From Colwellia sp. (GTDB lineage Bacteria; Pseudomonadota; Gammaproteobacteria; Enterobacterales; Alteromonadaceae), in NCBI GenBank assembly GCA_013215655.1, contig JABSOX010000012.1:131557-184293 (forward strand): 52,737 nucleotides of DNA. Direction: 5' to 3'. Positions within the stretch are counted from its first letter, which is position 1. The number at the start of each line of letters is the position of its first letter. Of the stretch, positions 1 through 52,737 are shown in pieces. A program made the translations under genes and the position numbers. The notes beneath the pieces were generated by a model. The model worked only from the letters and a program-made list of their open reading frames with translations. It was not told the DNA's origin and did no database searches.

Positions 1-746
1 CAACCGCTCAAGAGTGTGGTTGGATATGGGATATTGATTTAACCACTCGTCGCGGAGTTGGCTATGTATATTCAGACAAGTACTGTACACATCAACGTGC
101 AGAAGAAGTATTAAGTGAATATATCGGCGAACAAGCTCAAGGGGTAACGGCAAAACGTGTTGGTGTAAATGTGGGTCAACGTGAGAAGTCATTCCATAAA
201 AATTGCTTAGCATTAGGTATGGCAGAGGCCTTTATTGAGCCGTTAGAAGCATCGGCAATTTTTTTAATGGAAGCAGGCGCTAATATGCTTGCCGATTTGT
301 TCCCAAGAGATTGTGACGTCCTCGCCCAAGTTGAAAAAATATTTAATCATTCTTTTAACTATCGATGGTCAAAAACGGTTGAGTTTATCAAAATGCATTA
401 TTATTTATCTGAACGTGATGACAGTGATTTTTGGCGAGATAATCGAAAGCGAGCCACAGTTCCTGAAACCCTTCAGTTAAGCTTGGCACATTGGCAAAAA
501 CACCCAATCAGTAAATATGATTTCCCGCATTCATTTGAACCTTTTTCCATGGAAAGCTATCAATTTGTACTTTACGGTATGAACAATAAAATTGAGTTTA
601 AAAATATTGGTTCGTTTGGCGAGCTACAAAAAGCGAAGAAATTATTTGATGATATTCAAACAACCACTGAGATTGCTTTAAAAGAATTGCCAAATCATCG
701 AGAGTTATTAAATAAGATAAGTGAATATGGTTTAGCAAAAATTTAG
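1..746 (+). CDS. PrnA/tryptophan-halogenase-like flavoprotein, C-terminal part (5' end outside window)
   Basis: The reading frame is open from base 3, so the gene begins left of the window. The first ATG in the window (171) lies inside the protein. The translated part starts with the second half of the flavin-dependent halogenase fold. It has the WxWxI-type motif (here W-I-W-D-I-D), then RRGVGYVYS, then the highly conserved FIEPLEASAIFL segment, and it ends in the family's helical C-terminus (EYGLAKI). It is a close paralogue of the two complete genes at 1601-3160 and 3174-4745, which lie on the opposite strand. The family uses reduced FAD and halide to halogenate an indole or related substrate. 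The substrate of these sugar-locus paralogues is unknown. Confidence 0.9.
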   Translation, partial: TAQECGWIWDIDLTTRRGVGYVYSDKYCTHQRAEEVLSEYIGEQAQGVTAKRVGVNVGQREKSFHKNCLALGMAEAFIEPLEASAIFLMEAGANMLADLFPRDCDVLAQVEKIFNHSFNYRWSKTVEFIKMHYYLSERDDSDFWRDNRKRATVPETLQLSLAHWQKHPISKYDFPHSFEPFSMESYQFVLYGMNNKIEFKNIGSFGELQKAKKLFDDIQTTTEIALKELPNHRELLNKISEYGLAKI

Positions 747-786
747 AATAAAGCGCCCAATAATCATTGGGCCGTTCATCCTGAAC

Positions 787-817
787 ATAAAACCGATAAC
801 AAGGTTATCGGTTTTAT
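787..817. terminator. Bidirectional terminator hairpin
   Basis: A perfect 14-bp inverted repeat (arms 787-800 and 804-817, 3-nt loop, core AAAACCGATAAC) lies between two convergent genes. The arms begin with A-runs and end with T-runs, so it can work as an intrinsic terminator in both directions. Confidence 0.85.
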
Positions 818-839
818 CATACTTTTGATTAATACCTAT

Positions 840-1541
840 TTATTTAACTGACTGTCTATTTGCTAATTGATGAATACGTTGCATTGACATAAGTGAAGCA
901 TAGATAGCCGGTAAGGCACCTGTTTTTCTTAATTCTACAAAGTCATCATCTGACAAGGCATTGAGCTTCTGCTCATCAACTACGTACAATCCAGCTAAGT
1001 TGTATTCTTCTTGGCCTTCAATTTTTAGATTTAAGGTTTGTGGCGCAAGTAATTCTTTATCTAGCAATAACTTAATGAAATGTTTGGTGATCTCAGTTTT
1101 TTCAACATAGTCAACAACACTCTCACCTTTTGCTGCTAACCATTTATTTTGATTTCCACTTTCATCAAAAAGAGCCTCGCCAGTGACTTCATTAACTAAT
1201 GGTGAGTCTTCATCGAAACATAAAATTGCGTTCTCGTTCCCTTTCTCTTGATGGATCACAAACGGATAAAGTTTCAGGGCTTGTGGTACGTAACTAGCTT
1301 GCCAAGACTTTTCATCAAAAAATAAATTTTCTTGTGGTTTAAGGCCAAGTAATACAATGGCATTAAATTGCCCTGTCTCTGCATCCTTAATAAATGCAAT
1401 TGGAAACTCTTGGCTAGCACTAACAAACTCTTGTACAACAACAGGGGCAAAATGTTTATTTTTACTTTGTATATAGTTTAGGTTATTTTTAATTTTAGTT
1501 TTACTATGAGAATTACTGTTAATAGCTTTGATTGATGTCAT
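840..1541 (-). CDS. SapC family protein
   Basis: A 233-residue protein of the SapC family, named after the Campylobacter S-layer-associated protein. Family features include an N-terminal FAPVVVQEFVSASQEFPIAF-type segment, an LGLKPQENLFFDE stretch, and a C-terminal segment near LAGLYVVDEQKLNALSDDDF. There is no signal peptide and the biochemical role is unknown. The ATG at 1541 is chosen because TGGAG lies about 6 bp upstream; a GTG at 1556 would also stay in frame but would read through this ribosome site. It is the last gene of a minus-strand run: TonB receptor, two halogenase-like genes, SapC. Such neighbours are common around sugar TonB receptors in Alteromonadales, so a role in substrate handling at the envelope is an inference. 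Confidence 0.85.
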   Translation of the reverse strand: MTSIKAINSNSHSKTKIKNNLNYIQSKNKHFAPVVVQEFVSASQEFPIAFIKDAETGQFNAIVLLGLKPQENLFFDEKSWQASYVPQALKLYPFVIHQEKGNENAILCFDEDSPLVNEVTGEALFDESGNQNKWLAAKGESVVDYVEKTEITKHFIKLLLDKELLAPQTLNLKIEGQEEYNLAGLYVVDEQKLNALSDDDFVELRKTGALPAIYASLMSMQRIHQLANRQSVK

Positions 1542-1600
1542 TTTTATCTCCATCACTTTTAAATATGTTTAAAATTCGGTTTTAAATTACTAGGTTTTTG

Positions 1601-3160
1601 TTATATCTGTGGTAAACCATATTGAGCAATTTTTTTCAATAATGTTCTATTATCTGGTAATTGTTCTTGTATTTTTGGGGTTAAAGCTTGCACTCTTTCG
1701 TAATGCTGTTTTGCCACTTTATCCATAGAATATGCACTTTGATTAAAAGCTAATTTTTGTTCAAAACCCATACCATAAAGTACATATTGGTAGCTATCTA
1801 AAGGGAAAGGTTCATAAACATTATCAAAGTCATACCCCGTGACTAATTGGTGTTGCCAGCATTCCAATGACTCGAGTAGTGAATCAGGTACTGTACTGAG
1901 CTCTTTATTGTCTTGCCAAAAAGGCTCAGTTCTTTTTGATAAAAAGTAATGCATCTTAATAAATTCTATGGTTTTATCCCATCGAAATTTAAAAGACTTA
2001 TTCACCTTTTTCTCAACCGCTAACATTGCTTGACGATCACGTGGGAATAATTCTGACAGCATGTTCGCAGAAGCTTCAATGAGAAAAATAGCTGAGGCTT
2101 CTAAGGGTTCAACAAAGGCGGCAGACAAACCAACAGCAAAACAGTTTTTATGCCAAAATTTCTCTCGATAACCGACATTCATTTTAATTAAACGCGCATC
2201 AAGTTGCTCAGCTTGTGGGCCGATATAATTACGTAATACTTGTTCGGCTCGTTCATGGGTTGTATGGGCAGAAGAATATACATAACCAGTACCTCTTCGA
2301 TTTGATAAAGCTATATCCCAAGTCCACCCAGCTTCATGTGCGGTAGAAATAGTACAACTTGAAATCATTGATTTTTCTGATTCATACGGTACTTGAATAG
2401 CAAGTGCATGGTCAGAAAGTAAGGTGTCATTGATACTTTTAAAAGGGATGCCTAGAGCTTTGCCAATTAACAGACTTTTAAAACCCGTACAATCGACAAA
2501 GAAGTCACCTGAAATAATACCCACTGTATCGGTATTTATAGAGGCAATGTAGCCATCTTCATCGAGATTAACATCAGTAACATTGGCCGAAATATGCTTT
2601 ACACCGAGATTTTTTGTACCATGCTCACGTAATAAGTCAGTAAACAGTCCCGCATCTAAGTGATAAGCATAGTTTTGCAGCCCCTCAAATTCTTTATTGG
2701 TAATTAACTTCGGCGCCAATCCTCGTTCACAAATCGCTGCTTGCATACTCACCGTATCTGCATAGCTTTTGTTTTCACCAATAATACCTAGCTTCCAATA
2801 CGGTGCTAAATTAAATTCTAAGGGATCATTGATTGAAGTAAATAAATGATAATAGCTTGTATCTATGCCATTTTTTGCTGCCTGTTGCCAATTAACAAAC
2901 TTAGTGGCTTGTTTAAAAGAGGCATTACATTTAATCAGGAATTCGGTTTCGCTAATACCAAGCTTTGCCAATGTTTTTCGCATCGTTGGCCAAGTACCTT
3001 CACCAACACCAATAGTAGGAATATCGGGCGATTCAATTAAGGTTACTTGAATCGCCTGGGCATCAACACTGTTAAATTTTTTAGCTAAATTTGCAGCAGT
3101 TAACCAACCGGCTGTGCCACCGCCAACAACAATAACTTGTTTAACATTCTTATTTTGCAT
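1601..3160 (-). CDS. PrnA/tryptophan-halogenase-like FAD-dependent protein (copy B)
   Basis: A 519-residue flavin-dependent halogenase-family protein of typical length. Residues 11-18 hold the FAD-binding GGGTAGW motif. GVGEGTWP follows at about 51-58. Lys83 in ASFKQATKF matches the catalytic lysine of tryptophan halogenases. WTWDIA at 279-284 corresponds to the WxWxIP motif but lacks the proline. The FVEPLEASAIFL segment is near residue 350. It lies 13 bp downstream of the second paralogue (3174-4745), so the two are probably co-transcribed. A true halogenase acting on an indole group is possible. These sugar-locus homologues have no established substrate, so only the family is certain. Confidence 0.9.
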   Translation of the reverse strand: MQNKNVKQVIVVGGGTAGWLTAANLAKKFNSVDAQAIQVTLIESPDIPTIGVGEGTWPTMRKTLAKLGISETEFLIKCNASFKQATKFVNWQQAAKNGIDTSYYHLFTSINDPLEFNLAPYWKLGIIGENKSYADTVSMQAAICERGLAPKLITNKEFEGLQNYAYHLDAGLFTDLLREHGTKNLGVKHISANVTDVNLDEDGYIASINTDTVGIISGDFFVDCTGFKSLLIGKALGIPFKSINDTLLSDHALAIQVPYESEKSMISSCTISTAHEAGWTWDIALSNRRGTGYVYSSAHTTHERAEQVLRNYIGPQAEQLDARLIKMNVGYREKFWHKNCFAVGLSAAFVEPLEASAIFLIEASANMLSELFPRDRQAMLAVEKKVNKSFKFRWDKTIEFIKMHYFLSKRTEPFWQDNKELSTVPDSLLESLECWQHQLVTGYDFDNVYEPFPLDSYQYVLYGMGFEQKLAFNQSAYSMDKVAKQHYERVQALTPKIQEQLPDNRTLLKKIAQYGLPQI

Positions 3161-3173
3161 AATTTACCGCTAC

Positions 3174-4745
3174 CTATACTCGACTAAAGCCATATTGAAT
3201 GACTTTTTCAATTAATTCTCTTTGTTTTGGTAATTTATTTATCAATACTTCGCTGGCCTTATCAATATTACTAAATAACAACTCAGCTTTAACTTTATCC
3301 GTATATACGGCAGCAAGATTAGCAACATCGGTTTCAAACCCCATACCATAAAGTACATATAAGTAGCTGTCTAGATTAAAGGGCTCCCAAGCATTTTCAA
3401 AGTCATATTTAGTCGGTATTTGACCTTTCCAAAAGTCTAAGCGTTGTTTGAGATTTTCTGGAATACTGGCTGGATCACAGTTATCTATCCAATATTGGCT
3501 ATCTCTGCGCTGAGAAATACAATAATGTAACTTAATAAATTCGACCGTTCGTTGCATGCGCATGGTTAAATGCTGGTTAAACTTCTGCTCCGCATACTTC
3601 ATCTTCGTTTTATCACGCGGAAATTGTGCTGCAACCATATTGGCTGCCGCATCAAATAAAAATATAGCTGACGCTTCCAGTGGCTCGACAAACCCCGCCG
3701 ACATACCAATAGCAACGCTATTTTTATGCCAGAACTTTTTATGATAACCATGATTTAAGTTGATTTTTCGGATCATTAACTCATCATTGTAATTATCGCC
3801 TAAGTAGTCAATTAGCTGCTGTTTAGCTTTTTGCTCCGTGGTATATTTACTACTGTAAACATGACCAACCCCACGACGATTTTGTAGACCTATATCCCAG
3901 ATCCAACCTGCATCTTGAGCTGTTGCTAAAGTGTGGGTATTAATGGCTTGATTTTGATCTTTATAAGGAACTTGTACCGCTAGCGCGGTATCGTTAAAAA
4001 TAACATCACTAATACTGTGCCAAGCAATGTTATAAGTTTCTTTAATGATTAAGCCTTTAGCACCACTACAATCGATAAAAAAGTCTGCATCTATTTTCTT
4101 AATACTGTCATGATCGGTTTCTACATGGGTAATAAATTCATCGTCATCAAGCACAATGTGAGTAACATTAGCACTAACAAAGTTCACTCCTAACTTTTCA
4201 ATACAATGACGTTTTAAAAATTCGGCCAACTTGTTTGCATTTAAATGATAGGCGTATTCTTGTGCAGCACTGTATTCAGGCATGACTATTTGTTTAGGTG
4301 CAAGTCCTTCATCACATATTCTCGCTTGCGAGGCTACGGCTCTATCATAGGGCAGGCGAGTATTTTTATCTTGTTGTAACCAATAAGGTGCAAGATTAAA
4401 ATCATAAGAAGAATGGCTTACGGTACTAAGCGGATGATAATAACTATGGGATTGTTCAGGATCAGGTGTTTTCGCCCAATTAATAAATTCAGCACCTTGT
4501 TTAAAGGTGGCGTCACACTCACGGATAAAATCGGTTTCACTAATACCTATCTTATGTAGAGTCGCCCTTAAATTAGGCCAAGTACCTTCACCGACACCTA
4601 AAATTGGAATATCTGGAGATTCAATCAAGGTGACTTTGACACCGGTTTCCTGCTTACTATTTAAACTTTTTGCTAAGATAGCCGCACTCAACCAGCCTGC
4701 AGTACCACCACCAATAATTAGAATATGATTATTGTCTGCTGCCAT
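3174..4745 (-). CDS. PrnA/tryptophan-halogenase-like FAD-dependent protein (copy A)
   Basis: A 523-residue paralogue of the neighbouring gene. It has the FAD motif IGGGTAGW at 11-18, GVGEGTWP, the putative catalytic Lys82 in ATFKQGAEF, WIWDIG at 281-286 (the proline of WxWxIP again absent), and FVEPLEASAIFL. The start is well supported by AGGAG 8 bp upstream. It follows the TonB receptor gene by about 156 bp, a gap that contains an intrinsic terminator, so it may be expressed partly by read-through. The tandem arrangement with copy B and the partial copy at the left edge indicates local duplication followed by divergence. Confidence 0.9.
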   Translation of the reverse strand: MAADNNHILIIGGGTAGWLSAAILAKSLNSKQETGVKVTLIESPDIPILGVGEGTWPNLRATLHKIGISETDFIRECDATFKQGAEFINWAKTPDPEQSHSYYHPLSTVSHSSYDFNLAPYWLQQDKNTRLPYDRAVASQARICDEGLAPKQIVMPEYSAAQEYAYHLNANKLAEFLKRHCIEKLGVNFVSANVTHIVLDDDEFITHVETDHDSIKKIDADFFIDCSGAKGLIIKETYNIAWHSISDVIFNDTALAVQVPYKDQNQAINTHTLATAQDAGWIWDIGLQNRRGVGHVYSSKYTTEQKAKQQLIDYLGDNYNDELMIRKINLNHGYHKKFWHKNSVAIGMSAGFVEPLEASAIFLFDAAANMVAAQFPRDKTKMKYAEQKFNQHLTMRMQRTVEFIKLHYCISQRRDSQYWIDNCDPASIPENLKQRLDFWKGQIPTKYDFENAWEPFNLDSYLYVLYGMGFETDVANLAAVYTDKVKAELLFSNIDKASEVLINKLPKQRELIEKVIQYGFSRV

Positions 4746-4848
4746 AATAATCTCCTGTTAGAAAGTAAAAATACTTTAACACAAATAAAAAAGGGGCAAA
4801 TGGAAAGTGAATATTTAGGAACCAGCTTAATTAGTAGCCCCTAAATAA

Positions 4849-4877
4849 AAAAAAGGAAAGTTAAACTTTCCTTTTTT
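4849..4877 (-). terminator. Terminator after the TonB receptor gene
   Basis: GGAAAG and CTTTCC pair across a TTAAA loop and are flanked by A6 and T6. The structure ends in a U-run when read on the minus strand, and lies 25 bp past the receptor stop codon. Confidence 0.75.
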
Positions 4878-4901
4878 ATGTTTACTTTAGATTAACTATC
4901 G

Positions 4902-7433
4902 TTATAGACGATAAGAAACTTTAAGATAAACGTTACGACCATTGTCAGCAGCTAAACGCATAGCGTCAAATTCTGAAACGAAACGTTGAGTCGTTGTTTC
5001 TTCCAAAATGTTCGATGCTTCAAGGCTTACATCAATGTTATCTGTTGCATGCCAAGTTACATTTGCATCTAAGAATCCATGTGCATCCCAACCTGTATTG
5101 CCACCAATACCTGTTGATTGAGCAATAAAGTCATCACGGTAAGTATAAGCAATACGCGTAGATACTAGATCAGTTTCATAGTACGCGCTTAAGTTGTAGC
5201 TCATTTTAGACATACCAGGCAACGTTGTTTTCTCAATGGTAATTCCATTATCTTGTAAACCGTAACCTTCAGTATATGTTAAGTTAGCAGACCAACCAAA
5301 CTCACCCATTTGTTGTTGATATTGTACTTCTACGCCTTCAAGCTGACCACCAAGGCCTTGACCTGGTTCAACTAAAATATAGGTTTCACCTAAGTATTGA
5401 GTTTTTGTTTCATTGGCACCAGGAATGATGAATGAGCGGATATCTTTATTAAATAAAGTTGCCGAAACTAGTGATTCTTCATTAAAGTACCACTCTAAAC
5501 CAATATCAAATTGAGTTGCACGGTAAGGGTCAAGTTTAACACTGCCTTTAGAAATACGCTTCGTGGTTGTATTAACACCAGCAGCAGGATTTAAGAATGA
5601 ATAGTTAGGGCGACTAATAACTTTGGCCGCTGACATCCGTAAAATCAAATCAGTGTCTAGATTAATTGCCAAGTTAAAGCTTGGTAACCAATCAGCATAA
5701 TCACTTTTTTCCGTCGCTGGAGTATTTTCTAAGAAGAAATCGGCAGAAGTTTTAGTTTTTACATAACGTAAACCAATGTTACCACGGTAGTCATCACCAC
5801 TGAAGTTACCTTGCACATAAGCAGCAAAAATATCTTCTTTAATGACACCATAACTATTTTTATTTAATGACTCACCCGTTTTTACACTATCCATGTAAGC
5901 ACGGATTTTGTCACCATCAATACGGGCAACATTAAGTGGTGAAGCACCATTTAAACCAATACCTGAATGACCAAAGTTCCCGTCAGCAAAATCTGCTTTG
6001 GTTTTACCATTAGTAAAGCCGTCTTGGAAAGTCCATGCATTAGAATAACTAGTGAATTCATGGTCACGTAATTTAATACCCGTTTTAATGCTAGAAAGAG
6101 GACCAAAGTCAACATCAAAATCAACATCCACTTGGGCAAATGTTTCGTCATCTTCTCGGTAACCCGCAGCATTAACTGACGCATTATTCATAATATATTC
6201 ACTATGATTACTGGCATCAGCATTAATTGGTAATAATAACATGCTGTCATGACCTGACATATCAAATTGAATACTTTGATTAGCGTTGCTTGAGATCCAA
6301 CCAACATTATAGTTACCGCCGTCACCACCAGTAGCATTAGTATTACCAATTTTAGCATTTAATGTGTAGCTATCGCCTGAGTACTCAATTTCAAAAGCGA
6401 TTACACCCGTATCAGTTTCAGCGTTACGGGAGTTAGTATCGTCAAATGCGTTACCGGCATATGTGCCGTTTAAAGCAAAACCATTTACTGGACCAAATTT
6501 AGTTGCACCCGTTACATTGCTATTAAAGCCTGCAGGATCAGTACCGGCAATAATAAGGTAATTTTGGTTAGTATTTGCGGCATTTAAATCAACATTCAAA
6601 TAATGAAGATTCATTGATAATTCATCAGATGGCGCATACTGAATAGTTAAATCTATGGTGTCACGTTTTCTTTCTTGGTTAAATTCAGCAATACCTGCAC
6701 CTGCCCAGCCGTCATCCATATAGTTTTCGGCTTTATGAGCACGACCAACAGTTTCTAGGGTTGAAAAAGACCCCAAGATACCAAAGTTTTCTTGTTCATT
6801 TTTCCAGCTATACATGCCTGTAAAGCCCGTACCAGTGCCTTCAGAAATGCTATTATCTTGCATTTCACCAGAAAGATATAAAGTATTTGAGTCTAGTTCT
6901 AATGGCTTACGTGTGCGCACAGCAACTGTGCCACCGACACCACCTTCATCTAAAGAAGCCATTGGAGATTTATATACATCAACACCAGCAACGAGTTCAG
7001 GAGGAAGTAAGTCCATGTCAAATGAACGACTCGCAGGTTGTTGAGAAAACCAACCAGTAGAAGCCAAATAGTTACCGTTCATCGTCACTAACGTTAATTC
7101 TGGATTAGTACCACGAATTGAAACATTGCCACCTTCACCGGCAAAATTTCTTGCGATAGTAATACCGGGAATTCGTTGTAAAGATTCGGCTATATTTCGA
7201 TCTGGAAACTTACCAATATCTTCTGCTGAAATTGAATCTACCACAGCATCAGCAAAACGCTTGCTATTAAGCGCTGCTTTTAAAGAGCCACGGATACCCG
7301 TAACTTGAATTACTTCTATTTCGTTTTCTGCTTTAGCTTCTTCAGCAGCCATTGCAAATGGTGTAGCACCACCGGCAAGTATCAAAGCGATACTACTCGC
7401 TAAGACGCCTTTTTTAAATTTTTTAGATGACAT
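4902..7433 (-). CDS. TonB-dependent outer-membrane receptor
   Basis: An 843-residue receptor. The chosen ATG (7433) has AAGGGA 6 bp upstream; the in-frame GTG at 7451 lies before that site. Residues 1-29 form a Sec signal peptide ending FAMAA. A TonB-box-like segment (EIEVIQVTG) follows near residue 37. The plug domain includes the conserved DIGKFPDRNIAESLQRIPGI and GGNVSIRGTNPELT segments. The rest is the 22-strand barrel, ending in YLKVSYRL. The subfamily (FPDRNIAESLQRIPG) is the one linked to carbohydrate uptake in marine gammaproteobacteria. Three LacI-type operator copies lie 100-175 bp upstream, so sugar-responsive repression is likely. The substrate is inferred to be a glucose-containing glycan because pgi shares the operator. 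Confidence 0.92.
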   Translation of the reverse strand: MSSKKFKKGVLASSIALILAGGATPFAMAAEEAKAENEIEVIQVTGIRGSLKAALNSKRFADAVVDSISAEDIGKFPDRNIAESLQRIPGITIARNFAGEGGNVSIRGTNPELTLVTMNGNYLASTGWFSQQPASRSFDMDLLPPELVAGVDVYKSPMASLDEGGVGGTVAVRTRKPLELDSNTLYLSGEMQDNSISEGTGTGFTGMYSWKNEQENFGILGSFSTLETVGRAHKAENYMDDGWAGAGIAEFNQERKRDTIDLTIQYAPSDELSMNLHYLNVDLNAANTNQNYLIIAGTDPAGFNSNVTGATKFGPVNGFALNGTYAGNAFDDTNSRNAETDTGVIAFEIEYSGDSYTLNAKIGNTNATGGDGGNYNVGWISSNANQSIQFDMSGHDSMLLLPINADASNHSEYIMNNASVNAAGYREDDETFAQVDVDFDVDFGPLSSIKTGIKLRDHEFTSYSNAWTFQDGFTNGKTKADFADGNFGHSGIGLNGASPLNVARIDGDKIRAYMDSVKTGESLNKNSYGVIKEDIFAAYVQGNFSGDDYRGNIGLRYVKTKTSADFFLENTPATEKSDYADWLPSFNLAINLDTDLILRMSAAKVISRPNYSFLNPAAGVNTTTKRISKGSVKLDPYRATQFDIGLEWYFNEESLVSATLFNKDIRSFIIPGANETKTQYLGETYILVEPGQGLGGQLEGVEVQYQQQMGEFGWSANLTYTEGYGLQDNGITIEKTTLPGMSKMSYNLSAYYETDLVSTRIAYTYRDDFIAQSTGIGGNTGWDAHGFLDANVTWHATDNIDVSLEASNILEETTTQRFVSEFDAMRLAADNGRNVYLKVSYRL

Positions 7434-7507
7434 CGACTTTCCCTTACACACGTTTTTTATAAATATAATTAGTTATCTAGTATAACCCAACTCAAGATAA
7501 GGTTGTA

Positions 7508-7610
7508 TTTTTCAGTTCACAACAACCACCTGAGACAAGTCTGTCTTTTTCAGTTCATGACATTAACTTGAGACAGCGCTGTCTTTTTCAGTTCATGACA
7601 GCGTTGTCAT
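7508..7610. promoter_or_regulatory. Tandem operator array of LacI type, 38-bp period
   Basis: TTTTTCAGTTCA recurs at 7508, 7546 and 7584, exactly 38 bp apart. Each unit carries a GACA-N4-TGTC dyad: GACAAGTCTGTC at 7534-7545, GACAGCGCTGTC at 7572-7583, and ATGACAGCGTTGTCAT at 7595-7610. The second is a perfect palindrome with the central CG typical of LacI-family operators. It matches the site between pgi and lacI. The rest of the 450-bp gap (7611-7849) is AT-rich, and I see nothing else in it. Confidence 0.75.
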
Positions 7611-7849
7611 AGGTCAGCTAAAACCATACACAATAATGTTACTTCTGGCTAGGGCTGAACATAATTTAATCTACAAAAAAAGATAACCATTTATATAATA
7701 AGAGGTTTTAATTAAATTTAACTATAGAAGAGAACCATACTTTTAATGTAATTAGGAAAAAGCAATTCACTTATATTAATTTTTAGTAACTTTTAGTAAA
7801 TAAAAATTACGTCAATTACATTAATAAATTGATTTGTTGATAAAAACAA

Positions 7850-7879
7850 AAAGGGAAGTAATAAATATTACTTCCCTTT
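7850..7879 (-). terminator. Terminator after pgi
   Basis: A 14-bp stem (AAAGGGAAGTAATA and its complement) is followed on the minus strand by T5-G-T5. It lies 25 bp past the pgi stop codon. Confidence 0.85.
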
Positions 7880-7903
7880 ACGGAGACTACTTTTAAAATA
7901 GGA

Positions 7904-9550
7904 CTAATTCTGTTGAGCTTGCTTATAATATTTAATTAAACGCTCTGTAGAGCAATCATGCTCTGTTGATACTTGATCACTTTCTAATTCATCTTGAATG
8001 GTAGCAGCAAGCCCCTTTCCTAGTTCAACGCCCCACTGATCAAATGAACAAATCTGTAAAACAATGCCCTGAACAAATATTTTATGTTCGTACAACGCAA
8101 TTAAGCTGCCTAAGGTTGTAGGATCAATTCTTTTTAATAAGATAGTATTGGTTGGTCGATTGCCTTTGTGTACTTTATGTGGAGCAACTTTATCGATATA
8201 TTCTTGAGTACGACCTTTCGCTTTTAGATCTGCCCTTACTTGTACTTCGTTAACTCCTGTCATCAACGCTTGTGTCTGCGCAAAAAAGTTAGACATCAGC
8301 GTTGCATGATGGCCTTTCACAGGTGTAACACTTTCCACAGAGCCAATAAAGTCAGCGGGCACAACATTATTACTTTGATGGAGGTATTGATAAAAAGCAT
8401 GTTGACCATTGATGCCTAACTCACCCCATATCGACGGTACGGTCGCATAATCAATTTCTACACCATCCCACGAAACCGATTTTCCGTTACTTTCCATTTC
8501 AGCTTGTTGTAAATAGGCTGCAAGCATATGCAAAGTTTGATCGTAAGGTAATATTGCTTGCGACCTTGCGCCTAGAAAAGTAGTATTCCATACACTAAGT
8601 AATGCCATTATTGCCGGCATATTCTCTTCAAGCGGCGCATTTTGAAAATGTTCATCCATTTCATTAGCACCATCAAGTAGCTCTTTAAATTTATCAAAAC
8701 CTAAATCAAGCGCTATCGCTAAACCAATTGCTGACCATAAAGAAAAGCGACCACCAACCCAGTCCCACATACCAAAGATATTATCTTCTTCAATACCAAA
8801 CCCCATTGCATTTTCTTTATTTGCGGTAACCGCAACAAAGTGCTTTGCCACAGCGTTCTCATCAAATGAAGAAGCTGTTAGCCAATTTATTGCCGTACGC
8901 GCATTGGTCATAGTCTCGGTGGTAGTAAATGTTTTTGACGAAACAATAAACAATACTTTTTCAGGATCAAGTGGACGCAGTATTTCAACAATTTGCGCAC
9001 CATCAACATTTGAAACATAGTGCACATTAACGCAGTTATCACTGTAGTGCTTTAACGCTTCGGTAACCATTTGTGGACCGAGGTTTGACCCACCTACACC
9101 AATATTAACGATATCGGCAATACGTTTACCTGAATAACCTAACCATTTACCTTCGCGTACTTTATTAACAAAACCTTCCATTTTTTCTAACTGGACTTGC
9201 ACACTTTGGGTAACGTTTTCACCATCAATAATTAAAGGTTCACTACTTTTACGCCGTAAAGCGGTATGTAATACAGCACGATCTTCAGTTTTATTGATTT
9301 TTTCGCCACTAAACATTTTTTCACGCCATTCGAGTACTTGGCATTCATTTGCCAGTTCAAATAATGTGGTCATAGTTTCACTATCAATAAGGTTTTTTGA
9401 GTAATCTAACAATAACTTAGGTAGCTCTATAGAGAATTTGTCAAAGCGTTCGCTGTCTTGAGCAAACAGATCATTCATATGCTGAGATTTTTTTTGTTGA
9501 GCAAGCTCTGTGAGCTTTTTCCAACTATTTAGTGCTTGACGACTTGACAT
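7904..9550 (-). CDS. pgi: Glucose-6-phosphate isomerase
   Basis: A 548-residue cytoplasmic enzyme that interconverts glucose-6-phosphate and fructose-6-phosphate. It has the typical bacterial PGI length and signatures: IGVGGSNLGP (phosphosugar-binding SIS loop), WVGGRFSLWSAIGL (signature 1) and DQWGVELGKGLA (signature 2). It is transcribed divergently from lacI. The 228-bp gap between them holds a perfect TGACAGCGCTGTCA operator 55 bp upstream of the pgi start. This suggests pgi is partly controlled by sugar supply, which is unusual for this housekeeping enzyme. Confidence 0.97.
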   Translation of the reverse strand: MSSRQALNSWKKLTELAQQKKSQHMNDLFAQDSERFDKFSIELPKLLLDYSKNLIDSETMTTLFELANECQVLEWREKMFSGEKINKTEDRAVLHTALRRKSSEPLIIDGENVTQSVQVQLEKMEGFVNKVREGKWLGYSGKRIADIVNIGVGGSNLGPQMVTEALKHYSDNCVNVHYVSNVDGAQIVEILRPLDPEKVLFIVSSKTFTTTETMTNARTAINWLTASSFDENAVAKHFVAVTANKENAMGFGIEEDNIFGMWDWVGGRFSLWSAIGLAIALDLGFDKFKELLDGANEMDEHFQNAPLEENMPAIMALLSVWNTTFLGARSQAILPYDQTLHMLAAYLQQAEMESNGKSVSWDGVEIDYATVPSIWGELGINGQHAFYQYLHQSNNVVPADFIGSVESVTPVKGHHATLMSNFFAQTQALMTGVNEVQVRADLKAKGRTQEYIDKVAPHKVHKGNRPTNTILLKRIDPTTLGSLIALYEHKIFVQGIVLQICSFDQWGVELGKGLAATIQDELESDQVSTEHDCSTERLIKYYKQAQQN

Positions 9551-9605
9551 AACTATTCCTATAGTGCATTAATTTATATCTTTATGGGCTTACAATATGC
9601 AAAAA

Positions 9606-9619
9606 TGACAGCGCTGTCA
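9606..9619. promoter_or_regulatory. LacI-family operator between pgi and lacI
   Basis: A perfect 14-bp palindrome, TGACAGCGCTGTCA. It has the same core as the array upstream of the TonB receptor gene, and is placed to control pgi and possibly lacI itself. Confidence 0.75.
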
Positions 9620-9682
9620 ATTGCTATATTTTAACTATCAAAATAGATAGAAATAAATTATGTTAGCATATATTGTTATAAG

Positions 9683-9699
9683 CGCTTGCGAGACAAGCG
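9683..9699. promoter_or_regulatory. Inverted repeat upstream of lacI
   Basis: CGCTTG-CGAGA-CAAGCG lies 80 bp before the lacI start, flanked by partly mirrored TTGTTATA and TATAAACAA. It differs from the GACA-type operator. It may be a separate regulator site or a leader hairpin. Confidence 0.35.
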
Positions 9700-9778
9700 T
9701 ATAAACAATATTCTATGCGCGCTATTAAATTTTGAATATATTCTAAGAAAAATAATTAAATAAAGGCTGTACAGTTCG

Positions 9779-10813
9779 ATGAAAGCTACAATAAATGATG
9801 TTGCCAAACAAGCTGGTGTTTCGATAAAAACAGTCTCGCGAGTGATGAATAACGAACCCTCCGTTCGTCAGCCTACTCGTGACAAAGTTATGGCTGCTGT
9901 ATCGGAATTACAATATAAACCAAACCTTGCTGCGCGTAATTTAGCGGGTACAAAATCTTATAGCATTGCCTTTATTTACGATAATCCGAACGCATATTAT
10001 ATTATCGACATGCAAAATGGAATTCTTTCAGCTTGTAAAAAACAGGGCTTTGAATTATTAATTCACCCATGTAATTCAAAAGCTGATAACATTTTAGACG
10101 AAATAACAAACATGATCAGACATTCTAGAATAGCAGGGTTAGTACTAACACCTCCTTTCTCAGAAATGCCTGAGTTCGTTGAACAAATTCTCAGGTTAGA
10201 TATTGATGTCGTTAGAATTATTTCAGGAAATACCGCCCCTGATAACCTCGCGCCATGCATTATGGTCAACGATTTAGAAGCGTCAATTAATATAACTCAA
10301 CACCTTATCGACTTAGGCCATAAAAACATTGGTTTCATTGCGGGTAATGCGAGTCATAAATCAACGGTTGAACGACTAAAAGGTTATAAAAAGGCACTTT
10401 CTGACAATAATATATCTATCAATGAAAGCTTGATCATTGATGGCCAATACTCTTTTGATTCAGGGGTATTTGGCGCAAAACAATTAATGTCTGAGGATAC
10501 ACCACCAACAGCGATTGTTTCATGTAATGATGAAATTGCTGCTGGTGCATTATTTGCCGCACGCTTAATGGGACTTTCTATTCCTGGAGATTTAGCTATT
10601 ACAGGATTTGAAAATAGCCCATTTTCTCGACAAACATGGCCGAAACTCACTACCGCGGATCAACCTAATCTGGTTATAGCTGAAAATGCAGCAAACTTAC
10701 TTATTGCGAAATCGCGTAAACAAGCTGTCACTGGCATTGCAACACAATATACACCAAAATTAGTTATTAGAGATTCAACTGGCCAACTTAAAACGACAAG
10801 CAAAATAAGCTAG
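9779..10813 (+). CDS. LacI-family transcriptional regulator
   Basis: A 344-residue repressor of standard LacI/GalR length. Residues 3-50 form the N-terminal HTH (ATINDVAKQAGVSIKTVSRVMNN), with the hinge-helix segment YKPNLAARNLAG just after. Residues 60-340 form a periplasmic-binding-protein-like effector domain (AGLVLTPPF, VSCNDEIAAGALFAA, DLAITGFENSPFS). It is divergent from pgi with a perfect palindromic operator between them, and similar operators precede the TonB receptor gene. It is therefore the best candidate regulator of the 1-10 kb locus. The effector sugar cannot be read from sequence. Confidence 0.92.
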   Translation: MKATINDVAKQAGVSIKTVSRVMNNEPSVRQPTRDKVMAAVSELQYKPNLAARNLAGTKSYSIAFIYDNPNAYYIIDMQNGILSACKKQGFELLIHPCNSKADNILDEITNMIRHSRIAGLVLTPPFSEMPEFVEQILRLDIDVVRIISGNTAPDNLAPCIMVNDLEASINITQHLIDLGHKNIGFIAGNASHKSTVERLKGYKKALSDNNISINESLIIDGQYSFDSGVFGAKQLMSEDTPPTAIVSCNDEIAAGALFAARLMGLSIPGDLAITGFENSPFSRQTWPKLTTADQPNLVIAENAANLLIAKSRKQAVTGIATQYTPKLVIRDSTGQLKTTSKIS

Positions 10814-10847
10814 CTCGGAAGTTCTCCTGATTGTTAACGTTTAGTTA

Positions 10848-11006
10848 TTAACTATCGGGATCCATCCCCTGCTTAATTTTCTCAATACGCTCTACATGCC
10901 TGTGGTGAGCTTTAAAAGCTGCAATACTAAAACCACCTACTATGGCGGAAATAGGAATTAACATTGCCAAAGTTCCAGGGTTTAAAAGATCTTTTAACCA
11001 ATCCAT
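10848..11006 (-). CDS. Small single-pass membrane protein, unknown function
   Basis: A 52-residue protein starting MDWLKDLLNPG, with one hydrophobic segment (about residues 11-31) and a short charged tail (HHRHVERIEKIKQGMDPDS). The ATG at 11006 is preceded by AAGGA at 8 bp. A longer in-frame start at 11066 would overlap the 3' end of rraB and has no better ribosome site. It lies just downstream of rraB and may be co-transcribed. I do not recognise the family; the orientation and partner are unknown. Confidence 0.65.
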   Translation of the reverse strand: MDWLKDLLNPGTLAMLIPISAIVGGFSIAAFKAHHRHVERIEKIKQGMDPDS

Positions 11007-11035
11007 AGAAATTATCCTTTCATTTGATTTTATTA

Positions 11036-11392
11036 TTATTCTTCTTCTTCGAAATATGTACCCCAACCATCATAATCGACTTTGCATTTTTTCGCCAATT
11101 CAAACATAGCTTTAGTTTCAGTCGACAAAACTTCATATTCTAGTTCTTGCTGAGTAACAATATCAAACGCAAAAACTTTATCGCCATTTTCTAGTTCAGC
11201 CTCTTCCGGCTCTTCAACTTCTAAGCCCATTTTAAAAGCCGTTACGGCTGCTGCTTCTAATAATTCAAAATTAGCACTAGAAAAATGATGTTCAATCGTA
11301 TGATGTACTTCTTCATTGGTGCCATCGGCTATAAGATCAGCTATAAGGTTTTTAGTATGTTCGAGCCAAAGATTTAATTCGTCATCTGCCAT
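11036..11392 (-). CDS. rraB: Regulator of ribonuclease E activity B
   Basis: A 118-residue acidic protein of the RraB family, which binds RNase E and modulates mRNA decay. It closely follows the E. coli pattern: TIEHHFSSANFELLEAAAVTAFKMG, EPEEAELENGDKVFAFDI, and the diagnostic C-terminal VDYDGWGTYFEE. It is shorter than the E. coli protein (about 138 residues) because it lacks the long acidic tail. Its start codon overlaps the plsC stop by one base (TAATG), indicating translational coupling. Confidence 0.93.
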   Translation of the reverse strand: MADDELNLWLEHTKNLIADLIADGTNEEVHHTIEHHFSSANFELLEAAAVTAFKMGLEVEEPEEAELENGDKVFAFDIVTQQELEYEVLSTETKAMFELAKKCKVDYDGWGTYFEEEE

Positions 11393-12138
11393 TAGTTTAC
11401 TCCTTTGACTTCACCTGAAATTTCAGATGTTATCTCTTGATTTAATAATTTAAATTTTTCACACATCATTTGTCGAGTATCATTGGTTACAGCTCTAATA
11501 TTATCTTTGCCATCCCCAGCTAAATAAACAGGATCTAAAAATTCAATAATTATTTTACCATTATCCCATCGATTCATTTTAATGATGTCGTGATAACTAC
11601 TTGCACAAATAGGTACAATAGGAACATCAGCTTGTAATGCGGTTCTAAAAGCGCCCGTTTTAAAAGGTAAAATCCCTCTGCCCTTACTACGAGTTCCTTC
11701 TGGAAATAGCCACACAGATAAGTTTTTTTCTTTTATTTTTTTAGCCGTTAATGAAATAGTATTCATCGCTTTATTAGTATTAGTACGGTCAATTAAAATA
11801 TTACCCGTCAACCAATACATTTGCCCAAAGAAAGGGATCCATTTTAAGCTTTTTTTTCCCAAACTCACGGTATTAGGCTGAACAGCATTAGCTAAGGTAA
11901 AGATATCCCAACTACTTTGATGGTTACAAACATAAACGACTGGGCCAATATTTTTGACGCTATCAGGCATTCTTATTTCAATTTCAAGACCTAAAAGTCT
12001 CGTTATTTTTCCTAAATATTTAGCTGCATAATGCACATTATTTTTATGAAATGGACGCAACAAACTAAAAAGTGAGGCAAATACACACACGATAACCAAA
12101 GCAATAGTTACCAATAATATTCGAATAACAGCTAACAA
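11392..12138 (-). CDS. plsC: 1-acyl-sn-glycerol-3-phosphate acyltransferase
   Basis: A 248-residue inner-membrane enzyme that makes phosphatidic acid from lysophosphatidic acid. It has the acyltransferase motif I, NHQSSWD (H(X)4D), the motif FPEGTRSKGRG, and KKSLKWIPFFGQMYWLTGNILIDR, which is almost as in E. coli PlsC. An N-terminal membrane segment spans about residues 3-25. The start is a TTG at 12138; the resulting N-terminus (MLAVIRILL) matches the E. coli protein in register. The 290-bp gap upstream (12139-12428) shows no clear feature. Confidence 0.95.
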   Translation of the reverse strand: MLAVIRILLVTIALVIVCVFASLFSLLRPFHKNNVHYAAKYLGKITRLLGLEIEIRMPDSVKNIGPVVYVCNHQSSWDIFTLANAVQPNTVSLGKKSLKWIPFFGQMYWLTGNILIDRTNTNKAMNTISLTAKKIKEKNLSVWLFPEGTRSKGRGILPFKTGAFRTALQADVPIVPICASSYHDIIKMNRWDNGKIIIEFLDPVYLAGDGKDNIRAVTNDTRQMMCEKFKLLNQEITSEISGEVKGVN

Positions 12139-12428
12139 CTGGACTTCTCAATGAGGAACAAAACAGCAGTATACATTGAAATCAGCTAAAAAGTTAATTG
12201 CTCTAAATTAAATAAATTTATCGGACATTAATTAGAATGATTTCAGCCTATTGCTTCCTATAACACGACATTTTCATTAGCCCTTTGACAAAATATTACA
12301 AAAACCCTCTGCTTTAATACAAGGATTGGCTATAGTTAAGTTTGCAGCGATTAAATAAATATAATATTGATCTGCGAATAATAAAAAACATTGAACCCAC
12401 ACTTTAAACGAACAACTAAGGAAGCAAT

Positions 12429-13097
12429 ATGAGAAAGTTAATCTTACTTTCTTTGCTTACATTAAGTCTTCAAGTGACTGCAAAATCTAATTCCGTCAAT
12501 AGCGTGATAGATATTGAAGATAATGTATCAGGAGAATTATCTAATGAGGGCAATCAAACGCTATTTACTAATAAAGATTTAAATACATGGTTCTGGGCTC
12601 AAAATAATCAAAATTTACAGATAAAAAACATCAGCTCCGTATTTCAAAAACAAGTAAGCAATTTTTCATATACGGCGACTGAAGTATATAATCAAACTGA
12701 TACTGAAAAACAAGTGAATGCGGCTTATATCAACGGACGATTTAGTGCACAAACAGGATATTTAATTGATCAGAATGAAGCAGCTAAGTTTTTTGTGCAA
12801 AGCTCCTACCTAGTCTTTACTAATTACAAATTGAATATAACGGTTACCGCAAAAATTGAAGCCCTAGATACTGAACGAGTACAGCATTATTACGGTGTTA
12901 TAAATCCTAATGTATATATTTCAGATACCAATACTAATGCAACATTAGGATTAATTGGCACTTATGAACTAAGCCCAAAATGGACTATTATTGGCGCACT
13001 AACATCAACAGCTTTAGCTAATGACATAGCTGACAGTCCCTTAATCGAGCATAACAAATACAACATGGCACTCATTGGCACGACTTATTCCTTTTAA
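12429..13097 (+). CDS. Outer-membrane protein with MipA/OmpV-like C-terminus
   Basis: A 222-residue exported protein with a Sec signal peptide of about 18 residues (LSLLTLSLQVTAKS). The last 80 residues follow the MipA/OmpV pattern: HYYGV, alternating beta-strands, YELSPKWTIIGAL, DSPLIEHNKYNMALIGTTYSF, with a terminal Phe typical of barrel proteins. The N-terminal half is less recognisable and the protein is somewhat short for the family (about 250). AAGGA precedes the ATG. It is monocistronic and its function is unknown; the family is implicated in murein-enzyme scaffolding and outer-membrane permeability. Confidence 0.65.
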   Translation: MRKLILLSLLTLSLQVTAKSNSVNSVIDIEDNVSGELSNEGNQTLFTNKDLNTWFWAQNNQNLQIKNISSVFQKQVSNFSYTATEVYNQTDTEKQVNAAYINGRFSAQTGYLIDQNEAAKFFVQSSYLVFTNYKLNITVTAKIEALDTERVQHYYGVINPNVYISDTNTNATLGLIGTYELSPKWTIIGALTSTALANDIADSPLIEHNKYNMALIGTTYSF

Positions 13098-13122
13098 AAA
13101 GTTAATTTGATTTAATACCTAG

Positions 13123-13692
13123 TTAATATGGCGCTGTTTCTTTAATACCTTTATAGGTAGATGTTGTAAATCTAAAAGATGTTAAATGCATAAATTTATC
13201 TAAAACATACAGCTCACGAAAATCAATCCAATCGAGTAAACAATATAAACAAATCGCAGGATAATTCCATTGTTTAAACTCACCCTCCGCAGCCTTTTTT
13301 TCAAGTGCTGTTAATACTTGTTCAATACGTTCATGTTGTAAATTATAAAATAATCTATCTTCAGATGAGTCTAGTTGTGACCGACTTAACAGTAATAAAT
13401 TAATAAATGTGTCATTGGCAGCATCAATCAATGTCAGTTGATTTTCTTGAAGCCAAGTTAATTTAGCTTCATCATACTTTTCCGCAAGATAACGATAAAT
13501 AACCCTTGAGTCATAAATGCAAAAATCATCATCAATCAATGCAGGTATTTTTTGAGCAGGGTTATTTTTAGTTAATATATGACGACCTTCTGTTGAAAAT
13601 ATATCAAGATCAACAAACTCGTATTCTTTTTCAAATAAATAGAGTCTTAAACGACGGGCAAAGGGAGAGGTAGTGGAGCCAAGTAATTGCAT
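13123..13692 (-). CDS. Glutathione S-transferase family protein
   Basis: A 189-residue protein with an N-terminal thioredoxin-like GST domain (residues 1-75: LLGSTTSPFARRLRLYLFEK, NPAQKIPALIDDDFCIYDSRVIYRYL) and a helical C-terminal domain. SxxPFARRLR holds the usual catalytic Ser region. IPAL (cis-Pro) and DSR (glutathione gamma-glutamyl binding) are present. The substrate is unknown. It is followed by a convergent gene and has its own short leader. Confidence 0.88.
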   Translation of the reverse strand: MQLLGSTTSPFARRLRLYLFEKEYEFVDLDIFSTEGRHILTKNNPAQKIPALIDDDFCIYDSRVIYRYLAEKYDEAKLTWLQENQLTLIDAANDTFINLLLLSRSQLDSSEDRLFYNLQHERIEQVLTALEKKAAEGEFKQWNYPAICLYCLLDWIDFRELYVLDKFMHLTSFRFTTSTYKGIKETAPY

Positions 13693-13713
13693 TATTTAAT
13701 AACCAAATGAACG

Positions 13714-13743
13714 AAGGAGGAAATAATAGTTTATTTCCTCCTT
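13714..13743. terminator. Hairpin between acyl-CoA dehydrogenase and GST genes
   Basis: A 13-bp stem (AAGGAGGAAATAA with its complement, 4-nt loop). It lies 40 bp past the dehydrogenase stop codon and just upstream of the GST start. The U-tract on the minus strand is weak. Confidence 0.55.
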
Positions 13744-13782
13744 TGTTATAAAGATATAAAGACTTTATTTTTGTTTTCTCAA

Positions 13783-15564
13783 CTAAAATAAATCTTCATC
13801 AATATTAAATAGACAGTCGCTACCCGATTTTGCTGAAACGATTAACGATAATCTACGCGGTAATATTCTTGTAAAATAATAACGAGCCGTATGAATTTTA
13901 CTGATATAAAAATCATCTCCTGATGCTTGTTTACTTAATGCTGCTTCTGCCATTTTCGCCCATATATAGGCCATCGCGGTATAACCAAATACATGTAGAT
14001 AGTCATTTGCAGCAGCACCTAACTCTTCGATATTCCCTTCTGCAGCAGATAATAAGTATGTCGTTAGGTCACTTAACTCACCTATAGCTTGTTTTAGTGG
14101 TTCAATAAATTCGTCCATATTTGTAGAAGAAGTATCAGCAATATAGTCTTTTACTTCATTAAGAAATATTTGCATCAGCTGCCCTTTACTACCGGCGACT
14201 TTACGCACCAGTAAATCCATAGCTTGTACACCATTTGTGCCTTCATAAATTTGTGCAATGCGAACATCTCTTACTAACTGCTCTTGACCCCATTCACGAA
14301 TAAAGCCATGACCACCAAAAACTTGCTGTCCGGCAACTGCACTATCAAAGCCCATGTCAGTAAAAAATGCTTTTGCTAGTGGCGTCATTAACGCAGCTAA
14401 GCTTTCACCTTGCTGCTGCTGCTCACCTTCACCGTAAGTTGCCATATCAAGTTGCATTGAAATATACGTTGATAGTGCTCTTGAGCCTTCATTTAGTGCT
14501 TTCATATTAAGTAACATGCGGCGAACATCACCATGCACCATAATTGAGTCTGCAGATTTTTCAGGTGATTTAGCACCACTTAACGCCCGGCCTTGAATAC
14601 TATCTTTAGCATATTCTAATGCGTTTTGATAAGAGCGTACTCCAGCACCAATTCCTTGAATACCCACACCGATACGTTCAAAATTCATCATGGTAAACAT
14701 ACACGCAAGTCCTTTATTTACTTCACCAATCAGATAACCTTCAGCACCATCAAAATTAATGACACACGTAGCAGAGGCATGAATACCCATTTTATGTTCA
14801 ATTGAGCCACAACTTACGTGATTAGCTGCACCTAAACTTTCATCATCATTAACTTTATATTTTGGTACAAGAAATAAAGAGATACCTTTAGGGCCAGTTG
14901 GCGCATCAGGTAATTTAGCAAGAACAAGATGAACAATATTCTCCGTCAAATCATGTTCACCAGCAGTGATGAATATTTTATTACCGGTAATATTGTAGCT
15001 ACCATCATGATTAGGTATTGCCTTTGTTCTTATCATGCCTAAATCAGTACCTGCATGTGATTCAGTTAAGCACATACTTGCGGTCCAATCACCCGCATAT
15101 AATCGTGTTAAATAACGTTGTTTTAGTGTTTCACTACCATGCTTAGCAAGTGATAGAGCAGCCCCTGCCGTTAATCCAGGATAAAGTGCAAATGATATAT
15201 CACCAGAGCAAAGCATTTCTTCGTGCAACCCCGTAATCACTTTAGGCATGCCCATGCCGCCGTATTCAATATCGCCACCTAATGCCGTCCACCCTCCTTG
15301 TGCATATGTTGCAAATGCGGCTTTATATCCCGGAGCAGTGGTCACTTGACCATTATCAAAACTTACACCAATTTCGTCTCCTTGGCGTGATAAAGGCGCT
15401 ATTTCTTGCTCTGCTATTTTTGCGCATTCTTGCAGTATCGCATCCGCCGTTTCACGGTCTACGTGTTCGGCAAGTGCTGGTAATTTCTGCCATAATTTAT
15501 CAATTTTTAATACATCATATAAAACAAAACTCATATCTTTTAACGGAACTTGATAATCGGCCAT
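13783..15564 (-). CDS. Acyl-CoA dehydrogenase (long, with C-terminal extension)
   Basis: A 593-residue FAD enzyme of fatty-acid beta-oxidation, from the approximately 600-residue bacterial class with an extra C-terminal domain. It has MCLTESHAGTDLG (FAD/substrate contact), GNKIFITAGEHDLTENIVHLVLA, QVFGGHGFIREWGQEQLVRDVRIAQIYEGTNGVQAMDLLVRK (catalytic Glu in YEGTNG), and a C-terminal helical region from about residue 470. ATG 15564 is chosen because GAGG is 5 bp upstream and MADYQVPLKDMSFVLYDVL is the family's usual N-terminus. An in-frame ATG at 15603 adds 13 unsupported residues. Chain-length preference cannot be read. Confidence 0.93.
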   Translation of the reverse strand: MADYQVPLKDMSFVLYDVLKIDKLWQKLPALAEHVDRETADAILQECAKIAEQEIAPLSRQGDEIGVSFDNGQVTTAPGYKAAFATYAQGGWTALGGDIEYGGMGMPKVITGLHEEMLCSGDISFALYPGLTAGAALSLAKHGSETLKQRYLTRLYAGDWTASMCLTESHAGTDLGMIRTKAIPNHDGSYNITGNKIFITAGEHDLTENIVHLVLAKLPDAPTGPKGISLFLVPKYKVNDDESLGAANHVSCGSIEHKMGIHASATCVINFDGAEGYLIGEVNKGLACMFTMMNFERIGVGIQGIGAGVRSYQNALEYAKDSIQGRALSGAKSPEKSADSIMVHGDVRRMLLNMKALNEGSRALSTYISMQLDMATYGEGEQQQQGESLAALMTPLAKAFFTDMGFDSAVAGQQVFGGHGFIREWGQEQLVRDVRIAQIYEGTNGVQAMDLLVRKVAGSKGQLMQIFLNEVKDYIADTSSTNMDEFIEPLKQAIGELSDLTTYLLSAAEGNIEELGAAANDYLHVFGYTAMAYIWAKMAEAALSKQASGDDFYISKIHTARYYFTRILPRRLSLIVSAKSGSDCLFNIDEDLF

Positions 15565-15774
15565 AAATACCTCAATAGACAATGACTCGTTAAATCCAGT
15601 CATTTAAACAAACAATTAAAACATGCGTTTGAATATAGCTTAATATTGAAAAATGTAAAGCCAAATATATTTACTCCTTAATCATGTATATACGTGTTAC
15701 TTTTAGATTTAAGCGAGATGTATAATTATTGTATAAAATGAAAGAGATAATAAAATATTAAAAAAGGCGGAAAT

Positions 15775-16716
15775 GTGATTTATTACAAGAGACTCAGTTA
15801 TTTATTGATATTCTTTTGCTGCTCTGCGATTGCCGAACAAGCCCATTTTTCAAAAAAAGAATATGACGATAGTTACCAATTTAGCTATCAATGGCAAGAT
15901 ACCAACAAAATAACACAATCAATAACCTTTTCTTTACCTAAAAACAACCTATTTGATCAGTTCAGAAATTTCAAAACATACAAAGTTGACTTAGCTAAGC
16001 AGTTTGTTAATAAACGCATCAGACGAAGATTAAGAAAAAAGCCATTAGCTAATGTTCAAGTACATTTTAATAATCTCAACAATAGTATAGATATCACCGG
16101 TAGAAATGAGCTAAATATACAACAGGCTTACACGACACTTAGCAATATGGAAGTAGAAATCTCAGCACAATATCTTAAAAATAACTTTTATCATCGCTTT
16201 GTTACCCATAACCAAGTTAACGCCATTAAACCGGATCATAGACGATTCGCTAATTTATCCTCAGATAGCCTAAAACCACTAAAACCGGTTATTTTAGAAA
16301 ATGTTTCTATTAAAAATATTCGTGAAGTAACAGATTTTACGCTTGGCTTTATACAGAGCATTCCCTACTCGACACTTGAATCACGAATGACTTCTGCGGG
16401 TGCTGGTTTTAATCCTCCTTTGAAGCTCCTTTGGGAAAACCAAGGTGATTGTGATAGTAAAGTAACATTAACGGCAGCACTACTGAGATCACTAATGCCG
16501 AGAATTAACATCGCTCTCATTTTTATTGATAACCATGCATTAATTGGCGTTAATATCGCAGCAGAAATTGGCAATGACGAAATGACTGTAGAGCATGAAG
16601 GCATCACTTATTTACTTGCTGAGCCTACAGGTCCCGCTTTATTGGCCTTAGGAACAATATCTGAAGACTCTCGACATGCTATATTACAAGGACAATATAG
16701 TCTTGAAACTATGTAA
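15775..16716 (+). CDS. Secreted transglutaminase-like cysteine-protease-fold protein
   Basis: A 313-residue protein starting at GTG 15775 (an ATG two bases earlier runs straight into TGA; AAAAAGGCGG is the ribosome site). Residues 1-20 form a signal peptide ending AIAEQ. The N-terminal half is unassigned. From about residue 185, FTLGFIQSIPY, NPPLKLLWENQGDCDSKVTLTAALL (Cys in GDCDSK), FIDNHALIGVNI (His) and YLLAEPTGP match the Cys-His-Asp layout of bacterial transglutaminase-like proteins. The third residue is not certain. It is probably periplasmic; substrate unknown. It is divergent from the acyl-CoA dehydrogenase gene and convergent with the hybrid kinase gene. Confidence 0.7.
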   Translation: MIYYKRLSYLLIFFCCSAIAEQAHFSKKEYDDSYQFSYQWQDTNKITQSITFSLPKNNLFDQFRNFKTYKVDLAKQFVNKRIRRRLRKKPLANVQVHFNNLNNSIDITGRNELNIQQAYTTLSNMEVEISAQYLKNNFYHRFVTHNQVNAIKPDHRRFANLSSDSLKPLKPVILENVSIKNIREVTDFTLGFIQSIPYSTLESRMTSAGAGFNPPLKLLWENQGDCDSKVTLTAALLRSLMPRINIALIFIDNHALIGVNIAAEIGNDEMTVEHEGITYLLAEPTGPALLALGTISEDSRHAILQGQYSLETM

Positions 16717-16748
16717 CCTTAGCCATAAAAATCTTGACCACGATAAAA

Positions 16749-19700
16749 CTAATTTCTTGTTGTTAACATAAGAATGGTTTTTAATAACACGTTGGCTTGC
16801 ACAGGTTTAGCCATATGAATATCCATTCCTGCTGCCATACTATTATCACGGTCTTCTTTACGAGCATGTGCTGTCATGGCAATAATAGGTAATTGCTCAT
16901 ACTGTTCTTGTTGACGAATTAACCGAGTAGCGGTTAAACCATCCATAACGGGCATCTGTATATCCATCAAGATAACGTCAAAAGCTTGTGACTTTAAAAT
17001 ATCCAATGCAATCTTGCCATTGTCTGCAATCGTAACTTTAGCCTTCATATTTTTAAGTAATTCCTTGGCAACCAATTGATTGACAAGATTATCTTCAACG
17101 AGCAAAATATTAACACCTTCAAGATTTTGTGGTAAACATACTTTTGAATTATTTTTTCCTATTACAGATAAAGTCTCTTGTTGTGAAGTCATGACCTTAT
17201 CAATATCAAGTAACAGCTGTCGATAATAAGCTTGTTGCCAAAAAATATAAGGTATTGTTAGCTTTTTAAGTTTTTCTTCTGCGTAGATTTCTGAACTTGT
17301 TAAGGATTGGCAAACAACAAGTAAATCCACCTGACTGTTTATTTCAGATAAGCTACCATCAGCAAGTAAATTTTCAGCAATAATCAGTACTACTTTTTTA
17401 GCTTTACTCTGCTTGATATCCGTCAAACCTTTCAATTGATGAAAATGCCAACCTATATACTCTATTGATAGAATCAAATTTTTTGGAAAGTCATCACCTA
17501 AGAAAAATACATCTAATTCTGCCACTTCTGGTTCAAAATTTAGTTTTTCAATAGTGATCGGTAAAGTGAAATTGAACTCACACCCTTGACCCAACTCACT
17601 GCTCAGCTCTATATTTCCTCCCAGTAAATTAACTATTTGCTGGCATATGGATAAACCTAAACCTGAGCCTCCATATTGACGAGTCATTGATTCATCAGCT
17701 TGTCGAAATGCTTCAAATAAATATTTTTGTTTATCTTTAGCGATACCTATACCGGTGTCGTTTATTTTAAAAGTGACATATGCTTGGCTTTCACTTTTAA
17801 AGGTAGTGCTAATAGTGAGTGTTATTTTCCCCTTATGGGTAAATTTCACCGAGTTATTTAAAAGATTGGTCAGTACTTGTACCAGACGCATTTCATCAGT
17901 AAGTATAAATACGGGCACATCAGGACTAATATCAACTAGGAGCTGCAATTTTTTACTTTTTGCCATACTCATATTCAGTTTAATCGCATTATTGACAAGA
18001 GAATCTAAACGGCAACTTGCTTTAACGATCGACATTTTTCCAGCTTCAATTTTTGCCAAATCCAACAACTCATCAACAAGATACAGTAATGTTTTGGAGG
18101 CATCATAGGCATTATCGATATGTTGTTGCTGATACGTTGACAAAATAGAACCGTCAAGCAATGAAATCATGCCCTGTATCGCATTAATAGGGGTTCTTAT
18201 TTCATGACTCATATTAGCCAAAAATTGGCTTTTTGCCTTATTCGCGTACTCAGCCTGATCCTTAGCTCGTTGCAACGCCGCCTGCACTGCATATTGCTTG
18301 GTAACATCGCGAACAATATTCAGTATGCCAATATTTTCATCAACATTGTTATATATATGAGTACAAAATACCTCGAAAGTATTTTCCTTTGCTTTCACAA
18401 TGCGTTGAATGCCACTCTCATCAAAAGTGATTAAAGTAGATAACTCAGTGAGATTTCCTCCTAATTCATTATTAATAATAACATTAGCTTGTTTACCCAA
18501 TACGTTTTGCTCTTGTGCATTAACATATTTTTCAAATGCTTTATTGCAGCCAACTATATTTCCAGCTAAATCATTAAAGAGTATATATTCAGGTATAGCA
18601 TCCATAACAGAACGTAATAACGCATAGTCACGTTGATGTTTTTCAATCGATTTTTGTAATTCTTTGGTCTTTTCATTCACCTTGATATCAAGCAAAGTAT
18701 TATGCTCTTTTAAACGCTGTAATAAGCTTCTATTTTGCCCAAAAATATCTTCAACGACTTTAAACCAGTGATGCCAACCTTTGGCCGGTTTTATTTTACC
18801 CGGATCGCCGTGTGAACAATGCTCAATATGACTAATAAACTGTTTAGTTGGCTTAATGAAAGTACTGCGAGTTAGAAAATAAATTAAGATTAATAACCCC
18901 AACAACCCAAGAAACAATGCGATAAATACCGACAAAAATTGGTAATATAAAGGAGCAACAAACTGCTCATAAGGTTGGTATTTAATTAATGTCCAACCAT
19001 TAATGTCTAATACTTGTTTTTGAATATACCATTGTCCAATGATGGCACTGCCTTCAATATTTGCTAGAGTTGACGAAGGTAAATCAGCCAACTCGTCAGG
19101 CATTACTTCTTGCCACTGGACACTTTTATTAATTGTTATATTGTCTTTATTTTGATGTGCTAATACGTTGTTATCTTTATTTAATAATAATAGCCCTTGA
19201 TCGGGTTGAGTTATTTTAGATAAATTTTGATGAAGACTTACCAAGCTGATTTCTATTATAACAGCGCCAGTAAGTTGTTGATCTCGGTATACACCGAGAC
19301 CCAGAGCAGTCGTTAAACCTGTTCCCGCAGAATCAATAAAAGGCACCGACCATATCGCTTTTTTATTATCTACAGTAGATAGTTTAATTTCTTGCAAGTG
19401 CGTATTGTTGATCATTCTATCGCTATAATGCCAACTTTTATGCCCCAGCCATGGATATAAACTGATAAAACGATTCAATGAAACATAATAAAGCCAGGTT
19501 ACTTCTTTATTCGCTTTTTTCGCCGTCATAAAGGCTGGAGTTAATGCATTTGCCATCGCCAATTCTTGTTTAAAAGGCGCTTCAAATTGATGACTATTAC
19601 TTAGGCCGGTAATGTTGCTTGAAATATACTGCTGATGATCAATCACATCATGATAAGGTTTATCTAAATAGAAGCGCTCTTTATCATGTATAAGCTTCGG

Positions 19701-19973
19701 AGGTTTTGTGATCAGTTCCTCAGGATATTCTAGATAGTAGTTTGCAAACTCTTGCATACTTAATAGCGAATTTACGCTATTTTCTAATCTATTTTCAAGT
19801 GTTCTCGACTGTTTAATTAATTGCTTTAGATCTTCTTTTTTGTATTCAGATAATTCAATAAAATACCGATAAGTCGCCAGAAATAATGCGGATAGTAAAA
19901 TAAGTAAAAATACAGCAATAACAGAAATATAGTACCGACTAAACACCCTGTTCTTTGTGCCTTTATCAAACAC
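16749..19973 (-). CDS. Hybrid sensor histidine kinase / response regulator
   Basis: A 1074-residue inner-membrane kinase. TM1 is at about 15-35. A large periplasmic sensor (about 36-340, dCache-like) follows, then TM2 at about 345-368 and a coiled coil at about 410-450. A PAS domain spans about 450-560. HisKA has His590 in [18 protein letters not shown]. The ATPase domain has the N box, DTGIGIAKDKQ and GGSGLGLSICQQ. Next comes a degenerate receiver-like stretch with no clear phospho-Asp. The intact C-terminal receiver has ILLVEDN, the phospho-Asp in VILMDIQMPVMDG, and AKPV. Translation starts at GTG with AGGA about 7 bp upstream. No cognate output regulator is adjacent; the nearest signalling gene is the divergent diguanylate cyclase. 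Confidence 0.92.
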   Translation of the reverse strand: MFDKGTKNRVFSRYYISVIAVFLLILLSALFLATYRYFIELSEYKKEDLKQLIKQSRTLENRLENSVNSLLSMQEFANYYLEYPEELITKPPKLIHDKERFYLDKPYHDVIDHQQYISSNITGLSNSHQFEAPFKQELAMANALTPAFMTAKKANKEVTWLYYVSLNRFISLYPWLGHKSWHYSDRMINNTHLQEIKLSTVDNKKAIWSVPFIDSAGTGLTTALGLGVYRDQQLTGAVIIEISLVSLHQNLSKITQPDQGLLLLNKDNNVLAHQNKDNITINKSVQWQEVMPDELADLPSSTLANIEGSAIIGQWYIQKQVLDINGWTLIKYQPYEQFVAPLYYQFLSVFIALFLGLLGLLILIYFLTRSTFIKPTKQFISHIEHCSHGDPGKIKPAKGWHHWFKVVEDIFGQNRSLLQRLKEHNTLLDIKVNEKTKELQKSIEKHQRDYALLRSVMDAIPEYILFNDLAGNIVGCNKAFEKYVNAQEQNVLGKQANVIINNELGGNLTELSTLITFDESGIQRIVKAKENTFEVFCTHIYNNVDENIGILNIVRDVTKQYAVQAALQRAKDQAEYANKAKSQFLANMSHEIRTPINAIQGMISLLDGSILSTYQQQHIDNAYDASKTLLYLVDELLDLAKIEAGKMSIVKASCRLDSLVNNAIKLNMSMAKSKKLQLLVDISPDVPVFILTDEMRLVQVLTNLLNNSVKFTHKGKITLTISTTFKSESQAYVTFKINDTGIGIAKDKQKYLFEAFRQADESMTRQYGGSGLGLSICQQIVNLLGGNIELSSELGQGCEFNFTLPITIEKLNFEPEVAELDVFFLGDDFPKNLILSIEYIGWHFHQLKGLTDIKQSKAKKVVLIIAENLLADGSLSEINSQVDLLVVCQSLTSSEIYAEEKLKKLTIPYIFWQQAYYRQLLLDIDKVMTSQQETLSVIGKNNSKVCLPQNLEGVNILLVEDNLVNQLVAKELLKNMKAKVTIADNGKIALDILKSQAFDVILMDIQMPVMDGLTATRLIRQQEQYEQLPIIAMTAHARKEDRDNSMAAGMDIHMAKPVQANVLLKTILMLTTRN

Positions 19974-20045
19974 GATTTATCCTTTAAACAAACGAGCTAA
20001 ATTCAATTAAAACTGATGGTAACATAATAAAACAAATACAGCGTT

Positions 20046-20068
20046 CATCTCTAAAATTATTAGAGATG
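20046..20068. promoter_or_regulatory. Inverted repeat in the divergent kinase/cyclase promoter region
   Basis: CATCTCTAA-AATTA-TTAGAGATG, a perfect 9-bp dyad in the 289-bp gap between two divergent signalling genes. It could be an operator or an mRNA hairpin; there is no further evidence. Confidence 0.3.
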
Positions 20069-20262
20069 CCACGATAAAACACCAAGTAATAATTAGCTTA
20101 ATGTTATACAACAAACGCCGATTGGTTATTTTTCCTTCAAAACGTTACACTTTAGTTATTAAGGAAAATTGTGTCGCGTTAATTATCACAGTATTCATCC
20201 GCTCCACTATCATTTTTTGAATGGAATAATACCACTAATCTATCGCCGCAATAGGTTAAACT

Positions 20263-21570
20263 ATGCAACGAAATTATCTTAATAATACTATTCTGACATC
20301 ACTCATTGTCGTGACATTTATTGTTATATTGCTACAGGAATTTTCGTTCAATAAAACCTTTAGCATTACAGGGGACACTGAATTTTCTGTAAGTAATGTT
20401 AATGATAGTGGTGATAACGGGGGTAAATCAGAAAGCTCATTGAAAGCTGAAAATGGTCAATTCATTTTATTATGTAAAATTGTCGCTTCAGATTTTTTGT
20501 GGCCTTTTTGTGAAATAACTATCACTTTATTTAACTCTGAAGATATTCAACAACAATACGGCATCGATTTATCTACATACGATACAGTCAATATTTCAGC
20601 TAAATATGAAAACCATAAAAACGCAAGCATACGTTTTCAAATACGTAGTTTTAATGAAAAATATTCATCGTTAACCGATCAAAACACCTGGAAATATAAT
20701 GGCTTAGAATATCAGCCTAAAAACACTCAATATCCAGCCACTATACCAATGAATTCTTTGCAAGTATCAACTTGGTGGCTGATTGAAAACCAAATACCTA
20801 TTGAACTGTCAGCTCCTGAATTTGAACATGCTATGGTTATAGAGATAGCGACAGGTAACGGTATTAGTCCCGGTGAATATAAGCTTATTATTGAAAAAAT
20901 AGAGTTTTTAGGAAAACGATTTAATACCCGAAAACTCTACATCACCATTATTGTTATTTGGTTATTGTTTGCAACATCGGTGTTATTTATACAACTTAGC
21001 CGCTCAAAGAGAAAACTGATCAGAGCTGAACGTCGAACACATGAACTTAAACAGCTCAATAAATTATTAAATGTAGAATCTAAAGTTCTTAAAGATCAGG
21101 CCGAACGTGATCCATTAACTGGCGCACTAAACCGCAGTGGTATTCAAGCCATTTTTACAGAAGAGTTGAAAGTACTATCTCTGATGTTTGTTGATATTGA
21201 CCACTTTAAAAAAGTTAACGATGAATATGGTCATACCATTGGTGATGAAATATTAAAAAAATTCGCAAAATTATTGAGTGAAAACAGTAGGACAACTGAT
21301 TTTTTAGCGCGCTGGGGAGGAGAAGAGTTTTTACTTGTTTGTCCCAATACTGATTTATTTTCAACTGCAGATTTAGCTGAAGACATTCGTGAAATCATTG
21401 AAAGTTCCCTATGGCCAAAGGGTATTCGACTCACCGCCAGTTTTGGCATTGCCCAACGCGATAATGAATCACCAACCGCCTTTATTGATCGAGCCGACAA
21501 AGCATTATATGCCGCAAAAGCCAGAGGAAGAAATTTAGTAGTAGCCTCTAAAAGTAGTCGAAATACCTAA
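20263..21570 (+). CDS. Membrane-bound diguanylate cyclase (GGDEF)
   Basis: A 435-residue protein that should make cyclic di-GMP. TM1 is at about 9-27. An extracytoplasmic beta-rich domain (about 35-220) may have a carbohydrate-binding-like jelly-roll fold (tentative). TM2 is at 226-246, followed by a coiled linker. The GGDEF domain (about 275-430) has DPLTGALNRSG, FVDIDHFKKVND, GGEEF at residues 352-356, and ADKALYAAKARGRN. The active-site signature is intact. RTTD at 343-346 lies exactly five residues before GGEEF, so the product-inhibition I-site is present. It is transcribed alone, divergent from the hybrid kinase. Confidence 0.92.
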   Translation: MQRNYLNNTILTSLIVVTFIVILLQEFSFNKTFSITGDTEFSVSNVNDSGDNGGKSESSLKAENGQFILLCKIVASDFLWPFCEITITLFNSEDIQQQYGIDLSTYDTVNISAKYENHKNASIRFQIRSFNEKYSSLTDQNTWKYNGLEYQPKNTQYPATIPMNSLQVSTWWLIENQIPIELSAPEFEHAMVIEIATGNGISPGEYKLIIEKIEFLGKRFNTRKLYITIIVIWLLFATSVLFIQLSRSKRKLIRAERRTHELKQLNKLLNVESKVLKDQAERDPLTGALNRSGIQAIFTEELKVLSLMFVDIDHFKKVNDEYGHTIGDEILKKFAKLLSENSRTTDFLARWGGEEFLLVCPNTDLFSTADLAEDIREIIESSLWPKGIRLTASFGIAQRDNESPTAFIDRADKALYAAKARGRNLVVASKSSRNT

Positions 21571-21960
21571 AACTAATCGAATAAATTGATTTTTCAAACT
21601 CTTTTTATACTGATTAATCGTATACATCATTAAATAGTTTACCCCTAAAACTCAATCAGTAACAAACCACCAAATATCCAATACAGGGTTGGATTAAGAA
21701 TGCTAATTATCAAAGCGCTGCCTGTACATAGATGACAAATAAACAACCACTGACCATACTATTTCTTTAAAAACTCATGCAGTTCTGGGATATGGTACAT
21801 CACGCTAAAATTAGTTAAACAACACTGTTGTTAATGGGTATAACTTAAAAAGGTAATATCTTTAATAACAGCAGCCTCGACACCAATAAATAAGGGGGCA
21901 CACTCAAGATATTCTGAAGTTAAATATTGGGGAATTGAACTCATTTTGATGCCTAAATTA

Positions 21961-21988
21961 CTAGTATAAAATTGAGGTTTTATACTAG
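21961..21988. terminator. Hairpin in the 480-bp convergent intergenic region
   Basis: CTAGTATAAAA and TTTTATACTAG flank a 6-nt loop. It lies between the 3' ends of the diguanylate cyclase and the TPR gene, 64 bp past the latter's stop codon. There is no strong U-tract. The rest of 21571-22051 shows no gene. Confidence 0.45.
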
Positions 21989-22051
21989 CAATTATAGAGG
22001 ATACAACTTTGACCTATGATAAGAAGTTAAAGCTTAATACTCAGTAAAACA

Positions 22052-24292
22052 TTAATTATTTGCAGAAAGTAAAAACGCGTCGCCATCTTCAATACGATTT
22101 CTCATCGTAGCAAGTCGAGCCTTTACGCCACCCATCATTTGAGTAAATTGTTTTTCTGAAGATAAATGAGCATAAATGGGTTCCAACTCTGCTTCCCATG
22201 CTCTTACCCACCCAGCGTCTATAGCACCTTGTAAATAATAAAATGCTTCATCCTTATTTTCTTCAATGGATCTAATCATCGCCATATTGTAATAATATTC
22301 ATAAGAGTTGTTTTCTTTAAGCTTGTCATTTGCCACAACTTGTAAATATGAACTGATGACATTTTTACCATCTTCAGGTTGTTCAATTTGAAAATATGAA
22401 TAGGCTAAATGTAACGCTGCACGCCCATCTTCTAATCGATAAAAGTAACTTGCGTTAACCTTGTCATTAGCCCTAACTTGCTCAAATGCATTTATCGCCT
22501 GTGAATATTTACCTTGATAATAGGCGATTTTAGCGGTGATCAAACTCTTTTCACCCATTTTATTACCGCTAAACTTAATGGATTTTAACGCGTTTAGTGA
22601 ATTTTCCCAATCTCCAAGTGATGCATAAAAGCTACTTTTCAGATAGCTAATATGAGTTTGAGAAAGAAGTGAGCCTTTTTCCTTACTATAAGCAAACCAA
22701 CGGTTGGCTATTTCACTATTGCCCATATCAATATTGGCATTAATTAAACCAGCAACAGCATGTTTATTGATAGGGTCAACATCAATGGCTCTCTGATACA
22801 TGTTAACTGATTCATCTAAACGACCATTATCGGTTAAAATATCGCCCACTAAATTATAAGCTCCCGGATAATAAGGATCATTAGCAATAATTTGAGAAAA
22901 TATTTCCATCGCTTTTGCTTCATTACCTTGATTGTAATATCCCGAAGCAACATTGTAAGCCGCTATTGGCGACTTGGGGTCTAATTCAAACGCTTTTTCG
23001 TTTAATGCTTGAGCTTCACTTAAATTACCGACTTCTCTTAATAAGCTCGCATACCACATATACGTCATCGCATAATTTGGACTTAACTCAATGGCCTTTT
23101 TAAAATGTTCTTCAGCCGCTTTAGGATCGGTATAACTTACCAATAGTCCTTTGGAAGCATAAGCAGCACCGAGTTTAGGGTTTAAACTCAATGCTCTTTC
23201 GATAGCACTGAGTGCTTCTTTATGGATATCTTTAACCGCCAAGTCACTATACAAGGCAAGAAGAATACTAGCATCAGCAATTCCTACATAAGCACGTGCA
23301 TAGTTTTCATCAAAGTCAGCGGCATCTTTAAAATATTCTAACGCTTTAGCAATTGAAGGTGCCGTACGATGTGCTAATTCAGCTTTCCCTTTACCAAAAG
23401 CAACCATAGCATCAACATTTAATGTATCGGCAACAAACTCATTTGTTGAAATACCTAACAAGGTCACCTTCATTTTATCAACAACAGCGCGGGCAATATC
23501 ATCTTGAATTTGAAAAATATCTCGGTATTCACGGTCATAGGTTTCTGACCACAGATGCTCACCCGTACTAACTTTGATTAACTGTGCGGTGACTCGAATT
23601 TTATTAGTGACATCGTTTTTTCTAATACTGCCTTCTAAAATCGTATCAACACCTAATTCTTTGCCTATTTCGGCAATAGTCTTATTTGAAACACCCTTAT
23701 AGGCAAAAGAAGAAGTACGTGCAGCAACTTGTAAATCTGGAATTTTAGCCAATAAGTTTAATAACTCTTCAACCATACCATCGGCAAAAAACTCATCATC
23801 TGGGTCATTACTAAAAGGCACAAAGGGAAGAATAGCAATTGACTCTTTTTTAACAACGGGTAATACGGGAACTGCTGGTGGTTTTATTTGAATATCTGTC
23901 TGATTAGCTACCGGTGTTAGTTCTCCTCGCCATAATTGACTAGCAAGGGTAATAATCACCGCTAAAACTAATGTACCTGCTACAGCGATAGTTGTTTGTA
24001 CATTTGCCTGTGAAGCTTGCTGATTTTGAGCGTCGTCAGTTGCTCTAACAATACCTTTAGATGTGAAATTAAATAACCACGCAAAAATAAGACTTATCGG
24101 AAAACCGATAATAAATATTTTCAAAAGTAAGGTCATTACCGAATCAGGTAAACCTAGTGCAGGTACAGCAAGATCTGCAATTTGTATTAATGGCCAAGCA
24201 GAAACAGCATATATCGTTGCTACTTTGAATACTTGACGTTGTTTTAATTTCTCAACAAAACCATCATTGGGTTGATCCAAAATATCAGCCAT
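22052..24292 (-). CDS. Membrane-anchored TolB-like/TPR protein
   Basis: A 746-residue protein. The N-terminus has hydrophobic segments at about 27-46, 55-77 and 100-118. A TolB/FlgO-like domain follows (about 145-275): SIAILPFVPFSNDPDDEFFADGMVEELLNLLAKIPDLQVAARTSSFAYKG and LGVDTILEGSIRK. Ten or so TPR units make up about 290-720. This layout is common next to class III cyclase or HTH domains, but none is present here, so it is probably a scaffold or sensor component. Its start codon overlaps the upstream stop by one base (TAATG), so it is translationally coupled to the DUF4097-like gene. Confidence 0.8.
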   Translation of the reverse strand: MADILDQPNDGFVEKLKQRQVFKVATIYAVSAWPLIQIADLAVPALGLPDSVMTLLLKIFIIGFPISLIFAWLFNFTSKGIVRATDDAQNQQASQANVQTTIAVAGTLVLAVIITLASQLWRGELTPVANQTDIQIKPPAVPVLPVVKKESIAILPFVPFSNDPDDEFFADGMVEELLNLLAKIPDLQVAARTSSFAYKGVSNKTIAEIGKELGVDTILEGSIRKNDVTNKIRVTAQLIKVSTGEHLWSETYDREYRDIFQIQDDIARAVVDKMKVTLLGISTNEFVADTLNVDAMVAFGKGKAELAHRTAPSIAKALEYFKDAADFDENYARAYVGIADASILLALYSDLAVKDIHKEALSAIERALSLNPKLGAAYASKGLLVSYTDPKAAEEHFKKAIELSPNYAMTYMWYASLLREVGNLSEAQALNEKAFELDPKSPIAAYNVASGYYNQGNEAKAMEIFSQIIANDPYYPGAYNLVGDILTDNGRLDESVNMYQRAIDVDPINKHAVAGLINANIDMGNSEIANRWFAYSKEKGSLLSQTHISYLKSSFYASLGDWENSLNALKSIKFSGNKMGEKSLITAKIAYYQGKYSQAINAFEQVRANDKVNASYFYRLEDGRAALHLAYSYFQIEQPEDGKNVISSYLQVVANDKLKENNSYEYYYNMAMIRSIEENKDEAFYYLQGAIDAGWVRAWEAELEPIYAHLSSEKQFTQMMGGVKARLATMRNRIEDGDAFLLSANN

Positions 24293-25314
24293 TAGCCGTC
24301 AATATCCTTTTTGATTACTAGAATGACGTCTAGCCCATCTAAACCCTCTAAACCTTCGAGTCCATCTAGCCCATCCAATCCATCCAATCCATCAAGTCCT
24401 TCTATATCTTCAATACTAACTGAACCAGTAACAGTATTAATAATAAGTTTTCCTGAGCCATTCCCAGAAACAAAACTTAAATTATTTTGACTAAGCATAG
24501 ACATTTTAGGCATGTCATCAGTCAGCATGTTTTTTATTTTGCCACCAAATTGACTGGCAATTTTACATTCTGCGTTTAGCTCGCCAACGTCTTTATAAAA
24601 TATATCGCCACTAACACTGTTTAGGTGAACATAAGCATCATCATTGATTTCACCACGAATGATAGTCTCACCAGACATATTTTTAATAGTGAGTTTATCG
24701 ATATTTTCGATATCGGCAACAATACTTCCCGTCATTGATTCTAAAAAAACATCGCTGAATGTTCCGGAAAAATCAATGGAGCCATTAACAACTTCAACTC
24801 TAGCACGCCCCGAAGATTCAATAACTTTTACACTGCCACTCATTGAAGAGACATCAATATTTTTATGAACATTTTCAATAATTAAATCGCCATTAATGGT
24901 TTTACCATCAACACCATTATGTAACTCTTCAAGTTTAAATGTCGTATCAACGCCCTTAAACCTTATACGAGAATTTTCAGGCACACGAAGCTTCAATACA
25001 CTTGAATCACCCCAATGACGACGACCTTTAGTTACTATTTTTATTAACGTTTTATGGCCTTTATTTTTAAATATCAGTTCTTTGACGGTATCATCAAGTT
25101 CTCCTTTTAAAGACACCTGATCTTTATCCCAGCCTCTAATTTTGACAAAACCACGGCTAACATCAACTAAGACAATACCTTCTTCTTGAACGTTCAATAT
25201 CTGAGCAACTTTTTGCCCAGCTAAACAAAATACTGAATAAGTAAATAAGAAAACTATGGAAAAAAACTTTAAAAAAGTATTCAAAAAAACCTCACTTATA
25301 TTGCGTATGTCCAT
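24292..25314 (-). CDS. Exported DUF4097-like beta-repeat protein with a GLD/GLE tail
   Basis: A 340-residue protein with an N-terminal signal/anchor segment (about residues 10-33, ending in FCLAGQ). It is followed by a repetitive beta-solenoid-type domain with short strand repeats (KTINGDLIIENV, SSMSGSVKVIES, VVNGSIDFSG, SMTGSIVADIEN, NMSGETIIRG, SVSGDIFYKD), as in DUF4097/putative auto-transporter adhesin families. The C-terminus has eight GLD or GLE triplets (residues 306-329), then DVILVIKKDIDG. The gene is coupled to the TPR gene downstream by a 1-base overlap. A regulatory or sensing pair is inferred from the pairing; function is unknown. Confidence 0.65.
   Translation of the reverse strand: MDIRNISEVFLNTFLKFFSIVFLFTYSVFCLAGQKVAQILNVQEEGIVLVDVSRGFVKIRGWDKDQVSLKGELDDTVKELIFKNKGHKTLIKIVTKGRRHWGDSSVLKLRVPENSRIRFKGVDTTFKLEELHNGVDGKTINGDLIIENVHKNIDVSSMSGSVKVIESSGRARVEVVNGSIDFSGTFSDVFLESMTGSIVADIENIDKLTIKNMSGETIIRGEINDDAYVHLNSVSGDIFYKDVGELNAECKIASQFGGKIKNMLTDDMPKMSMLSQNNLSFVSGNGSGKLIINTVTGSVSIEDIEGLDGLDGLDGLDGLEGLEGLDGLDVILVIKKDIDG
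24328..24399 (-). repeat. Coding 9-bp tandem repeat (8 units, GLD/GLE)
   Basis: Eight consecutive 9-bp units on the minus strand encode GLD x4, GLE x2, GLD x2. The units are near-identical at the DNA level (CCATC-N-AA/AG type on the + strand). Copy number can change by whole units without frameshift. Confidence 0.9.
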
Positions 25315-25594
25315 AAGAACATCACGATAAATAGAGTATACAAAAAATCATCGAGCAAAGTTACCTAAAAATAGTTAATTAATGTTTCTCAGAAAAACAA
25401 TAGAAATACAAAAAGCAGGTATGAAATACGATGCCTATTAGATAAGACGCGCTTAATCGTAAAAAAGTTGCACATTTTTATTTTCAATTTAAAAAGTAAG
25501 GAAGAAATTGCTGAATAACTTTGCTTGGCTATACTCTCTAAAATACATAGGAATTATTCACCTAATTAATACATCGACAAATAGCTAAGTAACT

Positions 25595-26209
25595 ATGGAA
25601 TATAAACTGTCTGAATTGGAAATTGACGCTCTCACTGAAATCTTCAACATTGGTGTAGGTAGAGCGGCAGACTCCCTCAATAAAATGGTCTCAAAAACCG
25701 TAGAGTTAACAATACCTATTGTTGAGATACTGCCCAACAATGAAGCTAAAATAAAACTCGACTTTTCTGAGAACTTTACCATTAGTGCCGTCACTCAAAA
25801 GTTTGTCGGTGATTTTAATGGTCAAGCATTTCTAATGTTTGGTCAAGAAAGTGGTTTAAATTTAGTACGTATATTGTTAGGTAGAGATATCCCCATCGAA
25901 GTTCTTTCTGATTTAGAGGAAGACTCTCTCGTAGAGATAGGTAATCTCATCTTAAATGCCTGCTTTGGCACCGTTATTAACTTCCTTAAATCAACCATTG
26001 AAATAGAAATGCCTGAATTCGTTCAGGGCTCTATTGACGATATATTTACCGATGCAAACGAAAACGATTGGTCACTTTATATTAAAGTTAAATTTTCATT
26101 ACCTAACGAAAATATCGAAGGACATATCTCTTTTCTTATGGATATAAAGTCTTTAGTTATATTTCAAGAATCAGTACGTCAATTAGTCCACAACCTAACA
26201 AATACATAA
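25595..26209 (+). CDS. CheC-family phosphatase
   Basis: A 204-residue protein of the CheC/CheX/FliY superfamily, which dephosphorylates receiver domains. Both active-site signatures with the E-x-x-N pair are visible: EIFNIGVGRAADSL (about residues 15-28) and EIGNLILNACFG (about 112-123). This suggests a CheC-type enzyme with two centres. No CheD or chemotaxis genes are nearby. It ends 16 bp before a hybrid histidine kinase with two receivers, so it probably resets that kinase's receivers. Confidence 0.85.
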   Translation: MEYKLSELEIDALTEIFNIGVGRAADSLNKMVSKTVELTIPIVEILPNNEAKIKLDFSENFTISAVTQKFVGDFNGQAFLMFGQESGLNLVRILLGRDIPIEVLSDLEEDSLVEIGNLILNACFGTVINFLKSTIEIEMPEFVQGSIDDIFTDANENDWSLYIKVKFSLPNENIEGHISFLMDIKSLVIFQESVRQLVHNLTNT

Positions 26210-26225
26210 CTGAATTCTATATAAT

Positions 26226-28268
26226 ATGAAGAACCTTTCTGAAAATTTTTTATATAACTCACTAAACCAATTAACACTTGGTGTTATTATTATTGACAGT
26301 AATTTGCAGGTTGTTTTTTTTAATCAATGGGTCGGCGAGAGAACAGGCATTCACCCAACGACAATAATAGGTAAACAAATCACTGACATTTTTAGTGAAT
26401 ATACTAATTCCCGATTAAGCCAAGCTTGTGACGAAGCATTAAATTTAGGTCTGCCAAGTAAACTTTCAAATACTTTTAATGCAGCTCCCCTTCCCTTGTA
26501 TCAAAAAAAACACTTATTTAATGAGCGTTATCGTTTACAGCAACAAATAAGCATAAAAAAAATGACTTCCGAATCAGGAGAGAGCTTTTGTGAAATTCTT
26601 ATTTATGACGTGACCAGCACCGTAAAAAAAGAGTCCATGCTAAAAAAATTAGCATCTGAAAATCAAAGAGAAAGAATAAAAGCGGAAACAGCCAACCGAG
26701 CAAAATCCGAATTTTTAGCCAATATGAGTCATGAAATAAGAACACCAATGAACGGCGTATTAGGCATGCCCAATTTATTATCTCAAACTGAATTATCACA
26801 ACAACAACTGCAATTTAATCAACTCGCAATTAGTAGTGCCGACACCTTATTATTACTGATAAATGACATCCTAGATTTTTCGAAAATTGAAGCAGGTAAA
26901 TTAGATCTGGAATTCATCGATTTTGATATACGCAACCATTTAGGTGACTTCTCACAAGCAATGGCACTCAAAGCTAAAGAGAACAATTTAGAGATTATTC
27001 TCGACCTCACTGAAATAACACATTCTATGGTCGTAGGAGATCCCGGTAGATTACGTCAGATACTCAGTAATTTAGTTGGCAATGCGATTAAGTTTACCCA
27101 CAACGGCACCATCATTATTAAAGCATCCTTAACTAAACAAACTGATCATAGTCTGCTATTTTCTTGCTCTGTTTCTGATACAGGCATCGGCATTGCACAA
27201 AATAAGTTAGATACCCTTTTTAATTCGTTTAGCCAAGTGGATACATCAACAACTCGGAAATACGGCGGTACGGGATTAGGATTAACCATAGCAAAACAAT
27301 TATGTTTATTGATGGGCGGAAGCATTAGCGTTAATAGTATTGTTGAGCAAGGTAGTATATTTAACTTTCAAATCAAGCTAAGAAATAGTGATTCTGAGCT
27401 CACTAATCTTCCTGTTGTTGATATAAATAATGAAAAAATTCTAATCATTGATAATAACCCGATGAGCAGGCGTGTTTTATGCAAACAACTAAAATTATGG
27501 GGAGCTAATATTGTCTCGGTAAGTGATAGTAAATCAGCGATAACTGCATTCCATGCTCATACAGAGCAACCATTCAACATTGCTATAATCGATATCGATA
27601 TGCTGGAGAGTTTAAACGTAAATTTAAGTAAAATAATTGAAGAAAGCCCAAATTTTAATAAAACAAAATTAATCTTATTAACATCCATCGGACAACGTGG
27701 TGATGCCCAATATTTTTCCAATATGGGATTTTCAGCTTATTTATCAAAACCAATAACAATATCAGATTTACATAATGCTTTAACCATTGTAATCGACGAT
27801 AACAAGGCTTCAAAAAATGCCAAACCATTAATAACTCAGCACTATATCTCAAATTTACAAACGGGAACGAAACCCCGATACGCAAAAATTTTACTTGTTG
27901 AAGATAATCGTATTAATCAGCAAGTCGCCATAGGGCTTTTAAAAAACTTTGGTTACCAAAGTGATATTGCTGCGAATGGCCTCGAAGCCATAAAAATATT
28001 AAATAAAGCAAATTCAAACGAACCCTACCAACTCATTTTAATGGATTGCCAAATGCCTGAGATGGACGGTTATGAAGCCACTCAGGCAATTCGCCAAGGA
28101 CTTTTGGAGGTAACTAATACACAAATCCCCATTATTGCAATGACAGCAAACAGTATGAAAGGAGATAAAGAAAAATGCCTTGATGCCGGTATGAATGATT
28201 ATTTATCAAAACCTATCAATCCAACACTACTAAAAGAGAAATTAGAATTTTGGCTAGCTAAATGTTAG
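26226..28268 (+). CDS. Cytosolic PAS hybrid histidine kinase with two receivers
   Basis: A 680-residue soluble kinase. PAS is at about 10-130 ([17 protein letters not shown]). HisKA has His169 in [18 protein letters not shown]. The ATPase domain has [11 protein letters not shown] and [12 protein letters not shown]. Receiver 1 (about 400-520) has IDNNPMS in place of the usual acidic pair but retains Asp in IIDIDM and LSKPI. Receiver 2 (about 555-675) is canonical: LLVEDN, phospho-Asp607 in [18 protein letters not shown]. It has no membrane segments, so it senses an internal signal. It is co-transcribed with the CheC phosphatase. No HPt domain is visible, so a separate phosphotransfer protein is expected. 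Confidence 0.92.
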
Positions 28269-28280
28269 TTAAAGTAGAAA

Positions 28281-28736
28281 CTACTCTTTAGGTTTCGCTG
28301 CGATGTTACCGATACTTTCCTTCTTATTAACTGAGTTATCTTTTTTCACCATTTTATCTAAATAGCGATCAATCGATGCTTTCGCTGCAGCGGTGACACC
28401 ACCTTTATTATGTTGCTCTTTTAATAACGTTTCGATCTTATCAAATAATTGATCAACGTTTGGATCTGAATTTTTTTTCTTAAAAAAATCGTTAGTATTG
28501 GTTGTTGTACTATTTGAACCAAATAAATTAAGCCACTTATCTGTTTGATGACCAAACGCCATTAATCGATGAAAATAACTTTGTTGTTGAGAATGGCCTT
28601 TTATTAAATCAACAACTAAACAAACGATAGAGATGGGACTTAATAATAAATCTCTAATTGCATCCATACCTAATTTCAATTGAAAAATAATAGCATCTTT
28701 TATTAACGGCCAACGCCCCTGTTTAGTATTATTCAT
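28281..28736 (-). CDS. Hypothetical protein with a hydrophobic N-terminal segment
   Basis: A 151-residue protein convergent with the hybrid kinase. ATG 28736 is preferred (AAGAAG about 5 bp upstream) over an in-frame GTG at 28742. A hydrophobic stretch at about 25-45 (AIRDLLLSPISIVCLVVDLI) is followed by a polar region with a short helical segment (VDQLFDKIETLLKEQ) and a lysine-rich tail. I do not recognise the family. It could be a peripheral or single-pass membrane protein; nothing nearby indicates a role. Confidence 0.7.
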   Translation of the reverse strand: MNNTKQGRWPLIKDAIIFQLKLGMDAIRDLLLSPISIVCLVVDLIKGHSQQQSYFHRLMAFGHQTDKWLNLFGSNSTTTNTNDFFKKKNSDPNVDQLFDKIETLLKEQHNKGGVTAAAKASIDRYLDKMVKKDNSVNKKESIGNIAAKPKE

Positions 28737-28938
28737 TGTCACTTCTTAAACGTTCTATCACTTTATGTTAAAGCCTATCATTATCAACTAAGCGAATATA
28801 CAGTTCACGAACCTCATTTCATCGTGACCTATTGTACTTTCAACTACATTTAGCCACGGTTAATCGTTAAGCACTGTCATCTAGACAGAGAGTTCGATAA
28901 GCTATTAGTAATTATGTAACTCTCATCATAGACATTCC

Positions 28939-30060
28939 ATGACAGAAAAAGTAAATAGAACCATAAACCTAAAAACCATAACCTTATTATTAATCGCCAT
29001 TTGGCTAGGATTAGCATTTTTTGCCGTTTTATCACAAATATCAAACTGGTTAACAAGTCATCACTTTGAGATGAGCTTTTTTTCTCATTTAGAATTTTTT
29101 ACGATTCGAGTGTGGCTACCTTGGGTAATATTAACCCCCATCGCATTATGGCTAGCACTGCAATTCCCAATAAAACCGAAAGCTTGGTTAAAAGCATTAT
29201 TATTACATGCATTCTTTTTACTATGTTTATCAATAGCTGCAGGTTTGCTGATAAGTTTTCACTATCATTTTTTTGAGGATATGAGTCCTAGCATGATGGA
29301 TTATAAGCCTTGGCAACATGCTGGACATTTTCTTTTTGGTGATAATTTATTTTTATTTAATACAATTATTTATACTATTTTAGTCACCAATATTAATATC
29401 AAATACTTTTCACAATTAGCACAACAAGAAGCATTGATAGCGAGTCAGCTTAATAACCAACTTATTGAATCGCAATTGCAAACCTTAAAAATGCAAATCA
29501 ATCCACACTTTTTATTTAATACTCTCAATGTTATTTCAGTATTAGTAATGAAAGCTGAAACTGAGCAAGCAAACGAAATGATCAATAAACTGAGTAGTTT
29601 CTTTAGAAGTACACTCGATGATAAAACTCAACAGTGGTTGCCACTGAAAAAAGAGCTGGAACATGTAGAGCAATATCTTGCCATTGAACAAGTAAGATTT
29701 GGCGAGCGTATTCAAATAGTTAAAAACTATGACCCCGAAGTACTATCAATACCTGTACCCGCAATGATTTTACAACCATTAATTGAAAATGCGATGCAAC
29801 ATGGGCTTGAAGAAAAAGAAGGGAAAGGTCAATTAACTATCAATTGCCACCTTGAAAATTTTCAACTCATTATTAGTATCATTGATGATGGTGCTGGCTG
29901 TAATTTTTATGATGAAAACTTTAAAGAAGGTATCGGTATCAGCAATATAAAATCTAGATTGCAGCAGCTCTATGATAATAAACACCAGTTTACGCTAAGT
30001 AGTAATGAGCAAGGTGGTGTTACTGCAACACTCAAATTACCAATGAATATTGGAGAGTAA
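28939..30060 (+). CDS. LytS/AlgZ-type sensor histidine kinase
   Basis: A 373-residue inner-membrane kinase of the His_kinase (LytS/YehU) class. Four hydrophobic segments fall within residues 10-155. A coiled linker (SQLAQQEALIASQLNNQLIESQLQ) leads to the phospho-acceptor motif MQINPHFLFNTLNVIS. The ATPase domain follows (LQPLIENAMQHG, DDGAGCN, GIGISNIKSRL). It ends 3 bp before the LytTR regulator gene, and the two form an operon. Confidence 0.93.
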   Translation: MTEKVNRTINLKTITLLLIAIWLGLAFFAVLSQISNWLTSHHFEMSFFSHLEFFTIRVWLPWVILTPIALWLALQFPIKPKAWLKALLLHAFFLLCLSIAAGLLISFHYHFFEDMSPSMMDYKPWQHAGHFLFGDNLFLFNTIIYTILVTNINIKYFSQLAQQEALIASQLNNQLIESQLQTLKMQINPHFLFNTLNVISVLVMKAETEQANEMINKLSSFFRSTLDDKTQQWLPLKKELEHVEQYLAIEQVRFGERIQIVKNYDPEVLSIPVPAMILQPLIENAMQHGLEEKEGKGQLTINCHLENFQLIISIIDDGAGCNFYDENFKEGIGISNIKSRLQQLYDNKHQFTLSSNEQGGVTATLKLPMNIGE

Positions 30061-30063
30061 CAG

Positions 30064-30867
30064 ATGAGTATCAACGTAGTTATTGTCGATGATGAACCAC
30101 TTGCCCGAGAAGGTGTTGCTCTTCGTTTACAAAAAGAAAAAGACATCAACATAGTAGCTGAATGTGAAAATGGCAGTGACGCAATTCGAACGATATTATC
30201 GTTAAAACCCGATCTGGTATTTCTAGATATTAAAATGCCGAAAGTAAATGGTTTTGATGTAGTTAATGCCATTGGTAGTGAACACATGCCGCCAGTAATA
30301 TTTTTAACTGCTTATGATGAATACGCTATCGAAGCTTTTAATGCTCATGCTATCGATTATTTATTAAAGCCCATTGATAATGAACGTTTTAAAGAATGTT
30401 TAACTCACGCTCGAGAGCACATATTAAAAAATAAAATATCTCAACGTAGTGAACAATTAACGCAATTATTAAGTCAGACAAAAGGGTTAACCAGTACATC
30501 AAACTCCACCAACCTTCCATCTGCCAATATCAATAATGAACGACTAGTGATCCGCTCAAATGGCCATGTTTATTTATTAAAGTCAGAAGATATTTATTGG
30601 GTAGAAGCTGAAGGCGATTATGTCAGTGTACATACACCACAAAAATCACACTTAGTTCGAGAAACCATGAAGAATATGGAACAACGTCTCAATGAACAAG
30701 GGTTTCAGCGTGTACATCGCTCCAGCATTGTCAATTTAAACTATGTGAGTGAACTGATCAGTTTAGACAGTGGCGATTACCAAATTATTCTTCGTAATAA
30801 TACCAAAGTAAAACTCAGTCGAAATTATCGAGATATATTATATCAACGTTTAAATGCCGTACCTTAA
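30064..30867 (+). CDS. LytTR-family response regulator
   Basis: A 267-residue regulator. The receiver (1-120) has VDDEP, phospho-Asp in LVFLDIKMPKVNG, FLTAYDEYAIEAFNAHAIDYLLKPI. A linker leads to a LytTR DNA-binding domain (about 158-265: LVIRSNGHVYLLKSEDIYWVEAEGDYVSVHT, FQRVHRSSIVNLNYV, VKLSRNYRD). It is co-transcribed with the upstream kinase, its partner. Target genes are not evident; LytTR targets usually carry paired 9-bp direct repeats, which I did not find nearby. Confidence 0.94.
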   Translation: MSINVVIVDDEPLAREGVALRLQKEKDINIVAECENGSDAIRTILSLKPDLVFLDIKMPKVNGFDVVNAIGSEHMPPVIFLTAYDEYAIEAFNAHAIDYLLKPIDNERFKECLTHAREHILKNKISQRSEQLTQLLSQTKGLTSTSNSTNLPSANINNERLVIRSNGHVYLLKSEDIYWVEAEGDYVSVHTPQKSHLVRETMKNMEQRLNEQGFQRVHRSSIVNLNYVSELISLDSGDYQIILRNNTKVKLSRNYRDILYQRLNAVP

Positions 30868-30918
30868 TCAGCAACATTAGGCAGCAACATTAGGACTTGG
30901 GATGATAGCAAATAAATG

Positions 30919-31794
30919 TTATTTAATTTTAGTTAAATAACGTTTACCCAATACCACAATAAATATTCCACCCAAAACCATAAATGATGATATAGCTAAA
31001 CGTAAAGAAAGTGCTTCATTGACAAAAATAATACCGCCAACTGCAGCAATAACTGGCACTAACAATTGTAGAACGGCGGCTTGTGTTACTGATAATCCTT
31101 TTAAAGCAGCATACCAAATAGCATAACCTATACCTGATGTCACAGCCCCTGAAATAACAGCTAAAAATACGCCTTGCCACGATAAAGACAACTCTTGATA
31201 AGTAAATATTATTAAAATCAAAATAAAAGGCAAGGTTCGAAAAAAGTTATAAGCAGTATCACCAACAGGATTTTGAGATGATCGACCTTTAATGGTATAA
31301 AATGCCCAAGATATTCCTGCAATAGTCATCAATATAAAGCCCGTAAATGAAGGTAATTGCAAATTAGGTAAGACCAAATAAATAAAGCCTGCAAAGGCAA
31401 TGCTTATTCCCAACCATTCACTGTAATGCAATTTATGCCCAGAAAACACATTGGCGATGATCATGGTTATTTGCACAGCGCCAAATAGCACTAAAGCGCC
31501 CGTTCCAGTATCTAAAGAAATATAACCAAAAGAAAAAGTAACCGCATAAAGAAATAACCAAAATGAAGCAACCCAACTTCCTTTTGAATTTATTTCACTA
31601 GTTCCTTGTTTATTATCTTTATTGAATAACCTAATAATTAATAATAAAACCAAGATCCCAGACAATAAGCGAATAATCGTAAATCCTGCAGCATCAAGTA
31701 AATGATCACCCAAGACTAATCGGCATAAAATTGAGTTACCGGCAAAAGCTAGTAACGAGATGAATGTAAAAACACTTGTTTTTAATGACGTCAT
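30919..31794 (-). CDS. EamA-family drug/metabolite transporter
   Basis: A 291-residue inner-membrane protein with about ten hydrophobic segments in two EamA repeats. Each repeat has the typical ending, for example AFAGFIYLVLP in repeat 1 and LQLLVPVIAAVGGIIFVNEALSLRLAISSFMVLGGIFIVV in repeat 2. Substrate unknown. It lies 30 bp downstream of the aldo/keto reductase on the same strand, so the two may be co-transcribed. Confidence 0.9.
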   Translation of the reverse strand: MTSLKTSVFTFISLLAFAGNSILCRLVLGDHLLDAAGFTIIRLLSGILVLLLIIRLFNKDNKQGTSEINSKGSWVASFWLFLYAVTFSFGYISLDTGTGALVLFGAVQITMIIANVFSGHKLHYSEWLGISIAFAGFIYLVLPNLQLPSFTGFILMTIAGISWAFYTIKGRSSQNPVGDTAYNFFRTLPFILILIIFTYQELSLSWQGVFLAVISGAVTSGIGYAIWYAALKGLSVTQAAVLQLLVPVIAAVGGIIFVNEALSLRLAISSFMVLGGIFIVVLGKRYLTKIK

Positions 31795-31824
31795 AATTGT
31801 AGTGGCCGGCTAATATTAAAAGAC

Positions 31825-32877
31825 TTAAAATGACATCGGATATTGCTTTAATACTTGGGTAATATCCGCTAATAAATCTTGAGGTAATGGCTCTGCAAAG
31901 GCGCTAATATTTTCTTTAAGCTGTGTCATCGTAGTTGCGCCAATTATTGTTGAAGTAACCCCGTTAACTTGCTCACACCAAGCCAACGCTAATGTCGCTG
32001 GAGAAAGTCCATACTTTTTAGCTAAATCAACATAAGCGCTAGCCGCTTTATTTGATAACTCAGAATCTCTAAATAAACCGTTACGTTGCATAAATGTCCA
32101 TCGGCTACCCTGTGGTCGTGCGCCATCTATATACTTACCCGTTAACACGCCAGTAGCCAAAGGTGACCAAGGTAAATAAGCAATATCGTCATGCACACAT
32201 TGTTCAATTAAATACGGCCAGTCTTTAGTTTGTAATAAACTAAATTCATTTTGAATTGACACCATACGTGGCAAATCGTACTTTTCACTTAAGCGTAAAT
32301 ATTGATTTAAGCCCCACGGTGTATCGTCAGACAAACCACAATAGCGAATTTTTCCTGCTTTTACACATTCAGCCAAGCCATTTAAAATATCCAACATTTG
32401 CTCAGTCTGTTCTGCTGCATTTACTTTAGTGAAATTAATACTATCAGGCCAATGATTGCCAAAATGAGGTGATGTCCTGTTTGGCCAATGCAGCTGATAT
32501 AAATCGATATAATCTGTTTGTAAACGTTTTAACGAAGCATCAACGGCTTCTTTTACTGTTTCTCCGGAAATAGGTTTACCGGCTCGAATATAGGAAAAAC
32601 CGGGACCCGCAATCTTTGATGCTAAAACAATTTCTTTGCGTCTTGAAGGATTTGCCGCTAACCAATGTCCAATAATAGTTTCTGTTTTACCATAGGTATC
32701 CTTTGACGGCGGCACCGCATACATTTCAGCCGTGTCTATAAAATTGATGCCCTGTGTTTGCGAATAATCAATTTGTGCATTGGCATCGGCTTGGTTGTTT
32801 TGTAATCCCCATGTCATACTGCCTAAACAAATACGCGATACTTCTAAGCTACTACTTCCTAAACGAACATACTTCAT
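31825..32877 (-). CDS. tas: NADP(H)-dependent aldo/keto reductase, Tas-like
   Basis: A 350-residue AKR that aligns end to end with E. coli Tas. N-terminal SSLEVSRICLGSMTWG, DTAEMYAVPP (Asp and catalytic Tyr), LASKIAGP (Lys), LYQLHWPNRTSP (His), IRYCGLSDDTPWGLNQYL, and C-terminal STIIGATTMTQLKENI (NADP binding) are all present. It is cytoplasmic; the physiological substrate is not established. E. coli tas was found as a suppressor of tyrosine starvation. The start has GGAG-type spacing (AGGAGATTTA ATG). Confidence 0.9.
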   Translation of the reverse strand: MKYVRLGSSSLEVSRICLGSMTWGLQNNQADANAQIDYSQTQGINFIDTAEMYAVPPSKDTYGKTETIIGHWLAANPSRRKEIVLASKIAGPGFSYIRAGKPISGETVKEAVDASLKRLQTDYIDLYQLHWPNRTSPHFGNHWPDSINFTKVNAAEQTEQMLDILNGLAECVKAGKIRYCGLSDDTPWGLNQYLRLSEKYDLPRMVSIQNEFSLLQTKDWPYLIEQCVHDDIAYLPWSPLATGVLTGKYIDGARPQGSRWTFMQRNGLFRDSELSNKAASAYVDLAKKYGLSPATLALAWCEQVNGVTSTIIGATTMTQLKENISAFAEPLPQDLLADITQVLKQYPMSF

Positions 32878-32979
32878 TAAATCTCCTGAATAATTATTTT
32901 TAATCTATACCCGTTGCCAATCAAGATGTATGTTTCAGGCACTTTGAATGGTAACGGGTATAAACAACCTGTAGGTATC

Positions 32980-33024
32980 TTTTACATAAGTTTTACATTG
33001 GCATGCTTTAACAACAGCTATCAT
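32980..33024 (+). promoter_or_regulatory. TTTTACA-box promoter A (esterase paralogue 1)
   Basis: TTTTACATAAGTTTTACA at 32980-32997, then 21 bp, then TATCAT at 33019-33024. The start codon is 66 bp past the repeat. The same layout occurs five more times to the right. Sequence similarity with promoter B continues about 18 bp beyond the repeat. Confidence 0.75.
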
Positions 33025-33063
33025 ATCAGCTCATTTGTTCATTCACCGAAAAAGGCGCACACC

Positions 33064-34245
33064 ATGCGAACGATTTATTTAACCATAATAATGTCTATTA
33101 TATTATTATCTTTTTCCAATAATTTATTGGCACAGGAACAAGCCGTTAAGGGTAATGGAAAAGCAATACAATACGATTTTGGTCACCAATATCAAGTACA
33201 TTCGAAAATTCTAGGGGAAGATCGAAAATTACTGATATACGTACCTGAGGAATACCAAAAATCAGCTGACAAATTCCCTGTTGTCTACCTGTTAGAAGGC
33301 CAATTACACTATAAACATGCCACCATCGCCATAGAGAAAGTACAAAAAACTGGTTGGATGCCGGCCAGTATTATTGTTGCAATTACCGATAACAAAGGCA
33401 CAAATTCACGTGATTATGGTAAAGAAAGTGACAATTTTTTACGCTTTATCAATGAAGAAGTTCAAGCTTTTGTCGCCAAAAAATTTAGAGTAAATAGTTA
33501 TAAAACAATTTTTGGTCATGGCGCGGCTGGAACATTTTTGTTAGAAACATTCATCAAAGATCCTGATGGATTTGAAAATTATATAGTAGCAAATCCATTT
33601 GGTTTGCGGAAATCCATACTCTCTCGATTTGAAAACTTACTGGATAAAAACAAAACACTCAATCAATCATTGTATTTCTCCGTGGGCACCGTGCTTGATA
33701 ATGGCTCTTACAATGTAGAACCAGTAGAAGAACTTGCTGAATTACTTAAAAACAAAGCGCCACAAAGTTTACAGTGGACGTATGAATACTTACCTCTACA
33801 TGGCACCTTTGGTTCAGCGAATGTGACTTTATACAATGGCCTTTCAAAGAACTTTACTTTTTATCAAGGCCCTTTTATTGGTAGTTATCAGGAGTTTATC
33901 GACGGTAATAAAATGGCAGGTGTTGAAGCATACTTTCGAGAACGCGGTGAAAAGTATGATATCTCTGACGAGGTAACTATGGGGACATTTATGGGGCTGG
34001 GTTTTATGTTACTTGATAGCGGTCATCCGAAAGTAGCGGCTGAAATACTTCTAGACGCTATTAGGGATCGTTTTCCAGAGTCGGCACAGCTTTATAGAGT
34101 ATTAGGCCGTGCTTATATGAAAATGGAAGACAAAGAAAAAACCATTAAGGCGTATGAAACAATGGTATTGAAAGCTAAGCAACAAAAACACCCACAACTT
34201 GAGCGTTTTGAAAATGCTCTTAAGTGGGTAAAGAAAAAGCTATAA
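33064..34245 (+). CDS. Secreted esterase-D-like alpha/beta hydrolase with TPR tail; nucleophile Ser replaced by Gly
   Basis: A 393-residue protein. ATG 33064 is chosen because it gives a clean signal peptide (MRTIYLTIIMSIILLSFSNNLLAQ) and sits 66 bp past the promoter repeat. An upstream in-frame ATG at 32914 would run through that promoter. Residues about 35-285 form a putative-esterase (PF00756-type) domain: ILGEDRKLLIYVPEEY, FPVVYLLEGQLHY, SRDYGKESDNFLRFINEEV. The nucleophile elbow reads GHGAAG, with Gly153 where the paralogue at 42181 has Ser153 (GHSFAG). The His region (PLHGTFGS) remains. The C-terminal 90 residues are TPR-like. It is probably a periplasmic or outer-membrane non-catalytic binding protein, or uses altered chemistry. 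Confidence 0.85.
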   Translation: MRTIYLTIIMSIILLSFSNNLLAQEQAVKGNGKAIQYDFGHQYQVHSKILGEDRKLLIYVPEEYQKSADKFPVVYLLEGQLHYKHATIAIEKVQKTGWMPASIIVAITDNKGTNSRDYGKESDNFLRFINEEVQAFVAKKFRVNSYKTIFGHGAAGTFLLETFIKDPDGFENYIVANPFGLRKSILSRFENLLDKNKTLNQSLYFSVGTVLDNGSYNVEPVEELAELLKNKAPQSLQWTYEYLPLHGTFGSANVTLYNGLSKNFTFYQGPFIGSYQEFIDGNKMAGVEAYFRERGEKYDISDEVTMGTFMGLGFMLLDSGHPKVAAEILLDAIRDRFPESAQLYRVLGRAYMKMEDKEKTIKAYETMVLKAKQQKHPQLERFENALKWVKKKL

Positions 34246-34272
34246 GCGAAATGACACTACCGAAAACAGTAC

Positions 34273-34311
34273 ATTTCCTGAAGTTTACTTTCTCATTAAA
34301 CTTCAGGAAAT
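34273..34311 (+). terminator. Terminator after esterase paralogue 1
   Basis: A 15-bp perfect inverted repeat (ATTTCCTGAAGTTTA and its complement) with a 9-nt loop, 28 bp after the stop codon. It separates this transcript from the methyltransferase gene. Confidence 0.7.
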
Positions 34312-34361
34312 ACTCTTCAAAACTGTACCATTCATGAATTAAAATACTCTTTGGAAGCTTT

Positions 34362-35255
34362 ATGAATAAATCAATCTTACCTTTGGCGATAGCAACGACT
34401 TTGCTCTTTACTGCCTATAATGTTCAATCACATGATGCACATACTAAAAAACAGTCAGCGCAGCATTCGGCTCAATCACTATCGATGATTCTTGATAGCA
34501 GACCAACTAAAGCTAAAGCACGATATGATGCTCGTCATCCTGCACAGACTATGGAGTTTTTTGGCATTAATCCTGGGATGACTGTAGTTGAAGCATTCCC
34601 TAGTAATGGGGGTTGGTATAGCAAAATATTGCTCCCTTACTTAGGTAAACAAGGAATGTTGATCGGTGTTAATTATGCGTTTGATATGTGGGCTAAATTT
34701 GATTGGATGACCGAAAAAAGATTATCAAAAAATAAAACGTGGGTAAAAGACTGGACCAGTAGAGCACTAGAATGGCATAACGATAATAGTGCAAAGGTTA
34801 GCGCATTTCAGTTCGGCTCTATGCCCAAAGAAATTAACGGCAGCGCCGATGCTGTTGTATTTATTCGAGCCTTACATAATTTAGCCGTTTTTGAGAATGA
34901 TGGCGGTTACTTAACCGCTGCGCTAAAAGATGCCTACCAAGCGCTTAAACCGGGAGGCATTGTTGGTATTGTACAACATATGGCTCCCGAAACGGCATCT
35001 GACGAATGGGCAAATGGCGACAAGGGTTATTTAAAGAAGTCATTCGTCATTTCAAAAATGGAAGCGGCGGGATTTGAATATATGGATTCTAGCGATATCA
35101 ATATTAATCCTAAAGACAAACCAAGCGAAAGTGACGGTGTATGGCGTTTGCCACCGTCATTTGCAACCAGCAAGGATAAACCTGAGTTGAAAAAAGAGTA
35201 TATAGCAGTAGGAGAGTCCACTCGTATGACACTAAGGTTTAGGAAAAAAAAGTAA
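34362..35255 (+). CDS. Exported class I SAM-methyltransferase-fold protein
   Basis: A 297-residue protein with a signal peptide (about residues 1-23, NVQSHDAH) and a Rossmann methyltransferase fold of the COG4798 predicted-methyltransferase type. It has MEFFGINPGMTVVEAFPSNGGWYSKIL (motif I region), VVFIRALHNLAVF, LKPGGIVGIVQHM, and a C-terminal RLPPSFATSKDKPE. Export of a SAM-fold protein is odd because SAM is not known to be available in the periplasm, so the domain may bind another ligand. There is no TTTTACA box immediately upstream; it has its own leader of about 50 bp after the preceding terminator. Confidence 0.8.
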   Translation: MNKSILPLAIATTLLFTAYNVQSHDAHTKKQSAQHSAQSLSMILDSRPTKAKARYDARHPAQTMEFFGINPGMTVVEAFPSNGGWYSKILLPYLGKQGMLIGVNYAFDMWAKFDWMTEKRLSKNKTWVKDWTSRALEWHNDNSAKVSAFQFGSMPKEINGSADAVVFIRALHNLAVFENDGGYLTAALKDAYQALKPGGIVGIVQHMAPETASDEWANGDKGYLKKSFVISKMEAAGFEYMDSSDININPKDKPSESDGVWRLPPSFATSKDKPELKKEYIAVGESTRMTLRFRKKK

Positions 35256-35270
35256 ACTTAATAGCTGAAT

Positions 35271-35311
35271 ACTGAGTCAACAAAAGGCTAGCTGCTTATT
35301 GTTGACTTAGT
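35271..35311 (+). terminator. Terminator after the methyltransferase-like gene
   Basis: ACTGAGTCAACAA pairs with TTGTTGACTTAGT (one G-U wobble), followed by TTTTG. Confidence 0.75.
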
Positions 35312-35406
35312 TTTGTCCTAGTGCTTTCTTAGTGACCATGGCACGGGCACGAAAGAAAACAAAGATCTTTTAGGGTTTATCGAACATAACACTTTGCTAA
35401 ATCCAC

Positions 35407-35451
35407 TTTTACATAAGTTTTACATTGGCCTGTTTTAGCAACTGTTACAGT
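35407..35451 (+). promoter_or_regulatory. TTTTACA-box promoter B (M2-like protein)
   Basis: TTTTACATAAGTTTTACA at 35407-35424, 21-bp spacer, TACAGT at 35446-35451. The start codon is 61 bp past the repeat. It is nearly identical to promoter A in the repeat and the first part of the spacer. Confidence 0.75.
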
Positions 35452-35485
35452 TTATCCATAGAACGAAATACCAACAGGAATCTTC

Positions 35486-37324
35486 ATGAATAAACTAACA
35501 CATGCAGCTAAACATACTCTTTTAGTAAGTAGTTTAGCAGTTTTTCCCTTTGCAAATGCAGCTAAAAACACTTCCTCGGTAACCATTAATAAAGCTACAG
35601 CATTTATTGAAGCTGCTGATATTGCACAAAAAGAACTTGTTGATACCGGAAATCTTGCCTGGTATATCAAAGATCGATTTAGGACGTTAGATACAGAAAA
35701 TCACATTGCTAATCTAATTGTGCAAGGAAAAAGATTAGATTTAAAATTAGGTTATCAAGCAAATCAATATAAAAACCTAAACCTTAATAAAGATTTAACT
35801 CGACGCCTTAATGGCATCCTTTCCGCTGCATATATTTACCCAAGTCACCCTCATCCACAAAATAAAAAAAAAGTAACAATACTTAAAAAAATCACCCGTG
35901 ATTTAGCAAAAAAACAAGCTGACAACACGGCTTGTATTGATGGGGATTCAGTAGAGAAAGAATGCTTAAATGCTCAACAACTAGCTAAAAAAATGACCAA
36001 CAGTACCGACGAAAATGAGTTGAAAGTACTGTGGACAAATTGGCACAACAACTTAACACCGCTTAAGTCTATTTATCAGCAGCAAGTACAACTCAATAAT
36101 GAAGGTGCCCAACGTTTTGGCTTCTCAAATAGAGCAGAAATGCAACTTAGCCAATTTGAAATGCCAGTTGATGACTTCATTAATGAACTTGATCAGGCAT
36201 GGGCAGACGTAAAACCTTTGTATGATTCGTTACTACTTCATGTACGCAACAAACTTATCGAAAAATACGGAGCTGATGTGGTAAAACCCAATCAACCGAT
36301 CCCTGCTCATCTGCTTGGCAGCCTAAATGTAAATAATCTCAGCAATCTGTATGAGCTAGTGAAACCAGAGGGAGCAGTAAAGGATCGTGGTTACAACATT
36401 GAGGAAAAGTTAAAAGAGTATCCAGAATTGGATACACCAGCAATGCTACACGGTCTTGAAAAATACATAATGTCAATGGGCTTTACGCCTTTTAAAAAAT
36501 CTCTTTACGAATTTTCGCAATTTACCAAACCAACCTCACATGATGCTTCTTGTGATCCTAGTGCATGGTGGTTGCCAGAAAACGAAGAAGCAAGAGTAGG
36601 TGGTTGTTGGGAAATCAATGAAGATACCTTCATGCGCTTTAATACGACATCATTGTTAACACCCATGTATTTTCGTGCCGCACACGCCGAACAACCTGGA
36701 CATTATAGTATATGGCCAGCTGGAACTTTTAGAGGAACCAATCGAGCATTTCAATATGCTTATACACCGGATTATTTACAATCAATAGGCATGTTAGACG
36801 AAATTCCTGATGAATCAGCTGACTTGGGCTATTTAATGCAGTTGGCTCTTAATACCGTTGCAAGTATGCCTTATAAACTTGCTGTCAATAAATGGCAAAA
36901 AGAAATTGCCTCTGGTGAAATATCCCCGAAAGAATACAACAATAGATGGTGGCAATTACGTGAACATTATCAAGGAATAACAGCGCCTGTTGATAGAGAC
37001 AATAATGCCTTTGATGCCGGCGCCATCCCGGCAATTATTCATAATCAAAACCAAGCTGGTAGTTTCATCGGTGAAATTTTAGGATTTCAATTTTATCAAT
37101 CTTTATGTGAAGCTGCAGGCAACAAAAACACACTATCTCGTTGTTCTTTTTACGGTTCAAAAGACGTTGGTAAAAAGCTGCAAGCAATGTTTGAATTAGG
37201 AAATAGTCAACCATGGTTTGAAGTGATGTCAGAAGTTACAGGGCAAACAAAACTTGATGGCTCTGCTATCACTAATTACTTCAAAACCTTGCAAAAATAT
37301 CTAGACCAGCAAAATGAGAATTAA
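35486..37324 (+). CDS. Secreted M2 (ACE-like) family protein lacking zinc ligands
   Basis: A 612-residue protein with a signal peptide (about 1-25, FPFANAA) and the whole M2 peptidyl-dipeptidase fold. Family blocks include LGSLNVNNLSNLYELV, SIGMLDEIPDESADLGYLMQLALNTVASMPY, NRWWQLREHYQGITAPV, FQFYQSLCEAAG, LSRCSFYGSKDVGKKLQ and a YFKTLQKYL C-terminus. At the HExxH position, aligned by the following Y395-F396 and AEQP, the sequence reads TSLLT (388-392). The third-ligand segment FHEAxGD reads FRGTNRA (415-421). All zinc ligands are thus missing, which predicts a pseudopeptidase, perhaps a peptide-binding protein. AGGA lies 7 bp before the ATG. Confidence 0.88.
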   Translation: MNKLTHAAKHTLLVSSLAVFPFANAAKNTSSVTINKATAFIEAADIAQKELVDTGNLAWYIKDRFRTLDTENHIANLIVQGKRLDLKLGYQANQYKNLNLNKDLTRRLNGILSAAYIYPSHPHPQNKKKVTILKKITRDLAKKQADNTACIDGDSVEKECLNAQQLAKKMTNSTDENELKVLWTNWHNNLTPLKSIYQQQVQLNNEGAQRFGFSNRAEMQLSQFEMPVDDFINELDQAWADVKPLYDSLLLHVRNKLIEKYGADVVKPNQPIPAHLLGSLNVNNLSNLYELVKPEGAVKDRGYNIEEKLKEYPELDTPAMLHGLEKYIMSMGFTPFKKSLYEFSQFTKPTSHDASCDPSAWWLPENEEARVGGCWEINEDTFMRFNTTSLLTPMYFRAAHAEQPGHYSIWPAGTFRGTNRAFQYAYTPDYLQSIGMLDEIPDESADLGYLMQLALNTVASMPYKLAVNKWQKEIASGEISPKEYNNRWWQLREHYQGITAPVDRDNNAFDAGAIPAIIHNQNQAGSFIGEILGFQFYQSLCEAAGNKNTLSRCSFYGSKDVGKKLQAMFELGNSQPWFEVMSEVTGQTKLDGSAITNYFKTLQKYLDQQNEN

Positions 37325-37460
37325 ACTTGCAGTTTAAATTCATCAATAAAGACATCAATGCCTAATAAGCGTTGGGGGTCTTTACAGCAACTGTAAGTAG
37401 CAGATGAAGCCTATCTGCCATTACCTTTATAAATTGCTAATATATAATGAATGGAAATAC

Positions 37461-38177
37461 ATGATCATGATAAAGAGCTCTCTAATGACACATAAACCTA
37501 AATTACTGATTGTTGAAGACGAAGCCGCAATTTTAAGAGGCTTAACTGACTTATTTACACTGCAAGGATTTTATGTTGAAAGTGAGCAAGACGGCCAAAA
37601 AGGGTTAGAAACTGCATTAGCAGGTAAGTTTGACTGCATATTATTGGATGTAATGCTGCCATCACTAGATGGCTTTAGTATCTGTAATAAAATTCGCGAA
37701 GTTTCACGTGAACAAGCCATTATCATGTTAACCGCAAAAAGCTCTGAAGAAGATATTATTACCGGCCTCACCTTAGGTGCAGACGACTACATAGCCAAAC
37801 CTTTTTCAGTAAAGGAACTGCTATTACGTGTAAAAACGATATTACGCCGTACTGGTTTTAATGAAAATATTAAGACCTTAACCTTAGGTGAAAACATTAC
37901 TATTGATTGCGTCCACCTCACAGGGCAAGTTAATGGCAAAGAACAGCTATTTACCCGACGAGAAGTTGATATTCTAAGCTATTTGAATAAAAATCAACGC
38001 CCTATTCCACGTAGCGAATTATTGGCACAAATATGGGGGTACAATGACCCCAGCGAAATAGATACCCGAACAGTTGATATTCATATCGCTAAACTGAGAA
38101 AAAAAATTGAGCATAAAGCTAGCGACCCCAAATTATTGGTTACCTATAGAGGTGAAGGTTATAAATTGTGTTTGTAA
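37461..38177 (+). CDS. OmpR-family response regulator
   Basis: About 238 residues. The receiver has LLIVEDEAAILRG, phospho-Asp in CILLDVMLPSLDG, MLTAKS and YIAKPFSVKELLLRV. The C-terminal winged helix has LFTRREVDILSYLNKNQRPIPRSELLAQIWGY, DTRTVDIHIAKLRKKIE and TYRGEGYKL. ATG 37461 has GGA 6 bp upstream; an ATG at 37485 (MTHKPKLLIVEDE) is equally plausible, and a farther ATG at 37404 is unlikely. OmpR-type proteins bind direct repeats of about 11-bp period, exactly the spacing of the TTTTACA boxes around it. It is the leading candidate regulator of that set, with the histidine kinase just downstream. Confidence 0.93.
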   Translation: MIMIKSSLMTHKPKLLIVEDEAAILRGLTDLFTLQGFYVESEQDGQKGLETALAGKFDCILLDVMLPSLDGFSICNKIREVSREQAIIMLTAKSSEEDIITGLTLGADDYIAKPFSVKELLLRVKTILRRTGFNENIKTLTLGENITIDCVHLTGQVNGKEQLFTRREVDILSYLNKNQRPIPRSELLAQIWGYNDPSEIDTRTVDIHIAKLRKKIEHKASDPKLLVTYRGEGYKLCL

Positions 38178-38358
38178 AGGCTATTGTTAATTTTCAACCT
38201 AATATCGTTAAAAACAATTAAAGTAGAATAACTACATCGCATTATTTTTGCCTTGTTATCTTAAAAATTAACCTATAGCAGAAGATAAAATGAAAGTTCA
38301 ACAGACTCTAGTAATAAAGACAGACATAATTATTCATAAAGTTAGGAAGTAACTCACT

Positions 38359-40149
38359 TTGGTGCTTAATAAAAATTTAAATACTCATCAACAAATACTA
38401 CGCTTTCGTAAAATTGTTTTTATTTTTTTCATTTGTTTAACTTTGCCGTTAGCTATGGTTGTTTATTATGGTTTTCAAAAATTTGAAAATGAAATGCTTT
38501 TTCAATATCGTTGGAAATCTGCAAATGTCGTTACACAAATTAATAAAGTAATAACCAAACGCATAACAAAAGAACAACAGCGTTCACCACTTGATTATTA
38601 TTATTATCGAAATATTGAAAATGAAGAATCACAAAACATTTCGCCTTTGTCTTATCAACGACAGCCACATTACCAAACTGATTTATTTGGTCTTGTCGGC
38701 TTTTTTAATATCGTCGACAAAAAGAAACTTAATACCCCCATATTACCTTTCACTCAAAAAAGAGGAATAATCAGAACAGATCAAACACCCACAAACCTGC
38801 AACTAAATAGCAACGACATCGACCGTCGTATAACAAAAATAAAACAGTTAAAAAAAATATTAGGTGAAAATGGTTTTCTGCAAACAGGGAATAAAAATAA
38901 TCATTTCTCTCAAAGAGAGTTATCCACATCTACTCAACCAATAGAAACACAAGTCGGTAGTTTTAAGTTGATGATAACTAAAAACCAGCAGTTTGTTTTT
39001 TATCGCAATGCATCCATTAATCAACAGATATCAGTACAAGGTTTTGTTGTTAATAGAAAAGAATTTCTTGAGCAGTTGTTCAGTGACTACATCAGGTTTG
39101 CTCGCTATGATAATGCGGTGCAAGTACAAATGGTCAACACATTAAATAAACCTGAGCTGCAATATTATCAATACAATATCAATGAAGAAGGAGATGCGGG
39201 CGTAAAAATATCGACAGAAGAAAATAGAGATTTACTATCCCAATCTTTATTTAAAGGAGAATTAATAGAACCATTTGCCAATATCAGTTTACAATTTACC
39301 ACTGGGGATCTGCCATTAGGTCCCGCTACTAGCTTTGTATTTATATTTATTGTGGTACTTAGTTTAGTCATTGTTGCTGGCAGTATTGGTTTTTACTGGT
39401 TAGGCGTAAAACAAATTGCCCTTGCCGAACAGCGCATGAATTTTGTATCTGCTGTTAGCCATGAGCTTAAAACACCATTAACGTCTATTTTAATGTACTC
39501 TGAAATGCTCAAATCAGGCATGGTGCCAGACCAAAAAAATCAGCAGGACTACCACCACTTTATTTTTGATGAAAGTGAACGACTCTCTCGTTTAATCAAT
39601 AACGTTTTACAGTTATCTAACCTCAGCCGCAATCAAGAAGTGGTAACACCTGAGTATGTGAGTATTGATGTTTTAAAAGATATTATTCAATCAAAAGTAT
39701 CAACGTTAATAGCCAAAAATAATTTTCAACTTAATTTTATTGTTGATAAAAATAGTTCGTCAGATATACAAGCTTTTATAGACCTTGACGCTTTTGCACA
39801 AATCATCATCAATCTAATAGACAATTCAGTTAAATTTTACAACGCCGCAAAGATTAACGAGCCACAACGACAAAAAATTGATATTAGCTTTGCCCACCAT
39901 AAAAACGCTAAAGATAAACTTAACTTTTCTATTCGAGATTATGGTCCGGGTATCTCTCATTCACAGCATGAGAAAATATTTGACCTCTTCTATCGTTGCG
40001 GCAATGAAATGACCCGTACCACCTCAGGCACAGGTATCGGCCTAGCACTTGTACATCAACTTGTTATCGCACAAGGCGGAGAGATAAATGTTACTCGTCA
40101 TCAACAAGGTGTTTCTTTTGATCTTAGCTTCTCTATTCTTCAAAGCTAA
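38359..40149 (+). CDS. Sensor histidine kinase, probable partner of the adjacent OmpR-type regulator
   Basis: A 596-residue inner-membrane kinase with a non-ATG start: TTG 38359, or GTG 38362 immediately after it (GGAAG upstream). TM1 is at about 15-38. An extracytoplasmic sensor of about 280 residues has no family I recognise. TM2 is at about 322-347. HisKA follows directly (FVSAVSHELKTPLTSILMYSEML), with no obvious HAMP. The ATPase domain has NLIDNSVKFYN, IRDYGPGIS and GTGIGLALVHQL. It lies 181 bp after the regulator gene in the same direction; the gap shows no clear terminator. Pairing with the regulator is inferred from position. Confidence 0.9.
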   Translation: MVLNKNLNTHQQILRFRKIVFIFFICLTLPLAMVVYYGFQKFENEMLFQYRWKSANVVTQINKVITKRITKEQQRSPLDYYYYRNIENEESQNISPLSYQRQPHYQTDLFGLVGFFNIVDKKKLNTPILPFTQKRGIIRTDQTPTNLQLNSNDIDRRITKIKQLKKILGENGFLQTGNKNNHFSQRELSTSTQPIETQVGSFKLMITKNQQFVFYRNASINQQISVQGFVVNRKEFLEQLFSDYIRFARYDNAVQVQMVNTLNKPELQYYQYNINEEGDAGVKISTEENRDLLSQSLFKGELIEPFANISLQFTTGDLPLGPATSFVFIFIVVLSLVIVAGSIGFYWLGVKQIALAEQRMNFVSAVSHELKTPLTSILMYSEMLKSGMVPDQKNQQDYHHFIFDESERLSRLINNVLQLSNLSRNQEVVTPEYVSIDVLKDIIQSKVSTLIAKNNFQLNFIVDKNSSSDIQAFIDLDAFAQIIINLIDNSVKFYNAAKINEPQRQKIDISFAHHKNAKDKLNFSIRDYGPGISHSQHEKIFDLFYRCGNEMTRTTSGTGIGLALVHQLVIAQGGEINVTRHQQGVSFDLSFSILQS

Positions 40150-40179
40150 CGCTGATTTCATCTTAATTTCCTTTGCTTG

Positions 40180-40224
40180 TTTTACAAAAGTTTTACAGTA
40201 CCTCTTCCTTTACCCCTCTATTAT
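40180..40224 (+). promoter_or_regulatory. TTTTACA-box promoter C (SRPBCC protein)
   Basis: TTTTACAAAAGTTTTACA at 40180-40197, 21-bp spacer, a strong TATTAT at 40219-40224. The start codon is 65 bp past the repeat. Confidence 0.78.
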
Positions 40225-40262
40225 TCACCGCATAATTGAAATCATCTAAAGGAAGCCCTCTC

Positions 40263-40790
40263 ATGAATAAATTTAGTTTATTAAAACTAACAATACTCAC
40301 CAGTACTCTTGCAGTAATAACTAACTTCGCTGTTCAAGCTGAAGTCACTGAACAATCAGCTAACAGTTTTACTGTAAAACATAGTTTTTTATCCAACAAA
40401 AACACCTCAACAGCGCGTCATGAATTTGGACATGTCGGACGCTGGTGGACATCAGAGTTTACTCAGTCGGGTAAAGGTCACAATATGTTTTTTGACGGAA
40501 AAGGCATGCATGAAAGAATGCCTAATGGCAAAACCATAACTCATCTCTCAAAAGTTGAAAAAGAAAATAACCAATGGGTTTGGCTTGGTGCTCTGGGCAA
40601 ATTAAGAAATGAAGATGCGAAAGGAAAAATGAAAATAAGTATTAAAGAGCAGCATCATCATACAAAAGTCACCATGGAATATACCGTGACAAGTGACTCA
40701 CTCGTTTCAAACAAAAATTGGCCAAAATATATCGATAAGATGTTAGCTGCTCAAATGAACAGCCTAAAAAGTTCTTTAAACAAGAGATAG
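40263..40790 (+). CDS. Secreted SRPBCC (START-like) domain protein
   Basis: A 175-residue protein. ATG 40263 is preceded by AAAGGAAG and gives a signal peptide (MNKFSLLKLTILTSTLAVITNFAVQA); an in-frame ATG at 40236 lies upstream of the ribosome site. The mature part resembles SRPBCC-family proteins with a hydrophobic-ligand cavity: GRWWTSEFTQSGKGHNMFFD, ERMPNGKTITHLSKVE, WLGALGKL, and the antiparallel strand pair MKISIKEQ/TKVTMEYTVTSD. Most SRPBCC proteins are cytoplasmic, so export is notable. It is transcribed from box C right after the two-component genes. Ligand unknown. Confidence 0.72.
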   Translation: MNKFSLLKLTILTSTLAVITNFAVQAEVTEQSANSFTVKHSFLSNKNTSTARHEFGHVGRWWTSEFTQSGKGHNMFFDGKGMHERMPNGKTITHLSKVEKENNQWVWLGALGKLRNEDAKGKMKISIKEQHHHTKVTMEYTVTSDSLVSNKNWPKYIDKMLAAQMNSLKSSLNKR

Positions 40791-40817
40791 TATCAACTGA
40801 GGGTTACACATTAATTT

Positions 40818-40849
40818 TTACGGTAACTACCCGTAAGTTGTTACCGTAA
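40818..40849. terminator. Hairpin after the SRPBCC gene
   Basis: TTACGGTAAC and GTTACCGTAA with a 12-nt loop, 28 bp past the stop codon. There is no long U-tract, so termination strength is uncertain. Confidence 0.5.
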
Positions 40850-40850
40850 T

Positions 40851-41066
40851 ACGCACTTACTTTCTCGTTGCTCAACATATAACTCTAAAGAGGCGGGCAA
40901 CAAGTTAAAAGAATAATTTTCAATGGGATATAGCAAAGTTTGGTCGGAAATTTTAGCAACATGGACCAATAAAAAACAGCTCGATGGTAACGCTTTAGTT
41001 GAATATTTTGCACCATTGCAGCAATACCTTGATGAACAAAAAAAAGGTCTTTCCTGCGCTATTTAA
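40851..41066 (+). pseudogene. 3' remnant of a second M2 (ACE-like) gene
   Basis: One frame encodes SRCSTYNSKEAGNKLKE, a TAA at 40914, then FSMGYSKVWSEILATW, KKQLDGNALVEYF and LQQYLDEQKKG, ending at a stop at 41064-41066. This aligns without gaps across the stop to the C-terminus of the intact M2-like protein at 35486 (SRCSFYGSKDVGKKLQ, GNSQPWFEVM, TKLDGSAITNYFKTLQKYLDQQ). Only about 70 residues survive; everything upstream is replaced by the hairpin that follows the SRPBCC gene. It is a decayed tandem-family copy and most likely not expressed as a functional product. Confidence 0.85.
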
Positions 41067-41155
41067 CAGCGAAGATAAATTTAACCATAATTATAATTAC
41101 CAATTAATTACGGTTAATATGTTTCTAACTCATGATTAATATAATTGGAAAACTT

Positions 41156-41887
41156 ATGAATAAAATTTTTATCACTGCTTTAATTTTTATATCTTTTCAA
41201 ATCACAGCTCAGGAAAGAACAGTGTTTGAGTCTTCTGATGGCTTGAAAATCACCGCGGATCTATATGTCACCAACCCCGAAAACAGCCCTTTTATCATTT
41301 TATTTCATCAAGCTAGATGGAGTCGCGGTGAGTATCAAGAGATAGCCCCTAAATTAAGTAAACTGGGATTTAATAGCATGGCAATTGACCAACGATCAGG
41401 TGGTAAAGTAAATGATGTGATTAATGAAACACATCGACGAGCAGTAAAACAAAACTTGCCAACAGAGTATACCGACGCTGAGGTCGATATGAATTCGGCC
41501 ATTGATTATGTAAAAACGAAGTTTAGTAAAGCATCAAAGTTAATTATTTGGGGTAGCTCATACTCTTCGGCATTGGTTTTAAAAATTGCAGGAGAAAGAG
41601 AAGATATTGATGGTGCATTATCCTTTGCTCCTGGTGAATATTTTCCAAACAAAGGAAGAGACTACATCACAAAAAGCGCAATAAATATCACTAAGCCTGT
41701 TTTTATTACATCTGCAAAAAATGAAAAAAATAGTTGGTGGGATATATATAATAAAATTCCATCTAGAAAAAAAATATATTTTTTGCCAAATGAGAGTGGT
41801 CAGCATGGTTCGAGAGCTTTATGGGAAAAATTTCCTGAGCACAAAGACTATTGGAATGCTGTCACTGAGTTTCTTAAGACAATATAA
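41156..41887 (+). CDS. Secreted alpha/beta hydrolase
   Basis: A 243-residue protein. ATG 41156 has GGA 7 bp upstream and starts a signal peptide (MNKIFITALIFISFQITAQE); an in-frame ATG at 41132 lies before it. The hydrolase core has FILFHQARWSRGEY, AIDQRSGG, the nucleophile elbow GSSYSS (Ser in G-x-S-x-S, slightly non-standard), and the acid/His region FITSAKNEKNSWWD and SGQHGSRAL. It resembles dienelactone-hydrolase/esterase types. Substrate unknown. No TTTTACA box lies upstream; it follows the M2 remnant directly. Confidence 0.82.
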   Translation: MNKIFITALIFISFQITAQERTVFESSDGLKITADLYVTNPENSPFIILFHQARWSRGEYQEIAPKLSKLGFNSMAIDQRSGGKVNDVINETHRRAVKQNLPTEYTDAEVDMNSAIDYVKTKFSKASKLIIWGSSYSSALVLKIAGEREDIDGALSFAPGEYFPNKGRDYITKSAINITKPVFITSAKNEKNSWWDIYNKIPSRKKIYFLPNESGQHGSRALWEKFPEHKDYWNAVTEFLKTI

Positions 41888-41935
41888 TTAAATTTATTGT
41901 ACTGGTTAAGTCATAGAAAATTCAACGTCGAAGTG

Positions 41936-41966
41936 CATATGGTAGCTGTAGTGTAGCTACCATATG
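41936..41966 (+). terminator. Hairpin after the alpha/beta hydrolase gene
   Basis: CATATGGTAGCT and AGCTACCATATG, a 12-bp perfect stem with a 7-nt loop, 49 bp past the stop codon. No U-tract follows. Confidence 0.5.
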
Positions 41967-42020
41967 TGCAGTCATTAATTGATGTTTGCCATCGTTTTAA
42001 CTGTGACTCACTCTTTTAAC

Positions 42021-42065
42021 TTTTACAAAAGTTTTACAATCCATACCATATTATTCCTCTAAAAT
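42021..42065 (+). promoter_or_regulatory. TTTTACA-box promoter D (esterase paralogue 2)
   Basis: TTTTACAAAAGTTTTACA at 42021-42038, 21-bp spacer, TAAAAT at 42060-42065. The leader to the start codon is longer here (142 bp past the repeat). Confidence 0.75.
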
Positions 42066-42180
42066 TCACTTCCGACTATAAGTTCACAATTACAGAACCA
42101 GAACAGTAGTCAAAAGTAAAAGTGCAATAGGTATTACTCACACTTTTTGTATCAAATATCAATAATGGATTAACAATAAA

Positions 42181-43365
42181 ATGAAATATGTAACTCCCCT
42201 GCTACTGATCCTATCTTTAACTATATCGACATCATTAACAGCCAAAACTATTAAAAATAAAGCCTCTGAATCCCAAAGTAAACAACTAACAATTTCATTG
42301 GGTGAAAGTATTAAATTCCATTCTGAAGCCTTGGGAGAAGATAGAGAAATAATAGTACACGTTCCTGATGGTTATGAAGATTCAAATATTCAATATCCAG
42401 TTCTTTACGTATTAGATGGAGAAGAGTTTTTAGCCTTAGTTACTGCAGCAGTTGACAGTATGGTTAACGAATTTATGCCAAATAGTATTATTGTTGCAAT
42501 CACCAATGCTAAAAATACTAGGTCAAGAGACCTCGGCAGAGAAAAAGACAAATTCCTTCAATTTATCAAAGAAGAAGTTATCCCTCGTACAGAAAGAAAG
42601 TACAGAACGTTACCGATCAAAATACTACTCGGACATTCCTTTGCTGGTTATTTTGTATTAAGTACTTTAGCTAGCGACCCAAAATTATTCGATGCTTATA
42701 TAGCTGCCAGTCCAATCGTTGAAATTTTCGACTCGGAATTACTTGCAAGATACGAAACATTATTAAAAGGTAATTATCTAACAGATTTATCACTTTATAT
42801 GTCGATGGGAGGCAAGGTCTCTGAAGGTAAATCTAGAATAGATGCATATAACAAACTTTCTCAATTATTTAGTGATAACGCCCCTCAAGATTTTACGTGG
42901 ACTTCGGAACTCATGTCTGACCAAACACATGGTTCTACTGTCTACCCTTCATTTTATAAAGGTTTGCAGCACACCTTTCAAGAGTTTCGTGATGTTGGTT
43001 TTATTGATTATTCTGACTATAAGAGTCGTGGAAAAATGGCAGGTCTTGTACAGTTTTATAAATCACGTTCAGAAAAATACTTTACCGATATAACCATTCC
43101 AGAATGGAACATTGCTGGCGTGGCCAAAATGCTCTTAGAAAGTGAACATAATAAAGAAGCTATAGTATTATTTAAACGAAATGTAACAAATCATCCAAAA
43201 TCCATTAGCGCCATCGTTAATTTAGCGCGCGCTTTTGAGCGTATAGGTAAAAATAACAGTGCGATAGATCTTTATGAAAACACGATTAACGCTGACATAG
43301 AGCTGTCTTTATCAGCGATAGATTACTTAAAGAAGCAAGTTTTGAGACTTAAATCGGAAAAATAA
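42181..43365 (+). CDS. Secreted esterase-D-like alpha/beta hydrolase with TPR tail (intact nucleophile)
   Basis: A 394-residue paralogue of the protein at 33064, the same length and domain order. It has a signal peptide (about 1-21, TSLTAKT), an esterase domain (ALGEDREIIVHVPDGY, YPVLYVLDGEEFLA, SRDLGREKDKFLQFIKEEV), nucleophile elbow GHSFAG with Ser153, His region QTHGSTVYPSFYKGL, and a TPR-like C-terminus (KEAIVLFKRNV, ARAFERIGKNNSAIDLYENTI). It should be an active periplasmic serine esterase. Substrate unknown; the family includes siderophore esterases and S-formylglutathione hydrolases. It is transcribed from box D with a weak ribosome site. Confidence 0.88.
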   Translation: MKYVTPLLLILSLTISTSLTAKTIKNKASESQSKQLTISLGESIKFHSEALGEDREIIVHVPDGYEDSNIQYPVLYVLDGEEFLALVTAAVDSMVNEFMPNSIIVAITNAKNTRSRDLGREKDKFLQFIKEEVIPRTERKYRTLPIKILLGHSFAGYFVLSTLASDPKLFDAYIAASPIVEIFDSELLARYETLLKGNYLTDLSLYMSMGGKVSEGKSRIDAYNKLSQLFSDNAPQDFTWTSELMSDQTHGSTVYPSFYKGLQHTFQEFRDVGFIDYSDYKSRGKMAGLVQFYKSRSEKYFTDITIPEWNIAGVAKMLLESEHNKEAIVLFKRNVTNHPKSISAIVNLARAFERIGKNNSAIDLYENTINADIELSLSAIDYLKKQVLRLKSEK

Positions 43366-43491
43366 TAACAAACCCCTTCCCTGTGCCACTTATGAAGATA
43401 ATGCACTCAACAGCTATTGAGTGCATTAGCTCAAACCTGAATTTATACTTTTGGTAAATAGGTTTTCATCGAGCCTGACAGTCGAAAAAGC

Positions 43492-43510
43492 CACCATAGC
43501 AGTCGTTCAC
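43492..43510 (+). repeat. 19-bp direct repeat, copy 1
   Basis: CACCATAGCAGTCGTTCAC occurs here and again at 44364-44382, in the two gene-free stretches on either side of the S4-domain gene. Flanks diverge. It may be a remnant of a dispersed intergenic repeat. Confidence 0.8.
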
Positions 43511-43556
43511 ATAATCGCAGAAGCATGCTTTTATAGTGCGCAGAGCTAAAAGTAGT

Positions 43557-43789
43557 TAACCTCAACTCGGGATGATGAGTACTTGAACTCTAAATAAAAT
43601 CAATAGGTTGACTATAAACTCAAGATTCATAGGTTAATTAAAAGTAATAACAACTCAATCAATGTTTCAATTTATTCGATTATCAAGGCAAAACGTTTAT
43701 GAATAGCGAGCTATTTATCGACGTTTTAACGCAGAGAATTGGATAAAGGGGAATATTGAGCAAATGCTGCTTATCCCGAGTTGAGGTTA
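43557..43789. mobile_element. Putative 233-bp non-autonomous element (17-bp terminal inverted repeats)
   Basis: TAACCTCAACTCGGGAT at 43557-43573 and its exact reverse complement at 43773-43789 bracket 199 bp without a credible ORF. The structure fits a MITE or a deleted insertion sequence. No clean target duplication is visible beside the arms (TAGT precedes the left arm; GTTAGT follows the right). The whole gap 43366-43879 has no gene. Confidence 0.5.
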
Positions 43790-43879
43790 GTTAGTACAAT
43801 ATTTCACATTTGGCTGGTGACCAGTTCTACCACTTTACGGAACTATCTAGAGGGCTATAGGTTCTACAAGTTTGGCCTT

Positions 43880-44233
43880 TTAGCGTTCGAGCGATGGTTC
43901 GGTAACAGTTTCTGATGAAAGAGCCCGCGCTTTACTTTTAGCTCTTTTTTTTCTTTGTTCTTTTTTACTCGCTAAAACTACTGTATTAATAAACTCTGCT
44001 GATTTTTTGGTGGGATTATAAGCGACCTTAATAATTTTACCGTTATATTCGATAATATCGCCGTTTCGAATTTTTTTACGCTTTTGAACTACAACTTTAT
44101 TATTTACTAAAACATTACCTTCACTGATCATGGTTTTAGCTTCGCCGCCACCACCAACCATATTGGCTATTTTGAGTAATTTACAAAGTTCTATTGGTTC
44201 AACACAAATGTCGATAATTGAGTGTTCAGACAT
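43880..44233 (-). CDS. S4-domain RNA-binding protein (YbcJ-like) with basic tail
   Basis: A 117-residue protein. Residues about 8-72 form an S4 domain of the YbcJ type: IELCKLLKIANMVGGGGEAKTMISEGNVLVNNKVVVQKRKKIRNGDII. The usual E. coli protein stops near residue 70. Here a lysine/arginine-rich tail follows (ASKKEQRKKRAKSKARAL), which should strengthen RNA binding. It is probably cytoplasmic and ribosome- or RNA-associated. It stands alone between two repeat-rich gene-free stretches. Confidence 0.85.
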   Translation of the reverse strand: MSEHSIIDICVEPIELCKLLKIANMVGGGGEAKTMISEGNVLVNNKVVVQKRKKIRNGDIIEYNGKIIKVAYNPTKKSAEFINTVVLASKKEQRKKRAKSKARALSSETVTEPSLER

Positions 44234-44363
44234 GAAATACGCCTAATGATTTTAAATAATAATATTGTTAAATTATAACATATATAAGGATACTTTATAA
44301 TGCTGAGCTTGCAGGAGGAGACGTATCAATTCTGATTATGACTCAACTTGACTGGCTTTTGCA

Positions 44364-44382
44364 CACCATAGCAGTCGTTCAC
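44364..44382 (+). repeat. 19-bp direct repeat, copy 2
   Basis: Second copy of CACCATAGCAGTCGTTCAC (first at 43492). It lies in a 606-bp stretch (44234-44839) where I find no convincing gene. A 33-codon ORF at 44338 spans the repeat but lacks a well-placed ribosome site. Confidence 0.8.
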
Positions 44383-44705
44383 GGATATTTATTTGGATGG
44401 CTTCAAAGTGCAAAAAGCGGTTATTCGGATAACGCCTAATCCATAGCCTTTCATATACTTTTTATTGTTTGGAATCCCATTGAATATCCCCTACAGCTAA
44501 ATTGAGTTCATCTTTGTGGATATATTGGCTACATGTAACACAAGTAATAATCTGCACACAGGCGAAGCTCTTCTACCTGAAAACAGGCTTTCGCTATGTC
44601 TTTGATTGATATTTTTTTAGAAGCGAACCTCTAACATTAATTGAAGAAAACTGCCCATATTGTTATCGATATAATATTTGACACGAGTGATTACAGGTGT
44701 AATTA

Positions 44706-44737
44706 TAAATATAGATTACACTCGTAATCTATATTTA
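44706..44737. promoter_or_regulatory. Hairpin upstream of the TonB-like gene
   Basis: A perfect 14-bp inverted repeat (TAAATATAGATTAC and its complement, 4-nt loop) about 100 bp before the start. CACTCGT in its loop region is complementary to ACGAGTG at about 44682, so an alternative pairing is possible. It could be an operator or a leader structure. Confidence 0.4.
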
Positions 44738-44839
44738 CAAATGGACATCTAAAAAGTACATGAAAAAGCTCTAATAGATTAGTCCTTATTAAAGAAACAG
44801 GAATTACTTATCACTCATCATTACCGAGGAAAAGAAAAC

Positions 44840-45283
44840 ATGAAAGAACTCTTAAGTAATATTCGAAATGGACGCACTAGTATTTGGCGTTTTGTACCTG
44901 CTGCAATTTTACTAATATTAAGCTCAATTGCTTTTCAAACTATTGGAGGCAATCAGGTAGACACTAGTAATATAGAGGTATCAGTAATTAAAAGAGCCGA
45001 ACCAATTTATCCAAAGTACGCTATAAAAAAAGGGATAGAGGGGACTGTTTTATTAAACTTCAGTATTGAAAAAGATGGTAACGTGTCTGATATTCAGGTA
45101 GTTGCGTCTGACCACGATGGGCTTTTTGATGCTAGCGCAATATTAGGTGCTCAAAAGTGGGTCTACACCAAACCGGCACAAAAAGTTCGTAATAATTACG
45201 TGGCAATTGAATTTGCTCTTACTGATGAACCTGCTACATCACAGTTTAGCAACGTTGAAAAGATTCAAATTAGAGGGGAGTAA
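44840..45283 (+). CDS. Short TonB-family protein (TonB C-terminal domain)
   Basis: A 147-residue protein. A cytoplasmic N-terminus (about 16 residues) leads to one membrane segment (about 17-37, FVPAAILLILSSIAFQTIGG), then a TonB C-terminal domain (about 45-128: RAEPIYPKYAIKKGIEGTVLLNFSIEKDGNVSDIQVVAS, FDASAILGAQKWVYTKP). The Pro-rich spacer of classical TonB is absent, so it is too short to span the periplasm. It may be an accessory or specialised transducer. The N-terminal segment lacks a clear SxxxH motif for ExbB contact. No ExbB/ExbD genes are nearby. Confidence 0.85.
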   Translation: MKELLSNIRNGRTSIWRFVPAAILLILSSIAFQTIGGNQVDTSNIEVSVIKRAEPIYPKYAIKKGIEGTVLLNFSIEKDGNVSDIQVVASDHDGLFDASAILGAQKWVYTKPAQKVRNNYVAIEFALTDEPATSQFSNVEKIQIRGE

Positions 45284-45312
45284 CATCGTAGTTTAAGATT
45301 TCATCTTTTTAC

Positions 45313-45355
45313 AACAGAGAAAACACTATTTTAAAAACGTGCGGTTTTCTCTGTT
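45313..45355 (+). terminator. Terminator-like hairpin after the TonB-like gene
   Basis: AACAGAGAAAAC and GTTTTCTCTGTT form a 12-bp stem with a 19-nt loop, 30 bp past the stop codon. Confidence 0.6.
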
Positions 45356-45712
45356 ATACCTTTAATGAAAACACAAAACTGCATTTTTGTTACCTTGTTC
45401 AGTGTGTAAGCTAACAAAGATAATGAAAACCCAATTTATACGTGTCCATAAACGATTTTTACTTCAGACTAATGCCGACTTCCACTTTGGCGTGCACTGA
45501 GTCATCGAGCGAATGTCTGCTTCTCGCTCTTAGCCGTAAATCTAATTGATAAATTGAACGACTCCTTTTAGCTGCCTACCAGAATTTAGTTAAGCTTTGA
45601 GATTTAAAAGCGTCAGTTCAAGTTTGAGCTCCTACATATTAAACATTGTTCAATAGCTGCTTTCGTTCTTAAAAACACCTTTATTGTTACTTATTTCCTA
45701 CCTCCTCTATAT

Positions 45713-45757
45713 TTTTACAAATGTTTTACAGTGTCCATGAAATGTTCTCGTTATGAT
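45713..45757 (+). promoter_or_regulatory. TTTTACA-box promoter E (no intact gene behind it)
   Basis: TTTTACAAATGTTTTACA at 45713-45730, 21-bp spacer, a strong TATGAT at 45752-45757. Every promoter feature is intact, but no signal-peptide gene follows, only a broken reading frame. Confidence 0.72.
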
Positions 45758-45853
45758 CCACTCTTACATCATTTATCTTCCCATTGATTCTTCAAGACGA
45801 AAAGGCAACATCTACACTCAACAAGGTAACGAAGCCTACGTGCCAGTTCTGCC

Positions 45854-46123
45854 ATGGGGATATTGGCACAAGATGGAAATAGCGGGAGTGGATCTATTTC
45901 CCAATCAGGTTATTACTACCAACGGGAAATAGCGTCGACTTATCATAAAGATACTGAAAATTATGATGGAACAGGAGAACAACTTGAATTTAAAGATGAT
46001 CAAGTCACAGACTATGTTCGTACACCTGCTGGCTGGAAAATGGTTGCAAAGACTTTTCTGTTAATGCTATACAAAAATCATCGCAATAGTGTTTATTGTA
46101 CAGCTCTATGTGCATCAAATTAA
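45854..46123 (+). pseudogene. Decayed ORF downstream of promoter E
   Basis: An 89-codon frame from ATG 45854 with no ribosome site, no signal peptide and a stop at 45827 just upstream. Residues about 28-67 (YHKDTENYDGTGEQLEFKDDQVTDYVRTPAGWKMVAKTF) read like the end of a folded domain, perhaps SnoaL/DUF4440-like (weak). The tail LYKNHRNSVYCTALCASN looks random. The bases between promoter E and this ORF are open in another frame (NEAYVPVLPWGYWHK), consistent with a frameshift. Given the intact promoter, this is best read as the remnant of a once co-regulated exported protein. A genuine short gene cannot be excluded. Confidence 0.5.
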
Positions 46124-46292
46124 ATGCTCTATTCTTATGAACGTGGAGACAAACTTTGCTTAGAATACTTATTTTGACGAAAAAAAATAAAAGTTTAACT
46201 TGTAACCTTTAAATTAATGACCGCATCAAAGAATACCCTAATAATATTATCGGGGTATTCTTTAAAAATAGATAAGTTATAAAAGGAAAATA

Positions 46293-47162
46293 ATGAACAA
46301 ACTTAAATCAATTTTTATCGGTGTTTATTTAATGCTAGCGATGGCAATTAGCACCATTGGCATCTACCAAATAATTAACTCTGGATTTAGTTTGATTTGG
46401 CTTGGTGCAGCACTGATAAATCTACTAATAACGCTATTTATCGGAAGAATCATGATCTTTAAAAATGTAGCCAGAACCTCTGCTCATTTCCCCATGCTGT
46501 CGTTAATTACCGTAATTGGTCTTATTTTAGTATTTAATGATCTTTATCGTATCGGCTTTAATTCATTATCTAGCTCTGAGCAAACAGCCTTATATTTATC
46601 CATTATTAGTTTTACGATGTTTCTTTTATATAATTTTTGGTATTCAAAATTAGTACGAGTAACTAACTATAAATTACAAATAAACGAACAACTGCCCTCT
46701 TTTTATCTAACTGATATTAATTCTAAAAAAGTCAATTCTGCTGACTTTAAAGGCCAGTCAACAATATTAATATTTTTCCGTGGTAATTGGTGTCCACTCT
46801 GTATGGCGCAGATAAAAGAAATAGCAGGTTATTATCAACAACTCTCTGACTTAGGTGCAAAAATTGTACTTATTTCTCCACAACCAGAAAAAAATACTCA
46901 AGCCTTAGCCGCTAAATTTAATGTAGATTTCTACTTTATGACAGATATAAATAATGAGGCAGCTAAAAGCTTAGGCATTGAAATGACAAATGGGCTACCT
47001 ATGGGCATGGAAGTATTAGGTTACCAACAAGATACTGTACTCCCAACCGTACTTATTACCGATGAAAACGGAAAAATAATATACAGTGATTTCACCGAAA
47101 ATTACCGTATTCGTCCTGATCCAGAAGAGTTTATTAAAGTCTTAACTAAAGACAATATCTAG
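46293..47162 (+). CDS. Membrane-anchored peroxiredoxin/redoxin-like protein
   Basis: A 289-residue protein. Four hydrophobic segments within residues 5-120 form a membrane domain. A thioredoxin-fold redoxin domain follows (about 130-285): LPSFYLTDINSKKVNSADFKGQSTILIFFRGNWCPLCMAQIKEI, IVLISPQPEKNTQALAAKF, DTVLPTVLITDENGKIIYS. The active site is WCPLC, a CxxC rather than a single-Cys PxxxTxxC peroxiredoxin motif, so a thiol-disulfide role is as likely as peroxide reduction. Cis-Pro is in VLPTVLI. It has its own leader and a terminator, so it is monocistronic. Confidence 0.85.
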   Translation: MNKLKSIFIGVYLMLAMAISTIGIYQIINSGFSLIWLGAALINLLITLFIGRIMIFKNVARTSAHFPMLSLITVIGLILVFNDLYRIGFNSLSSSEQTALYLSIISFTMFLLYNFWYSKLVRVTNYKLQINEQLPSFYLTDINSKKVNSADFKGQSTILIFFRGNWCPLCMAQIKEIAGYYQQLSDLGAKIVLISPQPEKNTQALAAKFNVDFYFMTDINNEAAKSLGIEMTNGLPMGMEVLGYQQDTVLPTVLITDENGKIIYSDFTENYRIRPDPEEFIKVLTKDNI

Positions 47163-47182
47163 CAATGTTTTAATTCATTTAG

Positions 47183-47212
47183 TGAATGAACCACCACATA
47201 GCGGTTCATTCA
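47183..47212. terminator. Terminator hairpin after the redoxin gene
   Basis: TGAATGAACC and GGTTCATTCA with a 10-nt loop, 20 bp past the stop codon and between convergent genes. Confidence 0.65.
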
Positions 47213-47287
47213 TTAAATTAAAACAACAAGACGATCTTGATTAAATTGTTACAAGGTACTTCTTAATTAATCCCCTATAAAAAAGTA

Positions 47288-47929
47288 TCAATAAGCAACA
47301 GTAAAGCGCTTTCTACTGTGTTGTGTTTGCTCAGCTTCATCTAATAAAGCAATGGCAAAGTCCTCTAACGAAATAGTTGAATTACCTTGTTCATCAATCA
47401 GCAATTCGTCAATTCCTATTCGAAAACACCCAGTGCGTTCGCCAGGCATAATCATTGCGGGTGGACTTAAATAACTCCAATCAACAAGCTCATTTTCTTG
47501 ACATAGCTTATGTTGGGCTAAACATGCCAACGCGATATCGCGCCAAGCGAGAGGAACCAAATTAATATCATCAACCACTAAACTACCATTGGAGTTAGGC
47601 ACGATTAAACTTGCTGCGCCACCGACCAATAACAACCTTACTTTAGTTTGTTCTAGCCCTGACAATAGTGATTGAGTTGTTGCTACTAACTGTTCTTCTG
47701 CGCCTTGTGGTGGCCGAGTTGCACTTATGACTAAATCTTGCCCCTTACTAAACTTCACCACATCGTCGATATTGCCAACATCACCAATAACCACGTTCAC
47801 TGCCGAACTTAATTCGTTAACACGAGAGCTATTGCGTAATACAGCAGTGACCTCATGACCTCTTAATAACGCTTCATCTATAACTCTTGAACCGACATTG
47901 CCCATTGCACCAAAAACTGTAATTTTCAT
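47288..47929 (-). CDS. NAD(P)-binding (NmrA/atypical SDR-like) oxidoreductase
   Basis: A 213-residue Rossmann protein. It starts MKITVFGAMGNVGSRVIDEALLRGHEVTAVLRN, the GxxGxxG NAD(P) motif of NmrA/YwnB-type atypical SDRs. ATG 47929 with GGAG about 9 bp upstream is preferred over a 25-residue extension from 48004 that reads through the promoter region. VVIGDVGNIDDVV (adenine contact), LVISATRPPQG and LLLVGGAASL follow. It is divergent from the acetyltransferase operon across a region with paired CCTAGG palindromes, suggesting joint control. Substrate unknown. Confidence 0.85.
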   Translation of the reverse strand: MKITVFGAMGNVGSRVIDEALLRGHEVTAVLRNSSRVNELSSAVNVVIGDVGNIDDVVKFSKGQDLVISATRPPQGAEEQLVATTQSLLSGLEQTKVRLLLVGGAASLIVPNSNGSLVVDDINLVPLAWRDIALACLAQHKLCQENELVDWSYLSPPAMIMPGERTGCFRIGIDELLIDEQGNSTISLEDFAIALLDEAEQTQHSRKRFTVAY

Positions 47930-48003
47930 TTGTTGTAACTCCACTTGATATTGTTTTGCTTGATTTGATAACCGCAGTTTACAAACAAGTTTTAAGAGCA
48001 ACA

Positions 48004-48017
48004 TTAACCTAGGTTTA
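48004..48017. promoter_or_regulatory. CCTAGG palindrome, site 1
   Basis: TTAACCTAGGTTTA, an inverted copy of the site at 48100-48113, about 96 bp away centre to centre. It sits 75 bp upstream of the NAD(P)-binding protein gene. Candidate operator. Confidence 0.4.
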
Positions 48018-48099
48018 TTGTTTGCATAAAAACAATCACAACAAAAACAACTTTATTACAAAGCTTTGGGACTAAATATAGTGGCTATATCTAGGGGAC

Positions 48100-48113
48100 T
48101 AAACCTAGGTTAA
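48100..48113. promoter_or_regulatory. CCTAGG palindrome, site 2
   Basis: TAAACCTAGGTTAA, 70 bp upstream of the acetyltransferase operon. It is the exact reverse complement of site 1 over 14 bases. Confidence 0.4.
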
Positions 48114-48182
48114 GTACGTCGGAATTTTTATCAATTAAACTGCACATATCGATTAATAAAAAACGCTTAAAAGGATAATAAG

Positions 48183-48998
48183 ATGACACATTCACAAGTA
48201 GCATCGGCCTATTTAGCCGACCTACACATTGAAAAAAACGAATTAGGTGTAGATTTTTTAAATGAATTACAAAGTAAACATATTGCGCAGTATAGTTTTA
48301 ATAACCTTGCCGTAGTATTAGGACAAGAACTACCTTTAGATGCCGAATCGCTGTTTAATAAGATTGTTGAAAGACGCCGTGGTGGCTACTGCTTTGAGCA
48401 TAATAAATTAGTTTTAACTGTACTTGCTGAGCTAAATTTTGAAGTGCGTTTATTACTTGCTAAAGTTATTTACAACCGAGACATTGAAGTCGCTAGAACA
48501 CATCGAGTAACACTGCTTACTTTAGCAGGTGAAGATTACATCATTGATGCGGGTTTTGGTCATTTAGGTGCTCGTTTTCCTGTAAAAATTGAACTTGGCT
48601 TAGTACAGGATCAAGGAGATGCGAAGTATCTTATTATCAAAAATGCAAAAGGAGAGTATTGCTATCAAGTTTTTAAAGATGGCGATTTCTTTACCTTGTA
48701 TCTTTTTGATTTACATCACTATACCGAATCAGACTGTGTCTTAGGTCACTTTTACTCTCACCAACACCCCAGTGCGGCTTTTGTTAATAATTTAGTCATT
48801 TGCCGAAAGTTTTTTAATGAGATTAAATCACTACGTAATAATGAATACCACCATGTTATAAACGGAAAAACACAAACAACAACAATAACCAGCATCCAAC
48901 AATTACATCAATTGTTAACGGTCGTTTATGAATTAGATATAGACATCGCTATTTCAGAGTTCTTATTCCATAAATTTGTCATCCCAAAAGCCGCTTAA
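48183..48998 (+). CDS. Arylamine N-acetyltransferase
   Basis: A 271-residue cytoplasmic enzyme of normal NAT length that transfers acetyl from acetyl-CoA to aromatic amines or hydrazines. The Cys-His-Asp triad is visible: Cys in RRGGYCFEHNK (about residue 72), His in THRVTLL (about 109), Asp in IIDAGFG (about 124). The start has AAAGGA upstream. It is the first gene of a three-gene run with an EamA transporter and a Crp-type regulator, and divergent from an NAD(P)-binding protein. Together these suggest a xenobiotic or antibiotic-modification and export unit. Confidence 0.93.
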   Translation: MTHSQVASAYLADLHIEKNELGVDFLNELQSKHIAQYSFNNLAVVLGQELPLDAESLFNKIVERRRGGYCFEHNKLVLTVLAELNFEVRLLLAKVIYNRDIEVARTHRVTLLTLAGEDYIIDAGFGHLGARFPVKIELGLVQDQGDAKYLIIKNAKGEYCYQVFKDGDFFTLYLFDLHHYTESDCVLGHFYSHQHPSAAFVNNLVICRKFFNEIKSLRNNEYHHVINGKTQTTTITSIQQLHQLLTVVYELDIDIAISEFLFHKFVIPKAA

Positions 48999-49015
48999 GA
49001 GATGGAGGTGTAAAT

Positions 49016-49915
49016 ATGAAACAAGCATTAACAGATAACTTTATCTTACTATTTTGGGTAAGCTTGATGGCATCATCATTTGTTGTTTCAGAGCAGTTAC
49101 TTCCCTTTGCAAACCCTATTGCTAGCACCGCGCTAAGATTTATTTTGGCAACAGCGCTGATGCTACCTTTTATTTGGAAAAAGTCCTTACAACAAATAAA
49201 TTGCAAAATATTGCGTCAATATAGCCTTATTAGCTTATTCTTAGTGTTGTTTTTCTTAGGATTATTTGAAGCACTAAAAACGACAACGGCTCTGCGTACA
49301 TCGGTAATTTATACCTTGTTGCCACTACTCAGTGTTGTATTAACCTATGTGGTTTTAAAACTAGTCACACCAAATAAGCTCATAGTCGCTTTTGTTATAG
49401 GTACACTCGGTGCTCTGTGGGTATTACTGGCTTTTACTCAAGAAAAACTAGTTATTAGCCAATGGCGACTTGGCGACAGTATATTCTTAGGCGCGTGTTG
49501 TTGTTTGGCTTTACATGTAATTTTAGTAAAAAAATGGGCATCTGATGTGCCTCCAGCTCTTGGGGCATTTTATATTATGCTTTTAGGCAGCTTAATCTTA
49601 TTACCTTTTCTGATACTTTTTGGCGACTTAAATAATGTTGCCTGGCAACAAAGTGAGTTTTGGCAGACATTACTATATTTAACAATATTTACTACGATGA
49701 CGACCTTTTATTTACAACAACATCTCGTCAAAAAAGTGGGCCCAAATCGTCTATTAGCTTTTACTTATTTAATCCCAAGTTTGGTTGTTATTCCTCAGGG
49801 TTTAGCGAATATATATCAATTATACAGCGCTTTACCGGGGATAATGTTAACCTTATTGGCACTCTACCTCATTTCCCAACAAAACCCACAAATACCAGAA
49901 TCGACGCATAAATAA
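49016..49915 (+). CDS. EamA-family transporter
   Basis: A 299-residue inner-membrane protein with about ten hydrophobic segments in two EamA repeats (FANPIASTALRFILATALMLPF, TSVIYTLLPLLSVVLTYVVLK; ALGAFYIMLLGSLILLPFLI, GPNRLLAFTYLIPSLVVIPQGL). It is preceded by GGAGGTG 18 bp after the acetyltransferase stop codon, so it is in the same operon. It may export the acetylated product; this is inferred only from position. Confidence 0.9.
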   Translation: MKQALTDNFILLFWVSLMASSFVVSEQLLPFANPIASTALRFILATALMLPFIWKKSLQQINCKILRQYSLISLFLVLFFLGLFEALKTTTALRTSVIYTLLPLLSVVLTYVVLKLVTPNKLIVAFVIGTLGALWVLLAFTQEKLVISQWRLGDSIFLGACCCLALHVILVKKWASDVPPALGAFYIMLLGSLILLPFLILFGDLNNVAWQQSEFWQTLLYLTIFTTMTTFYLQQHLVKKVGPNRLLAFTYLIPSLVVIPQGLANIYQLYSALPGIMLTLLALYLISQQNPQIPESTHK

Positions 49916-49929
49916 AGAGATAAAATCAA

Positions 49930-50520
49930 ATGAGTTTACAACCTCACATGGAAGACTTTGTCCAATATTTCTCAGGGATAAACTTAAGTATCGACAGTGC
50001 AAATTTTGATAAGTTTGGCCTAAAAGCTAAGCTCAAACATTACCAAAAAGGCGAACTATTAATTACGCAAGGACAACCAGCTCCCAAGGTTTTTTTTCTG
50101 GTCAAAGGTTTTGTGCGTTACCTGAATGTTTCTGTCGAAGGCAAGGAGTTCACCCAATCATTTTCTTGTGCACCTAGCATTAGCGGTTCAACTCGGGCAA
50201 TGACTAGAAATGTTGATGCGCTGTTTAGCATTGAAGCTTTAGATGATGTTATTTGTTTAGAATTTGACTGGCAGATGTTTTTTGAGAAAATGCAATTTCA
50301 ACCCGGCTTTATGCAAGCTTATAATCGCCTTTTAGAGAATATGTTTATTAAAAAGGAAGAGCGTGAATATGCGTTTGTCCAAGATAGCGCCGAACAACGT
50401 TATTTAACCTTTTTAGACACTAACCCGCAGCTGCGCGATAAAATCCCTTTAAAGATGATCGCCTCACACATCGGCATCACCCCAATAGCGCTGAGCCGTA
50501 TTCGTAAAAAACTTCAATAA
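49930..50520 (+). CDS. Crp/Fnr-family regulator
   Basis: A 196-residue protein. A cyclic-nucleotide-binding-like domain (about 20-120: LKHYQKGELLITQGQPAPKVFFLVKGFVRYLNVSVEGKEFTQSFS) and a C-terminal HTH (about 165-195: IPLKMIASHIGITPIALSRIRKKLQ) match the Crp/Fnr regulators that often sit beside small detoxification operons. There are no Cys clusters for an Fe-S centre. It starts 14 bp after the transporter gene and is the third operon gene. It may bind the paired CCTAGG palindromes upstream of the operon, but this is unproven. Confidence 0.9.
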   Translation: MSLQPHMEDFVQYFSGINLSIDSANFDKFGLKAKLKHYQKGELLITQGQPAPKVFFLVKGFVRYLNVSVEGKEFTQSFSCAPSISGSTRAMTRNVDALFSIEALDDVICLEFDWQMFFEKMQFQPGFMQAYNRLLENMFIKKEEREYAFVQDSAEQRYLTFLDTNPQLRDKIPLKMIASHIGITPIALSRIRKKLQ

Positions 50521-50637
50521 CCACAAATAAAGAATAAATGAAATACACGCCTTGCTCTTGAATTGCTCAGGTGTCCTTAAACTGGCATATTGATGCTACT
50601 TGCTACTTGGGTATAAAACTTTTTAAAGACCGCTCTC

Positions 50638-50686
50638 ATTGTCAATGTAATGTTGACAATAATTCAATATCCCCCCTATTTATCAT
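50638..50686 (+). promoter_or_regulatory. Promoter with overlapping inverted repeat
   Basis: ATTGTCAA (50638-50645) and TTGACAAT (50653-50660) form an 8-bp dyad. The right arm contains a consensus -35 (TTGACA) followed after 18 bp by TATTTA. This is about 70-110 bp before the hydrolase gene. The layout suits a repressor site over the -35 box. Confidence 0.4.
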
Positions 50687-50751
50687 TAATTAATAAACTC
50701 TCATAATTCACCCCATCAAACAGATATTGAAATCAGACAAGTGAGGAAATG

Positions 50752-51801
50752 ATGAAAAAATTAATTAAAGCAGGTTTAAAAGCAAGCATAAGTGCTCTGG
50801 TATTATCACAAATAGCTTTTAGTACACTAGCGCATGCTGACAATACTAAAGCACCAACAGAGTTAAACACTCAAACAACATACCATACGATGAAAATTGA
50901 AGGGTTAGACATTTTCTATCGTGAAGCAGGATCTCCACAAAATCCAACACTGTTGTTATTGCATGGTTTTCCAACATCTTCACATATGTTTAGAAATTTA
51001 ATTCCTAAGCTTTCAGCAAAATATCATGTAATCGCACCTGACTATCCTGGCTACGGTAATTCTTCAATGCCGAGTATTGATGAATTTGATTATACTTTTG
51101 ATCATATGGCCAGCATTGTTGAAACCTTGCTTAAAAAGAAATCGATTTCAAAATACAGCATGTATGTAATGGACTATGGCGCACCTGTTGGCTTTAGAAT
51201 CGCGAGTGCTAATCCAGAGCAAATAGAGTCATTAATTATCCAAAATGGTAATGCCTATGATGAAGGTCTAAATAACAACTTTTGGGAGCCGATCAAGGAG
51301 TACTGGAAAGATAGAGACGCTGTCAATAAAGGCTTAGATAATGATTGGTGGAAAAATATTAAAGCTGCCTATAAACAGCCAAACATGACTAATGATTCAG
51401 CATTACGCTTTTTATTAACGAAAGGCGCAACCACTTGGCAATATACTAACGGTGTTCGTGATGTATCAAAAATTAGTTTAGATGCAATTAATGAAGATCA
51501 ACGACTGTTAGACCGAGCGGGTAACCAAGAAATTCAACTACAAATGTTTTATGACTATGGTACTAACCCTGCACAATACCCTAAATGGCAAACGTATTTC
51601 CGCAAATATCAACCAGAAACATTGATTGTTTGGGGCGATAAAGATGAAATATTTCCGTCTGCAGGTGCATACCCTTATAAAAGAGATTTGAAAAACTTAG
51701 AATTCCACCTTTTAAACACCGGCCATTTTGTACTGGAAGAAGATGGGCAACAAGTCGCACAAATTATCGAATCATTTTTAGATAAACATGTTAAAAAATA
51801 G
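50752..51801 (+). CDS. Secreted alpha/beta hydrolase of epoxide-hydrolase/haloalkane-dehalogenase type
   Basis: A 349-residue protein. Two adjacent ATGs (50749, 50752) follow GAGG; the second has better spacing. It has a signal peptide of about 30 residues (ISALVLSQIAFSTLAHADN). The core has LLLHGFPTSSHMFRNLIPKL (oxyanion loop), APDYPGYGNSSMP, and the nucleophile elbow VMDYGAPVG with Asp in place of Ser, as in epoxide hydrolases and dehalogenases. It also has VWGDKDEIFP (acid) and NTGHFVLEED (His). A periplasmic location is unusual for this group. Substrate unknown. Confidence 0.87.
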   Translation: MKKLIKAGLKASISALVLSQIAFSTLAHADNTKAPTELNTQTTYHTMKIEGLDIFYREAGSPQNPTLLLLHGFPTSSHMFRNLIPKLSAKYHVIAPDYPGYGNSSMPSIDEFDYTFDHMASIVETLLKKKSISKYSMYVMDYGAPVGFRIASANPEQIESLIIQNGNAYDEGLNNNFWEPIKEYWKDRDAVNKGLDNDWWKNIKAAYKQPNMTNDSALRFLLTKGATTWQYTNGVRDVSKISLDAINEDQRLLDRAGNQEIQLQMFYDYGTNPAQYPKWQTYFRKYQPETLIVWGDKDEIFPSAGAYPYKRDLKNLEFHLLNTGHFVLEEDGQQVAQIIESFLDKHVKK

Positions 51802-51823
51802 GATGAAATAAAGTTTACCTTCA

Positions 51824-51857
51824 CGAACGCTATAAAACATTATTTTTATAGCGTTCG
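51824..51857. terminator. Terminator hairpin after the hydrolase gene
   Basis: A 14-bp perfect stem (CGAACGCTATAAAA and its complement), 6-nt loop, 22 bp past the stop codon. On the minus strand the same bases encode the end of the GGDEF remnant. Confidence 0.75.
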
Positions 51858-52212
51858 CTCATATTTCGGCCACTCTCTTTTGCTTTATAAAGTGCACTAT
51901 CCGCTTGTTTAAACAAATCGGTACCATTAATACCATTTCGTCTAAATAGGTGATCAATGATAGCGTAGAAAAAATTAGTAAGAGCAAGGCGCTTGATTGA
52001 GTAATAACCGGCTATTAGGATTGAAAGCACAGGTTTTTAGTTCCAGACAAAACCTAAGTACTCTCATCCCTGTCAGCAACGCAGCACTTGTTAATTTTAG
52101 CAAGTAAGGGTGAGCAAATATTTAGATGAATTGGTATAAGTTCACACTCGGTTAATGACGAGACTCCAATACTCACAGTAACAATGTCAGCCATTAACCT
52201 AATGGCCGTTAC
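51830..52212 (-). pseudogene. 3' remnant of a GGDEF-domain gene, split by a MITE
   Basis: On the minus strand, IVTVSIGVSSLTECE (about 52140-52185) is the SIGVS strand of a GGDEF domain. NGTDLFKQADSALYKAKESGRN (about 51855-51927) is the ADxALYxAKxxGRN end. Between them lies a 206-bp inserted element. Removing it with one copy of its TAA duplication joins the halves in frame as TECEL-NGTDLF. Nothing upstream (catalytic GGDEF signature, sensor) is present; the fragment stops at promoter F. It is non-functional. Confidence 0.87.
51931..52136. mobile_element. 206-bp MITE-like element with 18-bp terminal inverted repeats
   Basis: The left end TACCATTTCGTCTAAATA and right end TATTTAGATGAATTGGTA are inverted copies with two mismatches. 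Both are flanked by TAA (51928-51930 and 52137-52139), a 3-bp target duplication. The element has no ORF of note and interrupts the GGDEF remnant. It must rely on a transposase elsewhere. Confidence 0.85.
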
Positions 52213-52257
52213 TTTTACAAAAGTTTTACAATGCCTGCCAAATATTCTCAGTATGCT
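52213..52257 (+). promoter_or_regulatory. TTTTACA-box promoter F (esterase paralogue 3)
   Basis: TTTTACAAAAGTTTTACA at 52213-52230, 21-bp spacer, TATGCT at 52252-52257. The start codon is 106 bp past the repeat. Confidence 0.75.
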
Positions 52258-52336
52258 CAACTAAGAATAAAATAACCGTTTTCGCTGTCTTATATCTATG
52301 AAGCATCAAATAACAATAAATAACAGAGCATAATTT

Positions 52337-52737
52337 ATGAATAAATTTATCAAATACATTGTTACTCTTGGCGTAGTATTCACATTTAGTGTACAAGCAA
52401 AAAGTAGCTTATCTGACAATATCCGTATTGACAGTAAAGAACTTAGTTATGCTTTGCAGTATCGGGTATATACACCTGATGGTGTAAAAAGCACAGATAA
52501 ACTGCCAACACTTTATATTGCTGACGGCCAATGGTATTTAGGAGCTGGTAATATGGTTGAAGTATTAGATGCTGAAATATCTTCCGGACGCATTAAGCCA
52601 ATAATCGCGGTTTTTATTGATAACCGTAACCCCAATGATCTTAACGAAAATCGTCGCAATCAACAGTTCTTCTGCAATGAAAAATACGTATCCTTTTACC
52701 AAAAAGAATTATTACCCGCAATTGCGACTAACTATCC
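52337..52737 (+). CDS. Secreted esterase-D-like protein, N-terminal part (3' end outside window)
   Basis: The frame is open from ATG 52337 to the window end (133 codons). The signal peptide is MNKFIKYIVTLGVVFTFSVQA. The mature part has the start of the putative-esterase fold: ELSYALQYRVYTPDG, LPTLYIADGQWYLGAGNM, KPIIAVFIDNRNPND, NEKYVSFYQKELLPAIATNY. These match the strands before the nucleophile elbow in the two complete paralogues (33064, 42181). The elbow itself lies beyond the window, so activity cannot be judged. It is transcribed from box F. Confidence 0.83.
   Translation, partial: MNKFIKYIVTLGVVFTFSVQAKSSLSDNIRIDSKELSYALQYRVYTPDGVKSTDKLPTLYIADGQWYLGAGNMVEVLDAEISSGRIKPIIAVFIDNRNPNDLNENRRNQQFFCNEKYVSFYQKELLPAIATNY

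Follow-up and report, generated by a model that had tools for sequence, protein, structure and literature searches.

The window analysed here, the whole stretch of 52,737 nt from Colwellia sp. (assembly GCA_013215655.1, contig JABSOX010000012.1, positions 131,557-184,293, forward strand), contains six exact copies of the box TTTTACA-N4-TTTTACA, all on the + strand and at the positions reported in a first-pass annotation of the sequence (32980, 35407, 40180, 42021, 45713 and 52213), together with a response regulator gene and its paired sensor kinase gene. The features are as follows.

32980..33024, + strand, promoter A: box 32980-32997, -10-like TATCAT 33019-33024
33064..34245, + strand, target A: esterase-family gene (PF00756), complete, signal-peptide-like start
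35407..35451, + strand, promoter B: box 35407-35424, -10-like TACAGT 35446-35451
35486..37324, + strand, target B: M2-family gene (PF01401)
37485..38177, + strand: OmpR-family response regulator (PF00072, PF00486), longest open reading frame from 37404
38359..40149, + strand: membrane sensor histidine kinase (PF00512, PF02518), partner of this regulator
40180..40224, + strand, promoter C: box 40180-40197, -10-like TATTAT 40219-40224
40263..40790, + strand, target C: 175 aa, signal-peptide-like start
42021..42065, + strand, promoter D: box 42021-42038, -10-like TAAAAT 42060-42065
42181..43365, + strand, target D: esterase-family gene (PF00756), complete, GHSFAG retained
45713..45757, + strand, promoter E: box 45713-45730, -10-like TATGAT 45752-45757
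45854..46123, + strand: open reading frame 3' of promoter E, 89 aa, three frames
52213..52257, + strand, promoter F: box 52213-52230, -10-like TATGCT 52252-52257
52337..52737, + strand, target F: esterase-like gene, interrupted by the contig end

Judged by their sequences the targets look exported, and two lack catalytic residues: target A has GHGAAG where GHSxxG is expected, and target B is without the HExxH motif. The earlier labels of these genes held in part, as PF01401 bears out the M2-like assignment and the esterase family stands, its third member (52337) being cut at the contig end, whilst the SRPBCC label given to the product of 40263 found no Pfam match at E 0.01. The 89-aa open reading frame behind promoter E, which matched nothing in Pfam or NCBIfam, is probably a gene remnant, or else of unassigned type.

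All four domains of the pair score above their curated cut-offs (PF00072, PF00486, PF00512 and PF02518), as in OmpR/PhoB-family two-component systems. No box precedes the regulator gene itself (the best candidate has five mismatches), and a weak hairpin resembling a terminator (37400-37418) argues against simple read-through from promoter B. The predicted model of the sensor domain (mean pLDDT 70.3; 68.3 for the whole kinase) had no match in the PDB at E <= 0.001; its weaker matches include the ligand-binding domains of CqsR, TlpQ and PctA, and as these are weak only we claim no ligand. An alignment of the sensor domains covered 13 of 16 kinases.

The six boxes share one rigid, promoter-like layout of 45 bp, with a TANNNT hexamer starting exactly 21 bp past every box, as the first-pass annotation had described. 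When the whole genome (5,562,959 bases) was searched, seven exact boxes were found, six of them in this 19-kb stretch, against 0+1 for a reversed-pattern control. The seventh, on contig C75, lies upstream of an outer-membrane receptor gene and also has TANNNT at 21, so that the set is local for six of its seven boxes and extends to a second contig for the last. Offset 21 is thus occupied in 7/7 exact boxes, whereas each other offset from 5 to 34 is occupied in 0/7 or 1/7, and a common TANNNT offset (10-30) occurred in 0 of 100,000 random draws each of five, six and seven stretches (32000-52600). The 45-bp layout occurs genome-wide seven times at zero mismatches, never at one and ten times at two; with up to three mismatches the total (75+60) showed no excess over the reversed control (67+72), and further degenerate sites were therefore rejected. 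When up to two mismatches were allowed in the scan that gave the six boxes, there were nine matches, where shuffled sequences averaged 3.28 and one of 100 shuffles reached nine; the three matches besides the six boxes have two mismatches each and lie elsewhere on the - strand. The N4 spacer is restricted to TAAG, AAAG or AATG and the half-sites repeat with a period of 11 bp. Between box and hexamer the sequences have diverged, promoters A and B being related as had been noted (16/21 bases identical, other pairs <=12/21), and apart from these two the flanks are apparently unrelated. The box would be centred near -42, consistent with the earlier suggestion of an OmpR-type site over the -35 region, and a sigma-70 consensus scan listed no predicted -10 hexamer of the six window promoters, as expected for a poor -35 element. 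On sequence alone, an operator over the -35 region, a rigid -10 distance and a poor -35 together give the layout of a class II activator-dependent promoter.

We compared this locus with 295 genomes of one bacterial family, of which 17 carry homologues of the kinase and in which the pair is present in 22 copies, including that of the window. In each of the 21 other copies such a box precedes the regulator gene and is followed by TANNNT at 20-22 bp, so the 21-bp distance, rigid within the genome, is not rigid across species. Random 250-bp stretches from the same loci contained an N5 box (<=2 mismatches) in 31/3000 cases and an N6 box (<=1) in 5/3000, real boxes included. In the orthologues of G061 and G095 (regulator identity 70-71%) the regulator gene is preceded by TTTTACATAAGTTTTACA without mismatch, with the -10 at 22 bp rather than the 21 bp of the window. 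The window-type box, TTTTACANAAGTTTTACA, occurs in 4/295 genomes, namely this one, G061, G095 and G003 (a single site, without TANNNT at 21), and three of these four carry the closest versions of the pair. The exact 45-bp layout with the -10 at 21 is likewise found in 4/295 genomes, this one and, as single sites, G273, G044 and G012.

A prediction set in advance for other families also held, with a box at 12 of 13 readable loci, six of them weak. For example, the box of G425, whose regulator is 75% identical, is ATTTACATAACTTTTACA, followed by TANNNT at 22, and G309, G449 and G352 have a box form of 10-bp period, their regulators grouping in a 10-bp clade; no convincing box was found at the regulator locus of G349, and G653 had no regulator gene within the stretch examined. 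An alignment-based contig scan was swamped by generic kinase motifs, and of the 80 loci kept the first alone resembled a full-length relative (37% over nearly the entire query), on a contig which ends inside the regulator gene and so yielded no promoter sequence. Among 35 loci, the C75 receptor was most similar to a G425 gene that lies divergent to the regulator gene there (40%, 382 aa).

Taken together, the box is very probably the operator of the local pair (37485-40149) and not of CpxR, with the regulator presumably acting as a class II activator of a small set of exported proteins. The link to the local regulator, formerly a matter of proximity, is supported by the footprints in relatives, because their regulator genes carry the same kind of box. 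The constant hexamer position in all seven boxes, the confinement of the window-type box to four genomes, three with the closest pair, and the C75 site, which was found by its box alone yet precedes a gene akin to a regulator neighbour in G425, also support this assignment. We infer that the phosphorylated regulator would form a head-to-tail dimer on the two TTTTACA half-sites, which lie 11 bp apart around -42, compensating for the poor -35 element and recruiting RNA polymerase; this would switch on the exported esterase-family proteins, the M2-like protein, the 175-aa protein and the C75 outer-membrane receptor. Several observations count against the assignment. The window regulator gene lacks a box of its own, unlike its relatives, the orthologues have the 22-bp layout, and homologues of the window esterase, M2 and 40263 genes were not found in the 43-45 kb examined around the orthologous pair in G061 and G095, so the targets are not kept near it. 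A looser pattern, TTTTACANAAN{1,2}TTTACA, is not clean either, as it occurs in 9/17 genomes with the pair and in 6/19 chosen genomes without it, beside CpxR-like genes in three of those six.

The first-pass annotation had likened the reversed box, GTAAA-N6-GTAAA, to CpxR sites, and the boxes could be operators of a genuine CpxR homologue, that is, an envelope-stress regulon. The half-sites do look like GTAAA, and CpxR-like genes adjoin boxes in G061, G095, G013 and G124 (TTTTACATAACCTTTACA), in G014 (TTTTACACAAGCTTTACA) and in this genome, whose best CpxR-like gene is separated from its divergent neighbour by CTTTACACAACCTTTACA. This last box differs from the window box in a half-site and in the spacer, however, and the consensus given in PMC4846824, GTAAA-N5-GTAAA, is matched by the sister-clade boxes of 10-bp period and not by the N6 boxes of the window. 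The local regulator scores 113.8 bits (113.7 when the whole genome was searched) against a curated CpxR cut-off of 341, a better CpxR candidate lies elsewhere in the genome, and the window-type box is missing from 291/295 family genomes and tracks the local pair; we regard CpxR control as unlikely. Duplication of one promoter, its copies retained by chance and sharing no regulator, would account for the kinship of A and B and for three targets from one family, but the remaining flanks and spacers have diverged around a constant box and -10 distance, and other genomes have the same box upstream of the regulator gene, which makes this explanation extremely improbable.

A second regulator copy, on contig C101 of this genome, might also bind the boxes, alone or together with the local one, as the predicted recognition segments (compared with G014 alone as CpxR outgroup) and the half-sites of the two are very similar. 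The boxes of the sister clade, however, have a 10-bp period instead of 11 bp, and period tracks regulator clade in 34 labelled rows; this genome was seen to have two exact boxes of 10-bp period, each on C101 and <=5 kb from the regulator there, whilst 6/7 11-bp boxes surround the local pair, so that binding by the C101 copy seems very unlikely. Four 10-bp boxes without a regulator gene behind them pointed away from the adjoining hydrolase-like gene, a further observation against the favoured assignment. Both periods are present in this genome, G061 and G095. Period may act as a specificity code, in which one clade shifted once between 11 and 10 bp with a nearly constant putative recognition helix, a single base pair separating the sister copies within these three cells; we offer this tentatively, at slightly less than even odds.

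Our literature searches found no description of this box and regulator. The difference in repeat period is the new part. The pho box of PhoB likewise has direct 7-bp repeats with a 4-bp spacer that replace the -35 region, with half-site letters unlike those of the window box, and the local regulator reaches 160.9 bits to the PhoB model (cut-off 296.2). Its best NCBIfam match is RpaB, at 191.4 bits below the cut-off of 330; cyanobacterial HLR1 sites such as TTACAATCGTTTACAA, quoted in PMC6331805, are similar to the sister-clade boxes of 10-bp period, whereas the window boxes have the 11-bp period. WalR (YycF), also of the OmpR family, has the site consensus TGTWAH-N5-TGTWAH (quoted in PMC9210968), which all six window boxes fit when reversed (TGTAAA-ACTTW-TGTAAA, or ACATT as spacer), and among NCBIfam models the local kinase has WalK as its second-best match. 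Both proteins nevertheless fall below the curated models (162.8 vs 340 bits for the regulator, 153.1 vs 725 for the kinase), and the targets found here are a receptor together with exported proteins of the esterase and M2 families. The pair represents an apparently uncharacterised two-component family (17/295 genomes) tied to a probable operator and a small, sharply defined regulon, and its natural series of 10- and 11-bp sites, with near-identical recognition segments and both kinds of site in one cell, offers a test of how duplicated OmpR-family regulators separate their targets.

A scan of the window bore out the six exact copies of TTTTACA-N4-TTTTACA claimed by the first-pass annotation, all on the + strand (promoters A to F, starting at 32980, 35407, 40180, 42021, 45713 and 52213), and the -10-like hexamer it had placed after them: TANNNT begins 21 bp past the box in 6/6, counted from the box end. 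The whole-genome search it proposed, run on the window's own genome (5,562,959 bases, 161 contigs), returned seven exact boxes, six in a 19-kb part of the window, vs 0+1 for the reversed-pattern control. The seventh box is also followed by TANNNT (TACCTT) at 21, and with offsets 5-34 scanned at the seven boxes, TANNNT occurred 7/7 at 21 and 0 or 1 times at all others. Near copies of the 45-bp layout numbered none at one mismatch and ten at two, and up to three mismatches the whole genome held no excess over the control. As had been claimed, the spacers are diverged with A and B related (16/21 spacer bases); the flanks are not plain duplicates, because all other pairs share at most 12/21.

Box outside the window, box-associated genes and local regulatory pair
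Contig C75 at 3159, - strand: seventh exact box, found by box alone
33064-34245: target A, PF00756, GHGAAG replacing GHSxxG
35486-37324: target B, PF01401, HExxH absent
Target C: 175 aa, no Pfam match
Target D: PF00756, GHSFAG present
Target F: esterase-like, gene cut by the contig end
C75 target: receptor with plug domain (PF07715), start about 75 bp past the box
37485-38177: OmpR-family regulator, between boxes B and C
38359-40149: membrane kinase, between boxes B and C

From the middle of the 18-bp box to the -10 hexamer downstream is 30 bp; with the hexamer taken to start at -12, the box is centred near -42, and the leaders predicted on this basis are 33 nt for target A, 28 for B, 32 for C, 109 for D and 73 for F. 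None of the six window hexamers was listed by a sigma-70 consensus scan.

Kinase homologues (E 1e-40 or better) were found at 22 places in 17/295 genomes of the bacterial family, and a box lies upstream of the regulator gene in 21/21 other places of the pair. Fourteen of these have a 10-bp period, with 0-2 mismatches to TTTTACA-N4-TTTACA; the orthologues of G061 and G095 (regulator identity 70-71%) carry an exact TTTTACATAAGTTTTACA, with no mismatch to the 11-bp form, in front of the regulator gene itself, whilst mismatches to that form number one in G073 and G029 (TTTTACAAAAGTTTTACC), two in G188 and three in the second copies of G150 and G048. Random 250-bp stretches of the same loci, real boxes not excluded, reached ≤2 mismatches to the 10-bp form in 31/3000, and ≤1, ≤2 and ≤3 mismatches to the 11-bp form in 5, 17 and 129/3000. 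TANNNT follows 20-22 bp past the box in 21/21 places (20 once, 21 ten times, 22 ten times); any other three consecutive offsets reach at most 4/21. The sole exception among the family places is the window's own regulator gene, where the best upstream match to the box has 5 mismatches. It is possibly transcribed by read-through from the M2-like gene of promoter B, which ends 160 bp ahead, although a weak terminator-like hairpin between the two genes (37400-37418) counts against this. A second sensor/regulator pair, LytTR-like by eye, lies just upstream of the cluster at 28939-30867. Across the family TTTTACANAAGTTTTACA is present in 4/295 genomes: the window's own, G061, G095 and, once, G003, whose site has no TANNNT at 21 and no gene of at least 90 aa starting within 900 bp downstream. 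The exact 45-bp layout with free N4 likewise occurs in 4/295, the own genome plus single sites in G273, G044 and G012; G061 and G095 drop out since in them TATAGT starts at 22.

Among 394 genomes searched in the order, 14 further ones had the kinase, and predictions were stated before their flanks were read: an 11-bp box in G425 (kinase identity 47%), and in G309, G449 and G352 the box type of their place in the tree, with TANNNT at 20-22 bp. As predicted, G425 (regulator identity 75%) has ATTTACATAACTTTTACA, one mismatch from the 11-bp form, with TANNNT at 22, and the other three, all in the 10-bp clade, have 10-bp boxes (exact in G449 and G352, 2 mismatches in G309). Elsewhere the 11-bp form was the best match, exact in G598, with 2 mismatches in G614, 4 in G645 and 3 in G538, G606, G573, G530 and G546; boxes with 3-4 mismatches are individually weak, chosen as best matches, and supported mainly by where the -10 lies. 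The G349 flank held no convincing box, and G653 was left out as no regulator gene lay within the fetched stretch. TANNNT stood at 20-22 in 12/12 order genomes with a box.

In a 35-row regulator tree, a single branch (support 100/99) separates the 17 regulators with 10-bp boxes from all other rows, and 0/500 shuffles scored as low; the window row was labelled by its targets, G349 carried no label, and of the seventeen 11-bp labels eight come from matches with 3-4 mismatches. The segment DTRTVDIHIAK(L/I)RKKIE, which we take to be the recognition helix, was found in 14/16 family regulator rows, the remaining two differing by one residue. The window's genome, G061 and G095 each hold one copy of either type, and both exact 10-bp boxes found in the own genome lie on contig C101, <5 kb from the second regulator.

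The claimed likeness to CpxR sites was not supported for the window boxes, which do not fit the published consensus GTAAA-N5-GTAAA (PMC4846824); the 10-bp boxes of the sister systems do fit it. The own genome's best CpxR-like gene scores 239 bits vs a cut-off of 341, with CTTTACACAACCTTTACA in the interval separating it from the adjacent divergent gene; TTTTACATAACCTTTACA lies beside the CpxR-like genes of G061, G095, G013 and G124, and TTTTACACAAGCTTTACA beside that of G014, the CpxR and CpxP names being assigned by resemblance and position. A looser pattern, TTTTACANAAN{1,2}TTTACA, matched in 9/17 genomes with the pair and 6/19 chosen without it, three of the six having the match beside CpxR-like genes, whilst the strict TTTTACAAAAGTTTACA was found in 0/19 of the latter. 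Cross-talk between CpxR and the local system is possible, half-sites being common to both, but the window-type box tracks the local pair. In two genomes (L085, L097; G073, G029), a lipoprotein-like gene that by eye resembles a peptidyl-prolyl isomerase has TTTTACAAAACTTTTACA ~39 bp ahead of it, a site that may serve CpxR or the local regulator. Read in reverse, the window box fits the WalR consensus TGTWAH-N5-TGTWAH (PMC9210968), but the window regulator is not WalR by the curated cut-off.

Signal-peptide-like starts, claimed for the targets, were seen by eye in all six complete or cut target genes; the claimed families held for A, D and F (esterase) and B (M2), and the SRPBCC label claimed for C had no Pfam match behind it. 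Targets 33064-34245 and 35486-37324 look catalytically dead: with GHGAAG the esterase-family protein is missing the nucleophilic serine, and HExxH is absent from the M2-family protein. GHTKAG occurs in two esterase relatives near 10-bp systems (L071:4789-5973, L072:7020-8210). Such proteins may bind rather than cleave. Among 35 loci, the C75 receptor is matched best by the gene lying divergently from the G425 regulator (40% over 382 aa), and distant relatives (22-26%) occupy that divergent position in seven more loci, each of which has a 10-bp box; other 10-bp loci have exported-looking ~490-aa proteins, PF00756 esterases or a HlyD-type protein. Across loci the cargo thus changes while the box/regulator pairing is conserved. 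Related ~490-aa proteins recur near 10-bp boxes (L080:1877-6968, L071:3129-4637, L072:3778-6799, L077:7163-8641, L108:5815-7269, L109:6068-7522), and three copies adjoin the own genome's second copy of the system; one such protein had no Pfam match, and two that were tested showed weak similarity over a stretch of B1 metallo-beta-lactamase type (E 2e-5 and 3e-7), scoring well under the cut-off. The 10-bp box at L100 (G095:C3) precedes by 278 bp the start of a 243-aa gene, metallo-beta-lactamase-like by eye; at L106 (G061:C2) the same box has a MerR-like gene downstream instead. Window 1-7451 holds, by eye, flavin-dependent halogenase-like genes and a TonB-dependent-receptor-like gene. A structure model of the sensor gave no firm match; plausibly, we infer, the system responds to an external compound destined for binding, degradation or transport.

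The regulon is real, small and sharply defined, and most likely belongs to an OmpR-family two-component system that appears to be uncharacterised; no earlier description was found in the literature searched. The box/regulator pairing is well supported by sequence comparison; binding, activation and signal are putative. Most interesting is that two clades of the same regulator differ by one base in repeat period and that this cell has both.
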